Part shown: positions 1 through 64,000 of the stretch, piece after piece
How the letters are laid out: each line of letters starts with the position of its first letter
How positions within the stretch are numbered: the stretch's first letter is position 1
Assembly: GCA_031316155.1 (NCBI GenBank)
Contig: JALDRB010000005.1
Coordinates: 62,001-126,000 of the forward strand
Direction of reading: 5' to 3'
Source: Candidatus Scalindua sp.
Lineage (GTDB): Bacteria; Planctomycetota; Brocadiia; Brocadiales; Scalinduaceae
Length of the DNA stretch: 64,000 bases
Translations under genes and position numbers: made by a program
Notes under the pieces: generated by a model
What the model was told of the DNA's origin: nothing
Databases searched by the model: none
What the model saw: only the letters and a program-made list of their open reading frames with translations

Positions 1-99
1 CAATTATTTTACTCACTAATTTCACGATTACACAGATGAATAACAGTAACACGGTCTTGAAGCTCATTCATGGATAATGATTTTTTCGCCGGGAGTTTC

Positions 100-1113
100 T
101 CATTTGTGCACTATGTTGTCAAGATTAATATTCCTCATATCATCAGACAACTCATTTGACAATTCAATCAGTTTCTCGACATCCAACTCTTCGCCTCTAC
201 TGCCGGGATCTATGCCTACCCTCAGCAGAATATTTATTAAACCTTTTCGTACCTCGTCGTGTAACTCTCTCATATCTGCCGGATTTGCCCCTTTGAGAGC
301 TTTTTTTTCATCAGATCCGAAATATAATGATAACAGGTTGTTCAATATAGTCTTGCGCCTTGAAACATAGATGGCATTAAGAACAGCGCTGAACCTACGA
401 GAATCTCGGATTTCAGCCGAATACTTACTCAGGTCAACTTCCATCTTGACAATAGCAGAGTCAATCTGAGGTGCAGGCCAGAATACATCAGGCGGTAATT
501 TCTTTAACACTCTGACATTTGTGTACAACTTGGTAAAGATAGACAGTCGACCAAAATCCTTTGTTGCAGGTCTCGCTATTAATCTGTTAGTAACATCTTT
601 CTGGAGTGTCAGGATCATTGAATTGATAGGTATTTCTCCCAGCAACAAATCAATAATTACCGGTGTACTGATGTAATAGGGCAGATTTGATACCACCTTA
701 ACACCGTTTCTCTTCGAGTCAGAATCACTTGATTCCAAATAGCGAGTTATATTTTCAACTACATCAGGATGTATATGGTGTTTTGACTTCAGGATGTCGC
801 AATTAATCAAAGACACGTTGTTAAAATCTCTCATGGTCTCAGTCAAGATTTCAAAGATCTTATGGTCTATCTCAACCGCAAAGACGTAACGCGCCTTCTC
901 TGCAAGCATTCTCGTCAGAGATCCTGTTCCTGCCCCTATCTCAAGAACGATGTCGTCACAATTTAAGTCTGAAGACTTAAGAATAAATTGCAATATATTC
1001 TGGTCGATTAAGAAATTCTGCCCCCATCGTCTCTTGAGGTGTACACCCCTTTCAGCAAAAAGAGCCCTTAGCATGGACTTTGTATGGGGAACATTTAAAG
1101 AAAACATATACAT
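100..1113 (-). CDS. rsmA: 16S rRNA dimethyladenosine transferase RsmA
   Basis: SAM-dependent methyltransferase that dimethylates two adjacent adenines near the 3' end of 16S rRNA during small-subunit assembly. Family hallmarks are visible: GQNFLID near residue 35, the SAM-binding EIGAGTGSLT loop and the catalytic NLPYYIS motif. Its length (about 337 aa) is somewhat above the usual 260-290 aa, with extra sequence at the C-terminus. I prefer the ATG at 1113; an upstream TTG at 1119 is in frame, and neither has a strong Shine-Dalgarno. A MITE-A element sits about 80 bp upstream, so it may lie in the promoter or leader. The assignment is firm; the exact start is uncertain. Confidence 0.93.
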   Translation of the reverse strand: MYMFSLNVPHTKSMLRALFAERGVHLKRRWGQNFLIDQNILQFILKSSDLNCDDIVLEIGAGTGSLTRMLAEKARYVFAVEIDHKIFEILTETMRDFNNVSLINCDILKSKHHIHPDVVENITRYLESSDSDSKRNGVKVVSNLPYYISTPVIIDLLLGEIPINSMILTLQKDVTNRLIARPATKDFGRLSIFTKLYTNVRVLKKLPPDVFWPAPQIDSAIVKMEVDLSKYSAEIRDSRRFSAVLNAIYVSRRKTILNNLLSLYFGSDEKKALKGANPADMRELHDEVRKGLINILLRVGIDPGSRGEELDVEKLIELSNELSDDMRNINLDNIVHK

Positions 1114-1192
1114 AAACAACCTACTTAATGTTTATTGTGCTTCGAAATTGGATTTTCTCTATCCTTATTCATTTTCTTATGTTTTGGATCTA

Positions 1193-1327
1193 TACTAAAA
1201 CCGATTTGGTTTTCGGTTTTACCGGAAACCAAATCCTGGTGAAGGTATCCCCGGACAAAAAACGCCGAGGACTTTACCCGCTCAATTTTATCTCGGATTT
1301 TATCCGAAAACCATTATGAGATGAGTA
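1193..1327. mobile_element. MITE-A copy 1
   Basis: A 135 bp non-coding element with TACT...AGTA ends, flanked on both sides by TA (1191-1192 and 1328-1329). The left part forms a strong hairpin (ATTTGGTTTTCGG pairing with CCGGAAACCAAAT) and the right end carries CCGAAAACCATTATGAGA. Other full copies are at 17956, 34540, 46661 and 47567. Short ORFs inside it are by-products of the repeat. Terminal inverted repeats plus a TA duplication suggest mobilisation by a Tc1/mariner-like transposase that is not encoded in this window. Confidence 0.85.
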
Positions 1328-1374
1328 TATTCATAGCAGATTGTAAACACAAAGGTTCATTTCCCAATGAAAAA

Positions 1375-1818
1375 TTATTTTAGCTTCTCCCCTAGTACCT
1401 TCCCATAATCCTGACACGTCCGCAAGCCTTCACTCAAACCGATAATCTTCTCCTCAAGGAGTAAAGAGCCTAGCTGTGTCATGTCCATCTTGAACACATG
1501 CTGCATCGTATCAAAGATGTACTTCGGAGCATCACCACTGTGGGTATATGCACCAAAAGCCCCTCCGACTTTCCCTTCAAGGTTTGCCTTTTCGGCTAAA
1601 AATAGAAATGTCTTCATATTCTCCGTCATATCTCTATGATAAGTCGGGCAACCAAATACGTATCCATCATAACCATCCAAGTTCTTTTCGGACTTTATCT
1701 CAGAGAGTTTTTTTATCTCAGCATTGTTTCCACTGAATCGCACACCTTCGGCAATATATTCTGCCATTTTTTCTGTATTTCCCGTTCTACTGTAATAAGC
1801 GATTAAAATATTTTTCAT
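1375..1818 (-). CDS. flavodoxin-family protein
   Basis: A short flavodoxin-fold protein of about 147 aa, expected to bind FMN and act as a cytoplasmic one-electron carrier or NAD(P)H:quinone reductase-like enzyme. The N-terminal phosphate-binding loop (YYSRTGNTEKMA) is intact, followed by the central FGCPTYHRDM segment and the GGAFGAYTHSG segment expected around the flavin. I place the start at the ATG at 1818 because GGAG lies 8 nt upstream of it; an in-frame ATG at 1836 lacks this. It follows pdxA closely on the same strand and may be co-transcribed. The physiological partner is unknown. Confidence 0.85.
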   Translation of the reverse strand: MKNILIAYYSRTGNTEKMAEYIAEGVRFSGNNAEIKKLSEIKSEKNLDGYDGYVFGCPTYHRDMTENMKTFLFLAEKANLEGKVGGAFGAYTHSGDAPKYIFDTMQHVFKMDMTQLGSLLLEEKIIGLSEGLRTCQDYGKVLGEKLK

Positions 1819-1842
1819 ACCCGGGTCTCCTTTCATGTGAGA

Positions 1843-2880
1843 TTATGGATTAAGATTCACCGCTTCATTCGTCATCGTCATCGCCATCCTTATTGCCTCT
1901 ATCATTGAACCAGGATTTGCAATTCCTTTACCAGCTATATCAAAGGCAGTGCCATGTGTTGGAGAAGTCCTTATAAAGGGTATGCCAAGTGTGATATTTA
2001 CTCCAGATTCAAAGGCACATAATTTAATGGGAATTGTTCCCTGGTCATGGTAATGCACTACAACAACATCAAAATCTCCATGAATAGCCTGGTTAAATAC
2101 CATATCAGCAGATATTGGTCCTTTACAATCTATCCCAACCTCTTGGGCCTGCTTAATGGCAGGGACAATAAATTCACTCTCCTCGGTACCAAAACGGCCC
2201 CCATCTCCACAATGTGGATTGAGTGCACAAACCGCAATCCTTGGTCTTTCAAGATGAAAAAACTTCTTAAGCCCTGTTTCTGTTATCTTCAGGGTAGAAA
2301 ATACGTTTTCCTGATTTATAAAATGTGTGATATCTTTGATTGCAAGGTGTGTGGTTACAAATGCGACCCTGAGTTTTCCTCCAACCATCATCATAACGAC
2401 GTTTTTTGTTGACGTCATCTCCTTCAGTAATTCGGTGTGTCCGGTAAATTCGTATCCCGGCATCTTTATGGCTTCTTTGCTTACAGGAGCAGTTACCATG
2501 GCATCTATCCTATTGCCCATTGCAAGGTTTATTGCCTCTTGGATATATTCCACAGATGCCCTCCCACACTCCGGCAACGGTTTTCGAGAAAATGTATCCC
2601 AACCGGAAACATTATCAAGATCCAGCACATTGATACCATCTGCTACCCCTTCAACCATCTTTGAAAAGCCGCTATTACGCCGAAGAGAATGTATTTTAAC
2701 ATTTAGGACAAGATTCTCAGCAACATCACGAAGAATTCGTTCGCTCCCTAATATGACAAAATCTGCTTCATTTCCTATTCTCTGTGATGTCAACGCTTTC
2801 AACACAACTTCAGGTCCTATCCCACAAGGATCACCCATGGTTATCCCGATGACGTTTCTTGTTCTATTCTCGTATTTCAT
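1843..2880 (-). CDS. pdxA: 4-hydroxythreonine-4-phosphate dehydrogenase
   Basis: NAD-dependent, metal-requiring oxidation of 4-phosphohydroxy-L-threonine, a step of DXP-dependent pyridoxal phosphate synthesis in the cytoplasm. The 345 aa length is slightly above the usual ~330. Visible motifs are GITMGDPCGIGPE at the N-terminus, the TGHTELL metal-ligand segment in the middle, and HYHDQGTIPIK towards the C-terminus. It lies between ribE and the flavodoxin gene on the same strand with short gaps, which suggests a small cofactor-related operon. Other PdxA-like enzymes act on different substrates, so the vitamin B6 role is inferred from overall similarity. Confidence 0.93.
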   Translation of the reverse strand: MKYENRTRNVIGITMGDPCGIGPEVVLKALTSQRIGNEADFVILGSERILRDVAENLVLNVKIHSLRRNSGFSKMVEGVADGINVLDLDNVSGWDTFSRKPLPECGRASVEYIQEAINLAMGNRIDAMVTAPVSKEAIKMPGYEFTGHTELLKEMTSTKNVVMMMVGGKLRVAFVTTHLAIKDITHFINQENVFSTLKITETGLKKFFHLERPRIAVCALNPHCGDGGRFGTEESEFIVPAIKQAQEVGIDCKGPISADMVFNQAIHGDFDVVVVHYHDQGTIPIKLCAFESGVNITLGIPFIRTSPTHGTAFDIAGKGIANPGSMIEAIRMAMTMTNEAVNLNP

Positions 2881-2927
2881 TACACAATTGGATTGCAGAT
2901 TGAGTTTACCCCCTCTGAAAAGCTCAT

Positions 2928-3572
2928 TTATAAAAACCCCTTTCCGGCAAGTTTTTCCTGTGTGATTTCAGACCCGGTCTTATTATTTGTTGTTAAGATC
3001 CTCTTTACCCATTTACCAAACATATCTGTTTCTATATTAACTCCCTGGCCAACCTTTTTAAGGCCCAATGTTGTCGCATCAAGCGTATACGGAACAACAG
3101 AAACAGAAAACAATGTATCTTCGAGGTCAACTATCGTTAAACTGATACCATCAATTGCCACGGAACCCTTCTTAATCATCATCCTGACAGAACCTTCACT
3201 CACGGAAAACCACATGGTACACTGTCCTTTTTCCGTCTCCATTTTCCTGATTACGCCTACTCCGTCAACATGTCCGGAAACGAAATGGCCTCCTAGCTTG
3301 TCACCTATTTTCAGTGATCTTTCAACATTTACGCTTTCAGAAACCTTTAACGCACCAATAGTAGTTTTCCGTAACGTCTCACCTGAGACGTCAAAACTCA
3401 CCTCCGTGTTCGTTATCTGTGTCACCGTCAAGCAAGCTCCATTTACGGCAATACTATCACCCCGTTTCACGTCGTTTGACAACCTTCCTAAATCAATAGT
3501 AACGGTAGCGGAATTTGCCTGTCGTTTTATACGCTTTACTTTCCCTAAATGTTCAATGATGCCTGTAAACAT
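2928..3572 (-). CDS. ribE: riboflavin synthase alpha chain
   Basis: Dismutes two molecules of 6,7-dimethyl-8-ribityllumazine to riboflavin, the last step of riboflavin synthesis. The protein starts with the canonical MFTGIIEHLG and shows the internal duplication of two lumazine-binding barrels: repeat one has SIAVNGACLTV and repeat two has SVAIDGISLTI. At 214 aa it is the normal length. The gene is followed 47 bp later by pdxA. I saw no FMN riboswitch upstream. Symbol usage varies (ribE or ribC between species); the function is clear. Confidence 0.95.
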   Translation of the reverse strand: MFTGIIEHLGKVKRIKRQANSATVTIDLGRLSNDVKRGDSIAVNGACLTVTQITNTEVSFDVSGETLRKTTIGALKVSESVNVERSLKIGDKLGGHFVSGHVDGVGVIRKMETEKGQCTMWFSVSEGSVRMMIKKGSVAIDGISLTIVDLEDTLFSVSVVPYTLDATTLGLKKVGQGVNIETDMFGKWVKRILTTNNKTGSEITQEKLAGKGFL

Positions 3573-3640
3573 CTTTCTGCAGCAAAAATGGTAATAGTAA
3601 ATAAAATTCTAATGAGTATCACTCTTCGCCCTTTAATCTC

Positions 3641-3876
3641 TTGACAAAAATGTTTTAATCAAATTTGGCAAAATTTGTATTAATAGCAGTTTTCATGATA
3701 TCTGATAAGCACCAAATAACAAGTTCCAAATAACAAACAAATCACAACGAACAAATCCAAAATCCTAAACATACTGGTTTGATAATTTAAACATTGTAAT
3801 TTGAAATTTGTTTGGGCTTTGTAAATTGAGATTTGTATTTTATTAACCCCCCTTTGGTTCTGGGTCGTCCAGGTTA
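3641..3876. repeat. dispersed repeat B, copy 1
   Basis: AT-rich intergenic repeat filling most of the gap between psd and ribE. It begins TTGACAAAAATGTTTTAATC, contains GCACCAAATAACAAGTTCC and ends near TTAACCCCCCTTTGG. Related copies occur at about 47528-47937 (opposite strand, interrupted by MITE-A), 49185-49532 (same strand, interrupted by a CCCTGT element), 19926-20037 (truncated) and 60252-60319 (remnant). It has no coding potential. Function is unknown. Confidence 0.8.
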
Positions 3877-3896
3877 AGACTCTGTAGCAAATTGTC

Positions 3897-4559
3897 TTAA
3901 TCTCTCTTTTTCATTATCCCCAGCACTGAAGTACCGGCGGAAACCCTTTCTCCCTCTTTTATGGATAACTCAAAATCTGCTTCTTCAGGAATGTACACTT
4001 CCAGTCTTGATCCAAACTTAATCATCCCGAACCTCTCACCACGGATAACAGTTTGACCGACAGTGCAGTCACAGACTATTCTCCTTGCAACCTTTCCCGC
4101 AACCTGTTTCATCAGAATCTTCGTCTTACCATCAGACGCAAGGATTCCCATCATATTCTGTTCATTACTCTCAGAAGATTCCGGTGAACGGGCATCTAAG
4201 AATCTTCCCGGAACGTGTTTGATAAATTCAACTATACCCCCATACGTTATCCTGTTTACGTGTACACTGAACAGAGACATAAATATTGCTATCTTGAGGG
4301 CCTTACCCTTTAAATAGTTTTCTTCCTGTACATGCGAAATCTCGATAATCCTGCCATCTGCTGGCGCGAGGACTTTCTCCTCTCCCTCAGGAACAACTCT
4401 GTTGGGATCTCTAAAAAAATAGAATACAAAGAACATGCAACAACAAACCAGAATGCTGACCAACGGATAAAAAAAAAGGCTCAATATGAGCGCAACAAAC
4501 AGAAGCATCCCAAAAAAGGAAAGCTCTTTTGAACCATATTCAGCTAAAGGTAATCGCAT
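3897..4559 (-). CDS. psd: phosphatidylserine decarboxylase proenzyme, short form
   Basis: Membrane-associated enzyme converting phosphatidylserine to phosphatidylethanolamine. The protein is of the short archaetidylserine-decarboxylase-like class (220 aa) with two hydrophobic segments within residues 14-50, FFRDPNRVVP after the second, and the HVNRITYGG segment. The self-cleavage site that generates the pyruvoyl cofactor is the Gly-Ser pair in KFGSRLEVYIP near the C-terminus. It stands alone between repeat B and the divergent enolase region. No phosphatidylserine synthase gene lies next to it here. Confidence 0.92.
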   Translation of the reverse strand: MRLPLAEYGSKELSFFGMLLFVALILSLFFYPLVSILVCCCMFFVFYFFRDPNRVVPEGEEKVLAPADGRIIEISHVQEENYLKGKALKIAIFMSLFSVHVNRITYGGIVEFIKHVPGRFLDARSPESSESNEQNMMGILASDGKTKILMKQVAGKVARRIVCDCTVGQTVIRGERFGMIKFGSRLEVYIPEEADFELSIKEGERVSAGTSVLGIMKKRD

Positions 4560-4707
4560 ATAAATTAGCTCCCTTCCCTCGCTAATTTATTGATATTTTG
4601 TTTCACAAAATACAATAGAAATAAATAAATAAAATAACTCGGCACTTCTCCGCATTTTTAGCATATAACTAACGGCATGTCAACAAAATGCTTATAATGG
4701 AAAATAT

Positions 4708-4737
4708 TTGACATACCCTGGGTTTTTTTGCTATATA
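4708..4737 (+). promoter_or_regulatory. candidate sigma70 promoter upstream of eno
   Basis: TTGACA at 4708-4713 and TATATA at 4732-4737, 18 bp apart, about 210 bp upstream of the enolase start. The rest of the 387 bp gap between psd and eno (4560-4946) is AT-rich with no other recognisable signal. This is a sequence match only. Confidence 0.5.
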
Positions 4738-4910
4738 GTATCCTGTTCCGTTCATTAATTAGCTACCCTTCACTCGCCGGATAACTATACTTATAGACAT
4801 CACATTCGAAGGTTTGTTACGGAAAACAAATATCTTAGTGTTAATCTTTTGTCTTCTTTATGGTCAACATAAACATTAATCAAATTTGAATACATATGTT
4901 TTTTTGATAA

Positions 4911-6227
<1,317 letters not shown>

Positions 6228-6311
6228 CCTTTCCCCGCAAAAGGATTCTTAATACCGGATTTTTCTCTTCTTTCTCTTTACTATTTAAATGTATAGTCTT
6301 TCAATATTTCC

Positions 6312-6446
6312 TTATTTTTTGCGCTGAAGACGCAAGTCCAAAATTCCTAAAACTGTCACGGATGGCAGTTTTAGGAATTTTGGAAAAATTAGCCAACCCG
6401 GCGAGCATGCTGGCAGGCGGCAGGGGAACCAGGATGGCCTAACTTG
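6312..6446. repeat. palindromic repeat D, copy 1
   Basis: Intergenic element downstream of eno with a small GCGCTGAAGACGC hairpin and then a perfect 19 bp inverted repeat (6337-6355 with 6366-6384, 10 nt loop). A diverged copy lies at 19672-19773. The hairpin is AT-rich and lacks a terminal T-run, so it is a poor intrinsic terminator. The remainder of the 354 bp gap (6228-6581), including a GC-richer tract around 6480-6530, shows nothing recognisable. Confidence 0.7.
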
Positions 6447-6581
6447 TTATAATCGTTTTACGACTCCAAATCCGCACGTGTTGTTTCATGCGGGCGGGGC
6501 CGAGGTTGCCGTCCGGTCGGTTCAACTTGAATACATGAGCGAGTGAAAGGAGCCAGGGGTTCGGAAACAATAACGTAACAT

Positions 6582-7034
6582 GTGTCCCGAACTTCCACTT
6601 ATATGTTACAACGTTTCCTCATCACATTCTGCATAGTTGTATCAATTGTCATTATCTTCTCCGCAATCGTTACCCAGAAGCGTGAGAAAAGGAGGAACCT
6701 CGAATCAGAGCTGAAATATCTTTCAGAAAAGGTAGCTCATTTAAAGACGAAAAATTCAAAGCTGAAACAGGAAACAATGGACATAAAAAGCGACCCTGTA
6801 CAGATCGAGAGAGTAGCAAGAGAGAATTACGGATATATGAAACCGGGAGAAATTGCCTACAAGAAACATGCATTCCAGATTTCCGAACCCAATAAACAGT
6901 CAAACAAAGAGCCAGGTTTTTTAAGCAAACTGGATTCTTTCTTATTTGACGGACCTTTCCCCTGGCAGGTGCCTTTAGGTTTAATTGTAATAGCATCATT
7001 ATTTTTACTTATTTCATACAAGTATGAACGTTAA
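6582..7034 (+). CDS. FtsB/DivIC-like septum formation initiator
   Basis: A 150 aa protein with a transmembrane segment at residues ~12-30, a charged coiled coil to about residue 70, then the DPVQIERVARENYGYMKPGE segment typical of the FtsB/DivIC family, which links division proteins FtsQ and FtsL in the inner membrane. Unusually it has a second hydrophobic segment at the C-terminus (about 126-146). The listed start is GTG at 6582; an ATG at 6603 is an alternative and neither has a clear ribosome site. It overlaps proA by 11 bp, implying translational coupling. Confidence 0.78.
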   Translation: MSRTSTYMLQRFLITFCIVVSIVIIFSAIVTQKREKRRNLESELKYLSEKVAHLKTKNSKLKQETMDIKSDPVQIERVARENYGYMKPGEIAYKKHAFQISEPNKQSNKEPGFLSKLDSFLFDGPFPWQVPLGLIVIASLFLLISYKYER

Positions 7035-8280
7035 GGATTACATCAACAAAGTTGTAGGAGATGCGGAGACAGCATCACAATCAATAGCCACTGCCAGTAG
7101 TTCGTTAAAAAATGCCGCTTTGGAACAGATAGCACAAAATCTTTCCAATTCCAAAGCAACCCTAATTTCAGAAAACAGAAAAGATATAAAGGCTGCCGGG
7201 AATGCCGGACTCTCTAAGGCCATGATTGACAGGTTAGCATTGACAGAATCCAGGATAAAAGACATGGTTGACGGTATACGGCAGGTTATAAACCTCAGCG
7301 ATCCAATTGGAGAAATAATGGAAGGGCATCTTCGTCCTAATGGGTTGCAAATCCAAAAGGTCAGAGTACCTATAGGCGTAATAGCCATAATCTATGAATC
7401 CAGACCAAACGTTACGGCTGATGCCGCATCTCTCTGTTTAAAGACTGGCAACGTAACCATACTTCGCGGCGGCAAAGAATCGATACATTCCAACCTGGCC
7501 ATCTACGGGCAAATAAGTTCCGCGCTTGAACAGGTTGGTATGGATAAAAATGTCATACAGGTAATTGAAACTACCGATCGTGAGGCTGTTAATCACCTGC
7601 TCAAGGCGGACAAATTTGTAGACTTGGTAATTCCGAGAGGTGGAGAGGGTTTGATACGAAACGTAACGGAAAACTCAACCATTCCCGTCATTAAACATTA
7701 CAAAGGGGTATGTCATACCTACGTCGACGAACACGCCAATCTGGTCATGGCAAGGGATATATGCCTTAATGCAAAAATTCAGCGCCCCGGCACCTGTAAT
7801 GCCATGGAGACAATGCTTGTACATGAAAAGGTTGCAAATGAATTCCTCCCACTTATATACAATAGCATGTCAGAGGCAGGTGTTGAACTGCGGGGGTGTA
7901 AACAGAGCTGTATGATTCTCCCGGATATTAATCAGGCTACCGAAGAAGACTGGTCAGAAGAGTACCTGGATAAAATCCTTTCCATAAAAGTTGTATCTTC
8001 CATTGATGAGGCCATTGACCACATATCGGTTTATGGTTCTTCTCATTCAGATGCCATCATAACAGAGACCCTATCAAATGCCAGGAGGTTTACCGAAAAA
8101 GTTGACTCTTCTGCCGTATATGTCAATGCGTCCACCCGATTCACAGACGGTTATGAATTTGGTATGGGTGCCGAGATCGGCATCAGCACCGACAAGCTCC
8201 ATGCACGCGGCCCTATGGGTCTCAAAGAACTCACATCATACAAATATGTTGTTTATGGTAACGGGCAGATAAGACAATAG
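7024..8280 (+). CDS. proA: glutamate-5-semialdehyde dehydrogenase (gamma-glutamyl phosphate reductase)
   Basis: NADPH-dependent reduction of gamma-glutamyl phosphate in proline synthesis. The 418 aa length and aldehyde-dehydrogenase-superfamily motifs match: VPIGVIAIIYESRPNVT near residue 120, LRGGKE in the nucleotide-binding region, the catalytic Cys in IQRPGTCNAMETML, and the C-terminal TDGYEFGMGAEIGISTDKLHARGPMG signature. Its ATG lies inside the last codons of the preceding ftsB-like gene. The partner kinase proB is not in this window. Confidence 0.96.
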   Translation: MNVKDYINKVVGDAETASQSIATASSSLKNAALEQIAQNLSNSKATLISENRKDIKAAGNAGLSKAMIDRLALTESRIKDMVDGIRQVINLSDPIGEIMEGHLRPNGLQIQKVRVPIGVIAIIYESRPNVTADAASLCLKTGNVTILRGGKESIHSNLAIYGQISSALEQVGMDKNVIQVIETTDREAVNHLLKADKFVDLVIPRGGEGLIRNVTENSTIPVIKHYKGVCHTYVDEHANLVMARDICLNAKIQRPGTCNAMETMLVHEKVANEFLPLIYNSMSEAGVELRGCKQSCMILPDINQATEEDWSEEYLDKILSIKVVSSIDEAIDHISVYGSSHSDAIITETLSNARRFTEKVDSSAVYVNASTRFTDGYEFGMGAEIGISTDKLHARGPMGLKELTSYKYVVYGNGQIRQ

Positions 8281-8647
8281 AAATATTTCACCTCTTTTTT
8301 GTCTGTCAACATTGCTTCCATTTTAAGGGCAAACTCAGCATTAATTGTTCAGTGTTGATTATCCGATATTCATCCCTGTATGAAATATCGAATAACGTTT
8401 AAGCACAACCACACAATTTCTTTGATCTTGCTAAAAAAACACTCCTTTGTGTTAAAAGACTGATAAGAGCAGACTTTGTAGATGGGTTTCAGATGTTCTT
8501 GTTTCCATCACCACCTGCGCAATCCTGACTGTATGGCTCCTGCTTTTAGCTTGACGGAACTTTTTACCCGCTAGAATACGCTACTCTTCGCTGGACACGC
8601 CAAAAGATTGAAGACTTGATACTAGGTGACTCTAATCCTGTGACCTC
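8281..8647. other. intergenic, nothing recognised
   Basis: 367 bp between the convergent proA and SGNH-hydrolase genes. I see no ORF, convincing terminator or member of the repeat families found elsewhere. Confidence 0.5.
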
Positions 8648-9730
8648 TCAAAGTAAGGTGTTCAAGCATTCAGCTACCCACCGATATTCCTTCGGGCTTG
8701 GGTGATCATCTGCCGGATGAATCGTAGAATCATTCGTATCAGTCATTGGTGGAACCTCAATAACATGAATATTCTCTTTTTTGAGTAGATCGATAAGTAT
8801 TTTTTTATTATTCATCTTCATAGATATCATTCTAGGCCAAAAAAGAACATAAAAATCTCCGTTAAATCTTTTAATGTATCTGTTCTTTGATTCGATGATT
8901 ATTTTTGCGGTTGTGATTGTGGCCTGTTCCTGTGACGTATATCTCAGAGGAACCCTCTTCGCAATAAATCGAAACAGGGGAGAACGTGTAGATATTCTCT
9001 GATACATGTCAACGATGATTCTCAGTTTATTTATATCAGAATATTTAACCGGGCCAAGTAACCGTTTATGACTGTCGTCACTAAAAAAAATCGGAGTATT
9101 ATCACGGGGTCTCTCAGCAAAATAATTAATCTGATAAGGGGTAGATCTACGCAGGTGGTCAGAAATAAAACTATATACCGCGATTCCTGTTGGCAAGTTT
9201 ATATCTTCAAAAAAATTGTCCCTTCCCAGCTGAATAAACATCTCTCCCGGACCAAAACCACATGCACCATAATTATATGCTTTGTATTTATGATCAGAGA
9301 GTTGTTGAAAATATGAAGGCAAGGTCTGACTATCGGGCACCCCTGAACCGAAAGTAAATGAACCTCCAAAAAACAATGCATGCTTTGAAGGGGTACCCTT
9401 ATCTGCCAATGAAACCCTTCTACCTTTCTGATCAAAAGTATAGCGTACATCTTTGAAAATCATTTTCCCATCCAGCAACTTTGATTCATCTGATATCATG
9501 TCAGGTTTCTGCCAGTACCTAAGTTCAGGATCACGTAATTTATAAGCCGGAGAATCTATGTACGTTATATTATTCTTGGGAGTTAAATATTCAATTCCCA
9601 GCGCAGCCAGCTCCATTATGAAGATTGTACAGATTAATGACCACGCAAACAGTATTATATTATTTCTCTTCTTGAATAAGAGTGCTGAGATTACCAGACA
9701 TAAAAATCCAAATACAAAAATGTTAGTCAT
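8648..9730 (-). CDS. membrane-anchored SGNH/GDSL-type hydrolase-like protein
   Basis: A 360 aa protein with two N-terminal membrane segments (about residues 4-20 and 26-46), then a globular domain. FFGGSFTFGSGV near residue 120 aligns with block I of SGNH hydrolases (nucleophilic Ser, with Gly-Gly in place of the usual Gly-Asp), and DDHPSPKEY near the end fits the Asp-His block V. Such proteins beside NodU-type carbamoyltransferases are thought to act in extracellular glycan or exopolysaccharide modification. The substrate is unknown. It is the last gene of the minus-strand cluster after a 325 bp gap. Confidence 0.7.
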   Translation of the reverse strand: MTNIFVFGFLCLVISALLFKKRNNIILFAWSLICTIFIMELAALGIEYLTPKNNITYIDSPAYKLRDPELRYWQKPDMISDESKLLDGKMIFKDVRYTFDQKGRRVSLADKGTPSKHALFFGGSFTFGSGVPDSQTLPSYFQQLSDHKYKAYNYGACGFGPGEMFIQLGRDNFFEDINLPTGIAVYSFISDHLRRSTPYQINYFAERPRDNTPIFFSDDSHKRLLGPVKYSDINKLRIIVDMYQRISTRSPLFRFIAKRVPLRYTSQEQATITTAKIIIESKNRYIKRFNGDFYVLFWPRMISMKMNNKKILIDLLKKENIHVIEVPPMTDTNDSTIHPADDHPSPKEYRWVAECLNTLL

Positions 9731-9840
9731 CTAATATATCGTTCCATTTAATATTACAATATAACACTGCGGTAATTTTACTCATTTTCTGCAACGCCCG
9801 GTTATGGTTTTTGCGTATTTCGTTTATCGCCCCCCAATCC

Positions 9841-9920
9841 GTCATTCCCACATGTTTTTTAGTGGGAATCCAGGATGAACTTGAGCTTATGGATACCCGA
9901 TAAAAGCGTTCGGGTATGAC
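9841..9920. repeat. REP-like double hairpin
   Basis: Two linked short palindromes (ATTCCCAC with GTGGGAAT, and ATACCCGA with TCGGGTAT) with inverted outer ends GTCAT and ATGAC. This is the general layout of the widespread 'CGTCATTCCC' intergenic repeats. It lies in the 325 bp gap between the carbamoyltransferase and the SGNH gene and is the only feature I see there. Confidence 0.6.
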
Positions 9921-10055
9921 AAAAGCAGTGAAAGCTAAAACCTAACCGATCACTGCTGATTCATTTTATAATTCTATTTAAAAAATAACGGGTTCTTCCT
10001 TATAAGAGATTGTTTGAACCAATTATGTGAGAGTTCAAAATACACATTAATACCT

Positions 10056-11873
10056 CTAATCAAGTTCGAATTCGTCTCTCCAATCTTTCTTTTCTCTCCA
10101 TTCAGGCTGTTCTTTCTTTGACAGGATGAATTCTCCCAAAACCAGTGTATCCATCTCCGTACGCATAAAACACCTGTAGGCATCTTCAGGTGTACAGACA
10201 ATTGGCTCTCCACGCACATTAAAACTGGTATTGACTATTACCGGGCAGTCTGTCTTCTCGTAAAACTTTTTTATCAGCCCATAGTAGCGTTTATTATGCT
10301 TACCATCTACCGTCTGAATCCTGGCGCTGTAATCCACATGGGTGACAGCTGGAATGTGAGATCGTGGAACATTCAGTTTCTCTATTCCAAAAAGCCCCTT
10401 CTGTTCATCTGTCATGGGAATTCTCCCTTCTTCCTTTACGGGTGCCACCATGAGCATGTAAGGACTTTCACTGTCATACTCAAACCACTCTGATACATGC
10501 TCCAGCAAAACCGATGGAGCAAACGGCCGGAAGGACTCTCGATATTTTATCTTCAAATTCATCTTTTTCTGCATCTCCGGATTTCTTGCATCACCTATGA
10601 TAGAACGCGCACCAAGTGCCCTCGGCCCGAATTCCATCCTGCCCTGAAACCATCCTATTGTATCACCTCTTTCCAGCCGGCCTGCAACCTCTTCGTAAAG
10701 ATCATCCTCCAGGTACTCTTTATATGGATACCCTTTACCGTCAAGAAACTCCTTGATCTTTTCTCTGGTATAAAAAGGTCCTAAATAGCTTCCGTACTGC
10801 CTGTCTCCTTTTCCATTTGCCTCACGCGGCATATCAAGATAGTGATACCAGATTGTCAGTGCTGCTCCCAACGCCCCTCCAGCATCACCTGCAGAGGGTT
10901 GAACCCATATGTTCTTAAAAGGCCCCTCTCTTAAAAGCCTTCCATTGCCCACACAGTTAAGGGCAACTCCCCCAGCCATACAGAGATTCTTTTGACCTGT
11001 CTTATCAAACACATGCCTCCCGATTCTTAACATCACTTCCTCAGTGACTTTCTGTATAGACGCAGCTATGTCCATCTCCCGCTGGTTAAGTTTTTCTTCT
11101 GGATTTCTAGGCGGACAACCAAAGAGTCTGTTAAACTTGTTATTGGTCATGGTTAATCCCTGGCAGTAGTTAAATTTGTCCATATCCATTCTGAAACTGC
11201 CATCTTCTTTCAGGTCAATTAACTCATCCATTATCAGATCCACATACTTAGGTTCTCCGTAAGGCGCCAGCCCCATAACCTTATACTCCCCCGAATTTAC
11301 CTTAAATCCTGTATAATAGGTAAACGCTGAATAGAGAAGGCCCAGGGAGTGTGGAAAAGAAATCTGTTCTTTCACCTCAATCCTATTCCCCCTGCCGATT
11401 CCCCACGAGGTAGTAGCCCACTCCCCTACTCCGTCAAAACAAATTATTGCGGCTTCTTCGTAGGGTGAAGGGAAAAATGCACTTGCCGCGTGTGATTCAT
11501 GATGCTCAGTAAAGAGCACCTTTCCTTTCCAGCCGAGCTCTTTCTTGATTATCTTTGGAAGGTGAAGTTTCTTGCTGATCCAGAGTGGCATCGCCTTCCG
11601 GAAGCTCATCCATCCCCTGGGTGCATAGCTGAGATATGTCTCGATGAGGCGTTCAAACTTAAGAAGAGGTTTGTCATAAAAGGCCACATGATCTACCTCT
11701 GATATATCGATTCCTACCTCGCTCAGGCAGTACTCCACCGCCCTGAGCGGAAAAGCTTCGTCATGTTTCTTACGCGTAAACCGTTCTTCCTGTGCCGCTG
11801 CAACAATCTCTCCGTCTTTTATAAGAACAGCAGCACTGTCATGATAGTATGCGGATATTCCGAGTATGTACAT
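10056..11873 (-). CDS. NodU/CmcH-family carbamoyltransferase
   Basis: A 605 aa enzyme expected to transfer a carbamoyl group from carbamoyl phosphate to a hydroxyl of a sugar or other metabolite via a carbamoyl-adenylate. It begins with MYILGISAYYHDSAAVLIKDG, has the HHESHAASAFFPSP metal-binding segment near residue 130, the CMAGGVALN stretch near residue 300, and a C-terminal YrdC-like half with FGPRALGARSI. It follows DUF5989 and SxtJ-like genes with almost no gap. This module recurs in bacteria making secreted polysaccharides or specialised metabolites; the acceptor here is unknown. Confidence 0.9.
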   Translation of the reverse strand: MYILGISAYYHDSAAVLIKDGEIVAAAQEERFTRKKHDEAFPLRAVEYCLSEVGIDISEVDHVAFYDKPLLKFERLIETYLSYAPRGWMSFRKAMPLWISKKLHLPKIIKKELGWKGKVLFTEHHESHAASAFFPSPYEEAAIICFDGVGEWATTSWGIGRGNRIEVKEQISFPHSLGLLYSAFTYYTGFKVNSGEYKVMGLAPYGEPKYVDLIMDELIDLKEDGSFRMDMDKFNYCQGLTMTNNKFNRLFGCPPRNPEEKLNQREMDIAASIQKVTEEVMLRIGRHVFDKTGQKNLCMAGGVALNCVGNGRLLREGPFKNIWVQPSAGDAGGALGAALTIWYHYLDMPREANGKGDRQYGSYLGPFYTREKIKEFLDGKGYPYKEYLEDDLYEEVAGRLERGDTIGWFQGRMEFGPRALGARSIIGDARNPEMQKKMNLKIKYRESFRPFAPSVLLEHVSEWFEYDSESPYMLMVAPVKEEGRIPMTDEQKGLFGIEKLNVPRSHIPAVTHVDYSARIQTVDGKHNKRYYGLIKKFYEKTDCPVIVNTSFNVRGEPIVCTPEDAYRCFMRTEMDTLVLGEFILSKKEQPEWREKKDWRDEFELD

Positions 11874-11880
11874 GGAAGTA

Positions 11881-12030
11881 TTAAAATAAGGTGTAGATAA
11901 ATGGTGCTACCGCACTTGACTCACTGAATAGTATCAACGCGCCCAATAAGAGTAGAATAATAATAATAGGCAACAACCAGAATTTTTTCCTTACCCTTAA
12001 AAACGCCCATAATTCTTTTAACAGATCCAT
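11881..12030 (-). CDS. DUF5989-type small membrane protein
   Basis: A 49-codon gene: the protein begins MDLLKELWAFLRVRKKFWLLP and continues into one strongly hydrophobic helix rich in Ile and Leu (about residues 20-36). A strong AGGAGG lies 7 nt before the ATG. It sits exactly between the SxtJ-like gene (ends 12042) and the carbamoyltransferase (starts 11873), where a DUF5989 protein is regularly found. It probably helps anchor the complex at the membrane; this role is inferred. Confidence 0.85.
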   Translation of the reverse strand: MDLLKELWAFLRVRKKFWLLPIIIILLLLGALILFSESSAVAPFIYTLF

Positions 12031-12041
12031 CTTTTTCCCTC

Positions 12042-12443
12042 CTAAAACTGTCTCTCATAACGTTTTCTATCTTTTAACCCCCCTTGTTCATAGGGTTCCC
12101 AGTAGGTATCTTTTTCTGCTTCTATTTCCCTTCTCATCGGGTCTTTCCGAAACAGACGTATTAATGGTCCAAATGGAATAAAAATCAGGATATACACTAC
12201 GGTCAGGATAATTTGTGTGTTAATCCAGCCAACTGCATGGGCAACCTTTAACCACAGCTTGAAAACCGGGCGAAGCACAATAGGCAAAAAGGCGATAAGA
12301 GGCAGCAGAATTACAACCAGACCCATTAACACATAGCTTGATAGAGAGGGATAGTGCCTCCAGGCAAAGAGTGAAAAGAGGGCACAAAAGATTAGGAATA
12401 CTAACCGTATATCACGTTTCTCTTTTTTTGGATTTAATTGCAT
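12042..12443 (-). CDS. SxtJ-like membrane protein
   Basis: A 133 aa protein with hydrophobic segments at about residues 14-30, 33-57 and 74-100, ending in a charged tail with WEPYEQGG and RYERQF. This size and tail are typical of the SxtJ family that accompanies carbamoyltransferases and DUF5989 proteins (the name comes from the saxitoxin cluster). It is the first gene of the minus-strand operon. Molecular function is not known; a membrane scaffold for the carbamoyltransferase is a reasonable guess. Confidence 0.78.
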   Translation of the reverse strand: MQLNPKKEKRDIRLVFLIFCALFSLFAWRHYPSLSSYVLMGLVVILLPLIAFLPIVLRPVFKLWLKVAHAVGWINTQIILTVVYILIFIPFGPLIRLFRKDPMRREIEAEKDTYWEPYEQGGLKDRKRYERQF

Positions 12444-13021
12444 ACTTTGATTAGTACGTTTGAATTTTTACTGCCCTTAAACCGCTCAACCAATGGCTAA
12501 AAAGGTATTCTGGTTCATCGTTAGCAGTTAAACAAATTAATGTTAGACAAAGTGCAACAAGCGTACCTATGGATCACTAACGTTGTGTAATTTAGTGGAA
12601 AGTAATATACAAAATAGAACATTAAGATATAGTGAAGATTAAATTAAAAAATGCTAATATTTAATTAATCCTGTTTTGTTTCTAACCTTTTTAATCTTAC
12701 ACTTGCTTTTAAAATCATTTTTCTTCATAATAATATCCTCTTAACCTGAAACAACTTAGAAGGACGGGATTTATTGGATGTTAGCATTTGTTATCCGGAC
12801 TTATTATAATAAGTTGTTGTTCTATAAAGGGAACTTTAGACATTTTATCGATTATAAATCGCTTAATTTAGGTAAAGTGTTTTTAATATTTGGTTAGTTT
12901 TATGTATGCAATACACACACAGGGTGGAAATCAGCAATTAAGGTAGTGAGCCAACTATATATTATATCAAAATATACAAGAATTCTAAAAAAGCTCTCAT
13001 ATTTTTTTAAGAAAATAGAAA
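12444..13021. other. AT-rich intergenic region upstream of fumarase
   Basis: 578 bp between divergently transcribed genes, so it should contain promoters for both the carbamoyltransferase operon and fumarase. It is very AT-rich and I could not choose a convincing promoter pair or find a member of the repeat families. Confidence 0.5.
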
Positions 13022-14629
13022 ATGGTTGAATTTACCTATGAGGAGTTGTTCCCTCTTAACAAAGATACCACTGATTACCGTTTATTATCAAATGAACATA
13101 CTACAGTAAAAAATTTTGAAAACAATGATATTATTCTGGTCGACCCAGAAGGCCTCACCTTGCTAACAGAGCAGGCATTTAAAGATGTATCCCATTTGTT
13201 ACGTCCTGCACACCTGAATTCATTATCAAAAATTCTCAGTGATCCGGAAAGTTCCGATAACGATACCTATGTTGCCCTTGAATTATTAAAAAATGCCGTT
13301 ATTTCAGCAGAAGGTCTCTTTCCCATGTGCCAAGACACTGGAACCGCTATTGTCATGGGAAAAAAGGGGCAACAAATCTGGACAGGCTTCTCTGACGAAG
13401 TCGCAATTTCCCAGGGAATATTTAATGCCTATACAAAAAACAATTTCCGCTACTCACAGAATGCGCCTTTGACGATGTTTGATGAAGTGAATACAGGATG
13501 CAATCTGCCGGCTCAAATTGAACTCTATTCCACCCGGGGAGATGAATACAACTTCCTGTTTATCGCAAAAGGAGGAGGTTCTGCAAACAAAACCTATCTG
13601 TATCATGAGACAAAAGCAATATTAGATCCAAAAATCCTTTTACATTTTCTGAAAGACAAGATGAAGACTCTGGGAACCGCAGCCTGCCCTCCTTATCACC
13701 TTGCCTTTGTCATTGGTGGACTGTCAGCCGAAATGACCCTTAAAACAGTAAAACTGGCATCTACCGGTTACCTTGACCAACTTCCTACGACAGGAAGCCC
13801 GCAAGGCCACGCATTCAGAGACAGAGAGGTTGAAGATAAGGTACTGGAACTTTCCAGGACACTCGGAATCGGAGCGCAATTCGGAGGAAAATATTTCTGT
13901 CATGATGTCAGGGTTGTACGCCTTCCACGGCATGGTGCGTCATGTCCTGTTGGAATCGGAGTAAGTTGCAGTGCAGACAGAAATATAAAAGCAAAAATAA
14001 CCAGAGACGGAATTTTTCTGGAAAAACTTGAAACTGACCCTTCAAGATATCTGCCACAAGTACAGAGTTCAGATTCAAAATCGGTACCGATAGATCTGAA
14101 TCAACCAATGAATAAAATCCTGACCATTCTCGACAAATGTCCGGTTGCAACACGTTTATTACTTACCGGCAACATTATCGTAGCGCGGGACATAGCCCAT
14201 GCGAAACTCAAAGAACGCATTGACAGGGGAGAAGAGCTTCCTCAATACTTTAAAGATCATGTCATCTACTACGCCGGTCCGGCAAAAACACCTCACGGAT
14301 ATGCCTCTGGCTCTTTCGGCCCTACCACTGCGGGGAGAATGGATACCTATGTGCCTCTCTTCCAGAAACGAGGAGGCTCCCTGGTGATGCTTGCAAAGGG
14401 GAACCGCTCAAAAATGGTTACCGAATCGTGCAAAGAATATGGAGGGTTTTATCTTGGCTCAATTGGAGGACCCGCTGCCAAGCTGGGCAGAGATTGCATA
14501 ACAGATATTAAGACCATAGAGTATTCTGAACTCGGAATGGAAGCAATCTTTATGATAACGGTAAAAGATTTCCCCGCATTTGTTATTATTGACAACAAGG
14601 GAAATGACTTTTTCGAAAAGTTATTGTAA
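13022..14629 (+). CDS. fumarate hydratase, class I ([4Fe-4S])
   Basis: Reversible hydration of fumarate to malate (TCA cycle or its reductive direction). The 535 aa protein has the fused alpha/beta layout of FumA/FumB. Three cysteine segments fit the 4Fe-4S cluster: [10 protein letters not shown] near residue 103, TAACPPYH near 226 and [12 protein letters not shown] near 305. The beta part contains [25 protein letters not shown]. Promiscuous L(+)-tartrate dehydratase activity is possible in this family. A decayed fragment of a second copy of its 3' end lies at 28774-28870. A hairpin terminator follows. Confidence 0.93.
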
Positions 14630-14678
14630 CCATGCCGAAAAGGAATACATTTTATATATATTCCTTTTCAGCATGGTT
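14628..14678 (+). terminator. hairpin terminator after fumarase
   Basis: Long inverted repeat starting at the fumarase stop codon: AACCATGCCGAAAAGGAATA pairs with TATTCCTTTTCAGCATGGTT. The stem is strong but no clean T-tract follows, so termination efficiency is uncertain. Confidence 0.65.
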
Positions 14679-14854
14679 GTTAAATGAAAACCTGCGGTTT
14701 TCAAACTTTTCCTTATTACGATAAAAAAAGCCAAATATTTTTCTTTAACACACCGAAGGTGTGGTAAAATAGTCTAAAAGGTGACGATTTCCTGTTCATA
14801 CATCATCACGTTTCCTGCATTGGCGATGTCGATTCTTCATTTGTCACTTGTGGA

Positions 14855-14920
14855 GCTTAACGTATTTTTCACCTGCTGGTGTGGAGCGCGGTGGAACACC
14901 AGTCAGGTGCAGAAAATTTT
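14855..14920 (-). repeat. weak attC-like hairpin
   Basis: On the minus strand an imperfect hairpin (CACCTGACTGGTGT against ACACCAGCAGGTG, with one unpaired A) is followed by GTTAAGC, a match to the integron core GTTRRRY. The left core box expected for a true attC is not evident. It lies downstream of the helicase relic, where the end of an integron cassette would be. The rest of 14679-15016 holds nothing else I recognise. Confidence 0.35.
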
Positions 14921-15016
14921 TCTGTGATTTTCTTATCATCAATATTGTCAATAAGGTTGTCCACGTAACAGTCGAGCCGCATGTTTTTGGGATAATCACG
15001 CCACATGCTTTTTGAT

Positions 15017-16735
15017 TTAGAGTTTCTCAAATTGAAATTTGCCACTCAGTATCGCTTGCTTGTTTGCCTGCAAAGAAGGTATTGAAACAAATAATCGTTT
15101 CTTAGCTCTACTTGCGGCAACATAATTTATCCTTTGTTCTTCAGCTTCTTTGTTTGTTACAGTCAAATCAGGGTTCAGTAAGAACGCCAAATCATCCTCT
15201 TCACGCAATATGAGCAATACGTTATCAAATTCATCTCCTTTGGCTTTATGAATTGTCTTATTCAAGCTTGTATCCTCTATAATTTTTACACATAACGCTA
15301 ATTGCTGATAGGTATGACCTTCATAAAAGGTTTTGGCCGCTCCACTTCTCAAATCAGAAATATCATTCTTGATATCGGCCTTAACGACTAAGTAGAACTC
15401 ATACAAAGATCCATTCTTGAACTCATCATACTTCTTGATAAGAGTTCGTATGTGTTTCATTGCTTCCCTTTTAACTTTGGTCTTGTCTATCTTAACCTTG
15501 AAGTCCTTTTCTAACTCTTTGATCGAATCCTTGAATTTACCTTCACGAGCTAACTCAGTAGCTTTGATACAAGCAATAACCACTTTGCTTCTGTATTTAT
15601 TACTGCTGCTTGGTTTGTCATTCTCCGACAATTCTTCAAATAGTTTGTCGTTCAATGATACTCCGCTAATCTCGTGTTTCATTGCATTTGAAGTAATATT
15701 GTCCCTCGATAAAGAGCATATTTTCTCACCGTTACATTGTTCTCTTGCCTTTTTGAGTGAATCGACCATTTCACCAACAATAATAGTTGGTCGAACACCA
15801 GTTTCATCGTTGTAGCTTATTTGCTGAATATCCGAACGTATTCCATTTAGGACTTGAATTATTTCATTGGTGCTTCGCCTATTCTCTGCCATTTGATAAT
15901 CGACCATCTCTGGTAGGTTGAAGGAAGTAAATTTTGCAGGTTCTGCACCCTGAAAGCCATAGATTGATTGTGCTGTATCTCCAATTATCCCAACAATAGT
16001 CTCACTCTATCCGATTTGATGTAGAATTGCAGCTTGGATCGGGTTTGTATCTTGGAACTCGTCAATAAAAAAGTAAGGGAATTTTGCTCTCAATACTTGC
16101 AAGATGAAGGGGAATTTATCTAATAATTGATAACCGAAGAATAGCACATCTTCGTGATGCAACACTCCTTTCTCCCAAGTCATTTTCTTATACTCATAGT
16201 ATGAATCATTTCTGATTGGATAGCCATCTACTAACATTGGATAATCAGGCTTGCATACCAAGTCCTTAGCGTTAAATTTCCATTTCGCCTTTCTGATTGC
16301 AGCTACTATTTCGTTATCACTTTTAATTCTTGGTTGCTTTGTTCTTGTCTTCCATTCGTTTAGAAATGAATAGTTAGAAAGTATTTCATCATCGTGTCCA
16401 TCCATTTCTTCTATATTCAGCCCATATTCAGTTGCAATGAATGATGCATATGGCTTAACGGTATGTTTATATAGAAAACTATGAATAGTTGATACTTCTA
16501 CTCGTTCGGCAGAAGTACCCAAACGAACCAGAATGGTTTCAACGGCTATATTCGTGTATGTGATGCAAGCTATTTTGCGAGTTTTGCCTAATCTATTAGA
16601 ACGATGCAAAACGTTTCTTATGTGTTCAACCATCCAATGCGTTTTGCCAGCACCAGGTCCTGCCGATACTCTGAAATTGCTCTCTATGTCAATGAGTGAG
16701 GAATCTGATGTAATTCGGTTTATTGGCATATCCAT
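15017..16735 (-). pseudogene. UvrD/Rep-like helicase (GajB-like) with in-frame TAG
   Basis: One reading frame of about 572 codons interrupted by a single amber codon at 16007-16009. Before it: Walker A GPGAGKT (residues 26-32) and Walker B FIDEFQDTN (near 224-231). After it, in the same frame: GDTAQSIYGFQG, ENRRST, HKAKGDEFDNVLLI and YVAASRAKKRLFVS, i.e. helicase motifs III-VI of superfamily 1A. It overlaps the end of an upstream OLD-family nuclease gene by 16 bp, the arrangement of Gabija anti-phage systems (GajA nuclease, GajB helicase). With the stop it would give two fragments, so it is probably inactive unless read through. Confidence 0.75.
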
Positions 16736-17642
16736 CCTAATGCGTTTTCGATGTAGGTGGGGACAATAAAATCTTGATAGCCATCTTGTCCTTTTATATT
16801 CAGATTGTTTTCCAAAGCGTAGGCGAGCTCAAACGCATTCTCACCTTTTTTAGCAACTGAGTTCAGATAACGCGAAGCAATAATTGCCGTTTTTTTATCG
16901 TTATCGTTGGCCCAGTTACATTCGCGTATTCCTTGCTTTATCTCTTTGTTCTTTTTGTTTAGATTGTCTTTGGTTCCGTCTGGGAGTATATTGAGAAGGT
17001 CATCAACTGGTTTATTATCCTTGAATGAACGCATCAAGTTTTTAATCTCAGATTGATTGCTCATTGATTCGGTAACCAGAAGCTCCAGTGTCGGGTTATG
17101 TATAACTAAGTCATACTCAAATGTTTTCCCTTTAATCTCATCTTGGCTGAAGAATTGAACATTTGTGTAGGCCATATATTGCTGCATTTTCTCAGTTGCG
17201 TTATCTTTGTACTCATAGATTGCTGTGTCTTGATTATGCTGAAATGGATAACATGTTGAGAAGTTTCCACCAGACATAGATCTTCTTACTGGGTCTCTGT
17301 CAGTAAGACACACTATCTTTTTGGAAATGGTATGAGGCTTTGTGTTGTTGAACAAATGCAGGAAGTGATCGAAGAACCTTCCTCCGACATTTATTACAGC
17401 AATGTGGTTATCTTCTAACGATTTACCCAAATATCTTGCAAGAATCGATAGAAGTAATTGCTCAGACAATCCTTCCACCAAAATGACTCTCTGTGCAAAA
17501 AGCATATCCGATTTGGTGGCATCCAAAAACCGTTGAACATATTTCTTGCTTTTGTCATCGGGGGGAAATACTTTTCCTGGATAACCGACTCAGTCTTCTT
17601 GAAGTTGCGAAAATTCTCTATGGCAATTTTGGCAATATACAT
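16720..17642 (-). pseudogene. OLD-family TOPRIM nuclease (GajA-like), internally deleted
   Basis: The N-terminus (MYIAKIAIENFRNFKKTE) is the start of an ABC-type ATPase, but after about 25 residues the sequence jumps, with a frame change near 17560-17580, to the end of that domain and the TOPRIM nuclease. FAQRVILVEGLSEQLL supplies the TOPRIM Glu and CLTDRDPV the Asp pair. Roughly 300 residues, including Walker B and the ABC signature, are missing compared with full-length OLD/GajA proteins. It precedes and overlaps the helicase relic. The first codons lie about 90 bp from the integron platform at 17735, so this pair occupies the first-cassette position. Confidence 0.75.
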
Positions 17643-17734
17643 AGTCTTGCCTCGGAAAGTTCTTTGGTTCCGCGTGCGGTTCTTGCATTATGGCACTATT
17701 CCTGTTTTTGGAAATAAAAAACATAACAGGAATT

Positions 17735-17945
17735 AAATATACTAATAGCCGTCTTATTTTACGGCTATTAGTATATTTAATACGCTTATAGGCTACTTAT
17801 TATACGGCTATATGGGCACATAATTAATAAAGTTTACTGACCGGTTGCTGATAGGAATAAGTAATTGTCAAAAAAATCAAATTTTATTATTAATCAGTAA
17901 AACTCTTCTGTCAAGAGGAAAAGAATTACGAAAAAAGAGGATTAA
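17735..17945 (-). other. integron platform (attI-like region), copy 1
   Basis: Starts with a perfect inverted repeat, 18 bp arms (17735-17752 and 17761-17778) around the loop CTTATTTT, followed by repeated ACGGC words and an AT-rich stretch up to the intI start codon. The same region occurs at 34311-34530 and 21085-21215. On the minus strand, alignment of the three copies puts TAATTCNTG^TTANGT at the junction with the cargo, which fits the G^TT integron crossover. The site assignment is inferred from position between intI and leftward-reading cargo. Confidence 0.6.
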
Positions 17946-17948
17946 TCT

Positions 17949-18581
17949 ATGGATATACTAAAACCGATTTGGTTTTCGGTATTACTGGAAACCAAATCTT
18001 GGTGAAGGTATCCCTGGACAAAAGGCGTCGAGGACCTTACTCGCTCCGTTTTTTCTCGGATTTTATCCGAAAACCATTATGAGATGAGTATAAGCCGAAA
18101 ATTTTTGATCAGGTGCGTGACGCAATTCGGGTAAAGCACTATAGCATGAGAAAAGAAACAGTTAGAAAAGGTAAGAATCTTGCATGAACAGGATTTGAAA
18201 GAGGGATTTGGCAAAGTTTATCTGCCTTTTGCACTTGCAAAAAAATATCCAAATGCTGAAAGGGAATTCGCCTGGCAATATGTGTTTCCAGCTTCCAATC
18301 GCTTTATTGACCCGAGGTCAGGAATAGAACGCAGGCACCACATTTATGAAACTGTTCTACAAAAGGCCGTAAAAGCTTCTGTTCGAGCTGCTGGGATCAA
18401 TAAACCTGCAAGTTGTCACACCTTCCGTCATAGCTTTGCAACTCATTTGCTTGAGGATGGTTACGATATTCGTACAGTCCAGGAATTACTCGGGCATAAA
18501 GATGTGAGCACTACTATGATTTATACCCATGTCTTACATAAAGGTGGGAAAGGGGTAAAAAGTCCACTGGATGGAATTTGA
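17949..18581 (+). pseudogene. integron integrase intI relic, copy 1
   Basis: Tyrosine recombinase of the IntI type. The ATG at 17949 follows a GAGGATTAATCT leader. Codons 2-3 are split by MITE-A (17956-18090). The frame then resumes as [22 protein letters not shown], and about 190 residues are missing before [17 protein letters not shown] in another frame. The C-terminal third is intact to the stop at 18581: [16 protein letters not shown] (the IntI-specific insert region), [26 protein letters not shown] (catalytic H, R, H and Y). Three lesions make it certainly non-functional. The remaining open frame from 18180 could at most express a 133 aa fragment. Confidence 0.88.
17956..18090. mobile_element. 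MITE-A copy 2, inserted in intI
   Basis: 135 bp, TACT...AGTA ends with TA on both sides (954-955 and 18091-18092 in the local sequence). Removing it and one TA rebuilds ATG GAT AAG CCG AAA, a natural intI N-terminus. Confidence 0.88.
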
Positions 18582-18622
18582 TACTTACATAATATGATAA
18601 TGTATAATTCTACAATATTTTA

Positions 18623-18892
18623 TCAAGAAATTAGTTTTTCTTTTAGTATTTTGCTTGCAAGATTTTTTAAAGGTTTGTTTATTTTTTTTGCATATGCATT
18701 TAATGCCATGAAACTTTCTCTATCAATTTCTATTTCAAAGTGTCGTTCTTTTATGTCAAACGTCATGTTCGTTAGTTCAAGATATTCCTCATAATCACTC
18801 GCACTGTGAGCATCCCAGAATTCTCCTGCCTTTTCTTCTGATTCAAACTTCTCTGGTAACGGATCTATTCTCTTTTTAACTTTGTTTGTCAT
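18623..18892 (-). CDS. CopG-family antitoxin-like protein
   Basis: An 89 aa protein. The DPLPEKFESEEKAGEFWDAH segment followed by a DIKERHFEIEIDRESF strand and a basic C-terminal helix (AKKINKPLKNLASKILKEK) matches the CopG-type antitoxin family usually paired with BrnT-like or other small toxins. AAGGAG lies 5 nt upstream of the ATG. No BrnT-like toxin remains beside it, so it looks like an orphan antitoxin. A fragment of its 5' end, with leader, is present at 34807-34880 in the second intI region. Confidence 0.75.
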   Translation of the reverse strand: MTNKVKKRIDPLPEKFESEEKAGEFWDAHSASDYEEYLELTNMTFDIKERHFEIEIDRESFMALNAYAKKINKPLKNLASKILKEKLIS

Positions 18893-18936
18893 AATATCTC
18901 CTTAAATATGGTATATTCATAAGGATTGAGTATAAA

Positions 18937-19005
18937 ATGACAACACTTACCGCAAGTCATGCGAGAACAAAGCTCTACAAATTATTAGACAAAGTAGCAT
19001 CATCA
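18937..19005 (+). pseudogene. Phd/YefM antitoxin N-terminal fragment
   Basis: ATG at 18937 opens TTLTASHARTKLYKLLDKVA, which is the usual N-terminus of Phd/YefM-family antitoxins (compare T-A-S-x-A-R-x-x-L-Y-x-L-L-D). After about 23 codons the similarity ends and the frame runs into the 3' end of hicA on the other strand. It has a weak leader (AAGGATTGAG). This is a broken remnant of another toxin-antitoxin locus. Confidence 0.6.
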
Positions 19006-19026
19006 CCATCACCTTTCCATCACAAT

Positions 19027-19251
19027 TTATCTTTGTTTCATAAATTTATCCACTGTTAGGCCAATATCTTTTATTATCTGTCTTAATAAGATTGGTGAAA
19101 TATCTCTTCCTTGATGAAAAGGGACAGTTGTACATCTTCCATCAGAATGACGGTATTGTTTATGAGAACCTCTTTGTCGAATTTCTGAAAATCCTAATTT
19201 CTTTAGAATTGTTATAACTTCACGAGGTTTTAAAGCAGGATATTTCCCCAT
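19027..19251 (-). CDS. hicA: HicA-family mRNA interferase toxin
   Basis: A 74 aa double-stranded-RNA-binding-fold toxin that cleaves mRNA when not bound by HicB. Motifs: LKPREVITILKKLGF, then RQRGSHKQYRHSDGR with the catalytic His, and TTVPFHQGRDISPILLRQIIKDIGL. The gene is intact and starts 2 nt after the hicB stop. The order hicB-hicA is reversed from the name order but common. A TA pair can stabilise a cassette array that is no longer mobile. Confidence 0.9.
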   Translation of the reverse strand: MGKYPALKPREVITILKKLGFSEIRQRGSHKQYRHSDGRCTTVPFHQGRDISPILLRQIIKDIGLTVDKFMKQR

Positions 19252-19253
19252 AT

Positions 19254-19463
19254 TTAGGCAACCATAATGTTTTGTGTACCAATAAATTCAGCTTCCAAAT
19301 CAGGTTCACCATCTTCTCGTAACATTTCGATCACTTCTTTCATATTCTGTTTTAACTCATCAAGTGTCTTTCCTTGAGAATGTGCTCCAGGAAAACCAGG
19401 TACATATCCAACATAAAGTCCTGTATCAGAACAACGTTCAATAACAGCAGTATATGTTTTCAT
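19254..19463 (-). CDS. hicB: HicB-family antitoxin
   Basis: A 69 aa protein with the partial RNase-H fold of HicB: an N-terminal strand TYTAVIERCSDTGLYVGYVPGFPGAHSQGKTLDEL and a helix LKQNMKEVIEML. It lacks an added DNA-binding domain, so it is of the short class. An AAAGGAGAGAAAAGG leader precedes the ATG at 19463. It neutralises the HicA encoded directly downstream. It probably shares a promoter in the 19464-19560 region, but no specific site was recognised. Confidence 0.88.
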   Translation of the reverse strand: MKTYTAVIERCSDTGLYVGYVPGFPGAHSQGKTLDELKQNMKEVIEMLREDGEPDLEAEFIGTQNIMVA

Positions 19464-19671
19464 AACCTTTTCTCTCCTTTAAATAAGAATAATCATTGAT
19501 TTTATCATAACCTAAATCTTTATTTCTTGTAAAACGAATACCTCATTCTATTTCTAATTATACATTGAACGGTTTCAATTACAATGGCATATTAACTTGA
19601 ACTGGAATGATGATGAACACCTCACGCCCACTATTTCATCTAGCTTATCGCTGCTGATATATAATATTTTC

Positions 19672-19773
19672 TTAATTTTTGCGCTGAAGGCGCAAGTTCA
19701 AAAGTCCGTAAAAACTGCCATGGACGTCCGTTTTAGGAATTTTGGAAAAGTTAGCCAGGATGGCTTACGTTGT
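19672..19773. repeat. palindromic repeat D, copy 2
   Basis: Diverged second copy of the element at 6312-6446, with the same GCGCTGAAGGCGC hairpin and a weakened main stem ending TTTTAGGAATTTTGGAAAAG. It lies in the gene-poor stretch 19464-20195, which otherwise contains only repeat B and CCCTGT-element remnants. Confidence 0.65.
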
Positions 19774-19925
19774 TTTTAACCTTTACTTCTGAAAGTGCAG
19801 GTTGGCAACTAAGAATGCTCCCTTTCAGAGGTATTTTACTATCGATATCGTAAAGGACAACTTCCATTTCTCTCCACTGATCTGATTCACCAGATCATCC
19901 ATAAGACACATCCTACGACTATATC

Positions 19926-20037
19926 CTAACCTGGACAAGCCAGAACCAAACAGGGGGTAATAAATTATAAATCTCAATTTACAGAATCCAAACAAATTTC
20001 AAATTACAATGTTCGAATTATCAACCCAGTTTGCTCG
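19926..20037. repeat. repeat B, truncated copy
   Basis: Starts with CCTAACCTGGACAAGCC and continues through ATAAATCTCAATTTACAG to TCAACCCAGTTTGCTCG, in the same orientation as the 47528 copy. It is broken off by the CCCTGT-type element at 20038. Here the TTAATA/AATTA junction is uninterrupted, serving as an empty site for the MITE-A insertion at 47567. Confidence 0.7.
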
Positions 20038-20120
20038 CCCTGTTAAATATATAGCTTGGCATTTCCATTTGTCTTTATAAAAAATGATACTTTTGAAAGT
20101 TCTTGGAATGACATCATCCT
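20038..20120. repeat. CCCTGT-type element, truncated
   Basis: Opposite-strand relative of the 99 bp element at 49331-49429. It starts CCCTGTTAAATATATA and shares TTTGTCTTTATAAAAAATG, but the far terminal repeat is missing. Confidence 0.6.
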
Positions 20121-20195
20121 AATCTATTGACAATACATAATTATTTCGTTAAAAATAAGGACAGAATGGACGCTGTTGTCAGTGATTTTACTTAC

Positions 20196-20430
20196 TAATG
20201 GATAACCATTAATCCCTCTTTTTTGGCTGCCTTATTCAGCATAATGTCAAAACAGGCAAAGAATATATCAGTCTCCTTAGAATTTGTAAAAACAAGAGCC
20301 GAAGCCAGATGTCTTGCATTAAACCCTCTTAATGGATGCCTGTTGAATAAGTCCTCCATAACTGAGTTTAAATCATTATCCAGAGGAGCCTGGATTAGAT
20401 TCTCATAATTATCCTTGAATTTTTTTTACG
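20196..20430 (-). pseudogene. PIN-domain (VapC-like) toxin, C-terminal fragment
   Basis: An open minus-strand frame of about 75 codons without a start, ending VIH at 20196. The segment FNARHLASALVFTNSKETDIFFACFDIMLNKAAKKEGLMV follows the PIN-domain pattern in which R-H-L-A-S-A-L precedes the last acidic residue and an AA-x-x-x-G-L-x-V tail. The N-terminal half with the first catalytic Asp is absent. It sits between hicBA and a GC-rich cargo gene, adding to the toxin-antitoxin debris here. Confidence 0.6.
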
Positions 20431-20520
20431 GCGCAGGCCATCGGAAACTATGAAACTCCTCTTCATCTTCACATTAGCCTGGGTGTTAAGTAACAATTCG
20501 AGCCCAATGATAATTCATAT

Positions 20521-21051
20521 CTAGCCTGATTTGGATGCTTTATCATCGGGGAAACGAAGATACTTACCGTAGTGCTCGCGTTCACACGCCTCACAGAAGC
20601 CGTGACTGAACTCTGCGGCTGAGCGATGACTGACATATATCTCGATCTGCTCCCAAACCCCGTCCGGTCGGCGAATTTTCTTGCAAAATGAGCAGATCGG
20701 CAGGAGTCCTTCGAGAACCTGAACGCGCTCAGCTAACATCCGTTTTTGTTGCGCAACCTTGGCAATCAGTACTGCCAACCCGACCAGCACAGCCACCCGA
20801 ATACCCGCGTTCAAGGCTTCAGCCCAAGCGGGAGTCAACTCCTGCTCCAGGACGACTAAAATCCCAACGCGACATCCGACCAGTGTGACCGCAAACCCGA
20901 TTCCGGCATTGCGACCTAAATACCAACCGGCGAGGCCAACAGGAATGACGAACACAACCGGAAACATGATGTATGTACCTGTTGCGATGTCGAGTAAAAC
21001 AACACCGACCGACAACACTACCAACACGCTCCACCAACGTACCCGGGTCAT
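20521..21051 (-). CDS. GC-rich membrane protein with zinc-ribbon-like sensor tail
   Basis: A 176 aa protein with several hydrophobic segments in residues 7-95 (a MASE-like or DUF4118-like bundle) and a short coiled coil, then LLPICSFCKKIRRPDGVWEQIEIYVSHRSAAEFSHGFCEAC. This CxxC...CxxC tail is found at the end of many bacterial sensor kinases and diguanylate cyclases. No enzymatic domain is present. Base composition and codon use are clearly more GC-rich than the neighbours, which indicates recent transfer. It lies immediately left of the third platform copy, in first-cassette position. I cannot assign a function. Confidence 0.7.
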   Translation of the reverse strand: MTRVRWWSVLVVLSVGVVLLDIATGTYIMFPVVFVIPVGLAGWYLGRNAGIGFAVTLVGCRVGILVVLEQELTPAWAEALNAGIRVAVLVGLAVLIAKVAQQKRMLAERVQVLEGLLPICSFCKKIRRPDGVWEQIEIYVSHRSAAEFSHGFCEACEREHYGKYLRFPDDKASKSG

Positions 21052-21084
21052 CGATGATCTTCTCCCTCCGCCGAATATAAATTA

Positions 21085-21215
21085 ACCGTGCTAATCGCCG
21101 TCTTATTTTACGGTTGACTCATTATACGGCCATTTGGGGCACATAATAAAGTTCGCTGCTAAAATACCGATACTATAATCATTATTAAAAAATGTCAAGT
21201 TTTTTGGTGAATCGT
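21085..21215 (-). other. integron platform-like region, copy 3
   Basis: Diverged copy of the region next to the intI relics: GCCGTCTTATTTTACGG, then ATACGGCCATTTGGGGCACATAAT and AATGTCAAGTTTTTTGG. The outer hairpin arm is lost. No intI sequence follows to the right, and the gap to the next gene at 21407 is otherwise empty. It borders the GC-rich gene as the other copies border their cargo. Confidence 0.5.
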
Positions 21216-21406
21216 GTAAAAACCGTTCTGAAGATAAGCAACATTGATAAAAAAATGGAGGGTGGAAATGGTGCGATAACTGACGTCAAGTCTGAATGAT
21301 TAATTTAAACCAGATGGAGAAAATTATTACAGGGTTTAACTATGTCAGATTGTTTGCTATATTTTAAAACCTTAAACAATGTGCTCAAAGCAAAGTAACA
21401 AAGAAT

Positions 21407-21994
21407 TTATTTTTCTGCACGAACAGGCCATACATACAAGGTTTCAGTCTTATCGGCTGTGTCCAAAACACCGAAATCGCTCAAGGTCACAATCCACGCA
21501 TATGCTTTACCGCCCTTGAGGGTGTAACTCGTCCAGTAGCTGTCCGACTGCACCCCGTTAAAGAAGTTAGAGTAGCCCGATGGAAGAGCAGGGTTGTTGT
21601 TTTTGTAATCAGTCAGGCTTTCTAACTCATACCTGTCCGGCAGACGCCAGTCTTGCTGGTGACTGCCACCGTTGCTCTTGTCACCGCTAAAGGTCCCATT
21701 CATCGTCCCATCTCTATTCAGGTTCTCCACATCAGCCAGGGCATCTGCCCAGGTTCTCACTCCCGCGACATTGGCATTCTGTAACCATATCAACCCCGTA
21801 CGGTTGTCAGTTACTGTGCCGTTCCCGTTATCCGTAAAGCGGGGATCGGGTGACGCTTCTCCTTCATTCGAATCAAGCATGTCTGCGGCACCGGCAGTGG
21901 GAATGCCCTGATAGCCGAAAGTTCCTGACCAGGCGAAAAAGAGGACGAGTAGAATCAGGTTAATATTTGCTGTACAAAAACGTAACACAACCAT
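21407..21994 (-). CDS. secreted Lcl_C (DUF1566) domain protein
   Basis: A 195 aa protein with an N-terminal signal peptide (hydrophobic residues ~11-30 ending near GAADM) and one DUF1566/Lcl_C domain: FTDNGNGTVTDNRTGLIWLQNA, WADALADVENLN, DWRLPDRYELESL and YWTSYTLKGGKAYAW. These domains resemble C-type-lectin-like folds and are found in exported proteins, sometimes in many copies; their role is unknown. AGGAG lies 8 nt upstream of the ATG. It is monocistronic, upstream of the cytochrome pair but separated by about 270 bp. Confidence 0.85.
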   Translation of the reverse strand: MVVLRFCTANINLILLVLFFAWSGTFGYQGIPTAGAADMLDSNEGEASPDPRFTDNGNGTVTDNRTGLIWLQNANVAGVRTWADALADVENLNRDGTMNGTFSGDKSNGGSHQQDWRLPDRYELESLTDYKNNNPALPSGYSNFFNGVQSDSYWTSYTLKGGKAYAWIVTLSDFGVLDTADKTETLYVWPVRAEK

Positions 21995-22267
21995 TTAAAA
22001 TTCTCCTTGAAAAACCAAAACACCTTTAAAAAAATTACACCCGCTTACTTATTGGAGTGCAGTATATTTCAGCTTTGCTCCCCTAGTAATTCTATCTCTG
22101 TTTCGCGAGAATATCATAAGTAAAAAGGGACCACCATTATAGTTTACATGGCGGCCCCCTAAACTCATTCGTAAAGATGCAACTCAACAAACCAAGTTTT
22201 CACAAATTGATAACTACTTTAATGTATTCAGTGGAAAACAGCCTGACTTTCTCCACAATAAATTACC

Positions 22268-23293
22268 TTACAGAGCCTTCATAAACTCAACAAGGTCCTG
22301 CAACTCCTGTTTCGTCAAATGAGATGTAACACCGTGCATATCTTTCGTTGTCACCGTGTTGTCAACCGTATTCATCAGTGTTTCAGCGCTGCCATCATGG
22401 AAATAGGTTCCTGATGCGTAGATATCCCTCAATGTCGGGGTATCAAACTCCTTAACCAGATCAAGTCCGATAATCGGCACATCGTAATCCTCACCATAAG
22501 GATCTACACCCGCTTCCAGAGCACTCGTGTTGAATACTGCTCCAGGTGTTGTCCTGAAACCGTCTGCTCCGATTCGCCCTGTTCCGACATCATGTGTCTG
22601 AGCATCGCTAAACAACGCTCTTGGATTATCAGGATTACCCGGATGACACTCCACACAACCAACCTTTGGATCGCTGAATATCTTCCAACCCCTCTTTTGA
22701 GCTTCCGTCAAAGAACCATCTTCATTTCTGAATGGGCTTCCCGTAAACTCTAAAGATCTGATATATGCAATCAGGGCCTCTAATCTCTCAGGTGAGAAAT
22801 TCTCACTCCTGAACACGAATCCAGGGTCACGTCCGCATACCCTGTCAATCGACGATGTAGCGCCTACAATCTCATCAGGATGACCCGTAAATCCTTCATG
22901 CCTGAACGGGGGAAGATACCTTCCGCCACGGATATACTTCGTATTCTTCCAGCTACCCCAGCCTTCATCGCCAAGGTCCCAGATCAAACCGGTTGTCTGC
23001 CCTCTTTCATAATGGCAGCTGGCGCATGAGTACTCTCCCTGCAGCGTCCACGAATTCTCATTAAACTGAAACTGCCCATACCTTACCAACTCACTCTTGT
23101 AAGGTGAATGCTTAACCCTGTAATGTACCTCTGGTACAGTCAACGGCTCACCTCTCTCGAGCGGCTCCCATTCCGGTCCTGTCTGTATGGTCGCTATAAC
23201 TTGAGCCTCTCCTGCATCGGCAACGTTTACCGCTGCTGTCAGACAGAAAAGGGACAGGGTAGCAATTAAGCTCAACACAAACATCTTCTTCAT
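22268..23293 (-). CDS. di-heme cytochrome c peroxidase/MauG-family protein
   Basis: A 341 aa exported protein (signal peptide to about residue 28) with two CXXCH heme-attachment motifs, CASCHYE near residue 91 and CVECHPG near residue 215. The second half has GADGFRTTPGAVFNTSALE and the TPTLRDIYASGTYFHDGSAETL segment typical of bacterial cytochrome c peroxidase/MauG proteins. It would act in the periplasm (or anammoxosome-side compartment in an anammox cell) reducing peroxide or modifying a protein partner. It follows the beta-propeller gene by 70 bp, both with AGGAGG ribosome sites, so they are probably co-expressed. Confidence 0.88.
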   Translation of the reverse strand: MKKMFVLSLIATLSLFCLTAAVNVADAGEAQVIATIQTGPEWEPLERGEPLTVPEVHYRVKHSPYKSELVRYGQFQFNENSWTLQGEYSCASCHYERGQTTGLIWDLGDEGWGSWKNTKYIRGGRYLPPFRHEGFTGHPDEIVGATSSIDRVCGRDPGFVFRSENFSPERLEALIAYIRSLEFTGSPFRNEDGSLTEAQKRGWKIFSDPKVGCVECHPGNPDNPRALFSDAQTHDVGTGRIGADGFRTTPGAVFNTSALEAGVDPYGEDYDVPIIGLDLVKEFDTPTLRDIYASGTYFHDGSAETLMNTVDNTVTTKDMHGVTSHLTKQELQDLVEFMKAL

Positions 23294-23363
23294 TACCTAC
23301 CTCCTAAAAAACTATTAATATGAATAAACACACCCAATTCCTCACTACTCATTCCACTCAAAA

Positions 23364-24500
23364 TCAATCAAGCGGAGTCCTGATCACAGATACGTTATTT
23401 GAAAAATAATTTGCTGCATAGCAAATCTTGCCATCAGGTGACAGCGCAACTGAGCTTGGCCCGAGGCCTACATTTACCCTCTTAACCAGATAATCTATCA
23501 TAACCGTCAGATCATCTTTCATATCATCCAGCTCTTCCTGTGAGCTCGCCTGAATAATCTGTGTCATCTTCGCCAGGTCAAGAATCGTAACCCTGTGCAT
23601 ACCTCTCACACCGATGTACACATATTTACCTTCAGGGCAGATTGCTATACCATAAGGATTCCCATCGTAATTGTTATGCTCATCCAACGGGAATTGCGCT
23701 ACCTTTCCACCTGGTTTCGTCTCTACCATAGCAACGTTGTTCGAGAATATCTGAGCATTCTCTGCCTCACAAACCGGCAACCAGTTCTTCGGCTGCTCCA
23801 TGGTGAAGAGAACATACTGACCATCAGGCGTATACTCGACACCCCTGAAATTAGCGCTACCGTGAATAACCCTTGTCTCCTTAACCCTTCCTGATGCAAG
23901 GTCTACAAAATCAACACATCTATTGATCTTACCCGTTGTATCAAGGACAACAGCAGCTGTCTTCCCGTCAGGAGAAATCGCTATATCCCTTGGACCATAA
24001 TCAGATGTCCTTATCTCCCCGATCTTGTTATTCATGGCTGTATCTATGATGTCAACGGTGTTCCACATACTGCCTGAACAGCACACATATGCTTTAGAAC
24101 CGTCATTCGACAGTTTAATACTACATGGCCAGTCTCCTACCTTGATGGTCTTGATAACTGCCTTATTACCAATATCAATCACAGAAACACTGTCACTCTC
24201 AGCGTTACAAACATACAGTGTCCTGCCGTCCCTGGTGCTTACAGTAGCCTCAGGCTGCACCTGAACCGGTACTTCACCGACAACTTTTCTTGATCGAGTA
24301 TCAACAAAAGTCACGCTGTGACCTGACTGATTGGCAAGAAACAACATACTGCCATCAGCAGAAACAGACACGTGAAACGGAGAAGGATGCTCAGTTCTCA
24401 CCCTCGTACCCTGTATAAAACCGGCACCAGCACTCTGCACTAACGCCAAACCGACCATACCGGCTCCGAGGATACTCCACAACAAACTCCTTTTTTTCAT
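23364..24500 (-). CDS. YVTN-family beta-propeller protein, exported
   Basis: A 378 aa protein with a signal peptide (hydrophobic residues ~7-27) and several 40-residue YVTN-type blades, each with a pattern like DGRTLYVCNAESDSVSVIDIGN or DGSKAYVCCSGS...VDIIDT. The fold is a seven-bladed propeller that commonly binds partner proteins or cofactors. Pairing with a di-heme MauG/peroxidase-like cytochrome recalls quinohemoprotein and methanethiol-oxidase-type loci, but no direct homology to those enzymes is claimed. A very strong AGGAGG is 6 nt from the ATG, suggesting abundant product. Confidence 0.85.
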   Translation of the reverse strand: MKKRSLLWSILGAGMVGLALVQSAGAGFIQGTRVRTEHPSPFHVSVSADGSMLFLANQSGHSVTFVDTRSRKVVGEVPVQVQPEATVSTRDGRTLYVCNAESDSVSVIDIGNKAVIKTIKVGDWPCSIKLSNDGSKAYVCCSGSMWNTVDIIDTAMNNKIGEIRTSDYGPRDIAISPDGKTAAVVLDTTGKINRCVDFVDLASGRVKETRVIHGSANFRGVEYTPDGQYVLFTMEQPKNWLPVCEAENAQIFSNNVAMVETKPGGKVAQFPLDEHNNYDGNPYGIAICPEGKYVYIGVRGMHRVTILDLAKMTQIIQASSQEELDDMKDDLTVMIDYLVKRVNVGLGPSSVALSPDGKICYAANYFSNNVSVIRTPLD

Positions 24501-24960
24501 TCTTCACCTCCTAAAAGTTAACAAAAACTAAATTACTTTTCACGTGGAACCATCCAACTACAGCAAACAAAGAACACATAAAGCAATAAAATCACCTGAT
24601 AATAATATCAATAGTGTCATTGTTATCACGTTATTATCATAAATGCCTGCTTTTTCACCTCATCTTTAAACAGACTAACAATCCTAAGAATTGAAATGAA
24701 TTTCTCTTTTCTTTTATTTATTCGCAATAGACATACCATATGATTATTAACTTTTGATAACATCGTTAAATCTCATTTTTTCATAGATTTACATACACCA
24801 TAAATAAACATCTCTCCCTATTCCGAATAGCAGAAAAAGCAAGTGAATGACCGAAATACAAAACCCAGGCACAGAATTGCAGGGAATATTATATTTAAAC
24901 CTCATTATATTAAAGAGTTATGATGGTTGACCGTATTTGGTCATGGTATGAAATTTTTGG
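24501..24960. other. regulatory gap with inverted repeat
   Basis: 460 bp upstream of the beta-propeller operon and downstream of the response regulator. It contains TGATAATAA (24597-24605) facing TTATTATCA (24631-24639), a possible operator, and TGACC-N6-GGTCA near 24928. I did not find a clear -24/-12 sigma54 promoter, although the neighbouring regulator should need one at its targets. Confidence 0.4.
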
Positions 24961-26337
24961 TCAATACGTAATGCCTAATTTATTCATTTTATTTCGAAGT
25001 GTCGTTCGGGGTATGCCAAGTATTTCCGCCATGTTCACCTGGTTGCCATCAGCTTTCTTGTACGCCCATTTAATTAAGTTTCCTTCAAATTCTGCAACTT
25101 CATCTTGAAAATCAATTGTATCCTTCTCTTCCAAATCCAGGTGAATTTTGTCTGATACACCTTCAAACTTTTTCACGTGCTCAGGCAAATTCTGTGGAGT
25201 AATTTTGTTGCCTGAAGTAAAAACTAATGCATGTTCCACAACGTTTTCCAGCTCTCTGACATTACCCGGCCATTGATATTTTATCAATAGATCCAGTGTG
25301 TCTGGAGAAATATCCGGTTTTGAAATTTTTAAGCGGTTACTATATTTTCTCATAAAATAATTTATCAGCAGTGGTATATCATCTTTTCGTTCTCTTAAAG
25401 GAGGGAGCGTTATAGCAACGACATTCAATCTATAAAACAAATCTTCTCTGAACTTCCCTTGTTTAACGAGAATTGCCAGATCCGTCTTTGTAGCACATAT
25501 TAAGCGGACATCTACAGAAATCGTTTCCTCACCGCCTACTCTTTCGTATTCCCTTTCCTGGAGTACCCTGAGTAACTTTACCTGCATCTCTATAGGAATG
25601 TCGTCTACATCGTCAAGAAACATGGAACCGCCATCGGAAAGCTCAAATTTACCCTTTTTGGTCCTTATTGCGCCCGTAAATGCACCTTTTTCATGCCCAA
25701 AAAGTTCGCTTTCTAATATCTCTTTGTTAAGTGCTGCGCAACTTAACTTTATAAAGGGACCATCATTGCGGCTACTGTTGTAGTGGATAGCACCGGCAAT
25801 GAGTTCCTTACCCGTTCCACTCTCTCCCTGAATTAAGACTGTCGTTTCTCTATCCGATATAGTTTTAATAGTGTCTAAAACCTTCATCATTGGCGCACTC
25901 TTTCCTACAATATTATCCTGTCCATAGAGTTCCTGAATTTCAGACCGAAGTCTTGTCACCTCCGAAGTTGCTTTTTTATAAGTAAGAGCTCTTTCCAATT
26001 TGATAATCAGTTCATCCGTTGAGAAGGGTTTGCAGATATAATCAAATGCTCCTTCCCTCATGGCAGTTACAGCACTTTCCACTGTCCCGTAAGCGGTCAT
26101 TATTATGACAATAGTTTTCTGTGAAATACTTTTTATTTCCTTCAGGAATTCAATCCCGTCTAAGCCGGGCAATCTCAGGTCAGACACAATTATATCGTAG
26201 TCTTCATTTCTCACGTATTTGAGCGCATCACCAGCCGTCTTCATAGCTTTTACAAAAAACCCTTCTTTCCTGAGTTGATTCTCCAATGACACCCTCATGA
26301 GTTTTTCATCATCAACAATAAGAACTCTGCCTCTCAT
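24961..26337 (-). CDS. NtrC-family sigma54-dependent response regulator
   Basis: A 458 aa regulator: receiver domain (residues ~1-120, phospho-acceptor Asp in IIVSDLRLPGLDG, KPFSTDELI at its end), AAA+ domain with Walker A GESGTGKE and the sigma54-contacting GAFTGA loop, Walker B SMFLDDVDDIP, and a C-terminal Fis-type helix-turn-helix (NQVNMAEILGIPRTTLRNKMNKLGI). It activates sigma54 promoters by ATP hydrolysis when phosphorylated. It overlaps the sensor kinase gene by 4 bp (ATGA), so the two form one two-component system. Confidence 0.94.
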   Translation of the reverse strand: MRGRVLIVDDEKLMRVSLENQLRKEGFFVKAMKTAGDALKYVRNEDYDIIVSDLRLPGLDGIEFLKEIKSISQKTIVIIMTAYGTVESAVTAMREGAFDYICKPFSTDELIIKLERALTYKKATSEVTRLRSEIQELYGQDNIVGKSAPMMKVLDTIKTISDRETTVLIQGESGTGKELIAGAIHYNSSRNDGPFIKLSCAALNKEILESELFGHEKGAFTGAIRTKKGKFELSDGGSMFLDDVDDIPIEMQVKLLRVLQEREYERVGGEETISVDVRLICATKTDLAILVKQGKFREDLFYRLNVVAITLPPLRERKDDIPLLINYFMRKYSNRLKISKPDISPDTLDLLIKYQWPGNVRELENVVEHALVFTSGNKITPQNLPEHVKKFEGVSDKIHLDLEEKDTIDFQDEVAEFEGNLIKWAYKKADGNQVNMAEILGIPRTTLRNKMNKLGITY

Positions 26338-28637
26338 AACGTATCCTCTTCATTTCTTGCAGGGAGACATACAGTAAACGTCGTTCCTTCTCCTGATGAA
26401 CTTACTACCCTGATCATCCCACCATGATCTTCTATAATCCTTTTACTGATGGCAAGTCCGATACCAATACCCTTACCTTTAGCTTTCGTTGTAAAAAAAA
26501 GATCAAATATCTTATCCAGCTCTTCTTTATTGATTCCATATCCTGTATCAGATATCGAAAACTGTACGCATGAATCATGTTCATTACAAAGCCTAGATTC
26601 AATTGACAAATTACCACCGTCCGGCATACTATCAATGGCGTTAGCCAAAAGGTTTATAACCACTTGAGAGATATTATCACAATCAACATATACTCCGGGC
26701 AATCTTGACGCCAGTTTCTTTTTCAACGATATATTTTCGTTTTCCAGCTTATGTTCCATAAAAATGAGAGAAGATTTAATTATATTATTTAAATCATGAT
26801 GGGACAGGTTTAAAACATTTGCCTTGGTAAACGTGGTAAGACGCTTGATTATTATCTCGATTCTATTAAGACCTTCCTGTATTAATTCCGTAAATTCCTT
26901 CGTCTGTTGAACGTTTGCCGGCTCTTTCTCAATCATTCTTGTAAAATTCTGAATCCCTCCCAAAGGATTGTTAATTTCATGAGCAACCTCAGCAGCTAAT
27001 TCACCAATAGCCGCAAGGCGCTCCGTACGCACAATCTGTTGTTCCAATCTTTTTCGCTCAGTAATAACGCTGCATATATACTGTACAAATATATTATTGC
27101 CATATTTTATCACACTTGCACTTATGCTTGTCGGAGTAACGCTTCCTTCCTTATGCTTGTGATTAACATCGTGAAGTATACCTGAACCTTTTTCTTTTAC
27201 CTGTACCCACAAATCCTCTAATCTCGGTATGTCTTGAACAGGATACATATCCCATACCTTGAGTTTACATAACTCTGCTTTTGAATACCCGGATACAGCT
27301 TCTGCTTTTTTGTTAGAATCGATTATTTGTGCAGTATTTATGTCCAAAGTAAAAATTGCATCGTTTGCAGAATTGATTGATTCTCGATATTTTTCCTCGG
27401 ATTCTTTCAGCTTGGCAGTTCTTTCATCTATTTTTTGCTCTAAAACAGAATAAGATTCCTCAAGCTTATCAGTCATCTTGTTAAATTCATCTGATAACAT
27501 CCCGATTTCATCTTTTCTCTTAACCGATATTCTTTGAGTAAGGTTTCCACCCCCTATTGACTTTGCCCCCTGCACTAATTCCTTGATAGGATTGGTAATA
27601 CTACTGGCGATTAAGAAGACGGCAATTATCATACCCACGGTTGTTATGATGACAAGAATGATAACCCTTCTTTTTAGATTATTTATAGGCGCAAACACTT
27701 CTTCACTATCCTGCTTGGCAACAAGCCCCCATTTAAGCATTGGCAGATAGCGATACGCTGATAGTACAGGAACGTTTCTATAATCTGTTGTCTTGATAAT
27801 CCCCTCTTTACCTTCTGAACTCATGATTGATGCTTGCGCATTTTTTGCGGTTACCGGAATCTTAAACTTTAAAGCGGAGTCTTTACGATGCCTCAGAGTA
27901 TTAAGAAATACCACATTCTCACCTTCACGCCTTACAAGTAAGGTCTCTCCGGTTTTTCCCATACCAGGCCAATTCTGGATCATAGGCTCTATGGTTTCAT
28001 CTATATTCGCTCTTAAAATTAATGCGCCAATCATTATATTTGATCCTAACAGGGCAACAGGGTCTGTCTTATGAATGGGACCAAAAAAACTCATACATAT
28101 CTGATTCGTAAGGTTTGAATGGTGAATATCTTTTATGGGCAGGCCCATCGTCTTCAGTACATCTTTAAAAAATAGAAGGTCGTGTTCCTTCTTTCCCACA
28201 TTATCTTTGTTCGTGGATACTAATATTTCACCGCTTTCAATATCAATTATATATATTTCATCAAAAACCCTATACGTACTTTTTAACTTGTTAATATACA
28301 TTAACAGTCTAATATGATATTCTCTCCCGACATCAGACTTCAGCATACTATCGACAGAATCCGTTGCTCTCCTTATATAAAACAAACTGGTAAATGCAGC
28401 TTCCAGGAACTTGTTTTGGGAAATAACCATTGTATCTAACAATCTTTCCTGCAACCAACTCTGTAATTCAGACTTTTTTAAATCGGTGATGGAAGTCAGC
28501 TGCTCGATTAATCTCTGTTCAACAGCGTTCTTACCATTGTAATACGATACAATGCTGACTGTCAAAAGTGGAGTCATCGTCATCAAAAGAAAACATCCAA
28601 TCAGCTTGCCCCTGATACCAAAAAATATTTTCATCAT
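26334..28637 (-). CDS. membrane sensor histidine kinase (Cache-HAMP-PAS-HisKA-HATPase)
   Basis: A 767 aa kinase. A membrane helix at ~11-30 and another at ~330-350 flank a large extracytoplasmic region, probably a double Cache sensor (includes YDEIYIIDIESGEILVST-like strands). HAMP (SSITNPIKELVQGAK), a coiled coil, a PAS domain (~420-530), the phospho-acceptor segment AAEVAHEINNPLGGI and the ATPase with N box INLLANAIDSMPDGG and G boxes DTGYGINKEEL and GKGIGIGLAISKRI follow. Two Met codons (28637, 28634) are equivalent starts. Its partner is the overlapping NtrC-type regulator. The ligand is unknown. Confidence 0.92.
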   Translation of the reverse strand: MMKIFFGIRGKLIGCFLLMTMTPLLTVSIVSYYNGKNAVEQRLIEQLTSITDLKKSELQSWLQERLLDTMVISQNKFLEAAFTSLFYIRRATDSVDSMLKSDVGREYHIRLLMYINKLKSTYRVFDEIYIIDIESGEILVSTNKDNVGKKEHDLLFFKDVLKTMGLPIKDIHHSNLTNQICMSFFGPIHKTDPVALLGSNIMIGALILRANIDETIEPMIQNWPGMGKTGETLLVRREGENVVFLNTLRHRKDSALKFKIPVTAKNAQASIMSSEGKEGIIKTTDYRNVPVLSAYRYLPMLKWGLVAKQDSEEVFAPINNLKRRVIILVIITTVGMIIAVFLIASSITNPIKELVQGAKSIGGGNLTQRISVKRKDEIGMLSDEFNKMTDKLEESYSVLEQKIDERTAKLKESEEKYRESINSANDAIFTLDINTAQIIDSNKKAEAVSGYSKAELCKLKVWDMYPVQDIPRLEDLWVQVKEKGSGILHDVNHKHKEGSVTPTSISASVIKYGNNIFVQYICSVITERKRLEQQIVRTERLAAIGELAAEVAHEINNPLGGIQNFTRMIEKEPANVQQTKEFTELIQEGLNRIEIIIKRLTTFTKANVLNLSHHDLNNIIKSSLIFMEHKLENENISLKKKLASRLPGVYVDCDNISQVVINLLANAIDSMPDGGNLSIESRLCNEHDSCVQFSISDTGYGINKEELDKIFDLFFTTKAKGKGIGIGLAISKRIIEDHGGMIRVVSSSGEGTTFTVCLPARNEEDTL

Positions 28638-28773
28638 TGCTTCGAAAATTTAAATTCAATCCGGATTCCATTCAAAGTTATAAAAGAATGGTATTGTAGC
28701 ATTTGAAATTTAGCAATACAATAATACGGTTTCAGCGTAGCTTGAAGTGAAAAGGATGCGGGAAGAGGATGGG

Positions 28774-28870
28774 TAAAGATTCCATAACAGCTATTAAGAC
28801 GATAGAGTATTCCGAATTTTGGATGGAAGCAACCTGTATGATAACGGTAAAAGATTTCTCTGTTCATCCA
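28774..28870 (+). pseudogene. fumarase 3'-end fragment
   Basis: ATAACAGCTATTAAGACGAT and the following ~60 bases closely match the 3' part of the intact fumarase gene (14490-14580), encoding the equivalents of I-K-T-I-E-Y-S-E and M-I-T-V-K-D-F. The similarity stops just before the Y1-transposon end at 28879. It shows that a segment of fumarase was once copied here or that a second gene was lost. Confidence 0.75.
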
Positions 28871-28878
28871 CCGAAATC

Positions 28879-29923
28879 CAGGGTCAGACCTTGAAAGCAG
28901 AATGCGTAATCTCCTCTAATTTCCTTCTAAAGGCTTTACTTGTTTTACTTTGCTTATTTATACGTATTGCTGCTTTATTTACTGCACTTATACTTACTCC
29001 AAACATCTCTCCTATTACTTTATTTGATAGCCCTGTATACGTCTTCAATATATACATACTTACATCTCTGGCTTCAAATGGTATATGCCTTTTTCTTTGT
29101 AGTAGTGTGGCCCTGTCTATTTTATAATTATGTATTATCTCTTCTATTACCTTTTCGATCACACCATCATCACTTATCCTCTTTTTTTGTGGTAAGTCAG
29201 CATCTTCTTTCTCCGTTCGGTCTATAAACTTCCTTTGCACCCACTCCACAAACTTATCGCTTCCCAAAATCATTCCATACTTTATGTCTTCAAGGAAGTC
29301 ATTTTCTCTGCCGGATGCTTTCCGGATCAATTTTCTATATTCCCTCCCGGATTCTTGTTTGTCACTACATATCCCCTCTAAAACAGCTTCGCTGTTTACC
29401 CACTTATTTCTTTTTCTGACGTTAACATAATCATGATAGCTACTCCAATTATACTCTCTCAGCTTTTCAACCATGCCGGCTCGTATGGGATTCAAATGTA
29501 TATATAAACTTAAAATGTGCCAGTAAGATTCATTTTCGACAAGAACGCTCTTATATCTTCCCTGAAAAAGATGTCCACAGCGATTATGATTGCGATTGTA
29601 ATAAATGCTATAGGCGGTCTGTATCCATTGCATGGCCCTTGAAAGATTTGCATCATTCGTTCTTAAAAGAATATGGTAATGATTAGCCATCAAGACAAAT
29701 GCAAATATATCTAAATTAAACTTTTCTCTGGCACTTGCCATATATTCCAAAAATCTTGAATAATCGTCATTGGTAAGAAAAATCTCTCCTCTGCCTACAC
29801 CTCTCGACATGACGTGATAAATTGCACCTTCATATTGTATTCTCCAGGGCCGTGCCATAATCCATATTGTTAATCTAATACTCATGCTTGTCAAGCATAT
29901 TCTATATTCAAGGTCTGACCCTG
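28879..29923. mobile_element. Y1-transposase element with 17 bp inverted ends
   Basis: Bounded by perfect inverted repeats, CAGGGTCAGACCTTGAA at 28879-28895 and its reverse complement at 29907-29923. It encodes one HUH transposase. The stop codon of the transposase (28884-28886) is part of the left repeat. HUH elements usually lack true terminal inverted repeats, so these ends may be REP-type hairpin halves. No target duplication is visible. Confidence 0.8.
28884..29858 (-). CDS. IS200-like/REP-associated tyrosine transposase (Y1, HUH)
   Basis: Single-strand DNA transposase of about 324 aa. The start at 29858 gives the usual N-terminus MARPWRIQYEGAIYHVMSRG; the reading frame is open further upstream into the inverted repeat. 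The HUH motif is ANHYHILL near residue 75, the catalytic tyrosine lies in WIQTAYSIYYNR, and LNPIRAGMV is typical. An extra C-terminal region ends in a DnaA-like helix-turn-helix (GLSNKVIGEMFGVSISAVNKA). It appears intact. It lies just downstream of cassette gene 29926-30405 and may have replaced its attC. Confidence 0.9.
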   Translation of the reverse strand: MARPWRIQYEGAIYHVMSRGVGRGEIFLTNDDYSRFLEYMASAREKFNLDIFAFVLMANHYHILLRTNDANLSRAMQWIQTAYSIYYNRNHNRCGHLFQGRYKSVLVENESYWHILSLYIHLNPIRAGMVEKLREYNWSSYHDYVNVRKRNKWVNSEAVLEGICSDKQESGREYRKLIRKASGRENDFLEDIKYGMILGSDKFVEWVQRKFIDRTEKEDADLPQKKRISDDGVIEKVIEEIIHNYKIDRATLLQRKRHIPFEARDVSMYILKTYTGLSNKVIGEMFGVSISAVNKAAIRINKQSKTSKAFRRKLEEITHSAFKV

Positions 29924-29925
29924 CA

Positions 29926-30405
29926 TCATTGAATATCGTTGAGATCTCTCTTGAAATATGAATCATCAATTGCGGATACTAGTTTGACAATGCTCGGTTC
30001 GTGAACCGCAGCGAAAGATGGTTTTTGTTTTATATTGGCAAAGACATCCTCCAAAATACCAAGTTGATAATTACTTGCCCAAATAACACGTCTTGTATGA
30101 CACAGGTCCCATCCGTAAACACATCTAAATGCTTCCTCAAATGAATAACCTACATTATCTAAATCTGGTATTAACCCAACTCCTATTATTTTTTTTCCAA
30201 ACCGCATTAAAACCCGGTCACCAGGATTAGGACTAAAAGTAAAATTATGAATTTGACTCCCTTCAGAGTTGGAAATTCCATCGTGATATTTATATTCTCG
30301 AGCATCGCCAGGTTTGCTTCCACCAAGAATCATGACGTCATAATCGAAAAAAATGCTGCTATAGTTTCTTCCCGAGTCTCCCGTAGCAATTTGCCAAACT
30401 GTCAT
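29926..30405 (-). CDS. cassette protein of unknown function
   Basis: A 159 aa protein I cannot assign. The N-terminus TVWQIATGDSGRNYSSIFFDYDVMILGG with W-x-I-A-T-G-D-x-G-R resembles the start of PUA/EVE-like or restriction-associated DNA-binding domains; later it has GDRVLMRFGKKIIGVGLI and a W-D-L-C-H segment. It begins 21 nt after the attC at 30427-30498 with CGGAGG before the ATG, so it is the third gene of the cassette array. Its stop lies 3 bp from the Y1 element; the attC expected after it is missing, so the end may be truncated. Confidence 0.6.
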   Translation of the reverse strand: MTVWQIATGDSGRNYSSIFFDYDVMILGGSKPGDAREYKYHDGISNSEGSQIHNFTFSPNPGDRVLMRFGKKIIGVGLIPDLDNVGYSFEEAFRCVYGWDLCHTRRVIWASNYQLGILEDVFANIKQKPSFAAVHEPSIVKLVSAIDDSYFKRDLNDIQ

Positions 30406-30426
30406 TTAATCCTCCGTTGTTTTTTA

Positions 30427-30498
30427 ACCTAACGCCAGCATAACCAGTCGGTGAATAGCGGTAGCGTAACACCGGTCTGAGTGCATGCATTGTTGGCA
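30427..30498 (-). repeat. attC site of the HNH cassette
   Basis: On the minus strand it runs TGCCAAC ... GTTAGGT (core GTTRRRY) over 72 bp, with an imperfect stem between (ACCGGTG with CACCGAC, AATGC/GCTGG outer arms). It begins 10 nt after the stop of the HNH gene and is followed by the next gene's leader. Orientation matches a cassette array read leftwards from the platform at 34.3 kb. Confidence 0.7.
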
Positions 30499-30507
30499 TT
30501 TAGCACA

Positions 30508-31539
30508 TTATTTTAATGATGCTTTATATGTTTTTTCATTAATAGTAACGAAATAAGTAGCTTTTAGTTTTTTTTGATTAGTTCGCTTACCATAATCAAA
30601 AAGTTTATGACAATTGGGACACAGAACTAGAATATTATCAAGCCTGTCCTTGCCACCTTCAGCTTTTGGCTTAATATGGCAAGCTTCAATATAATACCCT
30701 CTATTGGCTTTAAGAATGGTTGTCGAACAGAATTGGCATTTATAGTCCCTATATTTCTTTATCTGAACCATTAAAAAATTATGCCTTTTATAAGTCTTTC
30801 CATTGATTGTGATTCTTTCTGATTTGTCATTCACACATTCAATGAGTTTTTTATACAATTCTTCCTTATTTATTTCTTCTGAGTCAACTTCAACACTATT
30901 TTCAATTTCATGTTGTTCCAATTCATTTTCAAAATTTTCTATCTGCAAATAATCTGATATTAACTCCTGCCCTTGATAAACAGCCACAATAAAATGATTC
31001 AATGCATCTATTTTGAAGTAGTTTTGAAGTGTTGAAAAATCATTTAGTAAACTATCTTGTTATTTTTTGACTAGCTCATAATTTGCCCAGTTTTTTGACG
31101 AAGAAATTTTGCATCCAAGCTTGTTTAACGCCTTTAATGTTTTGTTATTCATAATCGGGTATTTTTTATAATCAACCCGATTAAGAAATATCGTTGCTAT
31201 ACCCACTCCAAATCCTGGATAATCTTCAAGTTGTAAGAACCAATCTTTAAGTGAGAATCTGGCTTGAAACGGTTTTAAAACGAATTTCCTAAACCTTTCT
31301 ATGTCCTTTCCTACCGTATTGCGAAATCTGTTCTTAGTTCGGTCTCCACCTGATTGTACTCGTCCACCTTCACTTACGAAACCATAAAAGAAATCAACAA
31401 ACTCTTTATTCGATAAAGAAGCCAATCGAGAATCAGTAATGGTATTCTGATAGAAATCCATATTTGAACTATGTGGATCATTAATCCACCAATCCTCAAA
31501 TTCATTTATAATTTTTTCTAGATATAGTTTTCTATCCAT
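30508..31539 (-). pseudogene. HNH endonuclease cassette gene with in-frame TAA
   Basis: One frame of about 343 codons with an ochre stop at 31060-31062 about 160 codons in. The N-terminal part contains LEDYPGFGVGIATIFLNRVDYKKYPIMNNKTLKALNKLG, like helical regions in McrB-type and HNH-linked proteins. The C-terminal part has two zinc-binding pairs and an HNH core (CQFCSTTIL, EACHIKPKAEGGKDRLDNILVLCPNCHKLFDYG). Flanking attC sites define a cassette of about 1.1 kb. Without read-through, a TTG at 31002 might restart the nuclease half. Restriction or anti-phage activity is plausible but unproven. Confidence 0.7.
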
Positions 31540-31582
31540 TTTATTCTTTGTTTCTTAACTGCAATGTGTTTCATTGTATGAA

Positions 31583-31642
31583 TGCCAACGATGCTAATCA
31601 ACCGCGCGGCTTTTTGCGTCGGTTGAATTAGCCATGTTAGGT
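31583..31642 (-). repeat. attC site of the kinase cassette
   Basis: On the minus strand ACCTAAC ... GTTGGCA over 60 bp, with the inner arms TGGCTAATTCAACCG and CGGTTGATTAGCA separated by GCAAAAAGCCGCG; one arm carries an extra base, as in typical attC. It starts 1 nt after the kinase stop codon and ends 43 bp before the next cassette gene. This is the clearest attC in the window. Confidence 0.8.
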
Positions 31643-32316
31643 TTTAAAATGGAATTTCATCATCAATCGGGCTTTCAGCATACCGGGTTATCGAGTCGAG
31701 TCGTGTATGGAGGTTTGCCATTATTATTCGTCTCTTTTCTTGAGATGAAGATTTAAATAAACGCAAAAACTCCCTTACGGCCCATACAGAAAATCCATCC
31801 TTTTTATAATAATAGGAACCGCTTATAAAACACCTTGTAATTAATGCTGAATCGGGTGCTGTTTCTTCCAGCATAATACTTCGGTATACGTCCTCAAGCT
31901 GATTTTGAATCCAATTACAATCATCTATATACTTGGAACCATTTTCTATTTTTGTAATATGCTTATACATGAAATCTGCAAAATGGCGATAATCCGACTG
32001 TTCTTCCTCACTAAAGTCTATCTCGAAAAACCTATTATTGTTAATTTCCTTTTCAATATCAAAAAAACTTTCAATTCTTGAATCAGGATTACGATTGCAC
32101 ATACGGTTAAGGATGCTTTTGTACTCAAAAAATTCAATACCCTTTTCATGAATCATCTTTTCGAATAGTTTTCCAACAAAATACACTTCGGTTCTGAAAT
32201 CATACAAGATATCTTTGAACTCTTCTGGAGGTTCACACCACAAATTCAAACTAATACTTTTATCAAAATCCTCTGAGCTTTCGATCCTCTTTCCAAAACC
32301 TAAATCAATTATTTTT

Positions 32317-33819
32317 GACTCTTTATCAGAATTTGTGGGTAAAGATAAGGAGAAACATTGATTTATTTAAAGGAAAGCACTCCAAAAGGAATATTTTTTA
32401 TTCCCATCTCCGCCACCCACCCCTCTTTTGGGTGAGAGTGGGCGGTCCGAAGGGAATAAAAAAAAAGCTTTCGTTAATATTTCACAAAGAATTTCAAAAA
32501 GAAGCATTGTTGCTACAATTGTTAAAATAGGGTTTCTAACAACCATATAATTAACAATTGCAAGTAAACAACAATGCTCATAAAAACATTACTCAATAGA
32601 TGTTATCCTGTCAAGGGATTCATCTACGGCAAAGTTATTTTAAATAATACCAGGATTACGGTCAAAGTAAAAGAACGCAAAGGATCACAAGGCCTATGTA
32701 GTCAGTGCAAGAAAGCTGCTCCAACTTATGATCATCTAAAAGAACGATGTTTTCGTTTTATCCCTTTGTGGGGGTACCTGGTTATGTTGACTTACAGACC
32801 TCGGACGTAAGCTGCCCCCAACATGGGGTAACCGTAGAACATATTCTGTGGGCTAATGGAAAGAGTCCTATCTGCACGCCATTTAAGATATTTTTATCTC
32901 ATTGGGCAAAATATCTTTCCTGGCAAGAAGTGGCCAGGCAATTTCGTGTTTCATGGAAAAACGTATTTGAATCGGTAGAACATGTTGTTGAATATGGATT
33001 AAAGCATCGGAACTTAGATAATATCAACGCAATTGGTATTGATGAGATACAATATTTAAAAGGACACAAATATCTGACATTGGTTTATCAAATAGACTCT
33101 GCCTGTAAAAGATTGTTATTTGTAGGCCGGAGCAGATCAGCGAAAACTTTGTTGCGATTCTTTATTGGTTTTGGCAAAGAACGTTCTAAGCAATTAAAGG
33201 CAATTTGCAGTGATCTTTGGAAACCATATTTAAAGGTTGTAAACGTAAAGCTCCAGAGGCTATTCATATTCTCGATCGATTTCATGTGATGAAATATCTC
33301 AATGATGCAGTTGATGAAACACGCAGAGCAGAGACGGCACAATTAAAACGAGATGGCTATGAACCGATCCTTGAGAAATCTCGTTGGTGTTTATTAAAGA
33401 ACAAAAGAAACCAGAAGACATCACAATTAGCAAAACTACGTGAACTTGTTCAATATAATCTAAAGACAGTACGTTGTTATTTACTCAAAGAAGCGTTTCA
33501 ACATTTCTGGACGTACAAAACACGCTATGGTGCCGAGAGGTTCTTAAGAACCTGGACAACGAGGGCTATGAGATCAAGGTTGCCTGAAATAAAGAAAGTG
33601 GCCAAACGTTTACGTAAGCACCAGGAGCTTTTATTGAACTATTTTTCTGTCAAAGAGCGTCTATCTAATAGTGTTGTTGAAGGTTTTAATCTTAAAGCTA
33701 AACTGACTATGAGAAGATCTTTTGGTTTTCGTACTTTCAAATCAATAGAAGTTGCTTTATATCATACGCTTGGAAAGTTACCAGAGCCTCCAATTACCCA
33801 CAGATTCTACTGAGGAGGC
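32317..33819 (+). mobile_element. ISL3-family insertion sequence
   Basis: A 1503 bp element. Ends begin GACTCTTT (left) and GCCTCCTC (right, complement) with a shared inner GTGGGTAA block. Both sides carry the 8 bp duplication TTATTTTT (32309-32316 and 33820-33827), the size expected for ISL3 elements. It is inserted in the kinase gene. A palindrome in the leader (32410-32460) precedes the transposase. Confidence 0.9.
32574..33813 (+). pseudogene. ISL3-family transposase, two frameshifts
   Basis: DDE transposase of about 410 codons read in three frames: 32574 to ~32808, ~32808 to ~33240, and ~33240 to 33813. Each change equals one missing base (near CGGACGTAAGC and near GGTTGTAAACG). Family features: zinc-finger-like CSQCKKAAP at the N-terminus, AIGIDEIQYLKG, CSDLWKPYLKVV, ILDRFHVMKYLNDAVDETRR and SNSVVEGFNLKAKLTMRRSFGFRTF. 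The positions do not look like a slippery-site programmed frameshift. The element is probably immobile now, although the errors could be technical. Confidence 0.85.
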
Positions 33820-34310
33820 TTATTTTTACATTATCTTCATTTGTAACCATTATGTTTTGAGGACGAATATCTCGATGAAGAATATTATTTGCCTCAAGGT
33901 ATCGAAAACCATTTATAACTTGTAGAAATATTTCGTTAATCTTTTCAGGTACATTTTTGAGATAATCTTCGATATCAGAACCATCAACAAATTCCATCAG
34001 GATATAACCTGTAAACTGATCTGGATAAAGATAGTAATTAAAGACGCGAACCACATTAGTGTGATGAATTTGGTGAAGAAGCTTTATTTCACGAACGAAG
34101 TTTAAAAATAATTCTTGTCGATGTGTCTCTGAGAAAGGGCAGTATTTTTTACAAACAAAATGCTCATTAATCATGTCATCATGTAGAAGGACCGTTTTAC
34201 CGCAAGCACCTTGTCCTAATTCCTTTACGAGTTTGTAATCACGCTTTCGTATAAACTCAATTAATTTTTCTTGCATTGCTGTCTGTCTGTTTTAGTTTTT
34301 AATTTATCCC

Positions 34311-34530
34311 AAACCTAACATGAATTAGGCGTACTAACGGCCGTCTTATTTTACGGCTGTTAGTACATATAATACGTTTACAGGTCACTGATTATACTGC
34401 CATTTGGGCATATAATCAGTAAAGTTTATTGACCATTTGCCTATATGCTAAATAATTGTCAAAGAAACCAAGTATTATTAATTAATAATGATTGAATACC
34501 CTTCTGTCAAGATGGAAAAAGAGGATTAAT
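34311..34530 (-). other. integron platform (attI-like region), copy 2
   Basis: Second copy of the hairpin region: TACTAACGGCCGT / ACGGCTGTTAGTA around CTTATTTT, with a compensating G-T pair relative to copy 1. On the minus strand the junction with the kinase cassette reads CATG^TTAGGT, a full match to the GTTRRRY core. It lies between the leftward cassettes and the rightward intI relic. Confidence 0.65.
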
Positions 34531-34532
34531 CT

Positions 34533-34880
34533 ATGGTTATACTAAAACTGATTTGGTTTTAGATTTTTCTAAAAACCAAAGCCTGGTTGCAGTTATCCCC
34601 GGACAAAAGGCGCCGAGGACTTTACTCGCTCCGTTTTTTCTCGGATTTTATCCGAAAACCATTATGAGATGAGTATAAACCGAAAATTTTTGATCAGGTG
34701 CGTGACGCAATTCGGGTAAAGCACTATAGCATGAGAAAAGAAACAGTTAGAAAAGGTAAGAATCTTGCATGAACAGGATTTGAAAGAGGGATTTGGCAAA
34801 GTTTATCTGCCTTTTCTTCCGATTCAAACTTCTCTGGTAACGGATCTATTCTTTTTTAACTTTGTTTGTCATAATATCTC
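34533..34880 (+). pseudogene. integron integrase intI relic, copy 2
   Basis: Same structure as copy 1: ATG at 34533, MITE-A after codon 2, KPKIFDQVRDAIRVKHYS, then the same internal deletion. It continues only to VYLPF and joins, at the direct repeat CTGCCTTTT (34807-34815), to sequence matching the 5' end of the copG gene (18835-18892, other strand). All catalytic C-terminal residues are gone. It is derived from the copy-1 locus by a further deletion. Confidence 0.85.
34540..34675. mobile_element. MITE-A copy 3, inserted in intI copy 2
   Basis: 136 bp, TACT...AGTA with TA on both sides. It is in the same codon position as copy 2 and differs from it at several internal bases (a weaker left hairpin). 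Confidence 0.85.
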
Positions 34881-35049
34881 TTTATCAGAGCAGACGTATC
34901 GCAATACAGAATCACCTGCGTTCCTCTCTTACCCCATCAGAAAAAGGCGGTCCTTCTACCTTTTTCCTTGATAGTGGAGGAGACGGTTTTTTATACATAA
35001 TAAGAATCGTTCTGAAGAGAAGCTTCACCGGTCAAAAAGAGAGGGGTGA

Positions 35050-35580
35050 GTGAAAGGAAAGAAACACTTGAATTTAAAAAAATATATTGAAACTATCGAT
35101 CTCCAAACGTATAGTTTCAGAATGAAGAAAAGAAGAGTACCTGACAAGAAAGAGGTAGAGGCAATCAGAGATCAGTTGTTGGATTTTGCCTGTGCCAAAC
35201 ACGATTTCAAGCTGGAAACAGAAGAGTGCCTCCCGGAGGGAGGTTGGAATGGTGTATTTATTGTGAAGTTCAGGGATAACCCGGAGGAAGACCGACTCTA
35301 TTGCAGCGCCCCTTTAGGTGAACAATTTATTACTTTTGGACTGGATTTAACAGTTGGTGAAAAGGTTTGGGAACGGGAACATGAAAATATCTTTCGTGAG
35401 GCATCGGCATTCGATGTAGCAGTTTGTCCTTACCCTCACCGTGAAGCAGATAAAAAACGACATTGCCGGCTATCCACAAGGGCCTGGACTCCAAATTTTG
35501 GCCAACGTATCTTTGGTCTGACTTTTTCCAATCTTATGGATTGCAAAGATGCTATTTTGTCAAAGCTTTCTCATGAATAA
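35050..35580 (+). CDS. hypothetical protein
   Basis: A 176 aa soluble protein that I do not recognise. It has a basic N-terminus, CLPEGGWNGVFIVKF and CPYPHREADKKRHCRLSTRAW, and no membrane segment or signal peptide. The listed GTG start follows GAGGGG with very short spacing; an ATG 24 codons later (MKKRRVPDKKEVEA) is an alternative. It is the first normal-looking gene to the right of the integron debris and is followed by repeat C and the PEP mutase gene. Confidence 0.65.
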   Translation: MKGKKHLNLKKYIETIDLQTYSFRMKKRRVPDKKEVEAIRDQLLDFACAKHDFKLETEECLPEGGWNGVFIVKFRDNPEEDRLYCSAPLGEQFITFGLDLTVGEKVWEREHENIFREASAFDVAVCPYPHREADKKRHCRLSTRAWTPNFGQRIFGLTFSNLMDCKDAILSKLSHE

Positions 35581-35583
35581 TAG

Positions 35584-35690
35584 TTTCGAGTTAGTGCGTC
35601 CTGCATAACTCTTTCAAAATTGCTACAACGACATCCATGTCGTTGCTTTACGCCATTTTGAACATGTGCTTGTGCACATAAAATGTAAAC
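35584..35690. repeat. dispersed repeat C, copy 1
   Basis: CGAGTTAGTGCGTCCTGCAT, AACTCTTTCAAAATTGCTAC, CGACATCCATGTCGTTG, CTTTACGCCATTTTGAACAT and a GTGCTTGTGCAC palindrome. Longer copies at 49042-49175 and 63069-63270 have insertions after CATCC(AT). Non-coding, function unknown. Confidence 0.75.
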
Positions 35691-35752
35691 TGTCAGTGCA
35701 AAAAGTAACGAATTAGTGAAAGCTGTGCATCAAGAATTGATATCAAGTATTC

Positions 35753-37360
35753 ATGAATAAGACAACTAAATTAAAAAAACTGCTGCTGAGTCCACAATTA
35801 GAATTTCTCATGGAAGCACATAATGGTATATCGGCAAAGATTGTCGAAGAAGCCGGATTCAAGGGGATTTGGGCAAGCGGACTTTCAATCTCTGGTTCTT
35901 TAGGTGTTCGAGACAATAACGAAGCAAGTTGGACTCAAATAGTAGACGTAGTAGAATTTATGAGTGATGCCACCACAATTCCCATACTCATTGATGGTGA
36001 TACCGGATACGGTAATTTTAATAATATGCGTCGTCTCGTCAAAAAACTTGAACAGAGAGATATTGCAGGAGTATGCATTGAAGACAAAATTTTTCCCAAA
36101 ACAAACAGCTTTCTCCGGGGAAATGGCCAACCTTTAGCCGACATCAATGAGTTTTGCGGAAAAATAAAAGCAGGAAAAGATGTACAACGAGACGGCGACT
36201 TTGTCATTGTTGCTCGTGTAGAGGCATTTATCACAGGATCGGGACTCGGGGAAGCATTAAAACGTGCTGAAGCATACCGTCAGGCAGGAGCTGACGCAAT
36301 CTTAGTACACAGCAGATTATCCAACGCCAGTGAAATTTTTGATTTTATGAAACATTGGGAGAATCGTGCTCCGATAGTGATCGTTCCAACGAAGTACTAC
36401 ACTACCCCTACTGATGAGTTTCGAAAGCGTAAAATCTCACTGGCCATCTGGGCAAACCACATTTTCCGGGGTTCCATTCAAAAGATGCAGGAAATTGCCA
36501 AACAAATCTACCGGGAACAAAACTTACTCAGTGTAGAAGATTCCATTGTTCCGATTAAGGAGATCTTTCGCCTTCAAGATGACAAAGAACTGGAACGAGC
36601 AGAGGAACTGTACCTGAGCCCGAAACCGGGAAACCAACGAAGTGCCATTATTCTCGCTTCCACACGCGGAGAACAACTGGGAAAGCTTACCAAGTCTATA
36701 CCAAAAACAATGATTAAAATTGGAAAAAAGAGTATCCTGGAAAGAGCGATAGAACATCTTAACGAGTACTATATCAAAAATATTTCGGTAGTAGCCGGAT
36801 ACAAAAAAGAGGCAATTAATCTCCCCGATTTAAACATTATAGAGAATGACAGGTATGAAACGACGGGAGAAATGGTTTCCCTCTCAAAGGCAATTGATAC
36901 CGTCCAGGGAGAATCCGTTATCTTATTTGGGGACATCCTCTTCAAAAAATACTTTCTCAGCATTATCCTTGATGACCCAGCAGACATTGTCATTATCGTT
37001 GATTCAGCTTTTCCTTTTGATAAACAGTATCAATCTGACTTTGTTCATGCTTATCAAGTTGAGGGAGCATCTTTATTTCCAAATGACAATTATCATCTTA
37101 AAGAAATCCTCTATGATCAGCCTCGTACCGAATATTATGGAGAGTGGATCGGAATGATGAAACTGTCTGTAAAAGGTTTAGGAATCGTAAGAAATTTTAT
37201 TCATGAGTTCCAGAATCAACCGGAATTTCAAAAAATGGACATCCGGGACATGTTAAACCACCTTGTCCAGCGTGAAATTAAAATAAAAATTCAAACAATT
37301 GCAGGTCACAGAATCGATGTAAATAATATTGAAGATTTTTCTTTAGCTGGTGATTTCTAA
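35753..37360 (+). CDS. phosphoenolpyruvate mutase fused to a nucleotidyltransferase
   Basis: A 535 aa bifunctional protein. Residues ~1-290 are a PEP mutase of the isocitrate-lyase superfamily, with the diagnostic [10 protein letters not shown] motif and DGDTGYGN; it makes phosphonopyruvate, the entry step to all C-P bond natural products. Residues ~295-535 are a sugar-nucleotidyltransferase-like domain ([27 protein letters not shown]), as in CTP:2-aminoethylphosphonate cytidylyltransferase PntC. Together they suggest a phosphonate, probably 2-aminoethylphosphonate, activated for attachment to surface glycans or lipids. The decarboxylase and transaminase needed in between are not in this window. 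Confidence 0.88.
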
Positions 37361-37380
37361 TATTTGTACCTCCATAAATC

Positions 37381-38916
37381 TTAAGAACTTTTCCCCCGTA
37401 AATAGAAAGCCATCGCAGCAAACAATATGGCAAAGGAACAATAACCGATTGAAAAATCAACAGCAACTCCTAAACCAAACTTACTCATTACTCCATTTGG
37501 CGTTAGTTCGTAAGCATGAATAATACCTGTATATGAGAAGAACGCAGCGACCAGCGACCAGAAACATGCCCGTAAGAATTGCCTTTCGATAAGAAAAACT
37601 GAAATTGAAGCAAGTATCATGGACGTAAAGATGAATCCTCTCTCAAGCGATATCATCCCGTGTATAGCCAGATTATTGACAAATGCTTCTCTGCCTAAAA
37701 TATATAACGTAGTCCCGGCTGACCGGAGTGCACTTTCAACCATTAACAATCCCCATGCAGCAATAGCAGGAAAAAGGCCTACGGCTACTGCCATAGCATG
37801 TTTTTTAGGAGTTTCCTGAAACGCCTGTGCAACGATTACGATTCCTATCCACAATAATATCCCCAGACCTGCCTCTATCGGTATTACCTTAAGGGTGATG
37901 GTTATTAATCCGGTCAGACAAAGAAATGTTATAAAAATACCGTTTAAAATGGAGTAACCACCTTTAGCGCCAATCGCCTTCCAACCGGGATGCCCTATAT
38001 ATATGGTTGTGGGAAAACAACTCCCAAACAATGATGCGATAACGGAACCAATTCCATTGGCCAGGAGAGAGGGAAAGGTTCTATACTTATCTCCCGCGGC
38101 TTCCGCACTTTCAATATTCTGTAAAGAACCGATAACATTGAATACTCCCATTGGAATAATAATGGATATATATTGAAGAATATATTTACTGTGTATCAAA
38201 CCAATCATATCACCACCCTTAAAACGTGGCGGAGAAAATTGAAATATCCCGTCTGCTATTATGATATTCTCTCCATCCATATAACCCAATATCCACGCTA
38301 ATCCTGTACCAGCACAAATGGCAATCAGCCCCCCTGGTAATCCCAGGGGAAACCTCACTTTTGAAAAATATTGAACAAGTATTATGGCCAGTGGAAATAA
38401 AGCTACTACCGGTTTTTCAAAAATCTTAAATGCAAAATCCATTGAAATAAACGTTATGGCAATCCCCGCAAGTGTGGATAGTAAAGCAGCCCTCGGAGTA
38501 ATCCTCCTTAACTTTTCCCCTATCAGGGCACCCAGCATCTCTATCACTCCGCTAAGGAAACAGGCAACCATACCAACCTTCCATACTAAATATGGATCCT
38601 TTGTGTCCTGATATACAGGGAGCATAATAAAAAATATGAAGGCAAAAAGACTAACGGTATTTATCCCATAAGGCAATGCTGTAATATCATCCCTTCTTTC
38701 TTTAATTGCAAGTCTCCTTGCCTGCCACGAATAAAAAAGATTTCCCAGAAGTATTGATATAGCTGCTCCCGGTAGTATAATTCTGAAGATAAGAACATCA
38801 GGCATACCGCAGAGTATCTTGCAAAAACTTACGATAAGTATTAACTGTATGAGATTATCTATTGCAAGACCAAAAAATCCATCGATATCTCTCTTGACAA
38901 ATAAAGGATAACTCAT
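37381..38916 (-). CDS. NCS2/AzgA-type nucleobase permease
   Basis: A 511 aa membrane protein with about 12-14 hydrophobic segments. It begins MSYPLFVKRDIDGFFGLAIDNL and has ALPYGINTVS in an early loop, both typical of the xanthine/uracil/AzgA branch of nucleobase-cation symporters. It imports a purine or similar compound across the inner membrane; specificity cannot be read from the sequence. It is convergent with the PEP mutase gene (20 bp gap) and divergent from the ferritin-like pair. Confidence 0.85.
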   Translation of the reverse strand: MSYPLFVKRDIDGFFGLAIDNLIQLILIVSFCKILCGMPDVLIFRIILPGAAISILLGNLFYSWQARRLAIKERRDDITALPYGINTVSLFAFIFFIMLPVYQDTKDPYLVWKVGMVACFLSGVIEMLGALIGEKLRRITPRAALLSTLAGIAITFISMDFAFKIFEKPVVALFPLAIILVQYFSKVRFPLGLPGGLIAICAGTGLAWILGYMDGENIIIADGIFQFSPPRFKGGDMIGLIHSKYILQYISIIIPMGVFNVIGSLQNIESAEAAGDKYRTFPSLLANGIGSVIASLFGSCFPTTIYIGHPGWKAIGAKGGYSILNGIFITFLCLTGLITITLKVIPIEAGLGILLWIGIVIVAQAFQETPKKHAMAVAVGLFPAIAAWGLLMVESALRSAGTTLYILGREAFVNNLAIHGMISLERGFIFTSMILASISVFLIERQFLRACFWSLVAAFFSYTGIIHAYELTPNGVMSKFGLGVAVDFSIGYCSFAILFAAMAFYLRGKSS

Positions 38917-38963
38917 TTTTTACACTTGCCTTACTATTTAATCGTTTGTTATAATGCGCCGCA

Positions 38964-39206
38964 ATGATTAAGAAGAAACATCTCGTAGAAACACTATTTA
39001 AGGCTCTTGAATGCGAAGAAGAGGCAAACGCTCACTTCTATGGATACACCATTAATTCTCTTAAATATTATAAGTGGCTGAGTGAAGAAAAAAAGGAAAA
39101 GATAAAAGAAATCATAACAAAACTGGGAGCTGATTCGAAAAAACACAAAAGTATAATTGAAAAACTGATTGAACGCGTACAAGAGAGTAAAAAAAATGTA
39201 TTCTAG
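38964..39206 (+). CDS. small ferritin/rubrerythrin-like helical protein
   Basis: An 80 aa two-helix protein. Helix one contains LECEEEANAHFYGY and helix two GADSKKHKSIIEKL; the spacing of Glu and His resembles half of a di-iron ferritin-like domain, but the second motif lacks the acidic residue normally before His. It overlaps the next small gene by 11 bp, so the two are translationally coupled and may form a heteromeric di-iron site. Assignment is tentative. Confidence 0.6.
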   Translation: MIKKKHLVETLFKALECEEEANAHFYGYTINSLKYYKWLSEEKKEKIKEIITKLGADSKKHKSIIEKLIERVQESKKNVF

Positions 39207-39423
39207 TGAAGCGCTTTCCAATATGTTCCAAAAGATTTTAGAGTTTGAAGAAGATGTCAAGGCACTCTATGATGATTGCATTCAAAAACTTGATGATAAA
39301 GCCATCGTCGAAATCTTACAATCAATCAGCAATGAAGAAAAAGGCCATATTGAGCTGGCAAGAAATCTTTTAAAAACAATTCAGGAAGATTTCCTCAGAG
39401 AAGCCCGGGAGAAAGAAGAATAA
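39196..39423 (+). CDS. small ferritin-like protein with EExxH motif
   Basis: A 75 aa protein starting at the ATG at 39196, which overlaps the previous gene's end. Helix one has KILEFEEDVKALYDDC and helix two SISNEEKGHIELARNLL; E-E-K-G-H is the metal-binding pattern of rubrerythrin and ferritin-like proteins. At two helices it is about half a ferritin domain, the size of encapsulated-ferritin-type proteins, though no encapsulin gene or cargo peptide is visible. The longer frame from 39169 is unlikely because it would run through the preceding gene. Confidence 0.65.
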   Translation: MYSSEALSNMFQKILEFEEDVKALYDDCIQKLDDKAIVEILQSISNEEKGHIELARNLLKTIQEDFLREAREKEE

Positions 39424-39454
39424 CTGGCGCTCTTTTTTACCTTTCCCCAAAAGT

Positions 39455-41053
39455 TTAATGAACGTCTAAAGATGCTCTTATAAAACCTTTAAACAGTGGG
39501 TGCGGATTAGTTGGTTTCGACTTAAACTCGGGGTGAAATTGCACCGCCACAAACCAGGGATGGTCTTTCAATTCAATTATCTCAACCAGCTCACCATCTG
39601 ACGTTAAACCACTGAAAGTAATCCCCTTCGATGCGAATTTATCTTTATATTTATTATTAAATTCATAACGATGTCTATGCCGTTCATAAACTAGCTCCTT
39701 ATGGTAGCAATCATAAGCTATCGAATTTCTCTTAACTTTACATGCTTGTGACCCCAACCTCATAGTACCACCTTTGGTCTCGATATTTTTCTGTTCCTCC
39801 AATAAACAGATGACAGGATCAGGTGTGTTAGCATCAAATTCGGTACTGTTTGCATCCTTCAAGCCGCACACATTTCGTGCAAATTCAATTGTCGCACAAT
39901 GCATTCCCAGACATAATCCAAGAAATGGAATACTGTTTTCTCTTGCGTATGTTGCAGCGGCTATCTTACCCTCGATACCTCTTTCTCCAAACCCTCCTGG
40001 TATTAAAATACCTTTACAACCCTGAAGATGTTTATCAGCTCCATCCTTTTCGATATCTTCTGATTCTATTCTTCTTTTCAATACCTTTGCTGAATTACTA
40101 ATACCTCCGTGCAATAAGGCCTCGTAAATCGATTCATATGCTGATTTGTGTCCAATATATTTACCAACTATCGCAATCTCTGTCTCCCTTTCAGGATTCA
40201 TGAGAGTATCCAACATCTTGGTCCATTCAGAGAGAGGATTTTCCTTTTTCTTAAGATGAAGCTTTTTTAGGATTATTTCATCTAGTCCCTGCTCAACAAG
40301 CAGCAATGGTATCTCATATATGGAGGACCTCACATCCTTTTCCTCTATTATCGATTCACGTTCTACATTACAGAATAGAGACAGTTTCTCTTTTATACTT
40401 GCTGAAAGTGATTTCTCTGTTCTGCAAATCAATATGTCAGGTGCAATCCCTGCCTGACGTAACATCCCCACACCGTGCTGTGTTGGTTTCGTCTTCAGCT
40501 CATCAGCAGCTCTCAGATAGGGAATAAGTGTTAAATGAATGTAGAGTACGTTTTCTCTCCCTATTTCCTGACCAAATTGTCTGATAGCCTCTAAGAACGG
40601 TTGACTTTCAATATCTCCGACTATTCCACCAATCTCTGAAATTACAACGTCGGTATCAGAATTGGTTAATTTCCTTATACAATCCTTAATCTCATTTGTA
40701 ATGTGAGGTATAACCTGTATGGTTTTTCCCAGGTATTTTCCCTCACGTTCTTTTGAAATAACTGAGTGATAAATTGAACCGGTAGTAAAATTACAGTCTT
40801 TGTTCGTAATGGCATGTGTAAATCTTTCGTAATGTCCCAAATCAAGATCAGTTTCTGCACCATCATCGGTAACATAAACCTCCCCATGTTCATAAGGACT
40901 CATCGTACCCGGATCAACATTTACATAAGGGTCAAACTTTTGCAATCGTATACGAAGTCCATGGTTTTCCAGAAGTAACCCGATTGATGCTGCGTTTAAT
41001 CCCTTACCAAGCGATGAAACTACCCCACCTGTAACAAAAATATGCTTTGTCAT
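39455..41053 (-). CDS. pyrG: CTP synthase
   Basis: ATP- and glutamine-dependent amination of UTP to CTP. At 532 aa the length is normal. The synthetase domain starts [16 protein letters not shown] and contains [24 protein letters not shown]; the C-terminal glutaminase domain has the catalytic Cys in [18 protein letters not shown] and His-Glu in VQFHPEFKS. Last gene of the ppiC-kdsB-pyrG group; pyrG next to kdsB is common, since CTP is the co-substrate of KdsB. Confidence 0.97.
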
Positions 41054-41143
41054 GTATACTATCTCCAGATAACTTTTTTACCGGTTTCAACCTCTCTCCA
41101 TCCCTGATTAGAGATCATTCTTGAACACTTGTGTAAATTCAAC

Positions 41144-41959
41144 TCATTTCTTTCTGATCCGATACCTGTCTATAAACCGCTCAAAACCCTCTGGTGTATC
41201 GACACCTTCACATGTATAAGGTGTAACAACAACTTTGATTTTATAACCATTTGAAAGAACTCTGAGTTGCTCTAATTTTTCGGCATCTTCCAGTCCTGAC
41301 GCGGGAAGCTTAGAATATGCTAACAGAAAATCTTTTCGATAAATATATATGCCAAGGTGTTTCAGAAAGGAAAAGGTTGTTTTCTTACTTCCTTGAACTC
41401 CACCGATTTTTTTCTCTTTTGTCGTAAATTCAAATTCATTGTCTTTATCTCTGACAAAAGGAATAGGCGCTCTTGAAAAATACAGAGCATAATCATCATT
41501 ATCGAGAACAATTTTAACAACGTTTGGATTCATAAATTCATCCTCAGAACTTATTACGTTTGCCAGGGTACACATCACCGCCTCCCTCTCAGAATACATA
41601 GTCTCTATCAAGGCATCTATCATGTTGCCTCTGATATCAGGTTCATCACCCTGCACATTTACAACAAAATCAACATCCAACTGAGATGCTACTTCAGCAA
41701 TCCTGTCAGTTCCCGATTTATGGTGCATGGAAGTCATTCTAGCACATCCTGAGAATTGGCTTACAACCTCTATGATACGTTCATCGTCTGCTGCAATAAT
41801 AACTTCTTGAACATTTTTTGCCGTCTTTACTTTTTCATACACATGCTCAATAAGAAATTTACCCGTATATTTTTTTGCTTCATATTTAATCAGTTTGCCT
41901 GGAAGCCTCGTTGAGGCATATCTTGCAGGGATAATGGCTATGGTTTTGTATTTATCCAT
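41144..41959 (-). CDS. kdsB: 3-deoxy-manno-octulosonate cytidylyltransferase
   Basis: Activates KDO with CTP to CMP-KDO for lipid A-core synthesis, which implies a Gram-negative LPS-type outer membrane. The 271 aa protein starts TIAIIPARYASTRLPGK and contains SGTDRIAEVA, the VNVQGDEPDI metal-binding segment and the LEDAEKLEQLRVL tail. An insert around residues 150-165 makes it slightly longer than typical. It lies between ppiC and pyrG. Confidence 0.94.
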   Translation of the reverse strand: MDKYKTIAIIPARYASTRLPGKLIKYEAKKYTGKFLIEHVYEKVKTAKNVQEVIIAADDERIIEVVSQFSGCARMTSMHHKSGTDRIAEVASQLDVDFVVNVQGDEPDIRGNMIDALIETMYSEREAVMCTLANVISSEDEFMNPNVVKIVLDNDDYALYFSRAPIPFVRDKDNEFEFTTKEKKIGGVQGSKKTTFSFLKHLGIYIYRKDFLLAYSKLPASGLEDAEKLEQLRVLSNGYKIKVVVTPYTCEGVDTPEGFERFIDRYRIRKK

Positions 41960-42046
41960 TGAATGCTCTATAAAAGGAATTGAATGGAGACATCACCCCA
42001 CCTTCAGGCTGAGGAGCGTCAAGAATTGAAACTTTGCGGTAAGCAT

Positions 42047-42967
42047 TTACTCATCAGGTAAATTTTTCTTGATTTCGGCAGTTTCTACAAGGTTTAAGAG
42101 CCACGGTCCTACTCTTTTCTGAACTTTTACAGCCATTACAAATTTTTGAAGTTCATCTCTTACTTCACTAAACTTCTTCATACTTCTCGGTACTCGATTT
42201 TCAATCTTTAAGATATGGTATCCATCATCGGACTTGATTATTTCACTTACTCCACCTTTTTTTAAATCCTTCACTGCATCCCCAAGAATTCAATTAGATG
42301 CAAATGTAAGCATCTTACCCCCTCGAGAAGCTGAACTTCTATCAATAGATTCCTTTTTTGCCAATGCTTCAAAGTCTACGCCCGCATTTATTTGTTCAAC
42401 TATTTTCTCAGCTTCCCTCATTGAACTCAATACAATCTGGCTGGCTATTATTTTTTCTCCGTATTGTTCTTCGTAAGCCTCACGTAATTCGTCATCGGTT
42501 AACTTTACTGTCTTCATAATAATTTTTTCAGCCAACAGTTCAGCTTCCACCTGTTCTTTCGTAAGCCTAAAGGCGTGAATTATCTCTCCTCGATACTGTT
42601 CCATTGTTACACCGGCCTTTTCTAGTTCCTTGACAAATTCCTTTTCGTCTTTCATACCACTTTTATTTATTTGTTGTTTTACCTCACCTTGAACCAGATC
42701 ATCAATTCTCTTCTTTATTTCTTCTTCAGTTACTTTCACATTACTTCGTTCTGCTTCTTGTTTTACAAGCGTCCTTCTAATCAACTGCTCAAGACCTTCT
42801 CTACCGTAGGTTTTTATTAATAAATCTGCGAGAATATCACGGCTCAGTTCCTGCCCATTTACAACAGCAACTACTTGACTGTCTGCTTGAACCCGAAAGC
42901 ATGAAATCAAACTGCTAATGGTAAGGGTTAGAAATATAGTACCAATTACGATAATTCTTTTTTTCAT
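42047..42967 (-). pseudogene. PpiC/SurA-type peptidyl-prolyl isomerase with in-frame TGA
   Basis: A single frame of 307 codons with TGA at 42290-42292. The first part has a lipoprotein-like or signal sequence (ends near SSLISCFRV), a SurA-N-like helical region and the start of the parvulin domain (KIIASQIVLSSMREAEKIVEQINAGVDF). After the stop the parvulin core continues in frame (VKDLKKGGVSEIIKSDDGYHILKIENR). Without read-through the catalytic domain is incomplete. A chaperone for outer-membrane or periplasmic proteins is expected. A point mutation or base error is the simplest cause. Confidence 0.8.
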
Positions 42968-43272
42968 AATTTAGAATTTCCTAAAAATGTTTTTTCTGAA
43001 CACGAAAAATAAACAGTAAATACTATTTGATATACTCATAGAGGAAAAGAATTTCACGTATCAAATCGAATCGAAGCCTTAGAATACCATGGGGTTACTA
43101 TAGTGTCAACTGCATTTTGAACTTATGTCAAGGTCAACTTTCAGCCCGTTGAGGATCCTGCCGGTAAGAATATTCTTAACACAAAACACTGAGGAGGAAT
43201 TAATTGGAATAATTAATAGTTTTGTAACGATAGGAAAGAAATAGATGAAAATGAAACAGAAGCAATCATATA

Positions 43273-43614
43273 TCAGTTAATTAAAATCTCAAGTTTTTTA
43301 TTAAATTTCAGGGCTACACCACATTTTCTCTCTTCGGGACAACTTCCCACAATCTCATTCCTGATAACTTCCCCGCTACCACCAAGTCTTATCGTTCTTT
43401 CAGGAAGCATAGGAGAAGAAGTCTTTGCCAGTATTTCAAACTCAACTCTTGTCCCAACTTGAAACAGTTTGATATTTTCCGGTAAAACTTCAAAATAAAC
43501 GCCAGTTGAACTGATATTCTTCGACTCAACTTTTCTATTAAGCACCATAATTGGTAGAGAGAGACATAACCTTCTGTAATGACGTTTCTCTTCACCTTTA
43601 AAAGATTGTGTCAT
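43273..43614 (-). CDS. PilZ-domain protein
   Basis: About 113 aa from the ATG at 43614. The c-di-GMP-binding signature is nearly canonical: basic motif EEKRHYRRLCLSLP (RxxxR-like) followed by NISSTGVYFEV (the (D/N)xSxxG motif), then a beta barrel ending CGVALKFN. It probably senses c-di-GMP, though no output domain is present. An upstream in-frame TTG at 43659 would add 15 residues with no ribosome site. Standalone. Confidence 0.85.
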   Translation of the reverse strand: MTQSFKGEEKRHYRRLCLSLPIMVLNRKVESKNISSTGVYFEVLPENIKLFQVGTRVEFEILAKTSSPMLPERTIRLGGSGEVIRNEIVGSCPEERKCGVALKFNKKLEILIN

Positions 43615-44308
43615 AAGTCTTTTTTTCCCATAATTTGTGGCTTCCCAGTCAGAAAACAACCTTAATCTTTATACAGATGATAAAAACAATTGCTGTCCGG
43701 ACAAAACATGAGTCAGTAATATTAGGTTTTTTAGAAATTTAAAAATAGCCATACACTCTTTAAACAACTTTCATGCCACACAAGATGAATTATACTGTTT
43801 TCCTGTAAGCTATTTTTAAAAGGTAACTTATGATTTGTTTTTTTATAAAGTAACGATTGCTGGAAAATGTTTTTTATAAAAAAGTTGTTTACTAAAAAGA
43901 ACTTGGAGGTCTGACAGTTCTCTGTTTGAACTTAAAGATAGTGAATTGTAAGGGTTACGGAGATAAAGCTCTGTTGATTTTCCGCAACATCGATTCAACA
44001 ATAGCAGACATAATAACCGGATGTCTCTTAGATGCCTGGGAAAATCATAAGAATTTAATGTTGTGTACAAAACTGCCTATGACAATTTTGCGATTTTAAG
44101 GTATGGAATAACCACTTGATCGCAAAAGCAGGTATATGGTGACAAAGCACGGCAGGTTCATTACTTAAATTTTGAGAGTTGATGTGTAAAATGAGGATCT
44201 TGAAAGCCTTGAAGAGCGAAACAGCGAAGTAAAACGTCCGCTCGTCATGAGTGAAATGTGAAAATTAGCGTCGGGAGCAAATGGTGAGTTCTCTCTCTTT
44301 GCCTCTGA
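43615..44308. other. intergenic, nothing recognised
   Basis: 694 bp between PilZ and nitroreductase genes. It contains only unsupported short frames. I see no conserved motif and no member of the repeat families. Confidence 0.5.
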
Positions 44309-44950
44309 TCAATTATGTTCCTGAATATATGATTCTCCGTATTTCTCACGATACACGAGCTTATCCAGACTTAATCTCGGTCTCGGATCAGGATCCTCGT
44401 CTGGAATGCCAAGAGGTAATAGTGCCATTACCTCAACAAATTCAGGTATTTCCAGAATCTCTTTCACTTTATTGTCATCGTACCATCGAACCCAACAAGT
44501 CCCTAAACCCAATTCAACTGCCCGGAGAACAATATGTTCAACAGCTATAGATACATTTGTTGCCGCTGCCGTAATAAGATCTTTCCTTGTGACAGTTTTC
44601 ATGCCCTTCTTTAGATATGGTATAAATATATCTCTCGTCCTTGCAGAAAGCGCACCTGATTCAATCAGCTCTTCTACCCTGACTGAAAACTCATTAAAGG
44701 CACTTAAATCTGCACAACAGATAATTATGACCGGAGCTCTCCTGATGTAGGCCTGGTTATGTGCTGCCTCCTGCAAGTTCTTTTTAGTTTTTTCATCTTT
44801 TACTACAATAAATCTCCATGGCTGTGTATTTGTTCCTGACGGAGCCAACCTGGCACTTTCAATTAACATTCTGATCTTTTCATCCGGTATAAGATCCGAT
44901 TTGAATTTTCTTATACTCCTCCGTTTCCTTATGGCTTCCCATACATCCAT
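44309..44950 (-). CDS. nitroreductase-family oxidoreductase
   Basis: A 213 aa FMN-dependent NAD(P)H oxidoreductase fold. DVWEAIRKRRSIRKFKSD at the N-terminus, SARLAPSGTNTQPWRFIVV and LGLGTCWVRWYDD, plus LLPLGIPDEDPDPRPR towards the C-terminus, are family features. Substrates in this family range from nitroaromatics to flavins and cobalamin precursors; nothing here points to one. It is divergent from aroDE across a 235 bp gap. Confidence 0.88.
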   Translation of the reverse strand: MDVWEAIRKRRSIRKFKSDLIPDEKIRMLIESARLAPSGTNTQPWRFIVVKDEKTKKNLQEAAHNQAYIRRAPVIIICCADLSAFNEFSVRVEELIESGALSARTRDIFIPYLKKGMKTVTRKDLITAAATNVSIAVEHIVLRAVELGLGTCWVRWYDDNKVKEILEIPEFVEVMALLPLGIPDEDPDPRPRLSLDKLVYREKYGESYIQEHN

Positions 44951-45065
44951 GATATCCTCCTCGATAAGATGAAAAATTCATCTCCCCATTCAAACAACTA
45001 GAAAGATGAAAATAGGTGATTTCCGCTAATTCGTTTTCCTGAATTTAACAATACGAAAAGTAAGG

Positions 45066-45093
45066 TTGACTATTCTAAGGTATAAAATATAAT
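45066..45093 (+). promoter_or_regulatory. candidate sigma70 promoter for aroDE
   Basis: TTGACT at 45066-45071 and TATAAT at 45088-45093 with a 16 bp spacer, about 95 bp upstream of aroDE. Confidence 0.5.
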
Positions 45094-45185
45094 AATCAAC
45101 AAATACTTACTCGTAATGTATTATACGAGAACAACTGACACCTCAGTAACAATGGTGTATATTTTCTTCATTCTAATATACAGAA

Positions 45186-46655
45186 ATGATTTGTGTTCCT
45201 ATCACGGCCAGAAGAACTGAAGCGGTTATTCATGAGATGTCATTGGCCGTGAAACATGCAGACATAATAGAGCTTCGCCTTGACTTTATTTCGGAAATGC
45301 ATGAAGCAAGAACATGCATGGAAAGAGCATTGAAATGCAGAACCAAGTCAATAATTGTCACAAACAGACCCATAAGGGAAGGCGGTAATTTCTCCGGTAG
45401 TGAACAGGACAGAATAAAGCTGCTACAAGAAGCTATAGACTTGGGCGCTGATTATGTTGACGTTGAACATGATTCTATAAAGCACATTTCCAGACAGGAT
45501 AGTACCAAAATAATTGTCTCTTACCATAATTTTAAAGATACTCCGCGTAACATAAACAAAATTTATGATGAAATTTGCCAATGCAAACCCGACATAGTAA
45601 AAATTGTCACTTACGCACACGATATTACGGATAACATCAGAATATTTAAACTATTGCAGACTGCACCCCTGCCAACTATCTCGTTTTGCATGGGAGATTG
45701 TGGTCACATAAGCAGAATTCTTACCAGGAAATTTGGAGGATTTCTGACATTCGCATCACTCGATAAAGGTAAGGAATCTGCTCCCGGACAATTAACAGTT
45801 AATGATCTTGTTAATACCTATCATTTTAAAAAGATAAACAAAGAAACAAGCGTTTACGGTATTGTTGGGAATCCTGTATCGCATAGTATGAGCCCTGCCA
45901 TTCATAACTGCTCCTTCCTCGAAAAGGGACTTAACAGTGTTTATGTACCTATGAAAGTACTGGACATTGTCTCTTTTGTAAGAGAGTTCAGAAAAATAAA
46001 TATCCAGGGACTCAGCATCACCATCCCGCACAAAGAAACCATAGTACCACTACTGGATGATATTGATACCACTGCCAGAAAGATTGGCGCGATTAATACC
46101 GTTGTAAATCAAAACGGTATATTTAAGGGCTTCAATACTGACTGCGTAGCTGCTGTGCAGGGATTAGAAAATGGTATGAACAATAACGAGATTTCCTCTC
46201 ATACCGTTGCCATTATTGGGGCTGGAGGTGCAGCAAGGGCAATTGCATTCGGGCTTAAAGATAAAGGTTGTGATATAACCATATACAATCGTAACGTTGA
46301 ACATGCGATCAAACTATCTCATGAAATTGGTTGCAAATACAAGAGGCTTGAGGAAATTTGTCAGGTAGACACCGATATCCTCATAAACTGTACCCCCATT
46401 GGCATGTTTCCTGAGGTTGAGGTTTCTCCGGTTCCAAAAGAGGCACTGAGAAAAGGTATGGTTGTTTTTGATTCCATTTACAACCCTATAAAAACAAGGC
46501 TCCTCCTTGATGCAGAAGCCAGTGGCTGTCATACCGTTAATGGACTTACCATGTTCATTAACCAAGCTGCGGAACAATTCAGGCTCTGGACAGGAATCAA
46601 TCCTTCAGTGGAATTAATGAGAAAGGCAGCATTGGAAAAATTATCCGTTGAATGA
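45186..46655 (+). CDS. aroDE: bifunctional 3-dehydroquinate dehydratase / shikimate dehydrogenase
   Basis: Catalyses steps 3 and 4 of the shikimate pathway. The first ~220 residues are a type I dehydroquinase: ELRLDFI, the catalytic His in KIIVSYHNFKDTP and the Schiff-base Lys in PDIVKIVTYA. The rest is a shikimate dehydrogenase: GIVGNPVSHSMSPAIHN, SITIPHKETI, the NADP loop IIGAGGAARAI and NCTPIGM, with GLTMFINQAAEQF at the end. Fused AroDE is familiar from plants and chlamydiae and occurs in some planctomycetes. A MITE-A separates it from the damaged aroK. Confidence 0.95.
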   Translation: MICVPITARRTEAVIHEMSLAVKHADIIELRLDFISEMHEARTCMERALKCRTKSIIVTNRPIREGGNFSGSEQDRIKLLQEAIDLGADYVDVEHDSIKHISRQDSTKIIVSYHNFKDTPRNINKIYDEICQCKPDIVKIVTYAHDITDNIRIFKLLQTAPLPTISFCMGDCGHISRILTRKFGGFLTFASLDKGKESAPGQLTVNDLVNTYHFKKINKETSVYGIVGNPVSHSMSPAIHNCSFLEKGLNSVYVPMKVLDIVSFVREFRKINIQGLSITIPHKETIVPLLDDIDTTARKIGAINTVVNQNGIFKGFNTDCVAAVQGLENGMNNNEISSHTVAIIGAGGAARAIAFGLKDKGCDITIYNRNVEHAIKLSHEIGCKYKRLEEICQVDTDILINCTPIGMFPEVEVSPVPKEALRKGMVVFDSIYNPIKTRLLLDAEASGCHTVNGLTMFINQAAEQFRLWTGINPSVELMRKAALEKLSVE

Positions 46656-46660
46656 TACTA

Positions 46661-46822
46661 TGCTAAAACCGATTTGGTTTTCGGTTTTACTGGAAACCAA
46701 ACCTTGGTGAAGGTATCCCCCAGGCGCCGAGGACTTTACTCGCTCAATTTTATCTCGGATTTTACCTGTCTGCGTGCGTCCCTTACGCACAGGCAGGTCC
46801 GAAAACCATTATGAGATGAGTG
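46661..46822. mobile_element. MITE-A copy 4 with extra hairpin
   Basis: Longest copy (162 bp). It carries a 33 bp hairpin insertion (46765-46797, CCTGTCTGCGTGCG facing ACGCACAGGCAGG), lacks about 8 bp in the middle, and has TGCT...AGTG ends in place of TACT...AGTA, still flanked by TA. It lies 5 bp after the aroDE stop. Confidence 0.8.
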
Positions 46823-46949
46823 TATTTCGAAAAATAGAGAAGATCTTAGCCCCCCAACCGTTACCAGTACCAGCTCGAATACGTAATTCAGCTGGGAGGA
46901 CGTATCCCGGAACGGTTTCTATACTGGCAGGCAGAAAGGGTAAAGTTCT

Positions 46950-47482
46950 TTGAATATAGTTTTAATTGGATTCAGGGGCACGGGAAAAGCACCATTGGTA
47001 AACTTCTCGCCAATCGTTTGAAAAGGTTTTATCGATACAGACGAATATATTGTTAACACCACGGGAAAAACGATTAAGGAAATTTTTCAGGAAGAGGGAG
47101 AAAAAAGTTTCGCCAGATAGAAGCAGATACTATAGCACTGTTAAGAGTAATGGACAAAAAATAATTGCCGCTGGAGGAGGTGTTGTTCTAAATAACAAAA
47201 ATGTAGAAACCTTGAAGAGCAACGGAGTCCTCATCCTCTTAGAAGCTGCTCCCGAAATCATCCACAAGCGTATATCACTTGACGAAAAAAACCATGCATC
47301 AAAGACCATCTCTGACAGACAAAGGAGCATTTGAAGAAATCAAACATCTCATAAAACAACGACAGAAACTTTACGATGAAGCAGCCTCCCATAGAATAAA
47401 CACATCGAACAAATCCACAGAAGAGATAGTTGAAGAAATACTCTTCATCATAGGAAATTTAAAGGCTGAGGGGAATTATTAA
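46950..47482 (+). pseudogene. aroK: shikimate kinase, multiply frameshifted
   Basis: Remnants of AroK, step 5 of the shikimate pathway, in several frames: NIVLIGFRGTGK (the Walker A, missing one A after GGAAA), then IDTDEYIVNTTGKTIKEIFQEEGE, IEADTIALL, KKIIAAGGGVVLNNKNVETLK, LILLEAAPEIIHKRIS, RPSLTDKGAFEEIKHLIKQRQKLYDEAASHRI and the C-terminal helix. At least three single-base gaps disrupt it. Order after aroDE is as expected for an aro operon. A cell making aromatic amino acids needs this step, so an intact kinase should exist elsewhere or the indels are technical. Confidence 0.85.
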
Positions 47483-47527
47483 GGGAATACGGTCTGTTTC
47501 ATTTTAAGTTAGAAAAAATATTCCCTC

Positions 47528-47937
47528 TCCTAACCTGGACGAACCAGAGACAAACAGGGGTTAATATACTAAAACCGATTTGGTTTTCGGTTTTACCGGA
47601 AACCAAATCTTGGTTGCAGTTATCCCCGGACAAAAGGCGCCGAGGACTTTACTCGCTCAATTTTATCTCGGATTTTATCCGAAAACCATTATGAGATGAG
47701 TATAAATTACAAATCTCAATTTACAAAATCCAAACAAATTTCAAATTACAATGTTCGAATTATCAAACCAGTTTGTTTGGAATTTAGGATTTGTTCATTG
47801 TGATTTGTTTGTAATTTGGAACTTGTTATTTGGTGCTTGCCCGTCCGACCATCAGATCATCCGTGCGGATCAGATATCATGAAAAACGCTATTAATAAAT
47901 ATTTTGCCAAATTTGGTTAAAATATTTTTGTTAAGGG
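47528..47937. repeat. repeat B, copy interrupted by MITE-A
   Basis: Opposite-strand full copy. It starts CCTAACCTGGACGAACC at 47528, is split after TTAATA by MITE-A (47567-47702), resumes AAATTACAAATCTCAATTT and runs to CCAAATTTGGTTAAAATATT near 47925. It fills the 456 bp between aroK and the TPR gene. Confidence 0.8.
47567..47702. mobile_element. MITE-A copy 5, nested in repeat B
   Basis: 136 bp with TACT...AGTA ends and a TA duplication. The uninterrupted repeat B at 19926-20037 provides the empty site (TAATAAATTA), so the insertion boundaries can be read directly. Confidence 0.9.
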
Positions 47938-47938
47938 A

Positions 47939-49027
47939 CTATTGACTTTTTCTCTTCAATTCATCGACAAATTTCTGATCAACAGGATATCCCAATTCTC
48001 TCGCGCGAGTCACGTGCTCCAATGCAAGATCAAACTGTTTTGTTTCGTTATAAGTCTGTGCAAGACGATACTGAATTTCGGGATCCATGTTGTTTATGGC
48101 TAACGCCCTCTTAAATTCTAATATTGCCTTATCATACCGCTGCTTACGGGCATATACTTCCCCAAGATGGTAGTGAAGGTATGGGTTGCCTGGATTAGAT
48201 TTTGATGCATTACTGTATAACGATAACGCTTCGTCTGTTTGGTCAAAGTCCAAATATAGCATCCCGAGATCCAGAATAGCATCTATATTGGTTGAGTCGA
48301 TTTCTATTACCTTTTCATATTCAGATATAGCTTCTTCAAACATTTCACTATCCACATACGCATTCCCAAGATTGAAATGAATAGTCACATTATCTGGATC
48401 ATCCTCAAGCGCTTCCTGGAATTCTCCGATTGCTTCATCAAGCATGCCATTATTATGATATTCCACTCCTTTTCTTATGTGTTCATCAACTGAAGAACTC
48501 TTGCCTGTTTCATCCGATTCTGACAACCCCGAAACACCATCTGTTTTCTTTGTTGTTTCAACTGATTTAACGTCTTTGTCCGCAGTCTCTAATTCTTTAC
48601 CTTCAGAAATTTCAACTAATTCCCCCTGCTCCTTCAATAGCTCGTTATAGAGGGCAAATTCGTTTTTTGCTAATTCAATCTCTCCCTCTTCCCGTAATGC
48701 AAATCCCAGATTATAATGGGCATAAGCAAGATTTGGATTTATCTCAATTGCCTGTTTACAAACGGTAATAGCTGTTTTGTAAATTCCTGTCCAATTATAC
48801 ACATTTGCAAGTGCAATATATACTTCTGCCACCATTTTCTGATTTTTCTCTTCTTTAAATAAAGGTAAAGCCTTCTTGAATTCATCGAGTGCCTTGTCTA
48901 CAATACCTGTTTCAAGATAGCCTAATCCTCTCTGATAATGCTCTTCGGACTCTTCAGAAAAGCAAATATCAGATAAGAAAATAGTAAAGGCCAAAAGAAC
49001 CGTAACGAGTATTGGTATTTTCATCAA
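47939..49027 (-). CDS. exported TPR-repeat protein
   Basis: A 362 aa protein with a signal peptide (hydrophobic residues ~4-22, ending near DICFS) and about seven tetratricopeptide repeats in two groups, for example LGYLETGIVDKALDEFKKAL, AHYNLGFALREEGEIELA, VTIHFNLGNAYVDSEMFEEA and LHYHLGEVYARKQRYDKA. A low-complexity acidic linker (about 140-175) separates the groups. TPR proteins act as scaffolds for protein complexes. It stands alone between repeat-rich gaps. Confidence 0.9.
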   Translation of the reverse strand: MMKIPILVTVLLAFTIFLSDICFSEESEEHYQRGLGYLETGIVDKALDEFKKALPLFKEEKNQKMVAEVYIALANVYNWTGIYKTAITVCKQAIEINPNLAYAHYNLGFALREEGEIELAKNEFALYNELLKEQGELVEISEGKELETADKDVKSVETTKKTDGVSGLSESDETGKSSSVDEHIRKGVEYHNNGMLDEAIGEFQEALEDDPDNVTIHFNLGNAYVDSEMFEEAISEYEKVIEIDSTNIDAILDLGMLYLDFDQTDEALSLYSNASKSNPGNPYLHYHLGEVYARKQRYDKAILEFKRALAINNMDPEIQYRLAQTYNETKQFDLALEHVTRARELGYPVDQKFVDELKRKSQ

Positions 49028-49041
49028 TTAACGTTCTCCGT

Positions 49042-49175
49042 TCATCGAGTTAGCGCATCCTGCACAACTCTTTCAAAATTACCACCCCGTCCCCGCCAGA
49101 ACGCTCATCGGGCTGGCGAATGGATTCATCCGGGCGGACAAAGACATCCATATTTTTGCTTAACGCCATTTTAGG
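49042..49175. repeat. repeat C, copy 2
   Basis: CATCGAGTTAGCGCATCCTG and AACTCTTTCAAAATTACC, then a GC-rich insertion (CCCCGTCCCCGCCAGAACGC...CCGGGCGG) and AAGACATCCAT...CTTAACGCCATTTTAGGCG. It directly follows the start of the TPR gene. Confidence 0.7.
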
Positions 49176-49184
49176 CGCTTAGTA

Positions 49185-49532
49185 ATATTTTTGACCATTC
49201 CCTGTTCAAGAATTACAGGGACAAACTTTGGTAAAATATTTCTTAGAGTTTTTCAGGTATATCTTATAAGCACCAAATAATAAATTCCAAATAACAAACA
49301 AATCACAACAAGCAAACACAAAACTTTTTACCCTGTTAAATCATTAAGGACATTGCCATGACATCAACTTCCAAAAGTATCATTTTTTATAAAGACAAAT
49401 GAAAATATTTGGATATATATTTAACAGGGCAAGCAAACTGTTCTGCTCATTCCTGTCTCCCGATACGAATACGAACATTGTAATTTGTAATTTATTAACT
49501 CCTGTTTGGTCTGGCTCGTCCAAGTATATTAT
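49185..49532. repeat. repeat B copy split by a CCCTGT element
   Basis: GGTAAAATATTTCTTAG, GCACCAAATAATAAATTCC and AACAAACAAATCACAACAAG match copy 1, then the element 49331-49429 intervenes, then GAACATTGTAATTTGTAATT and TTATTAACTCCTGTTTGGTC. No gene is present from 49028 to 49584. Confidence 0.7.
49331..49429. mobile_element. CCCTGT-type MITE, full copy
   Basis: 99 bp with perfect 11 bp terminal inverted repeats CCCTGTTAAAT / ATTTAACAGGG. Relatives: 20038-20120 (truncated, inverted) and 63123-63218 (CCCTGTTGAATA / TATTCTACAGGG). No clear target duplication. Confidence 0.7.
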
Positions 49533-49584
49533 TACCAAAAGGCTTGTTTCGTTTATGCCTTTTTTATCCTCTCATTTAAAGCCC

Positions 49585-51285
49585 TTAAAGGTCATCTATT
49601 TTAACAGGGTGTATCTTTGTCGCCTGTTCAACCGTAAACATCTTGGCAATCGTCCTTCTTGCAACAGGATTATTCAGCTGTTTAAATCCAAATTGTAAAA
49701 ACACGTCCAATGTTTCCGGATACTGTTCGACAACATCAAATATCTTTGTATCCTTTGTTATTTCGCTTAAGCTCTTCCCCCGCATTTCTTTATCATCTTC
49801 TTCCGCATTCATGGTCTTCCATACGTTATAACCAAACATCCCGATTGCAACCAGCTCAATCCAGCCTGATATACCAATTACAGAGTAATAGAAATCTCCC
49901 GAGAGTCCAATCATTATTTGAGTAGCAACTCTTAAAAAACAACCCAGGTTTAAGAGAACAAAGCTTAGATTGGAAAGCCACATACTCGACATATTTATAC
50001 CCTTAAACGTTGGAATCATCTTTGAGGCATATCCAATAATCATCATGGTAACAAAGCCTACAGCAAGTGCGTGATTCGCCGCACCATGGAAGAGATACTG
50101 TTCTTCGGAGAATGGCTCCAAAAAAGTCTTGGCACCAAGGATCAGTACTCCAAAAATCAGCCACACATAAGCAGCTCTGATTGTTTTTGCGTAGCTTCGA
50201 TCCATTACAACGTCATCCAGCTCCCTCGTTGATCTTTCGAAAACCCTGACACCATAGACAAAAAGTAGAATGCAAAATACTACGAGATAAATGGTAAAAC
50301 TTGAAATTCTCAGTAAAGATGGAAATTGGTAGTTAAGGGCATTAGCGACAAAATACACGGGGATGGCTATATTTAAAAGCCAAAACGTAATATTCACAGC
50401 CGAAACCCTGACGGTCCTTACATCGAGGAAGGCATACACAGTTCTAATATTTACGGCAAATATGAACATAAAGACAAAACCAAGTAAAAACATATGGACA
50501 AAAGGACTGTAAAAGGCCGTTGGTATCTCATGAGTATTGGTAACAAACAGATAAACATCCATGAAAAAATTTATGACACCACAGATCAAAAACCAGAATA
50601 CACCTGCCTTAATAAATTTGTCGTAGATCTCCCTCTTCTCCTTACTGGCGAGTACGGTACTAAAAATTATGTATGCAAATGTAAGAATTGCTGCAAATTC
50701 CAGTAACCCTGAAATAGGCAGGATAACGTTTATTGTTTCATGAGAAAATGGCTGGCCAAAAATCCTTAAAATGTTTCCAACTAGCATCAACCAGAAGCTG
50801 GTAGTTGTCAATTCACTATACTGAAGTTCAACGTTTTTCACCCGTGGAATAATATAGTACGCAAAACCGATAATACAGAGCCCAACCCACCCAAACAACT
50901 GCGCGTGACCGTGTACCTGAACAATCGAGTGGAATGCTGTACGAAAGTCTTTTTTCACAGCAATATGCGTTAATATGGCCGCACCAAACGTAACGCCTAT
51001 TGTCAATGTCATCAGAATCGCAGTCTTTACAAATCTTTCATAAACTTTATCTTCTTTTAATTCAATAGTTTCGGTACTGTCATCGAGCCCTTTTTCGATA
51101 GCCTCTTTCAATTCTCTGACAATTTCATCATAATCAACATCATGTGCCTTTGAAAAAAAAGCTAATGGTTCATTGGGGCCTCTCACACCACCGGCAACAA
51201 CCAGATTGTATTTTCTAAAGACAGCGAGAGTCTCAGGGTGCTTCTTGACAATATCCTTAATTATTGTATTTCTATTTATCTCCAT
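49585..51285 (-). CDS. NnrS-like polytopic membrane protein with DUF1858-like ends
   Basis: A 566 aa protein with about 12 hydrophobic segments between residues ~75 and 500. The core has conserved histidines in VQVHGHAQLFGWVGLCIIGFAYYIIPR, FVHMFLLGF and FHGAANHALAVGFVTMMIIGY, like the heme/copper-binding NnrS family involved in nitric oxide tolerance and related to heme-copper oxidase subunit I. At both ends is a small DUF1858/ScdA-N-like module: TIIKDIVKKHPETLAVFRKYNL and TKIFDVVEQYPETLDVFLQFGF. A role in NO or redox stress is inferred from the family and would suit an organism handling NO. Confidence 0.75.
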   Translation of the reverse strand: MEINRNTIIKDIVKKHPETLAVFRKYNLVVAGGVRGPNEPLAFFSKAHDVDYDEIVRELKEAIEKGLDDSTETIELKEDKVYERFVKTAILMTLTIGVTFGAAILTHIAVKKDFRTAFHSIVQVHGHAQLFGWVGLCIIGFAYYIIPRVKNVELQYSELTTTSFWLMLVGNILRIFGQPFSHETINVILPISGLLEFAAILTFAYIIFSTVLASKEKREIYDKFIKAGVFWFLICGVINFFMDVYLFVTNTHEIPTAFYSPFVHMFLLGFVFMFIFAVNIRTVYAFLDVRTVRVSAVNITFWLLNIAIPVYFVANALNYQFPSLLRISSFTIYLVVFCILLFVYGVRVFERSTRELDDVVMDRSYAKTIRAAYVWLIFGVLILGAKTFLEPFSEEQYLFHGAANHALAVGFVTMMIIGYASKMIPTFKGINMSSMWLSNLSFVLLNLGCFLRVATQIMIGLSGDFYYSVIGISGWIELVAIGMFGYNVWKTMNAEEDDKEMRGKSLSEITKDTKIFDVVEQYPETLDVFLQFGFKQLNNPVARRTIAKMFTVEQATKIHPVKIDDL

Positions 51286-51306
51286 GGCATTTTTAAAAGT
51301 ATTATA

Positions 51307-52383
51307 TTAAAGATAACTATTAAGACCTTTTTCCTTTAAAACATCAATCATTTTCTTTATATCTTCTGCATTATTTTTATCACAAACCAGGGTGACATCC
51401 TTAGTATTTACGATAATCATATCAGATACGTTTAAGGTCGTTATCAAACGCTCTTGATCACCAACAATGATATTGCCGTGTGAATTAATACCGCAATGTT
51501 TTCCCAAGACGATATTATTTTGCTGATCCGGGCTATTTAGTCTCTCTACAGCAAGCCAGGAACCGACATCATCCCATCCAAAATCAGCCTCAATCATCTT
51601 TACATTTGATATTTTTTCCATCACCCCATAATCTATCGATACATTTTCAAACCTTTTATATTCATCATGAATAACTTTTGATTCTTGAGGTGAATCCAAC
51701 GATTCACCAATCCTGATCAGACCCGCTGCTAATGCTGGCATATATTTCCGTATACCTTGCAATATTGTATTTACCGACCACACAAAAATACCGCTATTCC
51801 AATAATATTTTCCACTTTCCACAAAGTTTTCAGCAGTAGCACGATCTGGTTTCTCCGTAAAAGCCTCTACATCATAAACCAGGAAACCGTCAGCATTGAC
51901 TCCGTCTTGACTCCTCTGTATATAGCCATAATTAACCGAAGGGTCTTTTGGCTTGATCCCAAAGGTAACAACAACCTCAGCTTCCATAGCTAAACCTTCT
52001 GCACACCTCAACCCTCTTAAAAATACATCAGCCGGTTCAATTATGTGATCTGCCGTCATTACAGACATAATAGCATCAACATCTCTTTTGAAAATTATTG
52101 TTGCGGCAAGACCTATACATGCTGCTGTATTTCGGCCAAAAGGTTCAGAGATGATGTTCCTTTCCGGTAAGAAAGAAAGTTCCTTTTTCATACTATCTGT
52201 AAGAAAAGATGTGGTCACAACATAAATGTTTTCGGGAGGAATTTCTGAAGAAATCCGATCAACCGTCTGTCTGATCATCGTACTTTTTCCTGTAATCTTC
52301 AAAAGTTGTTTCGGTTTTTTTTGTCTACTCCAGGGCCAAAACCGTGTCCCGGAACCACCTGCCATAATTACTGCGTAACGCAT
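51307..52383 (-). CDS. manC: mannose-1-phosphate guanylyltransferase
   Basis: Makes GDP-mannose from GTP and mannose-1-phosphate for surface glycans. About 358 aa; start chosen at the ATG at 52383 because AAGG is 7 nt upstream (a GTG at 52389 is too close). Features: AVIMAGGSGTRFWPWSRQKKPKQLL nucleotide-binding signature, SEPFGRNTAACIGLAA, TADHIIEP, FTEKPD and FGWDDVGSW. It lacks the C-terminal isomerase domain of bifunctional ManC/AlgA. It is close to the NnrS-like gene, but a functional link is not evident. Confidence 0.9.
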   Translation of the reverse strand: MRYAVIMAGGSGTRFWPWSRQKKPKQLLKITGKSTMIRQTVDRISSEIPPENIYVVTTSFLTDSMKKELSFLPERNIISEPFGRNTAACIGLAATIIFKRDVDAIMSVMTADHIIEPADVFLRGLRCAEGLAMEAEVVVTFGIKPKDPSVNYGYIQRSQDGVNADGFLVYDVEAFTEKPDRATAENFVESGKYYWNSGIFVWSVNTILQGIRKYMPALAAGLIRIGESLDSPQESKVIHDEYKRFENVSIDYGVMEKISNVKMIEADFGWDDVGSWLAVERLNSPDQQNNIVLGKHCGINSHGNIIVGDQERLITTLNVSDMIIVNTKDVTLVCDKNNAEDIKKMIDVLKEKGLNSYL

Positions 52384-52449
52384 AAACACACCTTATCTGT
52401 CAAATATGAAAACTCTAATCACCTATAGAAATTCTCATATATTCCGAGA

Positions 52450-53184
52450 TCAATTAAGATAATGATAAGCAAGAATTGATGATATGGCGATTGCTGCTGT
52501 TTCCACCCGAAGAATCTGTTCTCCCAAACTAACAAATTGACAGCCTGCTTCCTTTGCCATTCTCATCTCATTTGTTGTGAATCCACCCTCTGGCCCTACA
52601 AACCCTATTATATTATTTACTTTTTGATGCTCTTTCAATATATTTTTGAAATCATTCGTTTCAGACTGAGAGCAAGCAAAAAGAGAAAGATCATAATCAC
52701 TCACTCTCTTCAGGAGAGTGTCAAAGTTCTCGACAGCCGCAATCTCTGTTATCATATTACGACCACACTGTTTTGATGTTTCAATTACTACCCTCTTCCA
52801 CTTCTCAATTTTATCAGAACAGCCTGACTTAATTCTTACCGCACTCCTTTCATAGTGTAGCGGAATTAACCTTTGAACGCCTAATTCTGCGCATTTCTGA
52901 ACAAGAAACTGTGAATACCTTCCCTTAGGTATTGCAAATGCTATATCAATTCGTACTTTACTCTCCCTGCTGATGGCCTTGATTCGGCCAATTTCAACCC
53001 TGACTCTTCCACCTTTTACTTCGATAACTTTTGCATCACACTCCTCTCCCTCACCATTAAACAATACGAACATATCTCCTATACCCATTCTTTTCACATG
53101 TTGTAAATGGTGTGTTTCAGCTTTATCGAGCCATATATCCTGCAAACCTGAATGAAATGGTGCATAAAAACGATTTAAACTCAC
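52450..53184 (-). CDS. rsmE: 16S rRNA m3U1498 methyltransferase RsmE
   Basis: SPOUT-class methyltransferase for U1498 of 16S rRNA. The 244 aa protein has an N-terminal PUA-like part (HHLQHVKRMGIGDMFVLFNGEG) and the knotted C-terminal domain with IPLHYERSAVR, the SAM loop IGFVGPEGGFTTNEM and VSLGEQILRVETAAIAISSIL. Standard length. It is followed by manC on the same strand after about 60 bp. Confidence 0.95.
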   Translation of the reverse strand: MSLNRFYAPFHSGLQDIWLDKAETHHLQHVKRMGIGDMFVLFNGEGEECDAKVIEVKGGRVRVEIGRIKAISRESKVRIDIAFAIPKGRYSQFLVQKCAELGVQRLIPLHYERSAVRIKSGCSDKIEKWKRVVIETSKQCGRNMITEIAAVENFDTLLKRVSDYDLSLFACSQSETNDFKNILKEHQKVNNIIGFVGPEGGFTTNEMRMAKEAGCQFVSLGEQILRVETAAIAISSILAYHYLN

Positions 53185-53398
53185 CTTGTATACCTAAAAG
53201 AGAGAGAAAATAATACTTCAAAATGATTTGATTTGCCCGGAAGGAAGATTTTGATCAGCACCTGGAAGGAGAGGAGAAGGAATTTCTTTTCAAAACATGA
53301 ACTACAATTTGACTGAGTTAGACATCTAAAAACCGAACGTAATAATCTCTATTACCCTGATCAAAGTAAACTGCAGTTCACTGGTAAAGGTAAAAAAA

Positions 53399-55072
53399 CT
53401 AAGCCATCCCCCCAATCATCTGATGGACGGCTCCGCCAGCAGGAATCATGGGAAACACATTCTCTTCAGGTGATACCCTGAAATCAATTACAACAGGTCC
53501 TCCAATAGAAATGGATTTCTCAATAATTGGTCTGACATCCTCTTTTCTTTCAACCAGAAAACCAGTAGCACCGTATCCTTCCGCAACCCGTACAAAATCA
53601 GGGCTACCGACCAGTTGTGTCTGTGAATACCGTTTATTGTAAAATAGTTCCTGCCACTGTCTGACCATTCCAAGAAACCCATTATTAAGAATTGCAACTA
53701 TCACAGGAAGATTGTAATTTACCGCAGTGCTCAGCTCCTGAATATTCATTTGAAAACTACCATCACCTGCAATATCAATGACAATCTTATCAGGACAGCC
53801 AAGTTTTGCTCCTATAGCGGCTGGAAAACCAAACCCCATGGTACCCAGGCCACCTGACGATATAAAACTTCTTGGTTTCGTATAGGTGTAAAACTGGGCA
53901 GCCCACATCTGATTCTGGCCAACTTCAGTAGTAATTATAGCCTTATCTTTGGTAGCCTCACAAATTTGCTGAACGACATACTGAGGCTTTATCTCCTCAG
54001 AACTGTTTTTGTATGATAATGGATACTTTTCTTTCCATCCGGAAATACTTTCAAGCCACTCTTTTCGTTCAACATACTTAACGAGTTTTATCAGTTCTAA
54101 CAGAATTCTTCGTGCGTCACCAACAACAGGTATATCTACCTTTACATTCTTGCTTATGGAAGTAGGATCTATATCTATATGAATGACTACAGCATTCGGA
54201 GCAAATGTCTCTACTTTCCCCGTAATCCTATCATCGAATCTTGCTCCTATGGCAATGAGCAAATCAGATTCATGAACAGCAAAGTTCGCATAAGCAGTCC
54301 CATGCATCCCTAACATACCCAATGACAGATCGTCATCTTCCGGAAAAGCCCCCAATGCAAGAAGGGTTGTATTGACGGGTATATTGGCTTTTTTTGCTAA
54401 TGCGATAAGTTCTTCTGAACCATTGGAAGCTATAACACCTCCGCCAGCATAAATTACCGGCTTTTTAGATCTGTTTATAGCCTCTGCCGCAATTTTTATC
54501 TGCCGCATATTACCTTCATATACCGGTTTATATCCGGGAAGATTTATCTTTTCCGGATTATCACCATCCCAATTATCAGTTGTTACATCCACAGGTAAGT
54601 CAATAACAACAGCGCCCGGCCTCCCTGTGGAAGCAATATAAAATGCTTCCTTAACAATCATTCCCAAATCTTTTATATCCTTAACCAGATAATTATGTTT
54701 TGTTATCGGACGTGTAATTCCCGTTATGTCTGCTTCCTGGAATGCATCGTTCCCTATCAAATGTGTCTTAACCTGTCCGGTAATGGCTACCATGGGTACA
54801 GAGTCCATATTTGCCGTAGCAATAGCAGTTGTCAAATTTGTTGCACCCGGACCTGATGTAACAATACACACTCCCACCTTACCTGTAGCTCGAGCGTAAC
54901 CATCAGCCATGTGTCCGGCACCTTGTTCATGACGAGTCAAGATGAATTTAATGTCGGAATCAAACAAATGATCAAAAAGAGGAATAACCGCTCCACCCGG
55001 CAAACCAAAAACGTACTCTACTTTTTCTTCTTTTAACGTATCTATGAGTATTTGAGAACCTGTTCTCGACAT
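53399..55072 (-). CDS. ilvB: acetolactate synthase large subunit
   Basis: Thiamine-diphosphate enzyme of branched-chain amino acid synthesis (pyruvate to acetolactate). At 557 aa it is the normal length. It begins [34 protein letters not shown], contains the catalytic Glu in [21 protein letters not shown]-domain segments, and the ThDP motif [22 protein letters not shown]. No ilvH regulatory subunit follows it here. I saw no leader peptide or T-box. Confidence 0.94.
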
Positions 55073-55383
55073 CTTTTAAATAGTGTAAATATATTTCTTA
55101 ATAAAATTATCAATCTCTACTATTCCTAATGGCATTATAAAGTAACACCTTAAAAATATAATCATCCCGCAACAAAGGTAGCGAATGGAGGAATTATCAC
55201 ATTCTCTGCGATGCAGGTAATCAATAAATCGAGCGTGGAGAACTCTTTATTATGCTAGTAGATATTGAATACGAAAAAAAATTCAAAAAAACACCAACTA
55301 CCCAATAACAACGCACTCGAGTGATATGTCAAATTCCTGACCTGTTATTTTGAATTGATATAATTAGGAATGTAAAATACTCA
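55073..55383. other. intergenic, nothing recognised
   Basis: 311 bp between ilvB and the spoVG-like gene. AT-rich, without ORF, clear hairpin or member of the repeat families. Confidence 0.5.
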
Positions 55384-55860
55384 TTAGGGATGTTCCTCTC
55401 CATACCGACTTTTTACAACCCCCTCATCAGAGGAGTAATCATCGTCATCTGGTTCGTCCATATCAGGAGGAACGTATCCAGGTTCTTGAGACTTTTTAGC
55501 TTCCTCTTTGTAGGCTTCGAGAACTTTTTGCTCTATTTCGTCCCGACATTTAGAATTAATTGGATGAGCGGTATCAGCATACAACTTAAATTTCCCCCTC
55601 GACTCCCCTGAAGCACGATTTACGTCAAGTTTATTACCACAATCATTACAAAATCGTGCACGGAGGTGATTTTTACAACCGCACTTGGAACACTTGTCTG
55701 TAAGCTTTCTGCTCGGCATAGCTACGAAAGCACCTTTATAGCCCTCAATAATCTTCAGATCTCTTACGACAAAGTCGTTGTCAATCGTAATGCTGCAAAA
55801 TGCCTGTAAACGATTCTTCTTTGCATCTGTTAGTTTGACTCTTACTTCAGTAATATTCAC
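55384..55860 (-). CDS. SpoVG-family protein with inserted zinc ribbon
   Basis: A 158 aa protein. Residues 1-50 follow SpoVG (ITEVRVKLTDAKKNRLQAF, ITIDNDFVVRDLKIIEG, GAFVAMPSRK), and residues ~93-117 resume the SpoVG core (YADTAHPINSKCRDEIEQKVLEAY). Between them lies a four-cysteine zinc ribbon, CSKCGCKN...CNDCG (about residues 57-76). An acidic tail of ~40 residues ends the protein. Canonical SpoVG is ~95 aa and binds DNA or RNA, affecting septation and gene expression in other bacteria. It follows ispE by 35 bp, so it is likely co-transcribed with rsmD-ispE. Confidence 0.88.
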   Translation of the reverse strand: MNITEVRVKLTDAKKNRLQAFCSITIDNDFVVRDLKIIEGYKGAFVAMPSRKLTDKCSKCGCKNHLRARFCNDCGNKLDVNRASGESRGKFKLYADTAHPINSKCRDEIEQKVLEAYKEEAKKSQEPGYVPPDMDEPDDDDYSSDEGVVKSRYGEEHP

Positions 55861-55895
55861 AGTACAAAATCCTCCCTTCCAGCTTAACTTGTTGT

Positions 55896-56777
55896 CTATG
55901 GCAACAACGTATTTGTAACCACAAACACATCGCCCTTACCTATCGAGATAATCTTATCCCTAATACCCTCTGCCTGCTCTCTACTGCTACATAAACCAAC
56001 AATAGAAGACCCGCTCCCAGAAACCAACAAACCACAAAAACCAAAACGCTCTAAAAAATTCTTAAGCTGTAACAAACCCGGATATAACGTAAAAACGGGC
56101 TCTTCCAGACGGTTAAAAAGCAATTCGCCAACACTAACTTCGTTTTCATGTTCTAGTGTATCGAGAAAAAAACTAACATCTTTTCTTTTTCTTGTCAAGG
56201 TAATTTTCAGGTTTTTGTAGATAGTAACAGTGTCAATTCTTATATGTGGAAAAATGACAACATAATTAAATTTGTTTTTTACTTTTACCGGATTTACCTT
56301 CTCTCCCCGCCCCCTGCATAAAGAAGTCTTACCGTTAATAAAAAACGCAACATCGGATCCTAGTTTTGCAGCAAATCCCATTAGTTCTTCATCTGTGAGG
56401 CCAACACCCCAAAGCGTATTTAAGGCCTTAAGGGTTGCCGCTGCGTCACTACTTCCACCACCTAAACCGGCTCCAACCGGTATATTTTTCTCCAGACCTA
56501 TCAAAACTCCCTTTTTGATACCACACTCTCGTATCATGAGGTTTGCAGCCTTACATACAAGATTATCCGCACCACATGGTATACTCATATCGTCACACTC
56601 TAGACGAACACCTTCTTCAACTTCCCGAAATGTTAAATTATCTGCAAGATCGATCTCCTGCATTACCGTTTCAAGTTCATGATATCCATCTTTTCTCTTC
56701 CCCACTACCTCCAAAAACAGATTTATTTTTGCAGGCGCACAAATGCTAATCCCATCACTTATTTGGTTGACATTCAT
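55896..56777 (-). CDS. ispE: 4-diphosphocytidyl-2-C-methyl-D-erythritol kinase
   Basis: GHMP kinase of the MEP (non-mevalonate) isoprenoid pathway, phosphorylating CDP-ME. The 293 aa protein starts with SICAPAKINLFLEVVGKRKDGYHELE (substrate motif) and has the ATP loop IPVGAGLGGGSSDAAATL and the C-terminal LLVSGSGSSIVGL motif. It lies between rsmD (16 bp gap) and the spoVG-like gene. Confidence 0.95.
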   Translation of the reverse strand: MNVNQISDGISICAPAKINLFLEVVGKRKDGYHELETVMQEIDLADNLTFREVEEGVRLECDDMSIPCGADNLVCKAANLMIRECGIKKGVLIGLEKNIPVGAGLGGGSSDAAATLKALNTLWGVGLTDEELMGFAAKLGSDVAFFINGKTSLCRGRGEKVNPVKVKNKFNYVVIFPHIRIDTVTIYKNLKITLTRKRKDVSFFLDTLEHENEVSVGELLFNRLEEPVFTLYPGLLQLKNFLERFGFCGLLVSGSGSSIVGLCSSREQAEGIRDKIISIGKGDVFVVTNTLLP

Positions 56778-56793
56778 CTTTATGAGCTTTCCC

Positions 56794-57402
56794 CTAATTC
56801 CGGAACGTATCAGTATGTAAGGGCTTTTCTAAAAACGTAAGCCCCGTATTACCGTAAAACCTTTGATCCACTAAACGTAAACAAGCAAACTCTTCCTGAC
56901 TAACCAATTGCCCCTTATGATGTTGAAGAACAATAACCCCATTGTCGTTTAAAATTTTTCCAGAAACACATTCATCAAGAAAGCTTAAAATTTTCTCTTT
57001 ATCTTTACATTCCATATTCAGAATTTTATAAGGGGGTGTTACAAAAATCAGGTCAAACCCTACCCGTCCCGCTTTTAAGAATGGTAACAGAGAAAATACG
57101 TTTTTTTTAAGGACTACTCCTGATGTAAAAAGCTTTGTGTTTTTAAGGTTTCTTTTTATCACCTGAACGGAAAGAATACTATTGTCAATAAACAGGCATC
57201 TTTTTGCACCACGGCTCAATGCTTCTATCCCTGAAGTTCCTGTGCCAGCAAACAAATCAAGAACAGAACTATCCATAACAAGATCTCCCAAAATATTAAA
57301 CAGAGATTCCTTGACTCTATCCAGTATCGGACTCGTCCTCTCGTTACGCAGCACACATAATCTAACTCCCTTCGCTTTACCTGAAATAATACGCATGAAC
57401 AC
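56794..57402 (-). CDS. rsmD: 16S rRNA m2G966 methyltransferase RsmD-like
   Basis: SAM-dependent methyltransferase of about 202 aa. RIISGKAKGVRL at the N-terminus, RVKESLFNILG and VLDLFAGTGTSGIEALSRGA match RsmD. The catalytic (N/D)PPY motif reads VTPPYKI, with Thr in place of the usual Asp or Asn, which could lower activity. I keep the GTG at 57402, since AAGG lies 6 nt upstream; an ATG two codons later is the alternative. First gene of the rsmD-ispE-spoVG group. Confidence 0.88.
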   Translation of the reverse strand: MFMRIISGKAKGVRLCVLRNERTSPILDRVKESLFNILGDLVMDSSVLDLFAGTGTSGIEALSRGAKRCLFIDNSILSVQVIKRNLKNTKLFTSGVVLKKNVFSLLPFLKAGRVGFDLIFVTPPYKILNMECKDKEKILSFLDECVSGKILNDNGVIVLQHHKGQLVSQEEFACLRLVDQRFYGNTGLTFLEKPLHTDTFRN

Positions 57403-57711
57403 TTAGCACCTTTGAGCCCGCCATTCTTGTTCGAACAGACTTCATAGAGTTTATAGAAAGAGATTACGCTAAACAGAAAAGTACCTATTGGTTTATCTTT
57501 TGATGAATTTCCTTATACCTTGAGAAAATCCATGAATCAGGAGAAAAATTCAGAATAGATTATGAAAATACCTTAAAGAATTTAATAGAATTCTTACCGT
57601 AGATAGAAATCCTAACAGATACACTTTTGCAGTGCAAGCGATATTACCTTTGTTTGCATCATTATACAAATTAAACTGCTCAGAGTGTAACCTTTTTCAG
57701 TTAAAAACAAT

Positions 57712-57740
57712 TTGACTTTGATTCACTCATAAAATATAAT
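57712..57740 (+). promoter_or_regulatory. sigma70 promoter for prfB
   Basis: TTGACT at 57712-57717 and a consensus TATAAT at 57735-57740 with exactly 17 bp between, about 50 bp upstream of the prfB ATG. The rest of the 389 bp gap (57403-57711) shows nothing. Confidence 0.7.
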
Positions 57741-57791
57741 CCGCGCTTGATTTAAGTAATCTACTTTTTCAACCTTTCAGATAGGATTTTG

Positions 57792-58893
57792 ATGCATAAG
57801 GATATTGAAAAACAATTGAATCCATTAAAAAGCCGCCTGATACATTTAAGGGACTCTCTTTGACCTGGATACAAAAGAGAGCGAACAAGAAAATCTCGAA
57901 AAAATGTTGGCAAATGCTGATATATGGAGCGACAAAGAGAAGGCCCAATCCACCATACTCAGGCTTAAGGGTCTCAAAGAATTAACCCTGCCTTTTCAAG
58001 AGCTTCAGAAATCATTCGATGATTTAGTTGATTTGGCAGAACTTGCAGATGGTGAAAATGACGAAGAAATAGAAAAAGAAATTTTACGTGATTTAGAGTC
58101 ATTTTCAGTAGGTTTAGGAAAATTAGAGCTCCGCATGATGCTTAGCGGAAAAAACGACCATAATAATGCTTATCTCAACATACATGCAGGTGCTGGAGGC
58201 ACTGAATCATGTGATTGGGCTTCAATGTTATTAAGGATGTATTGCAGATGGGCTGAAAATAATAACTATACCACAGGAATCATAGACATATTACCAGGTG
58301 AGGAAGCTGGAATCAAAAGAGTAACCGTCCTCGTGAAGGGTCCATTCGCTTTCGGTTATTTAAAGTCTGAAATCGGAGTTCATCGCCTGGTGAGAATCTC
58401 ACCGTTTGATTCTAATAGTCGGAGACACACATCCTTTGCTGCAGTTGACGTAATACCTGAACTGGATACCGATATAGAAGTAGAGGTCAATGAAAAAGAC
58501 TTGAAAATAGATACGTACCGTTCTTCAGGTGCCGGAGGTCAACACGTAAATAAAACAGATTCAGCAGTTAGGATGACGCACCTGCCATCCGGTATAATTG
58601 TGCAATGTCAGAATGAAAGATCTCAACACAAAAACAGAAGTATGGCGTTAAAGATGTTAAAATCAAAACTATGCCAGTTAATAGAAAAAGATCAGGAAAA
58701 AGAAATCTCCGATGCATACGATGAGAAGGGGGATATCGCCTGGGGACATCAGATAAGGTCATATGTCCTTCAGCCTTATTCTATGATCAAAGATTTGCGA
58801 ACCGGAATGGAAACCGGCAAGACACAATCTTTCCTTGATGGAGAAATTGATGAATTTATTACATCGTATCTAAAATGGAAAATCGGTAAATAA
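57792..58893 (+). CDS. prfB: peptide chain release factor 2, programmed +1 frameshift
   Basis: Recognises UGA and UAA stop codons. The ATG at 57792 opens 23 codons ending at CTT TGA C (57858-57864). A +1 slip at CTT continues into [15 protein letters not shown] and the main frame to 58893. An AGGGA stimulator lies a few bases before, as in the classic RF2 autoregulation, where low RF2 favours the slip. The body has the GGQ motif ([17 protein letters not shown]) and the codon-recognition segment containing [15 protein letters not shown] naive annotation would miss the first 37 or so residues. Confidence 0.95.
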
Positions 58894-58975
58894 GTATTCA
58901 CCTCCTGATCCGGAATTTTTAAATCTCATTTTTATCCTTATTTTATATTCATTATTATTAACAAGGTACAATCTC

Positions 58976-60217
58976 ATGGATATGTTAAAACAGGCGGACA
59001 CTGAAGTATACCAAGCAATTCAGGCAGAGAAAGAAAGACAACAAAACCAGATAGAACTCATTGCCTCAGAAAACTATTGCAGTAGCGCCGTATTACAGGC
59101 ACAAGGTTCAGTAATGACAAATAAATACGCGGAAGGCTATCCCGATAAACGTTGGTATGCAGGATGCAAAAATGTCGATAACGTTGAAAAACTTGCGATT
59201 AAACGGGCATTAGACATCTTTGGAGCAGAACACGCTAACGTTCAACCTCATTCAGGGTCTTCAGCAAATATGGCCGTTTTCTTTGCGATGCTTTCCCCTG
59301 GTCAAAAGATTCTCGCCATGGATCTTTCGCATGGCGGTCACCTTACCCATGGTTTTGAAAAAAACTTTTCCGGTCAGTTTTATCAAAAAATAACCTACGG
59401 AGTAAAAGAAAAAACAGGGCGAATTGACTATGATGAAGTGATGGCAATAGCAAAAAAAAATAACCCTGATCTCATCATAGCTGGTGCGAGTGCTTACCCA
59501 AGAGAACTGGACTTTGCAAAATTTAAAGAAATCTCAGATGAAGTCAACGCACTATTTTTGGCAGACATAGCCCATATTGCAGGGTTGATTGTGGCAGGAT
59601 TACACCAGGATCCTGTTCCCTACGCAGATTTTGTAACAACCTCAACACATAAAACGCTCAGAGGGCCAAGAGCCGGATTGATATTATGCAAGGCAAAGTA
59701 CGCTGCCAAAATAGACCAGATGGTTTTTCCTGGTATCCAGGGAGGACCATTGATGCACGTAATTGCTGCAAAGGCCGTAGCATTTAAAGAGGCAAAAACT
59801 GAAGAATTTAAAGAGTACCAGAGGCAGATTATAAGAAATGCTCAGGCTTTATCCAATGCGTTAAAGAACATGGGCTACACCTTAATCTCAGGAGGTACAG
59901 ATAATCATCTCTTTCTTGTTGACCTTACAAATAAGAAACTTCCGGGAATAGAGGCGCAAGTTATTCTGGAAAAAGCTGGCATCAGTCTTAACAGAAACAT
60001 GATACCTTTTGACAAGGGCTCAGCATTTAATCCAAGTGGTATAAGGATTGGAACCCCGTCAGTGACAACACGGGGCATGAAAGAGCCTGAAATGATGCAA
60101 ATTGCAGAGTGGATCAACCTGGCGATCAGTAACCCTGATGAGAAAAACTTGACATCAATAAAAAGTAAGGTAGCCAAACTGTGCTCTTCTTTCCCTATCT
60201 ATAAAGATTCTTTATAG
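58976..60217 (+). CDS. glyA: serine hydroxymethyltransferase
   Basis: PLP enzyme interconverting serine and glycine with tetrahydrofolate. The 413 aa protein has IELIASENYCSSAVLQAQGS, YAEGYPDKRWYAGC, DLSHGGHLTHG, DIAHIAGLIVAG, the PLP-lysine segment VTTSTHKTLRGPRAGLI and GIRIGTPSVTTRGM. It begins 82 bp after prfB. Standard length and no unusual residues seen. Confidence 0.97.
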   Translation: MDMLKQADTEVYQAIQAEKERQQNQIELIASENYCSSAVLQAQGSVMTNKYAEGYPDKRWYAGCKNVDNVEKLAIKRALDIFGAEHANVQPHSGSSANMAVFFAMLSPGQKILAMDLSHGGHLTHGFEKNFSGQFYQKITYGVKEKTGRIDYDEVMAIAKKNNPDLIIAGASAYPRELDFAKFKEISDEVNALFLADIAHIAGLIVAGLHQDPVPYADFVTTSTHKTLRGPRAGLILCKAKYAAKIDQMVFPGIQGGPLMHVIAAKAVAFKEAKTEEFKEYQRQIIRNAQALSNALKNMGYTLISGGTDNHLFLVDLTNKKLPGIEAQVILEKAGISLNRNMIPFDKGSAFNPSGIRIGTPSVTTRGMKEPEMMQIAEWINLAISNPDEKNLTSIKSKVAKLCSSFPIYKDSL

Positions 60218-60251
60218 ATAGATTCAACCGTAACGCTCAATTAAAGAGAGT

Positions 60252-60319
60252 AAATATTTTGCCAAATCTTGTTCCTGTATGTTTTGAACAGGGAGTGGTT
60301 AAAATATTTTTGTAAGGGC
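60252..60319. repeat. repeat B remnant
   Basis: AATATTTTGCCAAATCTTG and GTGGTTAAAATATTTTTGT correspond to one end of repeat B in the orientation of the 47528 copy, with a small CCTGT...ACAGGG insert between. It lies in the 164 bp gap between glyA and gpsA. Confidence 0.55.
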
Positions 60320-60381
60320 TACGGGGGGCTGCATCTTCTCTAAAGCGATAAATATGACAAGCCTGAAACACTGGATTTCTC

Positions 60382-61402
60382 ATGAAGAAAGAAATGGATA
60401 GAAAAAAAATTTCGGTTTTAGGGACGGGAGGATGGGGAACAGCACTCGCAATCCTGCTTCACGAAAACCAACACCATGTTTTTCTCTGGGGCAACTCCTG
60501 ATTATGTTAAATTTCTCAAAGAAAAGAGAGAAAATACAAAATATCTTCAAGGTATTACGATTCCTTCTGACTTAACCATAACTTCAAGTATAGAAGAAGC
60601 ACTGAACGATACCAATTTTATTGTAGCCGCAATACCCACTCCATACGTCAGAGGTATTCTCGAAAGAATCAAAAACCGGTTTGCATCAGGAACACCCATT
60701 GTCAGCGTTATTAAAGGTATAGAAAATGAAACACTCATGCGTAGCAGTGAAATACTTACCGATGTCCTCGGCAAACAACCTATCGCATTACTCTCTGGAC
60801 CAAGTCATGCAGAAGAAGTCGCAAAGAAATTACCAACTACTGTTGTCGTTGCATCCGAAGACATGGAATTGGCAAAAGAAATACAAAATATCTTCATGAC
60901 AAAACGTTTTCGAGTTTACACAAATCCGGACGTAATTGGTGTAGAACTGGGCGCATCACTAAAAAATGTTATAGCAATTGCTGCTGGAATTTGTGATGGA
61001 CTCGGATTTGGGGATAATTCCAAAGCGGCTTTATTAACGAGAGGATTATCAGAAATTATACGCCTTGGTGTTGCAATGGGAGGGCAGAGAAATACTTTTT
61101 CAGGGCTTACGGGACTGGGAGACCTGATAACAACCTGTTTCAGCCCGTATGGTAGAAACCGCTTTGTAGGAGAACAAATCGCCAAGGGTAAAAAACTACC
61201 TGAATTACTGAAAGAAATGAATCAAGTTGCAGAAGGAATACTGACAACAAAATCTGTATGCAAACTGGCAAAAAAGTATCATGTGGAGATGCCGATTACC
61301 TTTGAAATATATAAGGTTCTTTTTGAGGATAAAGATGCAATGACGGCAGTAAATGAGCTTATGGTTCGAGAACCAAAATCAGAAATAGAATTTTTGCCAT
61401 AA
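60382..61402 (+). CDS. gpsA: glycerol-3-phosphate dehydrogenase (NAD(P)+), frameshifted
   Basis: Makes sn-glycerol-3-phosphate for phospholipids. The first 39 codons ([27 protein letters not shown], the Rossmann loop) end at a TGA at 60499; the remaining ~308 codons continue one base later with [20 protein letters not shown]. Deleting one G of the GGGG run (60488-60491) restores [10 protein letters not shown], which fits the family. Downstream motifs are normal: [33 protein letters not shown] and [12 protein letters not shown]. Probably a functional gene with a one-base homopolymer error or a very recent mutation. Confidence 0.88.
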
Positions 61403-61464
61403 TGTCTATGTAACACCTCTGCCGAATCTGAATCAAACAGTTTTATAATTCAGCTCTTTTTATA

Positions 61465-61487
61465 TACTCATCTCGTAATGGTTTTCG
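61465..61487. mobile_element. MITE-A solo end
   Basis: TACTCATCTCGTAATGG...TTTTCG, the complement of the right terminus of MITE-A, preceded by TA. The other 110 bp are absent. It lies downstream of gpsA. Confidence 0.65.
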
Positions 61488-61504
61488 TATATCTTAAGGG
61501 AAAT

Positions 61505-61572
61505 TTTGAAAACCGGAGGTTTTCATTTAACAACCTGGCCAAACCAAACAGATCAGAAATTTACCTTTTTTT
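61505..61572. repeat. short repeat E, copy 1
   Basis: GAAAACCGGAGGTTTTC hairpin followed by ATTTAACAACCTGGCC and CAGATCAGAAATTTACC. A second copy is at 63516-63616 with an expanded hairpin. Here it overlaps the last codons of rfbC. Confidence 0.6.
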
Positions 61573-62157
61573 GGTACTGACTCGGCCAGGCTGGGATGGG
61601 AAAACAGGCAAGTTAGTATGAGCGATTTCAATCAACTCTTCGTACTGTTTGTCTTTATCCGAGACAGTTGGGGTTTTAATTGGCCAATTTATACTCATAG
61701 TCGGATCTGACCATACAATACCATACTCATCATCTGGATAATAGATATCCGTACACTTATATAAAACATCAGCAGTTTTACTGAGGACACAGAACCCATG
61801 AGCAAACCCCTCAGGTATGAATATCTGTTTCTTGTTTTCGGATGAAAGAGTGAGTCCTACCCATTGACCGAAAGTGGGAGAGCCGTACCTGATATCAACG
61901 GCTACATCAAAAATCTCCCCTGTAACGACATAAATCAATTTACCCTGCGGGTGCTTAAGCTGATAATGAAGGCCACGAAGGGTTCCCACACCTGAATGTG
62001 AATAGTTATCCTGCACAAAGTCCTGACAAATACCCACTTCTTCATATTTATTTTTATGGTAAGTTTCCATAAAAAAACCACGAGCATCCTTAAATACCTT
62101 TGGCTCTATCAGCAACACACCGGGAAGGCTGGTATTCTGGAGCTTAAGAGACATCAC
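61561..62157 (-). CDS. rfbC: dTDP-4-dehydrorhamnose 3,5-epimerase
   Basis: Third enzyme of dTDP-L-rhamnose synthesis for O-antigen or other surface glycans. The 198 aa cupin has [33 protein letters not shown] with the catalytic His, [25 protein letters not shown] with the conserved Tyr, and [13 protein letters not shown]. Its start overlaps the end of rfbA by 4 bp. The last residues (VSTKKR) lie in repeat E. rfbB and rfbD are not in this window. Confidence 0.94.
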
Positions 62158-63035
62158 TCTTTCTCCTTCTCTTCAGTCAGCATCTTCATGAGATATTTAC
62201 CATACTCGTTTTTTACCATATCTAATGCCAAAATCTCAAGCTGATGTTTGTCTATGTAGCCAAGATTGAAGGCTATTTCCTCAACACACGAGATCTTCAA
62301 ACCCTGCCGTTCCTCAACTGTCTGTACATAATTAGCTGCCTGCTGAAGCGAATGATAGGTTCCTGTATCAAGCCAGGCAAACCCACGCCCCATGAGTTCT
62401 ACCCGAAGCTCTCTTTTTTTCAGATATGCTAAATTGACATCGGTGATCTCCAATTCCCCACGTTCTGAAGGTTTCAGACTCTCCGTAATAGTAACTACCG
62501 TATTGTCATAAAAATAGAGACCAGGCACCGCATACTTTGATTTCGGTCTCTTGGGTTTCTCTTCTATTCCGAGAACACAACCGTTTTGATCAAATTCTAC
62601 CACTCCGTAACGCTCAGGATCACTTACCATATAACCAAATATCAGGCCACCTTTGGTAAGGCGAACGGCTCTTTTTAAAATTTCCTGAAGACCGTGACCG
62701 TAAAATATATTGTCACCAAGAATGAGAGCAACTGGATCACGACCGATAAAACTCTTGCCAATGATAAAGGCTTCCGCCAGGCCTTTCGGATGAGGTTGTT
62801 CCGCATAAGAAAAAGAAAGTCCCCATTGAGAACCATCTCCCATGAGTTCTTGAAATCTGGGCAGATCGTGAGGAGTAGAAATAATGAGTATCTCCCTTAT
62901 CCCCCCTAACATCAAAACCGATAACGGGTAATAGATCATCGGTTTGTCATAGACAGGGAGAAGTTGTTTACTTACAACCTTCGTAATCGGAGAGAGCCTG
63001 GTACCAGACCCCCCCGCCAGTATTATACCCTTCAA
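62154..63035 (-). CDS. rfbA: glucose-1-phosphate thymidylyltransferase
   Basis: Forms dTDP-glucose, the first step of dTDP-rhamnose synthesis. I place the start at the TTG at 63035, giving [39 protein letters not shown], since GAGGG lies 7 nt upstream; another TTG at 63059 adds 8 residues with no ribosome site. About 293 aa. Other motifs are [39 protein letters not shown] and [19 protein letters not shown]. Overlaps rfbC, forming an operon. Confidence 0.95.
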
Positions 63036-63068
63036 ATCAACACCCTCATAATCTGGCAATATTAATTA

Positions 63069-63270
63069 ACGAATTAGCGCATCCTGCGTAACTCTTTCAA
63101 AATTGCTACAACGACATCCATGCCCTGTTGAATAATACTCAAAAGGGTGTTTTAGGTTAAGCGCTTTCCTCTTTTTGCTTAGCACAACTAGTGACCTGAA
63201 ATAATCTATTCTACAGGGCAGGTCGTTACTTAACGCCATTTTGGGTATGTGCTAACGCACATATAAAATG
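63069..63270. repeat. repeat C, copy 3, with nested CCCTGT element
   Basis: AACGAATTAGCGCATCCTGC...CGACATCCATG, then an element at 63123-63218 with CCCTGTTGAATA / TATTCTACAGGG ends, then TCGTTACTTAACGCCATTTTG. The empty version is the 35584 copy. The gap 63060-63785 also contains repeat E copy 2 and otherwise nothing recognisable. Confidence 0.7.
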
Positions 63271-63515
63271 GTTTTGATTTTCCTGTGTGTAAATTACAAG
63301 TACACTTTAACAATTATTGAATTTCCTCTAAAAAAAATAACCTCTTCTTTGTTGAGAGTAACATCCTGAATTTATGGAAGCATGATAGATGTTTAATTCT
63401 AAACCGCTAGAGGGAAATCAGAAAATACCTATCCATTTTAAGAGGTTTTATAAAAAGTAACCTGCCTGTTGAAACAAAAGCAAACAAGTTTTAACCGAGC
63501 TATACCAAAGGAAAG

Positions 63516-63616
63516 TTTGAAAACACCTGCCTGTGTGAGGACTCGCAAAGGTCGACAGGTTTTCCTTTAACAACCTGGGCGAGGCGCGACAGTTTAGAAA
63601 TTTACCCCCTTTTTTG
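63516..63616. repeat. short repeat E, copy 2
   Basis: TTTGAAAACACCTGCCTGTG...GGTCGACAGGTTTTC hairpin, then CTTTAACAACCTGGGCG and AGAAATTTACCCCC. The stem is about 18 bp longer than in copy 1 and resembles the extra hairpin in MITE-A copy 4. Confidence 0.6.
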
Positions 63617-63785
63617 TTTTGGTTCCACCCGTTGAGGAAACAAGGAGAGGTTAATGGTCTCTAGAGTTCTTACGTTCACAGGAAAAATGAAAATATGGTA
63701 TCAAAAAGAATAAACAACCCTCTGAAATAAAATTGAGTACGCCGGCTCACGTGTTATTTTCTTATCAATCTCCAACCATCAATTT

Positions 63786-64000
63786 TTACATATCAACATT
63801 AGGGGCATGGCTCCATGCCGGCTTCTGTTGAAATCGGTTAATGAGATATTTTTTCCCTTTATGAAATTGCCTGGCCTGATTCACAATCTTTTCTTCTGCC
63901 TCCTGATGAGTCATATCGAGAGTCTGCCGATAAAAAGATGCCGCCCTTGCAAAATAAACAGGTTTCAAAGCCTCTATTACCGCTTCTCTGTTTTCAGATA
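63786..64000 (-). CDS. partial protein, C-terminal end, unrecognised
   Basis: Open frame entering from the right edge and ending at 63786; about 71 residues are visible, including AVIEALKPVYFARAASFYRQT, HQEAEEKIVNQARQFHKGKKYL and a proline-tryptophan tail. An internal TTG was a possible start, but the frame stays open to the window end, so this is most likely a truncated C-terminus. I cannot assign a function. Confidence 0.55.
   Translation of the reverse strand, partial: SENREAVIEALKPVYFARAASFYRQTLDMTHQEAEEKIVNQARQFHKGKKYLINRFQQKPAWSHAPNVDM

What the first reader, a model, noticed from the sequence alone, without database searches (positions are those of the whole stretch)
14855..34880. A dead, partly duplicated chromosomal integron
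Seen: two intI relics reading rightwards (17949, 34533), three copies of a hairpin-bearing platform left of them or in the equivalent place (17735, 34311, 21085), cargo genes all reading leftwards from the platforms, and attC sites directly after two cargo stop codons (30427-30498, 31583-31642). Known: this is the layout of sedentary chromosomal integrons. Inferred: the array once carried defence and toxin-antitoxin cassettes and became fixed when intI was lost. An integron in such a lineage with a self-similar, duplicated platform is unusual.
Basis: partly seen in the sequence, partly recalled or inferred. Interest (0 to 1): 0.82.

Follow-up and report, generated by a model that had tools for sequence, protein, structure and literature searches.

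The report
Scattered integron docking sites, integrase dead
This stretch holds three docking sites of a gene-capture system (an integron), two of them beside the same broken integrase gene, and they belong to a family of such sites scattered through related genomes in which captured genes were likely still being swapped by an integrase working from elsewhere.

Summary
IntI homology is at 18092-18581 and 34677-34815 (closest solved relative IntI4, 2a3v, 4.7e-48); 17953-18092 is a 140-bp genomic repeat. The three 'platforms' are attI sites of a dispersed family: 13 matches in this genome, matches in 28 of 62 genomes of the order. 44 of 64 copies read GTT at the crossover; 34 of 63 carry attC on the array side; none shows an intact intI. 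New: at 4 of 5 orthologous sites compared between two congeners, both flanks and the intI breakpoint are shared but cassettes differ (one site is empty) and the junctions are att cores; the fifth differs without clean junctions. Arrays there turned over after the local integrase died, most likely through an integrase in trans. 'Fixed when intI was lost' and 'unusual lineage' are not supported.

The parts
34314..34479 (-). attI platform 2 (crossover core GTTAGGT at 34319-34313 on the array strand)
   Evidence: Profile match 34317-34479, E 5.4e-41 (the window copies are in the profile); core; 28 of 62 order genomes match the probe
17722..17888 (-). attI platform 1 (core GTTATGT)
   Evidence: Profile match 17725-17888, E 3.5e-32; 84% identical to the platform beside fumarase in the congener G045
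21071..21209 (-). attI platform 3, decayed core ATTCGGC, no intI beside it
   Evidence: Profile match 21075-21209, E 1.8e-19; core
18092..18581 (+). intI relic 1: N-terminal piece 18092-18157, internal deletion, C-terminal piece 18168-18581
   Evidence: TIGR02249 234 bits; 2a3v 4.7e-48; coordinates
34677..34815 (+). intI relic 2: same deletion as relic 1, then cut by a further 604-bp deletion
   Evidence: 97.9% identity over 140 nt; coordinates
31583..31642 (-). attC of cassette 1 (split kinase gene)
   Evidence: Covariance model E 4.8e-6; R'' is the exact complement of the cassette start
30427..30498 (-). attC of cassette 2 (HNH gene)
   Evidence: Covariance model E 0.63 only; R'' is the exact complement of the cassette start
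14855..14925 (-). attC after gajB, platform 1 array; decayed R''
   Evidence: Covariance model E 5.4e-5; R'' ACAGAAA against ACATAAC expected
15017..17642 (-). Gabija gajB and gajA in cassette position, frames broken (assembly error not excluded)
   Evidence: PADLOC GajA 1.7e-94; GajB 1.5e-108 and 5.7e-91
33794..34276 (-). N-terminal half of a Ser/Thr kinase gene of cassette 1
   Evidence: Pkinase 7.9e-26; PADLOC mad6 4.9e-29
31644..32249 (-). Rest of cassette 1 gene beyond the ISL3 insertion (reading by eye)
   Evidence: Frames; no Pfam or PADLOC match
30508..31539 (-). Cassette 2: ORF of unknown family (31060-31539) and HNH endonuclease gene (30508-31002)
   Evidence: HNH_2 5.8e-9; no match for the other ORF
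29926..30405 (-). ORF in third cassette position of array 2; no attC found after it
20521..21051 (-). ORF starting 25 nt from the platform 3 core, 53.7% GC against 39.0% for the window; possible cassette gene, no attC found
17953..18092 (+). 140-bp dispersed repeat inserted between attI and intI (also 34537-34677)
   Evidence: 38 further full-length copies listed

Best explanation
The window holds three attI docking sites of an integron family, two of them beside intI relics that share one deletion and followed by attC-bounded cassettes, and in this family an integrase acting from elsewhere in the genome most likely kept exchanging cassettes after the local intI had died. Shown: attI, attC and intI remnants in the canonical divergent layout; a dispersed family (13 matches in this genome, 28 of 62 genomes of the order); at four orthologous sites of two related species, different cassettes although the intI breakpoint and both flanks are shared. 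Inferred: that an IntI in trans did the exchange, which IntI it was, and that the same held for the window's own sites. The assembly held (92.2% complete) shows no intact IntI, so the window's own arrays may be frozen now.
For: Model attC hits at platform loci: 48 of 50 on the array side and array strand, 36 of the 37 that were not training sites (stretches reach about 4 kb on the array side and 2.5 kb on the other). Own-core test: 12 of 64 against 0-2 in 20 permutations (one of the 12, L181, looks doubtful). 44 of 64 copies read GTT at the crossover with variable bases beyond. Orthologous pairs L159/L176, L157/L173, L177/L185, L158/L168: both flanks shared, inserts different, far junctions at att cores, intI breakpoints identical, one junction in four species. 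At the L177/L185 locus a third species, G014, has a third array ending at the same core. PMC12444791 (passage read) states that integrase-less cassette arrays can be mobilised in trans by a functional IntI.
Against: No intact IntI lies beside this attI in any fetched copy, so no cognate enzyme is known; the intact IntIs of G015 and G018 belong to other branches than the relic. 20 of 64 copies do not read GTT at the crossover. A fifth orthologous pair, L171/L174, has different arrays but its far junction is not an att core and no shared intI breakpoint was shown. L191/L192 (99.8% identical) and L178/L195 share their array side. L155/L194 was not followed to the far flank. The window's own genome gives no direct evidence for trans action.
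Confidence: 0.74

Rival explanations
1. Cassette differences at dead sites came by homologous recombination: arrays were imported from strains that still had an intact intI at the same locus, with crossovers in attI and in the far flank; no trans action is needed.
For: attI and both flanks give 100 bp or more of homology; a working integrase with this attI is not known today.
Against: It must be invoked at four loci, each with one end in or at attI; one site is empty and three species hold three states at it. No copy with intact intI was seen among those fetched.
Confidence: 0.17
2. A plain dead sedentary chromosomal integron: intI died, the array froze, and the extra platforms arose by ordinary duplication and rearrangement.
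For: All IntI-like loci seen in this genome are broken; relics 1 and 2 share one deletion, the repeat and the copG flank, and a 3' fumarase piece repeats at 28766-28858. In Xanthomonas the same lesion usually goes with the same array (PMC12444791, passage read).
Against: attI parts of the two copies differ more than the rest; platforms are spread over many loci and genomes; arrays differ at orthologous dead sites in relatives.
Confidence: 0.07
3. The platform is an independent mobile hairpin repeat that merely sits near some intI genes.
For: It is short, repeated and hairpin-bearing; 41 of 63 copies show no IntI match at 1e-4 (some right flanks are cut by contig ends).
Against: 22 of 63 have IntI matches, 17 of them starting at IntI residue 1-4 and 191-258 bp from the aligned start; the left end is most often the GTT core; attC hits lie on one side and strand.
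Confidence: 0.02

Closest known systems
Sedentary chromosomal integrons with decayed intI (Xanthomonas, PMC12444791; pseudo-integrons, PMC2426708; passages read)
   Same: intI with internal deletions or stops, attI, attC, cassettes reading away from attI, fixed chromosomal neighbour gene (fumarase here, ilvD there).
   Different: Several attI copies per genome; in relatives the arrays differ at sites with the same intI lesion, whereas in Xanthomonas the same lesion usually goes with identical arrays (as told in PMC12444791).
[quoted passage not shown] passages read)
   Same: Cassettes with attC and no intact integrase beside them; 19 of 34 attC-bearing platform copies show no IntI match.
   Different: A conserved attI heads the array, often with the 5' end of intI, which the CALIN definition does not require.
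Intact integrons of the same order (G033, G036, G052)
   Same: IntI C-terminal parts 68-89% identical to the relic; attC sites found by the same model near those of G033, G036 and G052.
   Different: Their upstream regions do not match the platform profile. A similar start (AACAT..ATTA) is seen by eye; of six tested only L038 (G052) beats all 300 shuffles.

Membership tests
Integron | intI gene of the IntI family with its additional domain | tested here: met
   Relic only: TIGR02249 234 bits over 171-314; aligned to 2a3v through residues 189-318
Integron | complete, open intI | tested here: not met
   Internal deletion in both copies; no match over the cut-off in this genome
Integron | attI beside intI, with G^TT crossover | tested here: met
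   two of the window's three copies read GTT
Integron | attC sites with R''/R' and L''/L' pairing after cassette genes | tested here: met
   (4.8e-6, 5.4e-5, 0.63); exact own-core complement in two
Integron | cassette promoter Pc | not tested
   TATAAT-like words are conserved in the platform but no promoter test was made
CALIN | two or more attC sites with no intact integrase nearby | tested here: met
   Array 2 has two sites (one weak); both intI copies are broken
Xer-type or other non-IntI tyrosine recombinase | closest relatives outside IntI | tested here: not met
   Three Xer-type proteins of this genome 29-38% over parts; 43 IntI-type rows 46-89%
Distributed integron served in trans | cassette change at attI sites whose intI was already dead | tested here: met
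   4 of 5 orthologous pairs in relatives with shared breakpoint and att-core junctions; not shown for the window itself
Distributed integron served in trans | an integrase that recombines the orphan attI | not testable with these tools
   Needs a recombination assay

The most novel reading that the evidence does not exclude
A distributed integron: genomes of this order carry a network of up to a dozen scattered attI sites, each a former integron that lost its own integrase yet stayed in use, so that one integrase in trans loads and unloads cassettes, defence genes among them, at many chromosomal places.
Probability: 0.5. Interest if true: 0.82.

Novelty: new variant of a known kind. Interest (0 to 1): 0.7.

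Why it matters
Integrons are usually described as one integrase, one attI and one array, and a dead integrase is taken to freeze the array. A dispersed attI family whose sites kept turning over after the local integrase was lost separates the two, and would explain how cassettes come to sit at many chromosomal loci behind a ready entry site. It also shows that integrons are common in an order for which the paper listings searched here gave no study of integron structure, only a Kuenenia intI named in passing. It gives an immediate test: does an IntI of the order recombine the orphan attI?

Tried and rejected
A tandem duplication of one integron was dropped as the whole story: attI parts are 79.5% identical while the intI part is 97.9% and the copG flank 96-97%, and copy 1's attI is closer to that of G045 (84%) than to copy 2. 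Hydrazine synthase genes as cassettes: rejected, no attC hit there and a second locus with the same gene order as in G045 lies on contig C26. Rfam at gathering scores: nothing. First attC scans without bulges found too little; the bulge-tolerant scan gave 116 strand hits against 2 in block-shuffled sequence at threshold 9, some of the 116 being attI itself. Pair counts on the attC alignment are strong but partly circular, because sites were chosen for arm pairing. An exact platform pattern in viral contigs: no match. Outside the order the attI probe matches 1 of 274 genomes, weakly and in part, against 13 of the 20 order genomes listed; two candidates per genome were scored. The named-genome scan gave IntI from many phyla and no order member; used only for the tree. 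Resemblance of intact IntIs' upstream regions to the platform was mostly not significant. Empty chromosomal sites: at the L173 locus the right flank is found without platform in 8 of 11 congeners, with it in 2, not found in G014; at the L176 locus without in 6, with in 4 (attI mostly lost in G014), not found in G024; right-flank homology begins about 320-400 bp from the crossover; the left side was comparable only at the L176 locus in G017, 226 bp beyond the last attC. Rows dropped: of 71 BLAST pieces those under 50 nt were left out (63 kept, plus platform 3); L211 and L212 gave none. Not every match was fetched (60 stretches). Alignment A1 was replaced by A2 after two sites proved reversed and one end ragged.
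Full report
WHAT IS THERE. The window is contig C22:62001-126000 of a 4.06-Mb, 26-contig assembly, 92.2% complete. Two intI relics read rightwards. Relic 1 has an N-terminal piece at 18092-18157 and a C-terminal piece at 18168-18581. Its 133-aa ORF matches TIGR02249 171-314 with 234 bits and IntI4 (2a3v) at 4.7e-48. Relic 2 (34677-34815) has the same internal deletion and is cut again by a 604-bp deletion.

THE ATTC SITES. I built a covariance model from 21 attC sites of relatives, leaving the window out. In 64 kb, both strands, it returns three matches at E up to 10: 31583-31642 (4.8e-6), 14855-14925 (5.4e-5), 30427-30498 (0.63), all on the minus strand. The two cassettes of platform 2 obey cassette logic: cassette 1 starts GTTAGGT at attI and its R'' is ACCTAAC; cassette 2 starts GTTGGCA and its R'' is TGCCAAC; both are exact complements. 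The Gabija pair lies between platform 1 and the site at 14855-14925, whose R'' is decayed.

THE PLATFORM IS AN ATTI FAMILY. A 226-base platform probe finds 13 places in this genome at E up to 4.2e-4, three of them under 50 nt, and places in 28 of 62 genomes of the order. At phylum level 13 of the 20 order genomes listed match against 1 weak partial match among 274 others. I fetched 60 stretches, not every match, and aligned 63 copies, two of them from the window. With platform 3 counted, 44 of 64 read GTT at the crossover on the array strand and the bases beyond vary as cassette starts do; 20 do not (decayed, truncated or shifted left ends). IntI homology follows on the right in 22 of 63 (tblastn 1e-4); 17 of these start at IntI residue 1-4, 191-258 bp from the aligned start. 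No complete uninterrupted intI is seen beside any of the 63; the fullest are L166 with stops and L161, which has a TGA and is cut by its contig end. Of the model's attC hits at platform loci 48 of 50 are on the array side and array strand, and 36 of the 37 that were not training sites. 34 of 63 copies have at least one such attC (the window was not in that scan; it is 36), 19 of the 34 with no IntI match. The own-core test gave 12 of 64 against 0-2 in 20 permutations.

NOT AN UNUSUAL LINEAGE. 26 of 62 order genomes have a TIGR02249 match over the curated cut-off. A published tree already contains a Kuenenia stuttgartiensis intI (PMC3607928, passages read). In this genome the four IntI-like loci are all broken: C22 twice, C26 in pieces, C1 lacking the first half of the domain. 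In the tree of C-terminal pieces the relic groups with the IntI of G036 (short alignment, weakly resolved, and one long-branched Xer-type row falls among IntI rows).

TURNOVER AFTER THE LOCAL INTEGRASE DIED. Comparing right flanks showed orthologous platforms in G015 and G018, two genomes of one genus. For four pairs I fetched up to 20 kb on the array side. In all four the far flanks reconverge at 90-96% identity, so the loci are orthologous, and the stretch between attI and that point differs: counted from the fetched end inside attI, 1692 against 5804 nt (L159/L176), 1164 against 914 (L157/L173), 8167 against 169, an empty attI (L177/L185), 1358 against 711 (L158/L168). The reconvergence points are att cores: GTTAGA, GTTATGC, GTTAGAC (GTAGAC in the empty copy), GTTAGCA. 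The intI remnants have the same breakpoints within each pair, and at the L159/L176 locus one deletion junction is shared by four species, G014, G015, G016 and G018. G016 has a cassette there with its own attC (1.1e-5) and no DNA match to the other two inserts, though its attI is decayed; G014 has lost most of attI. At the L177/L185 locus G014 is a third species, with a third array ending at the same core, but with a further deletion on the intI side. A fifth pair, L171/L174, found on checking, also has shared flanks and different arrays, but its far junction is not an att core and no shared intI breakpoint is shown, so I do not count it as support. Two pairs share their array side: L191/L192, 99.8% identical, and L178/L195. 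At the L173 locus the right flank occurs without platform in 8 of 11 congeners, at the L176 locus in 6; insertion and loss cannot be told apart everywhere, but at the L176 locus G017 shows both flanks joined.

Reading: in these relatives intI was lost before the species split, yet cassettes changed afterwards with att-core boundaries. An integrase in trans is the simplest agent; homologous import of arrays is the main rival. In Xanthomonas the same lesion usually goes with the same array (as told in PMC12444791, passage read), which makes the contrast notable.

BACK TO THE WINDOW. Platform 1 matches the fumarase-linked platform of the congener G045, which has its own, different, intI lesion. 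Platforms 1 and 2 share the repeat, the intI deletion and the copG flank, but their attI parts and their cassettes differ, and a 3' fumarase piece lies at 28766-28858 left of array 2. This fits a locus duplication with later recombination and separate cassette histories; the order of events is not settled. Platform 3 has no intI; the ORF beside it starts 25 nt from the core and has 53.7% GC.

NOVELTY. Dead integrons, several intI per genome and integrase-less arrays are known (PMC2426708, PMC12444791, PMC8618304; passages read). In the listings of searches I saw no report of a dispersed attI family, or of array turnover at orthologous sites with one intI lesion, nor a study of integron structure in anammox bacteria; one search was swamped by unrelated words and is weak, listings show only the top rows, and the library lacks most subscription papers. 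That integron arrays carry defence systems I recall from recent literature; one search did not bring it up directly.

For that I lowered the overall interest from 0.72 to 0.70 and left the odds of the trans reading as they were.

Noticed in passing
window 22265-24526; L105 10073-12316: hzsC-hzsB has a 98% identical copy on contig C26 (2228 of 2269 bases, 32 gap positions, mostly single-base indels), frame-broken there, which may be assembly error; an ORF in the place of hzsA is seen only at C26 (by position, not searched).
   Followed up: partly
window 17953-18092 and 34537-34677: A ~140-bp repeat with TATAC/GTATA-like ends and at least 38 more full-length copies in the genome: MITE-like.
   Followed up: partly
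window 28766-28858: A 3' piece of the fumarase gene (14484-14572, 87%) repeated far from it.
   Followed up: partly
window 32530-33815: An ISL3-type transposase gene (1.6e-48), frame-broken, splits the kinase cassette.
   Followed up: no
window 18623-19463: CopG-type antitoxin, HicA and HicB genes lie behind intI relic 1, outside the cassette array.
   Followed up: no
window 28884-29969: Y1 (IS200-like) transposase ORF with a DnaA C-terminal-like HTH.
   Followed up: no
L088 5383-5517, L089 8550-8684, L175 2724-2858: The same ~135-nt hairpin element with GTTCAAC/GTT ends in three genomes, scored as attC-like but long and odd.
   Followed up: no
L154, L163, L168, L328 at the attI left end: The same short stretch (GTTGAACGAAACCGCTTCGCGGTAGCATTTC type) stands at attI in four genomes, perhaps a widespread small cassette or an insertion.
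   Followed up: no
L102 (G000:C1:355001-375000), 16030-18792: A second integron type in this genome: truncated IntI of the long class with four attC model hits beside it.
   Followed up: partly
window 35753-37360: 535-aa ORF that by eye joins a PEP mutase-like half to a nucleotidyltransferase-like half, beside relic 2.
   Followed up: no
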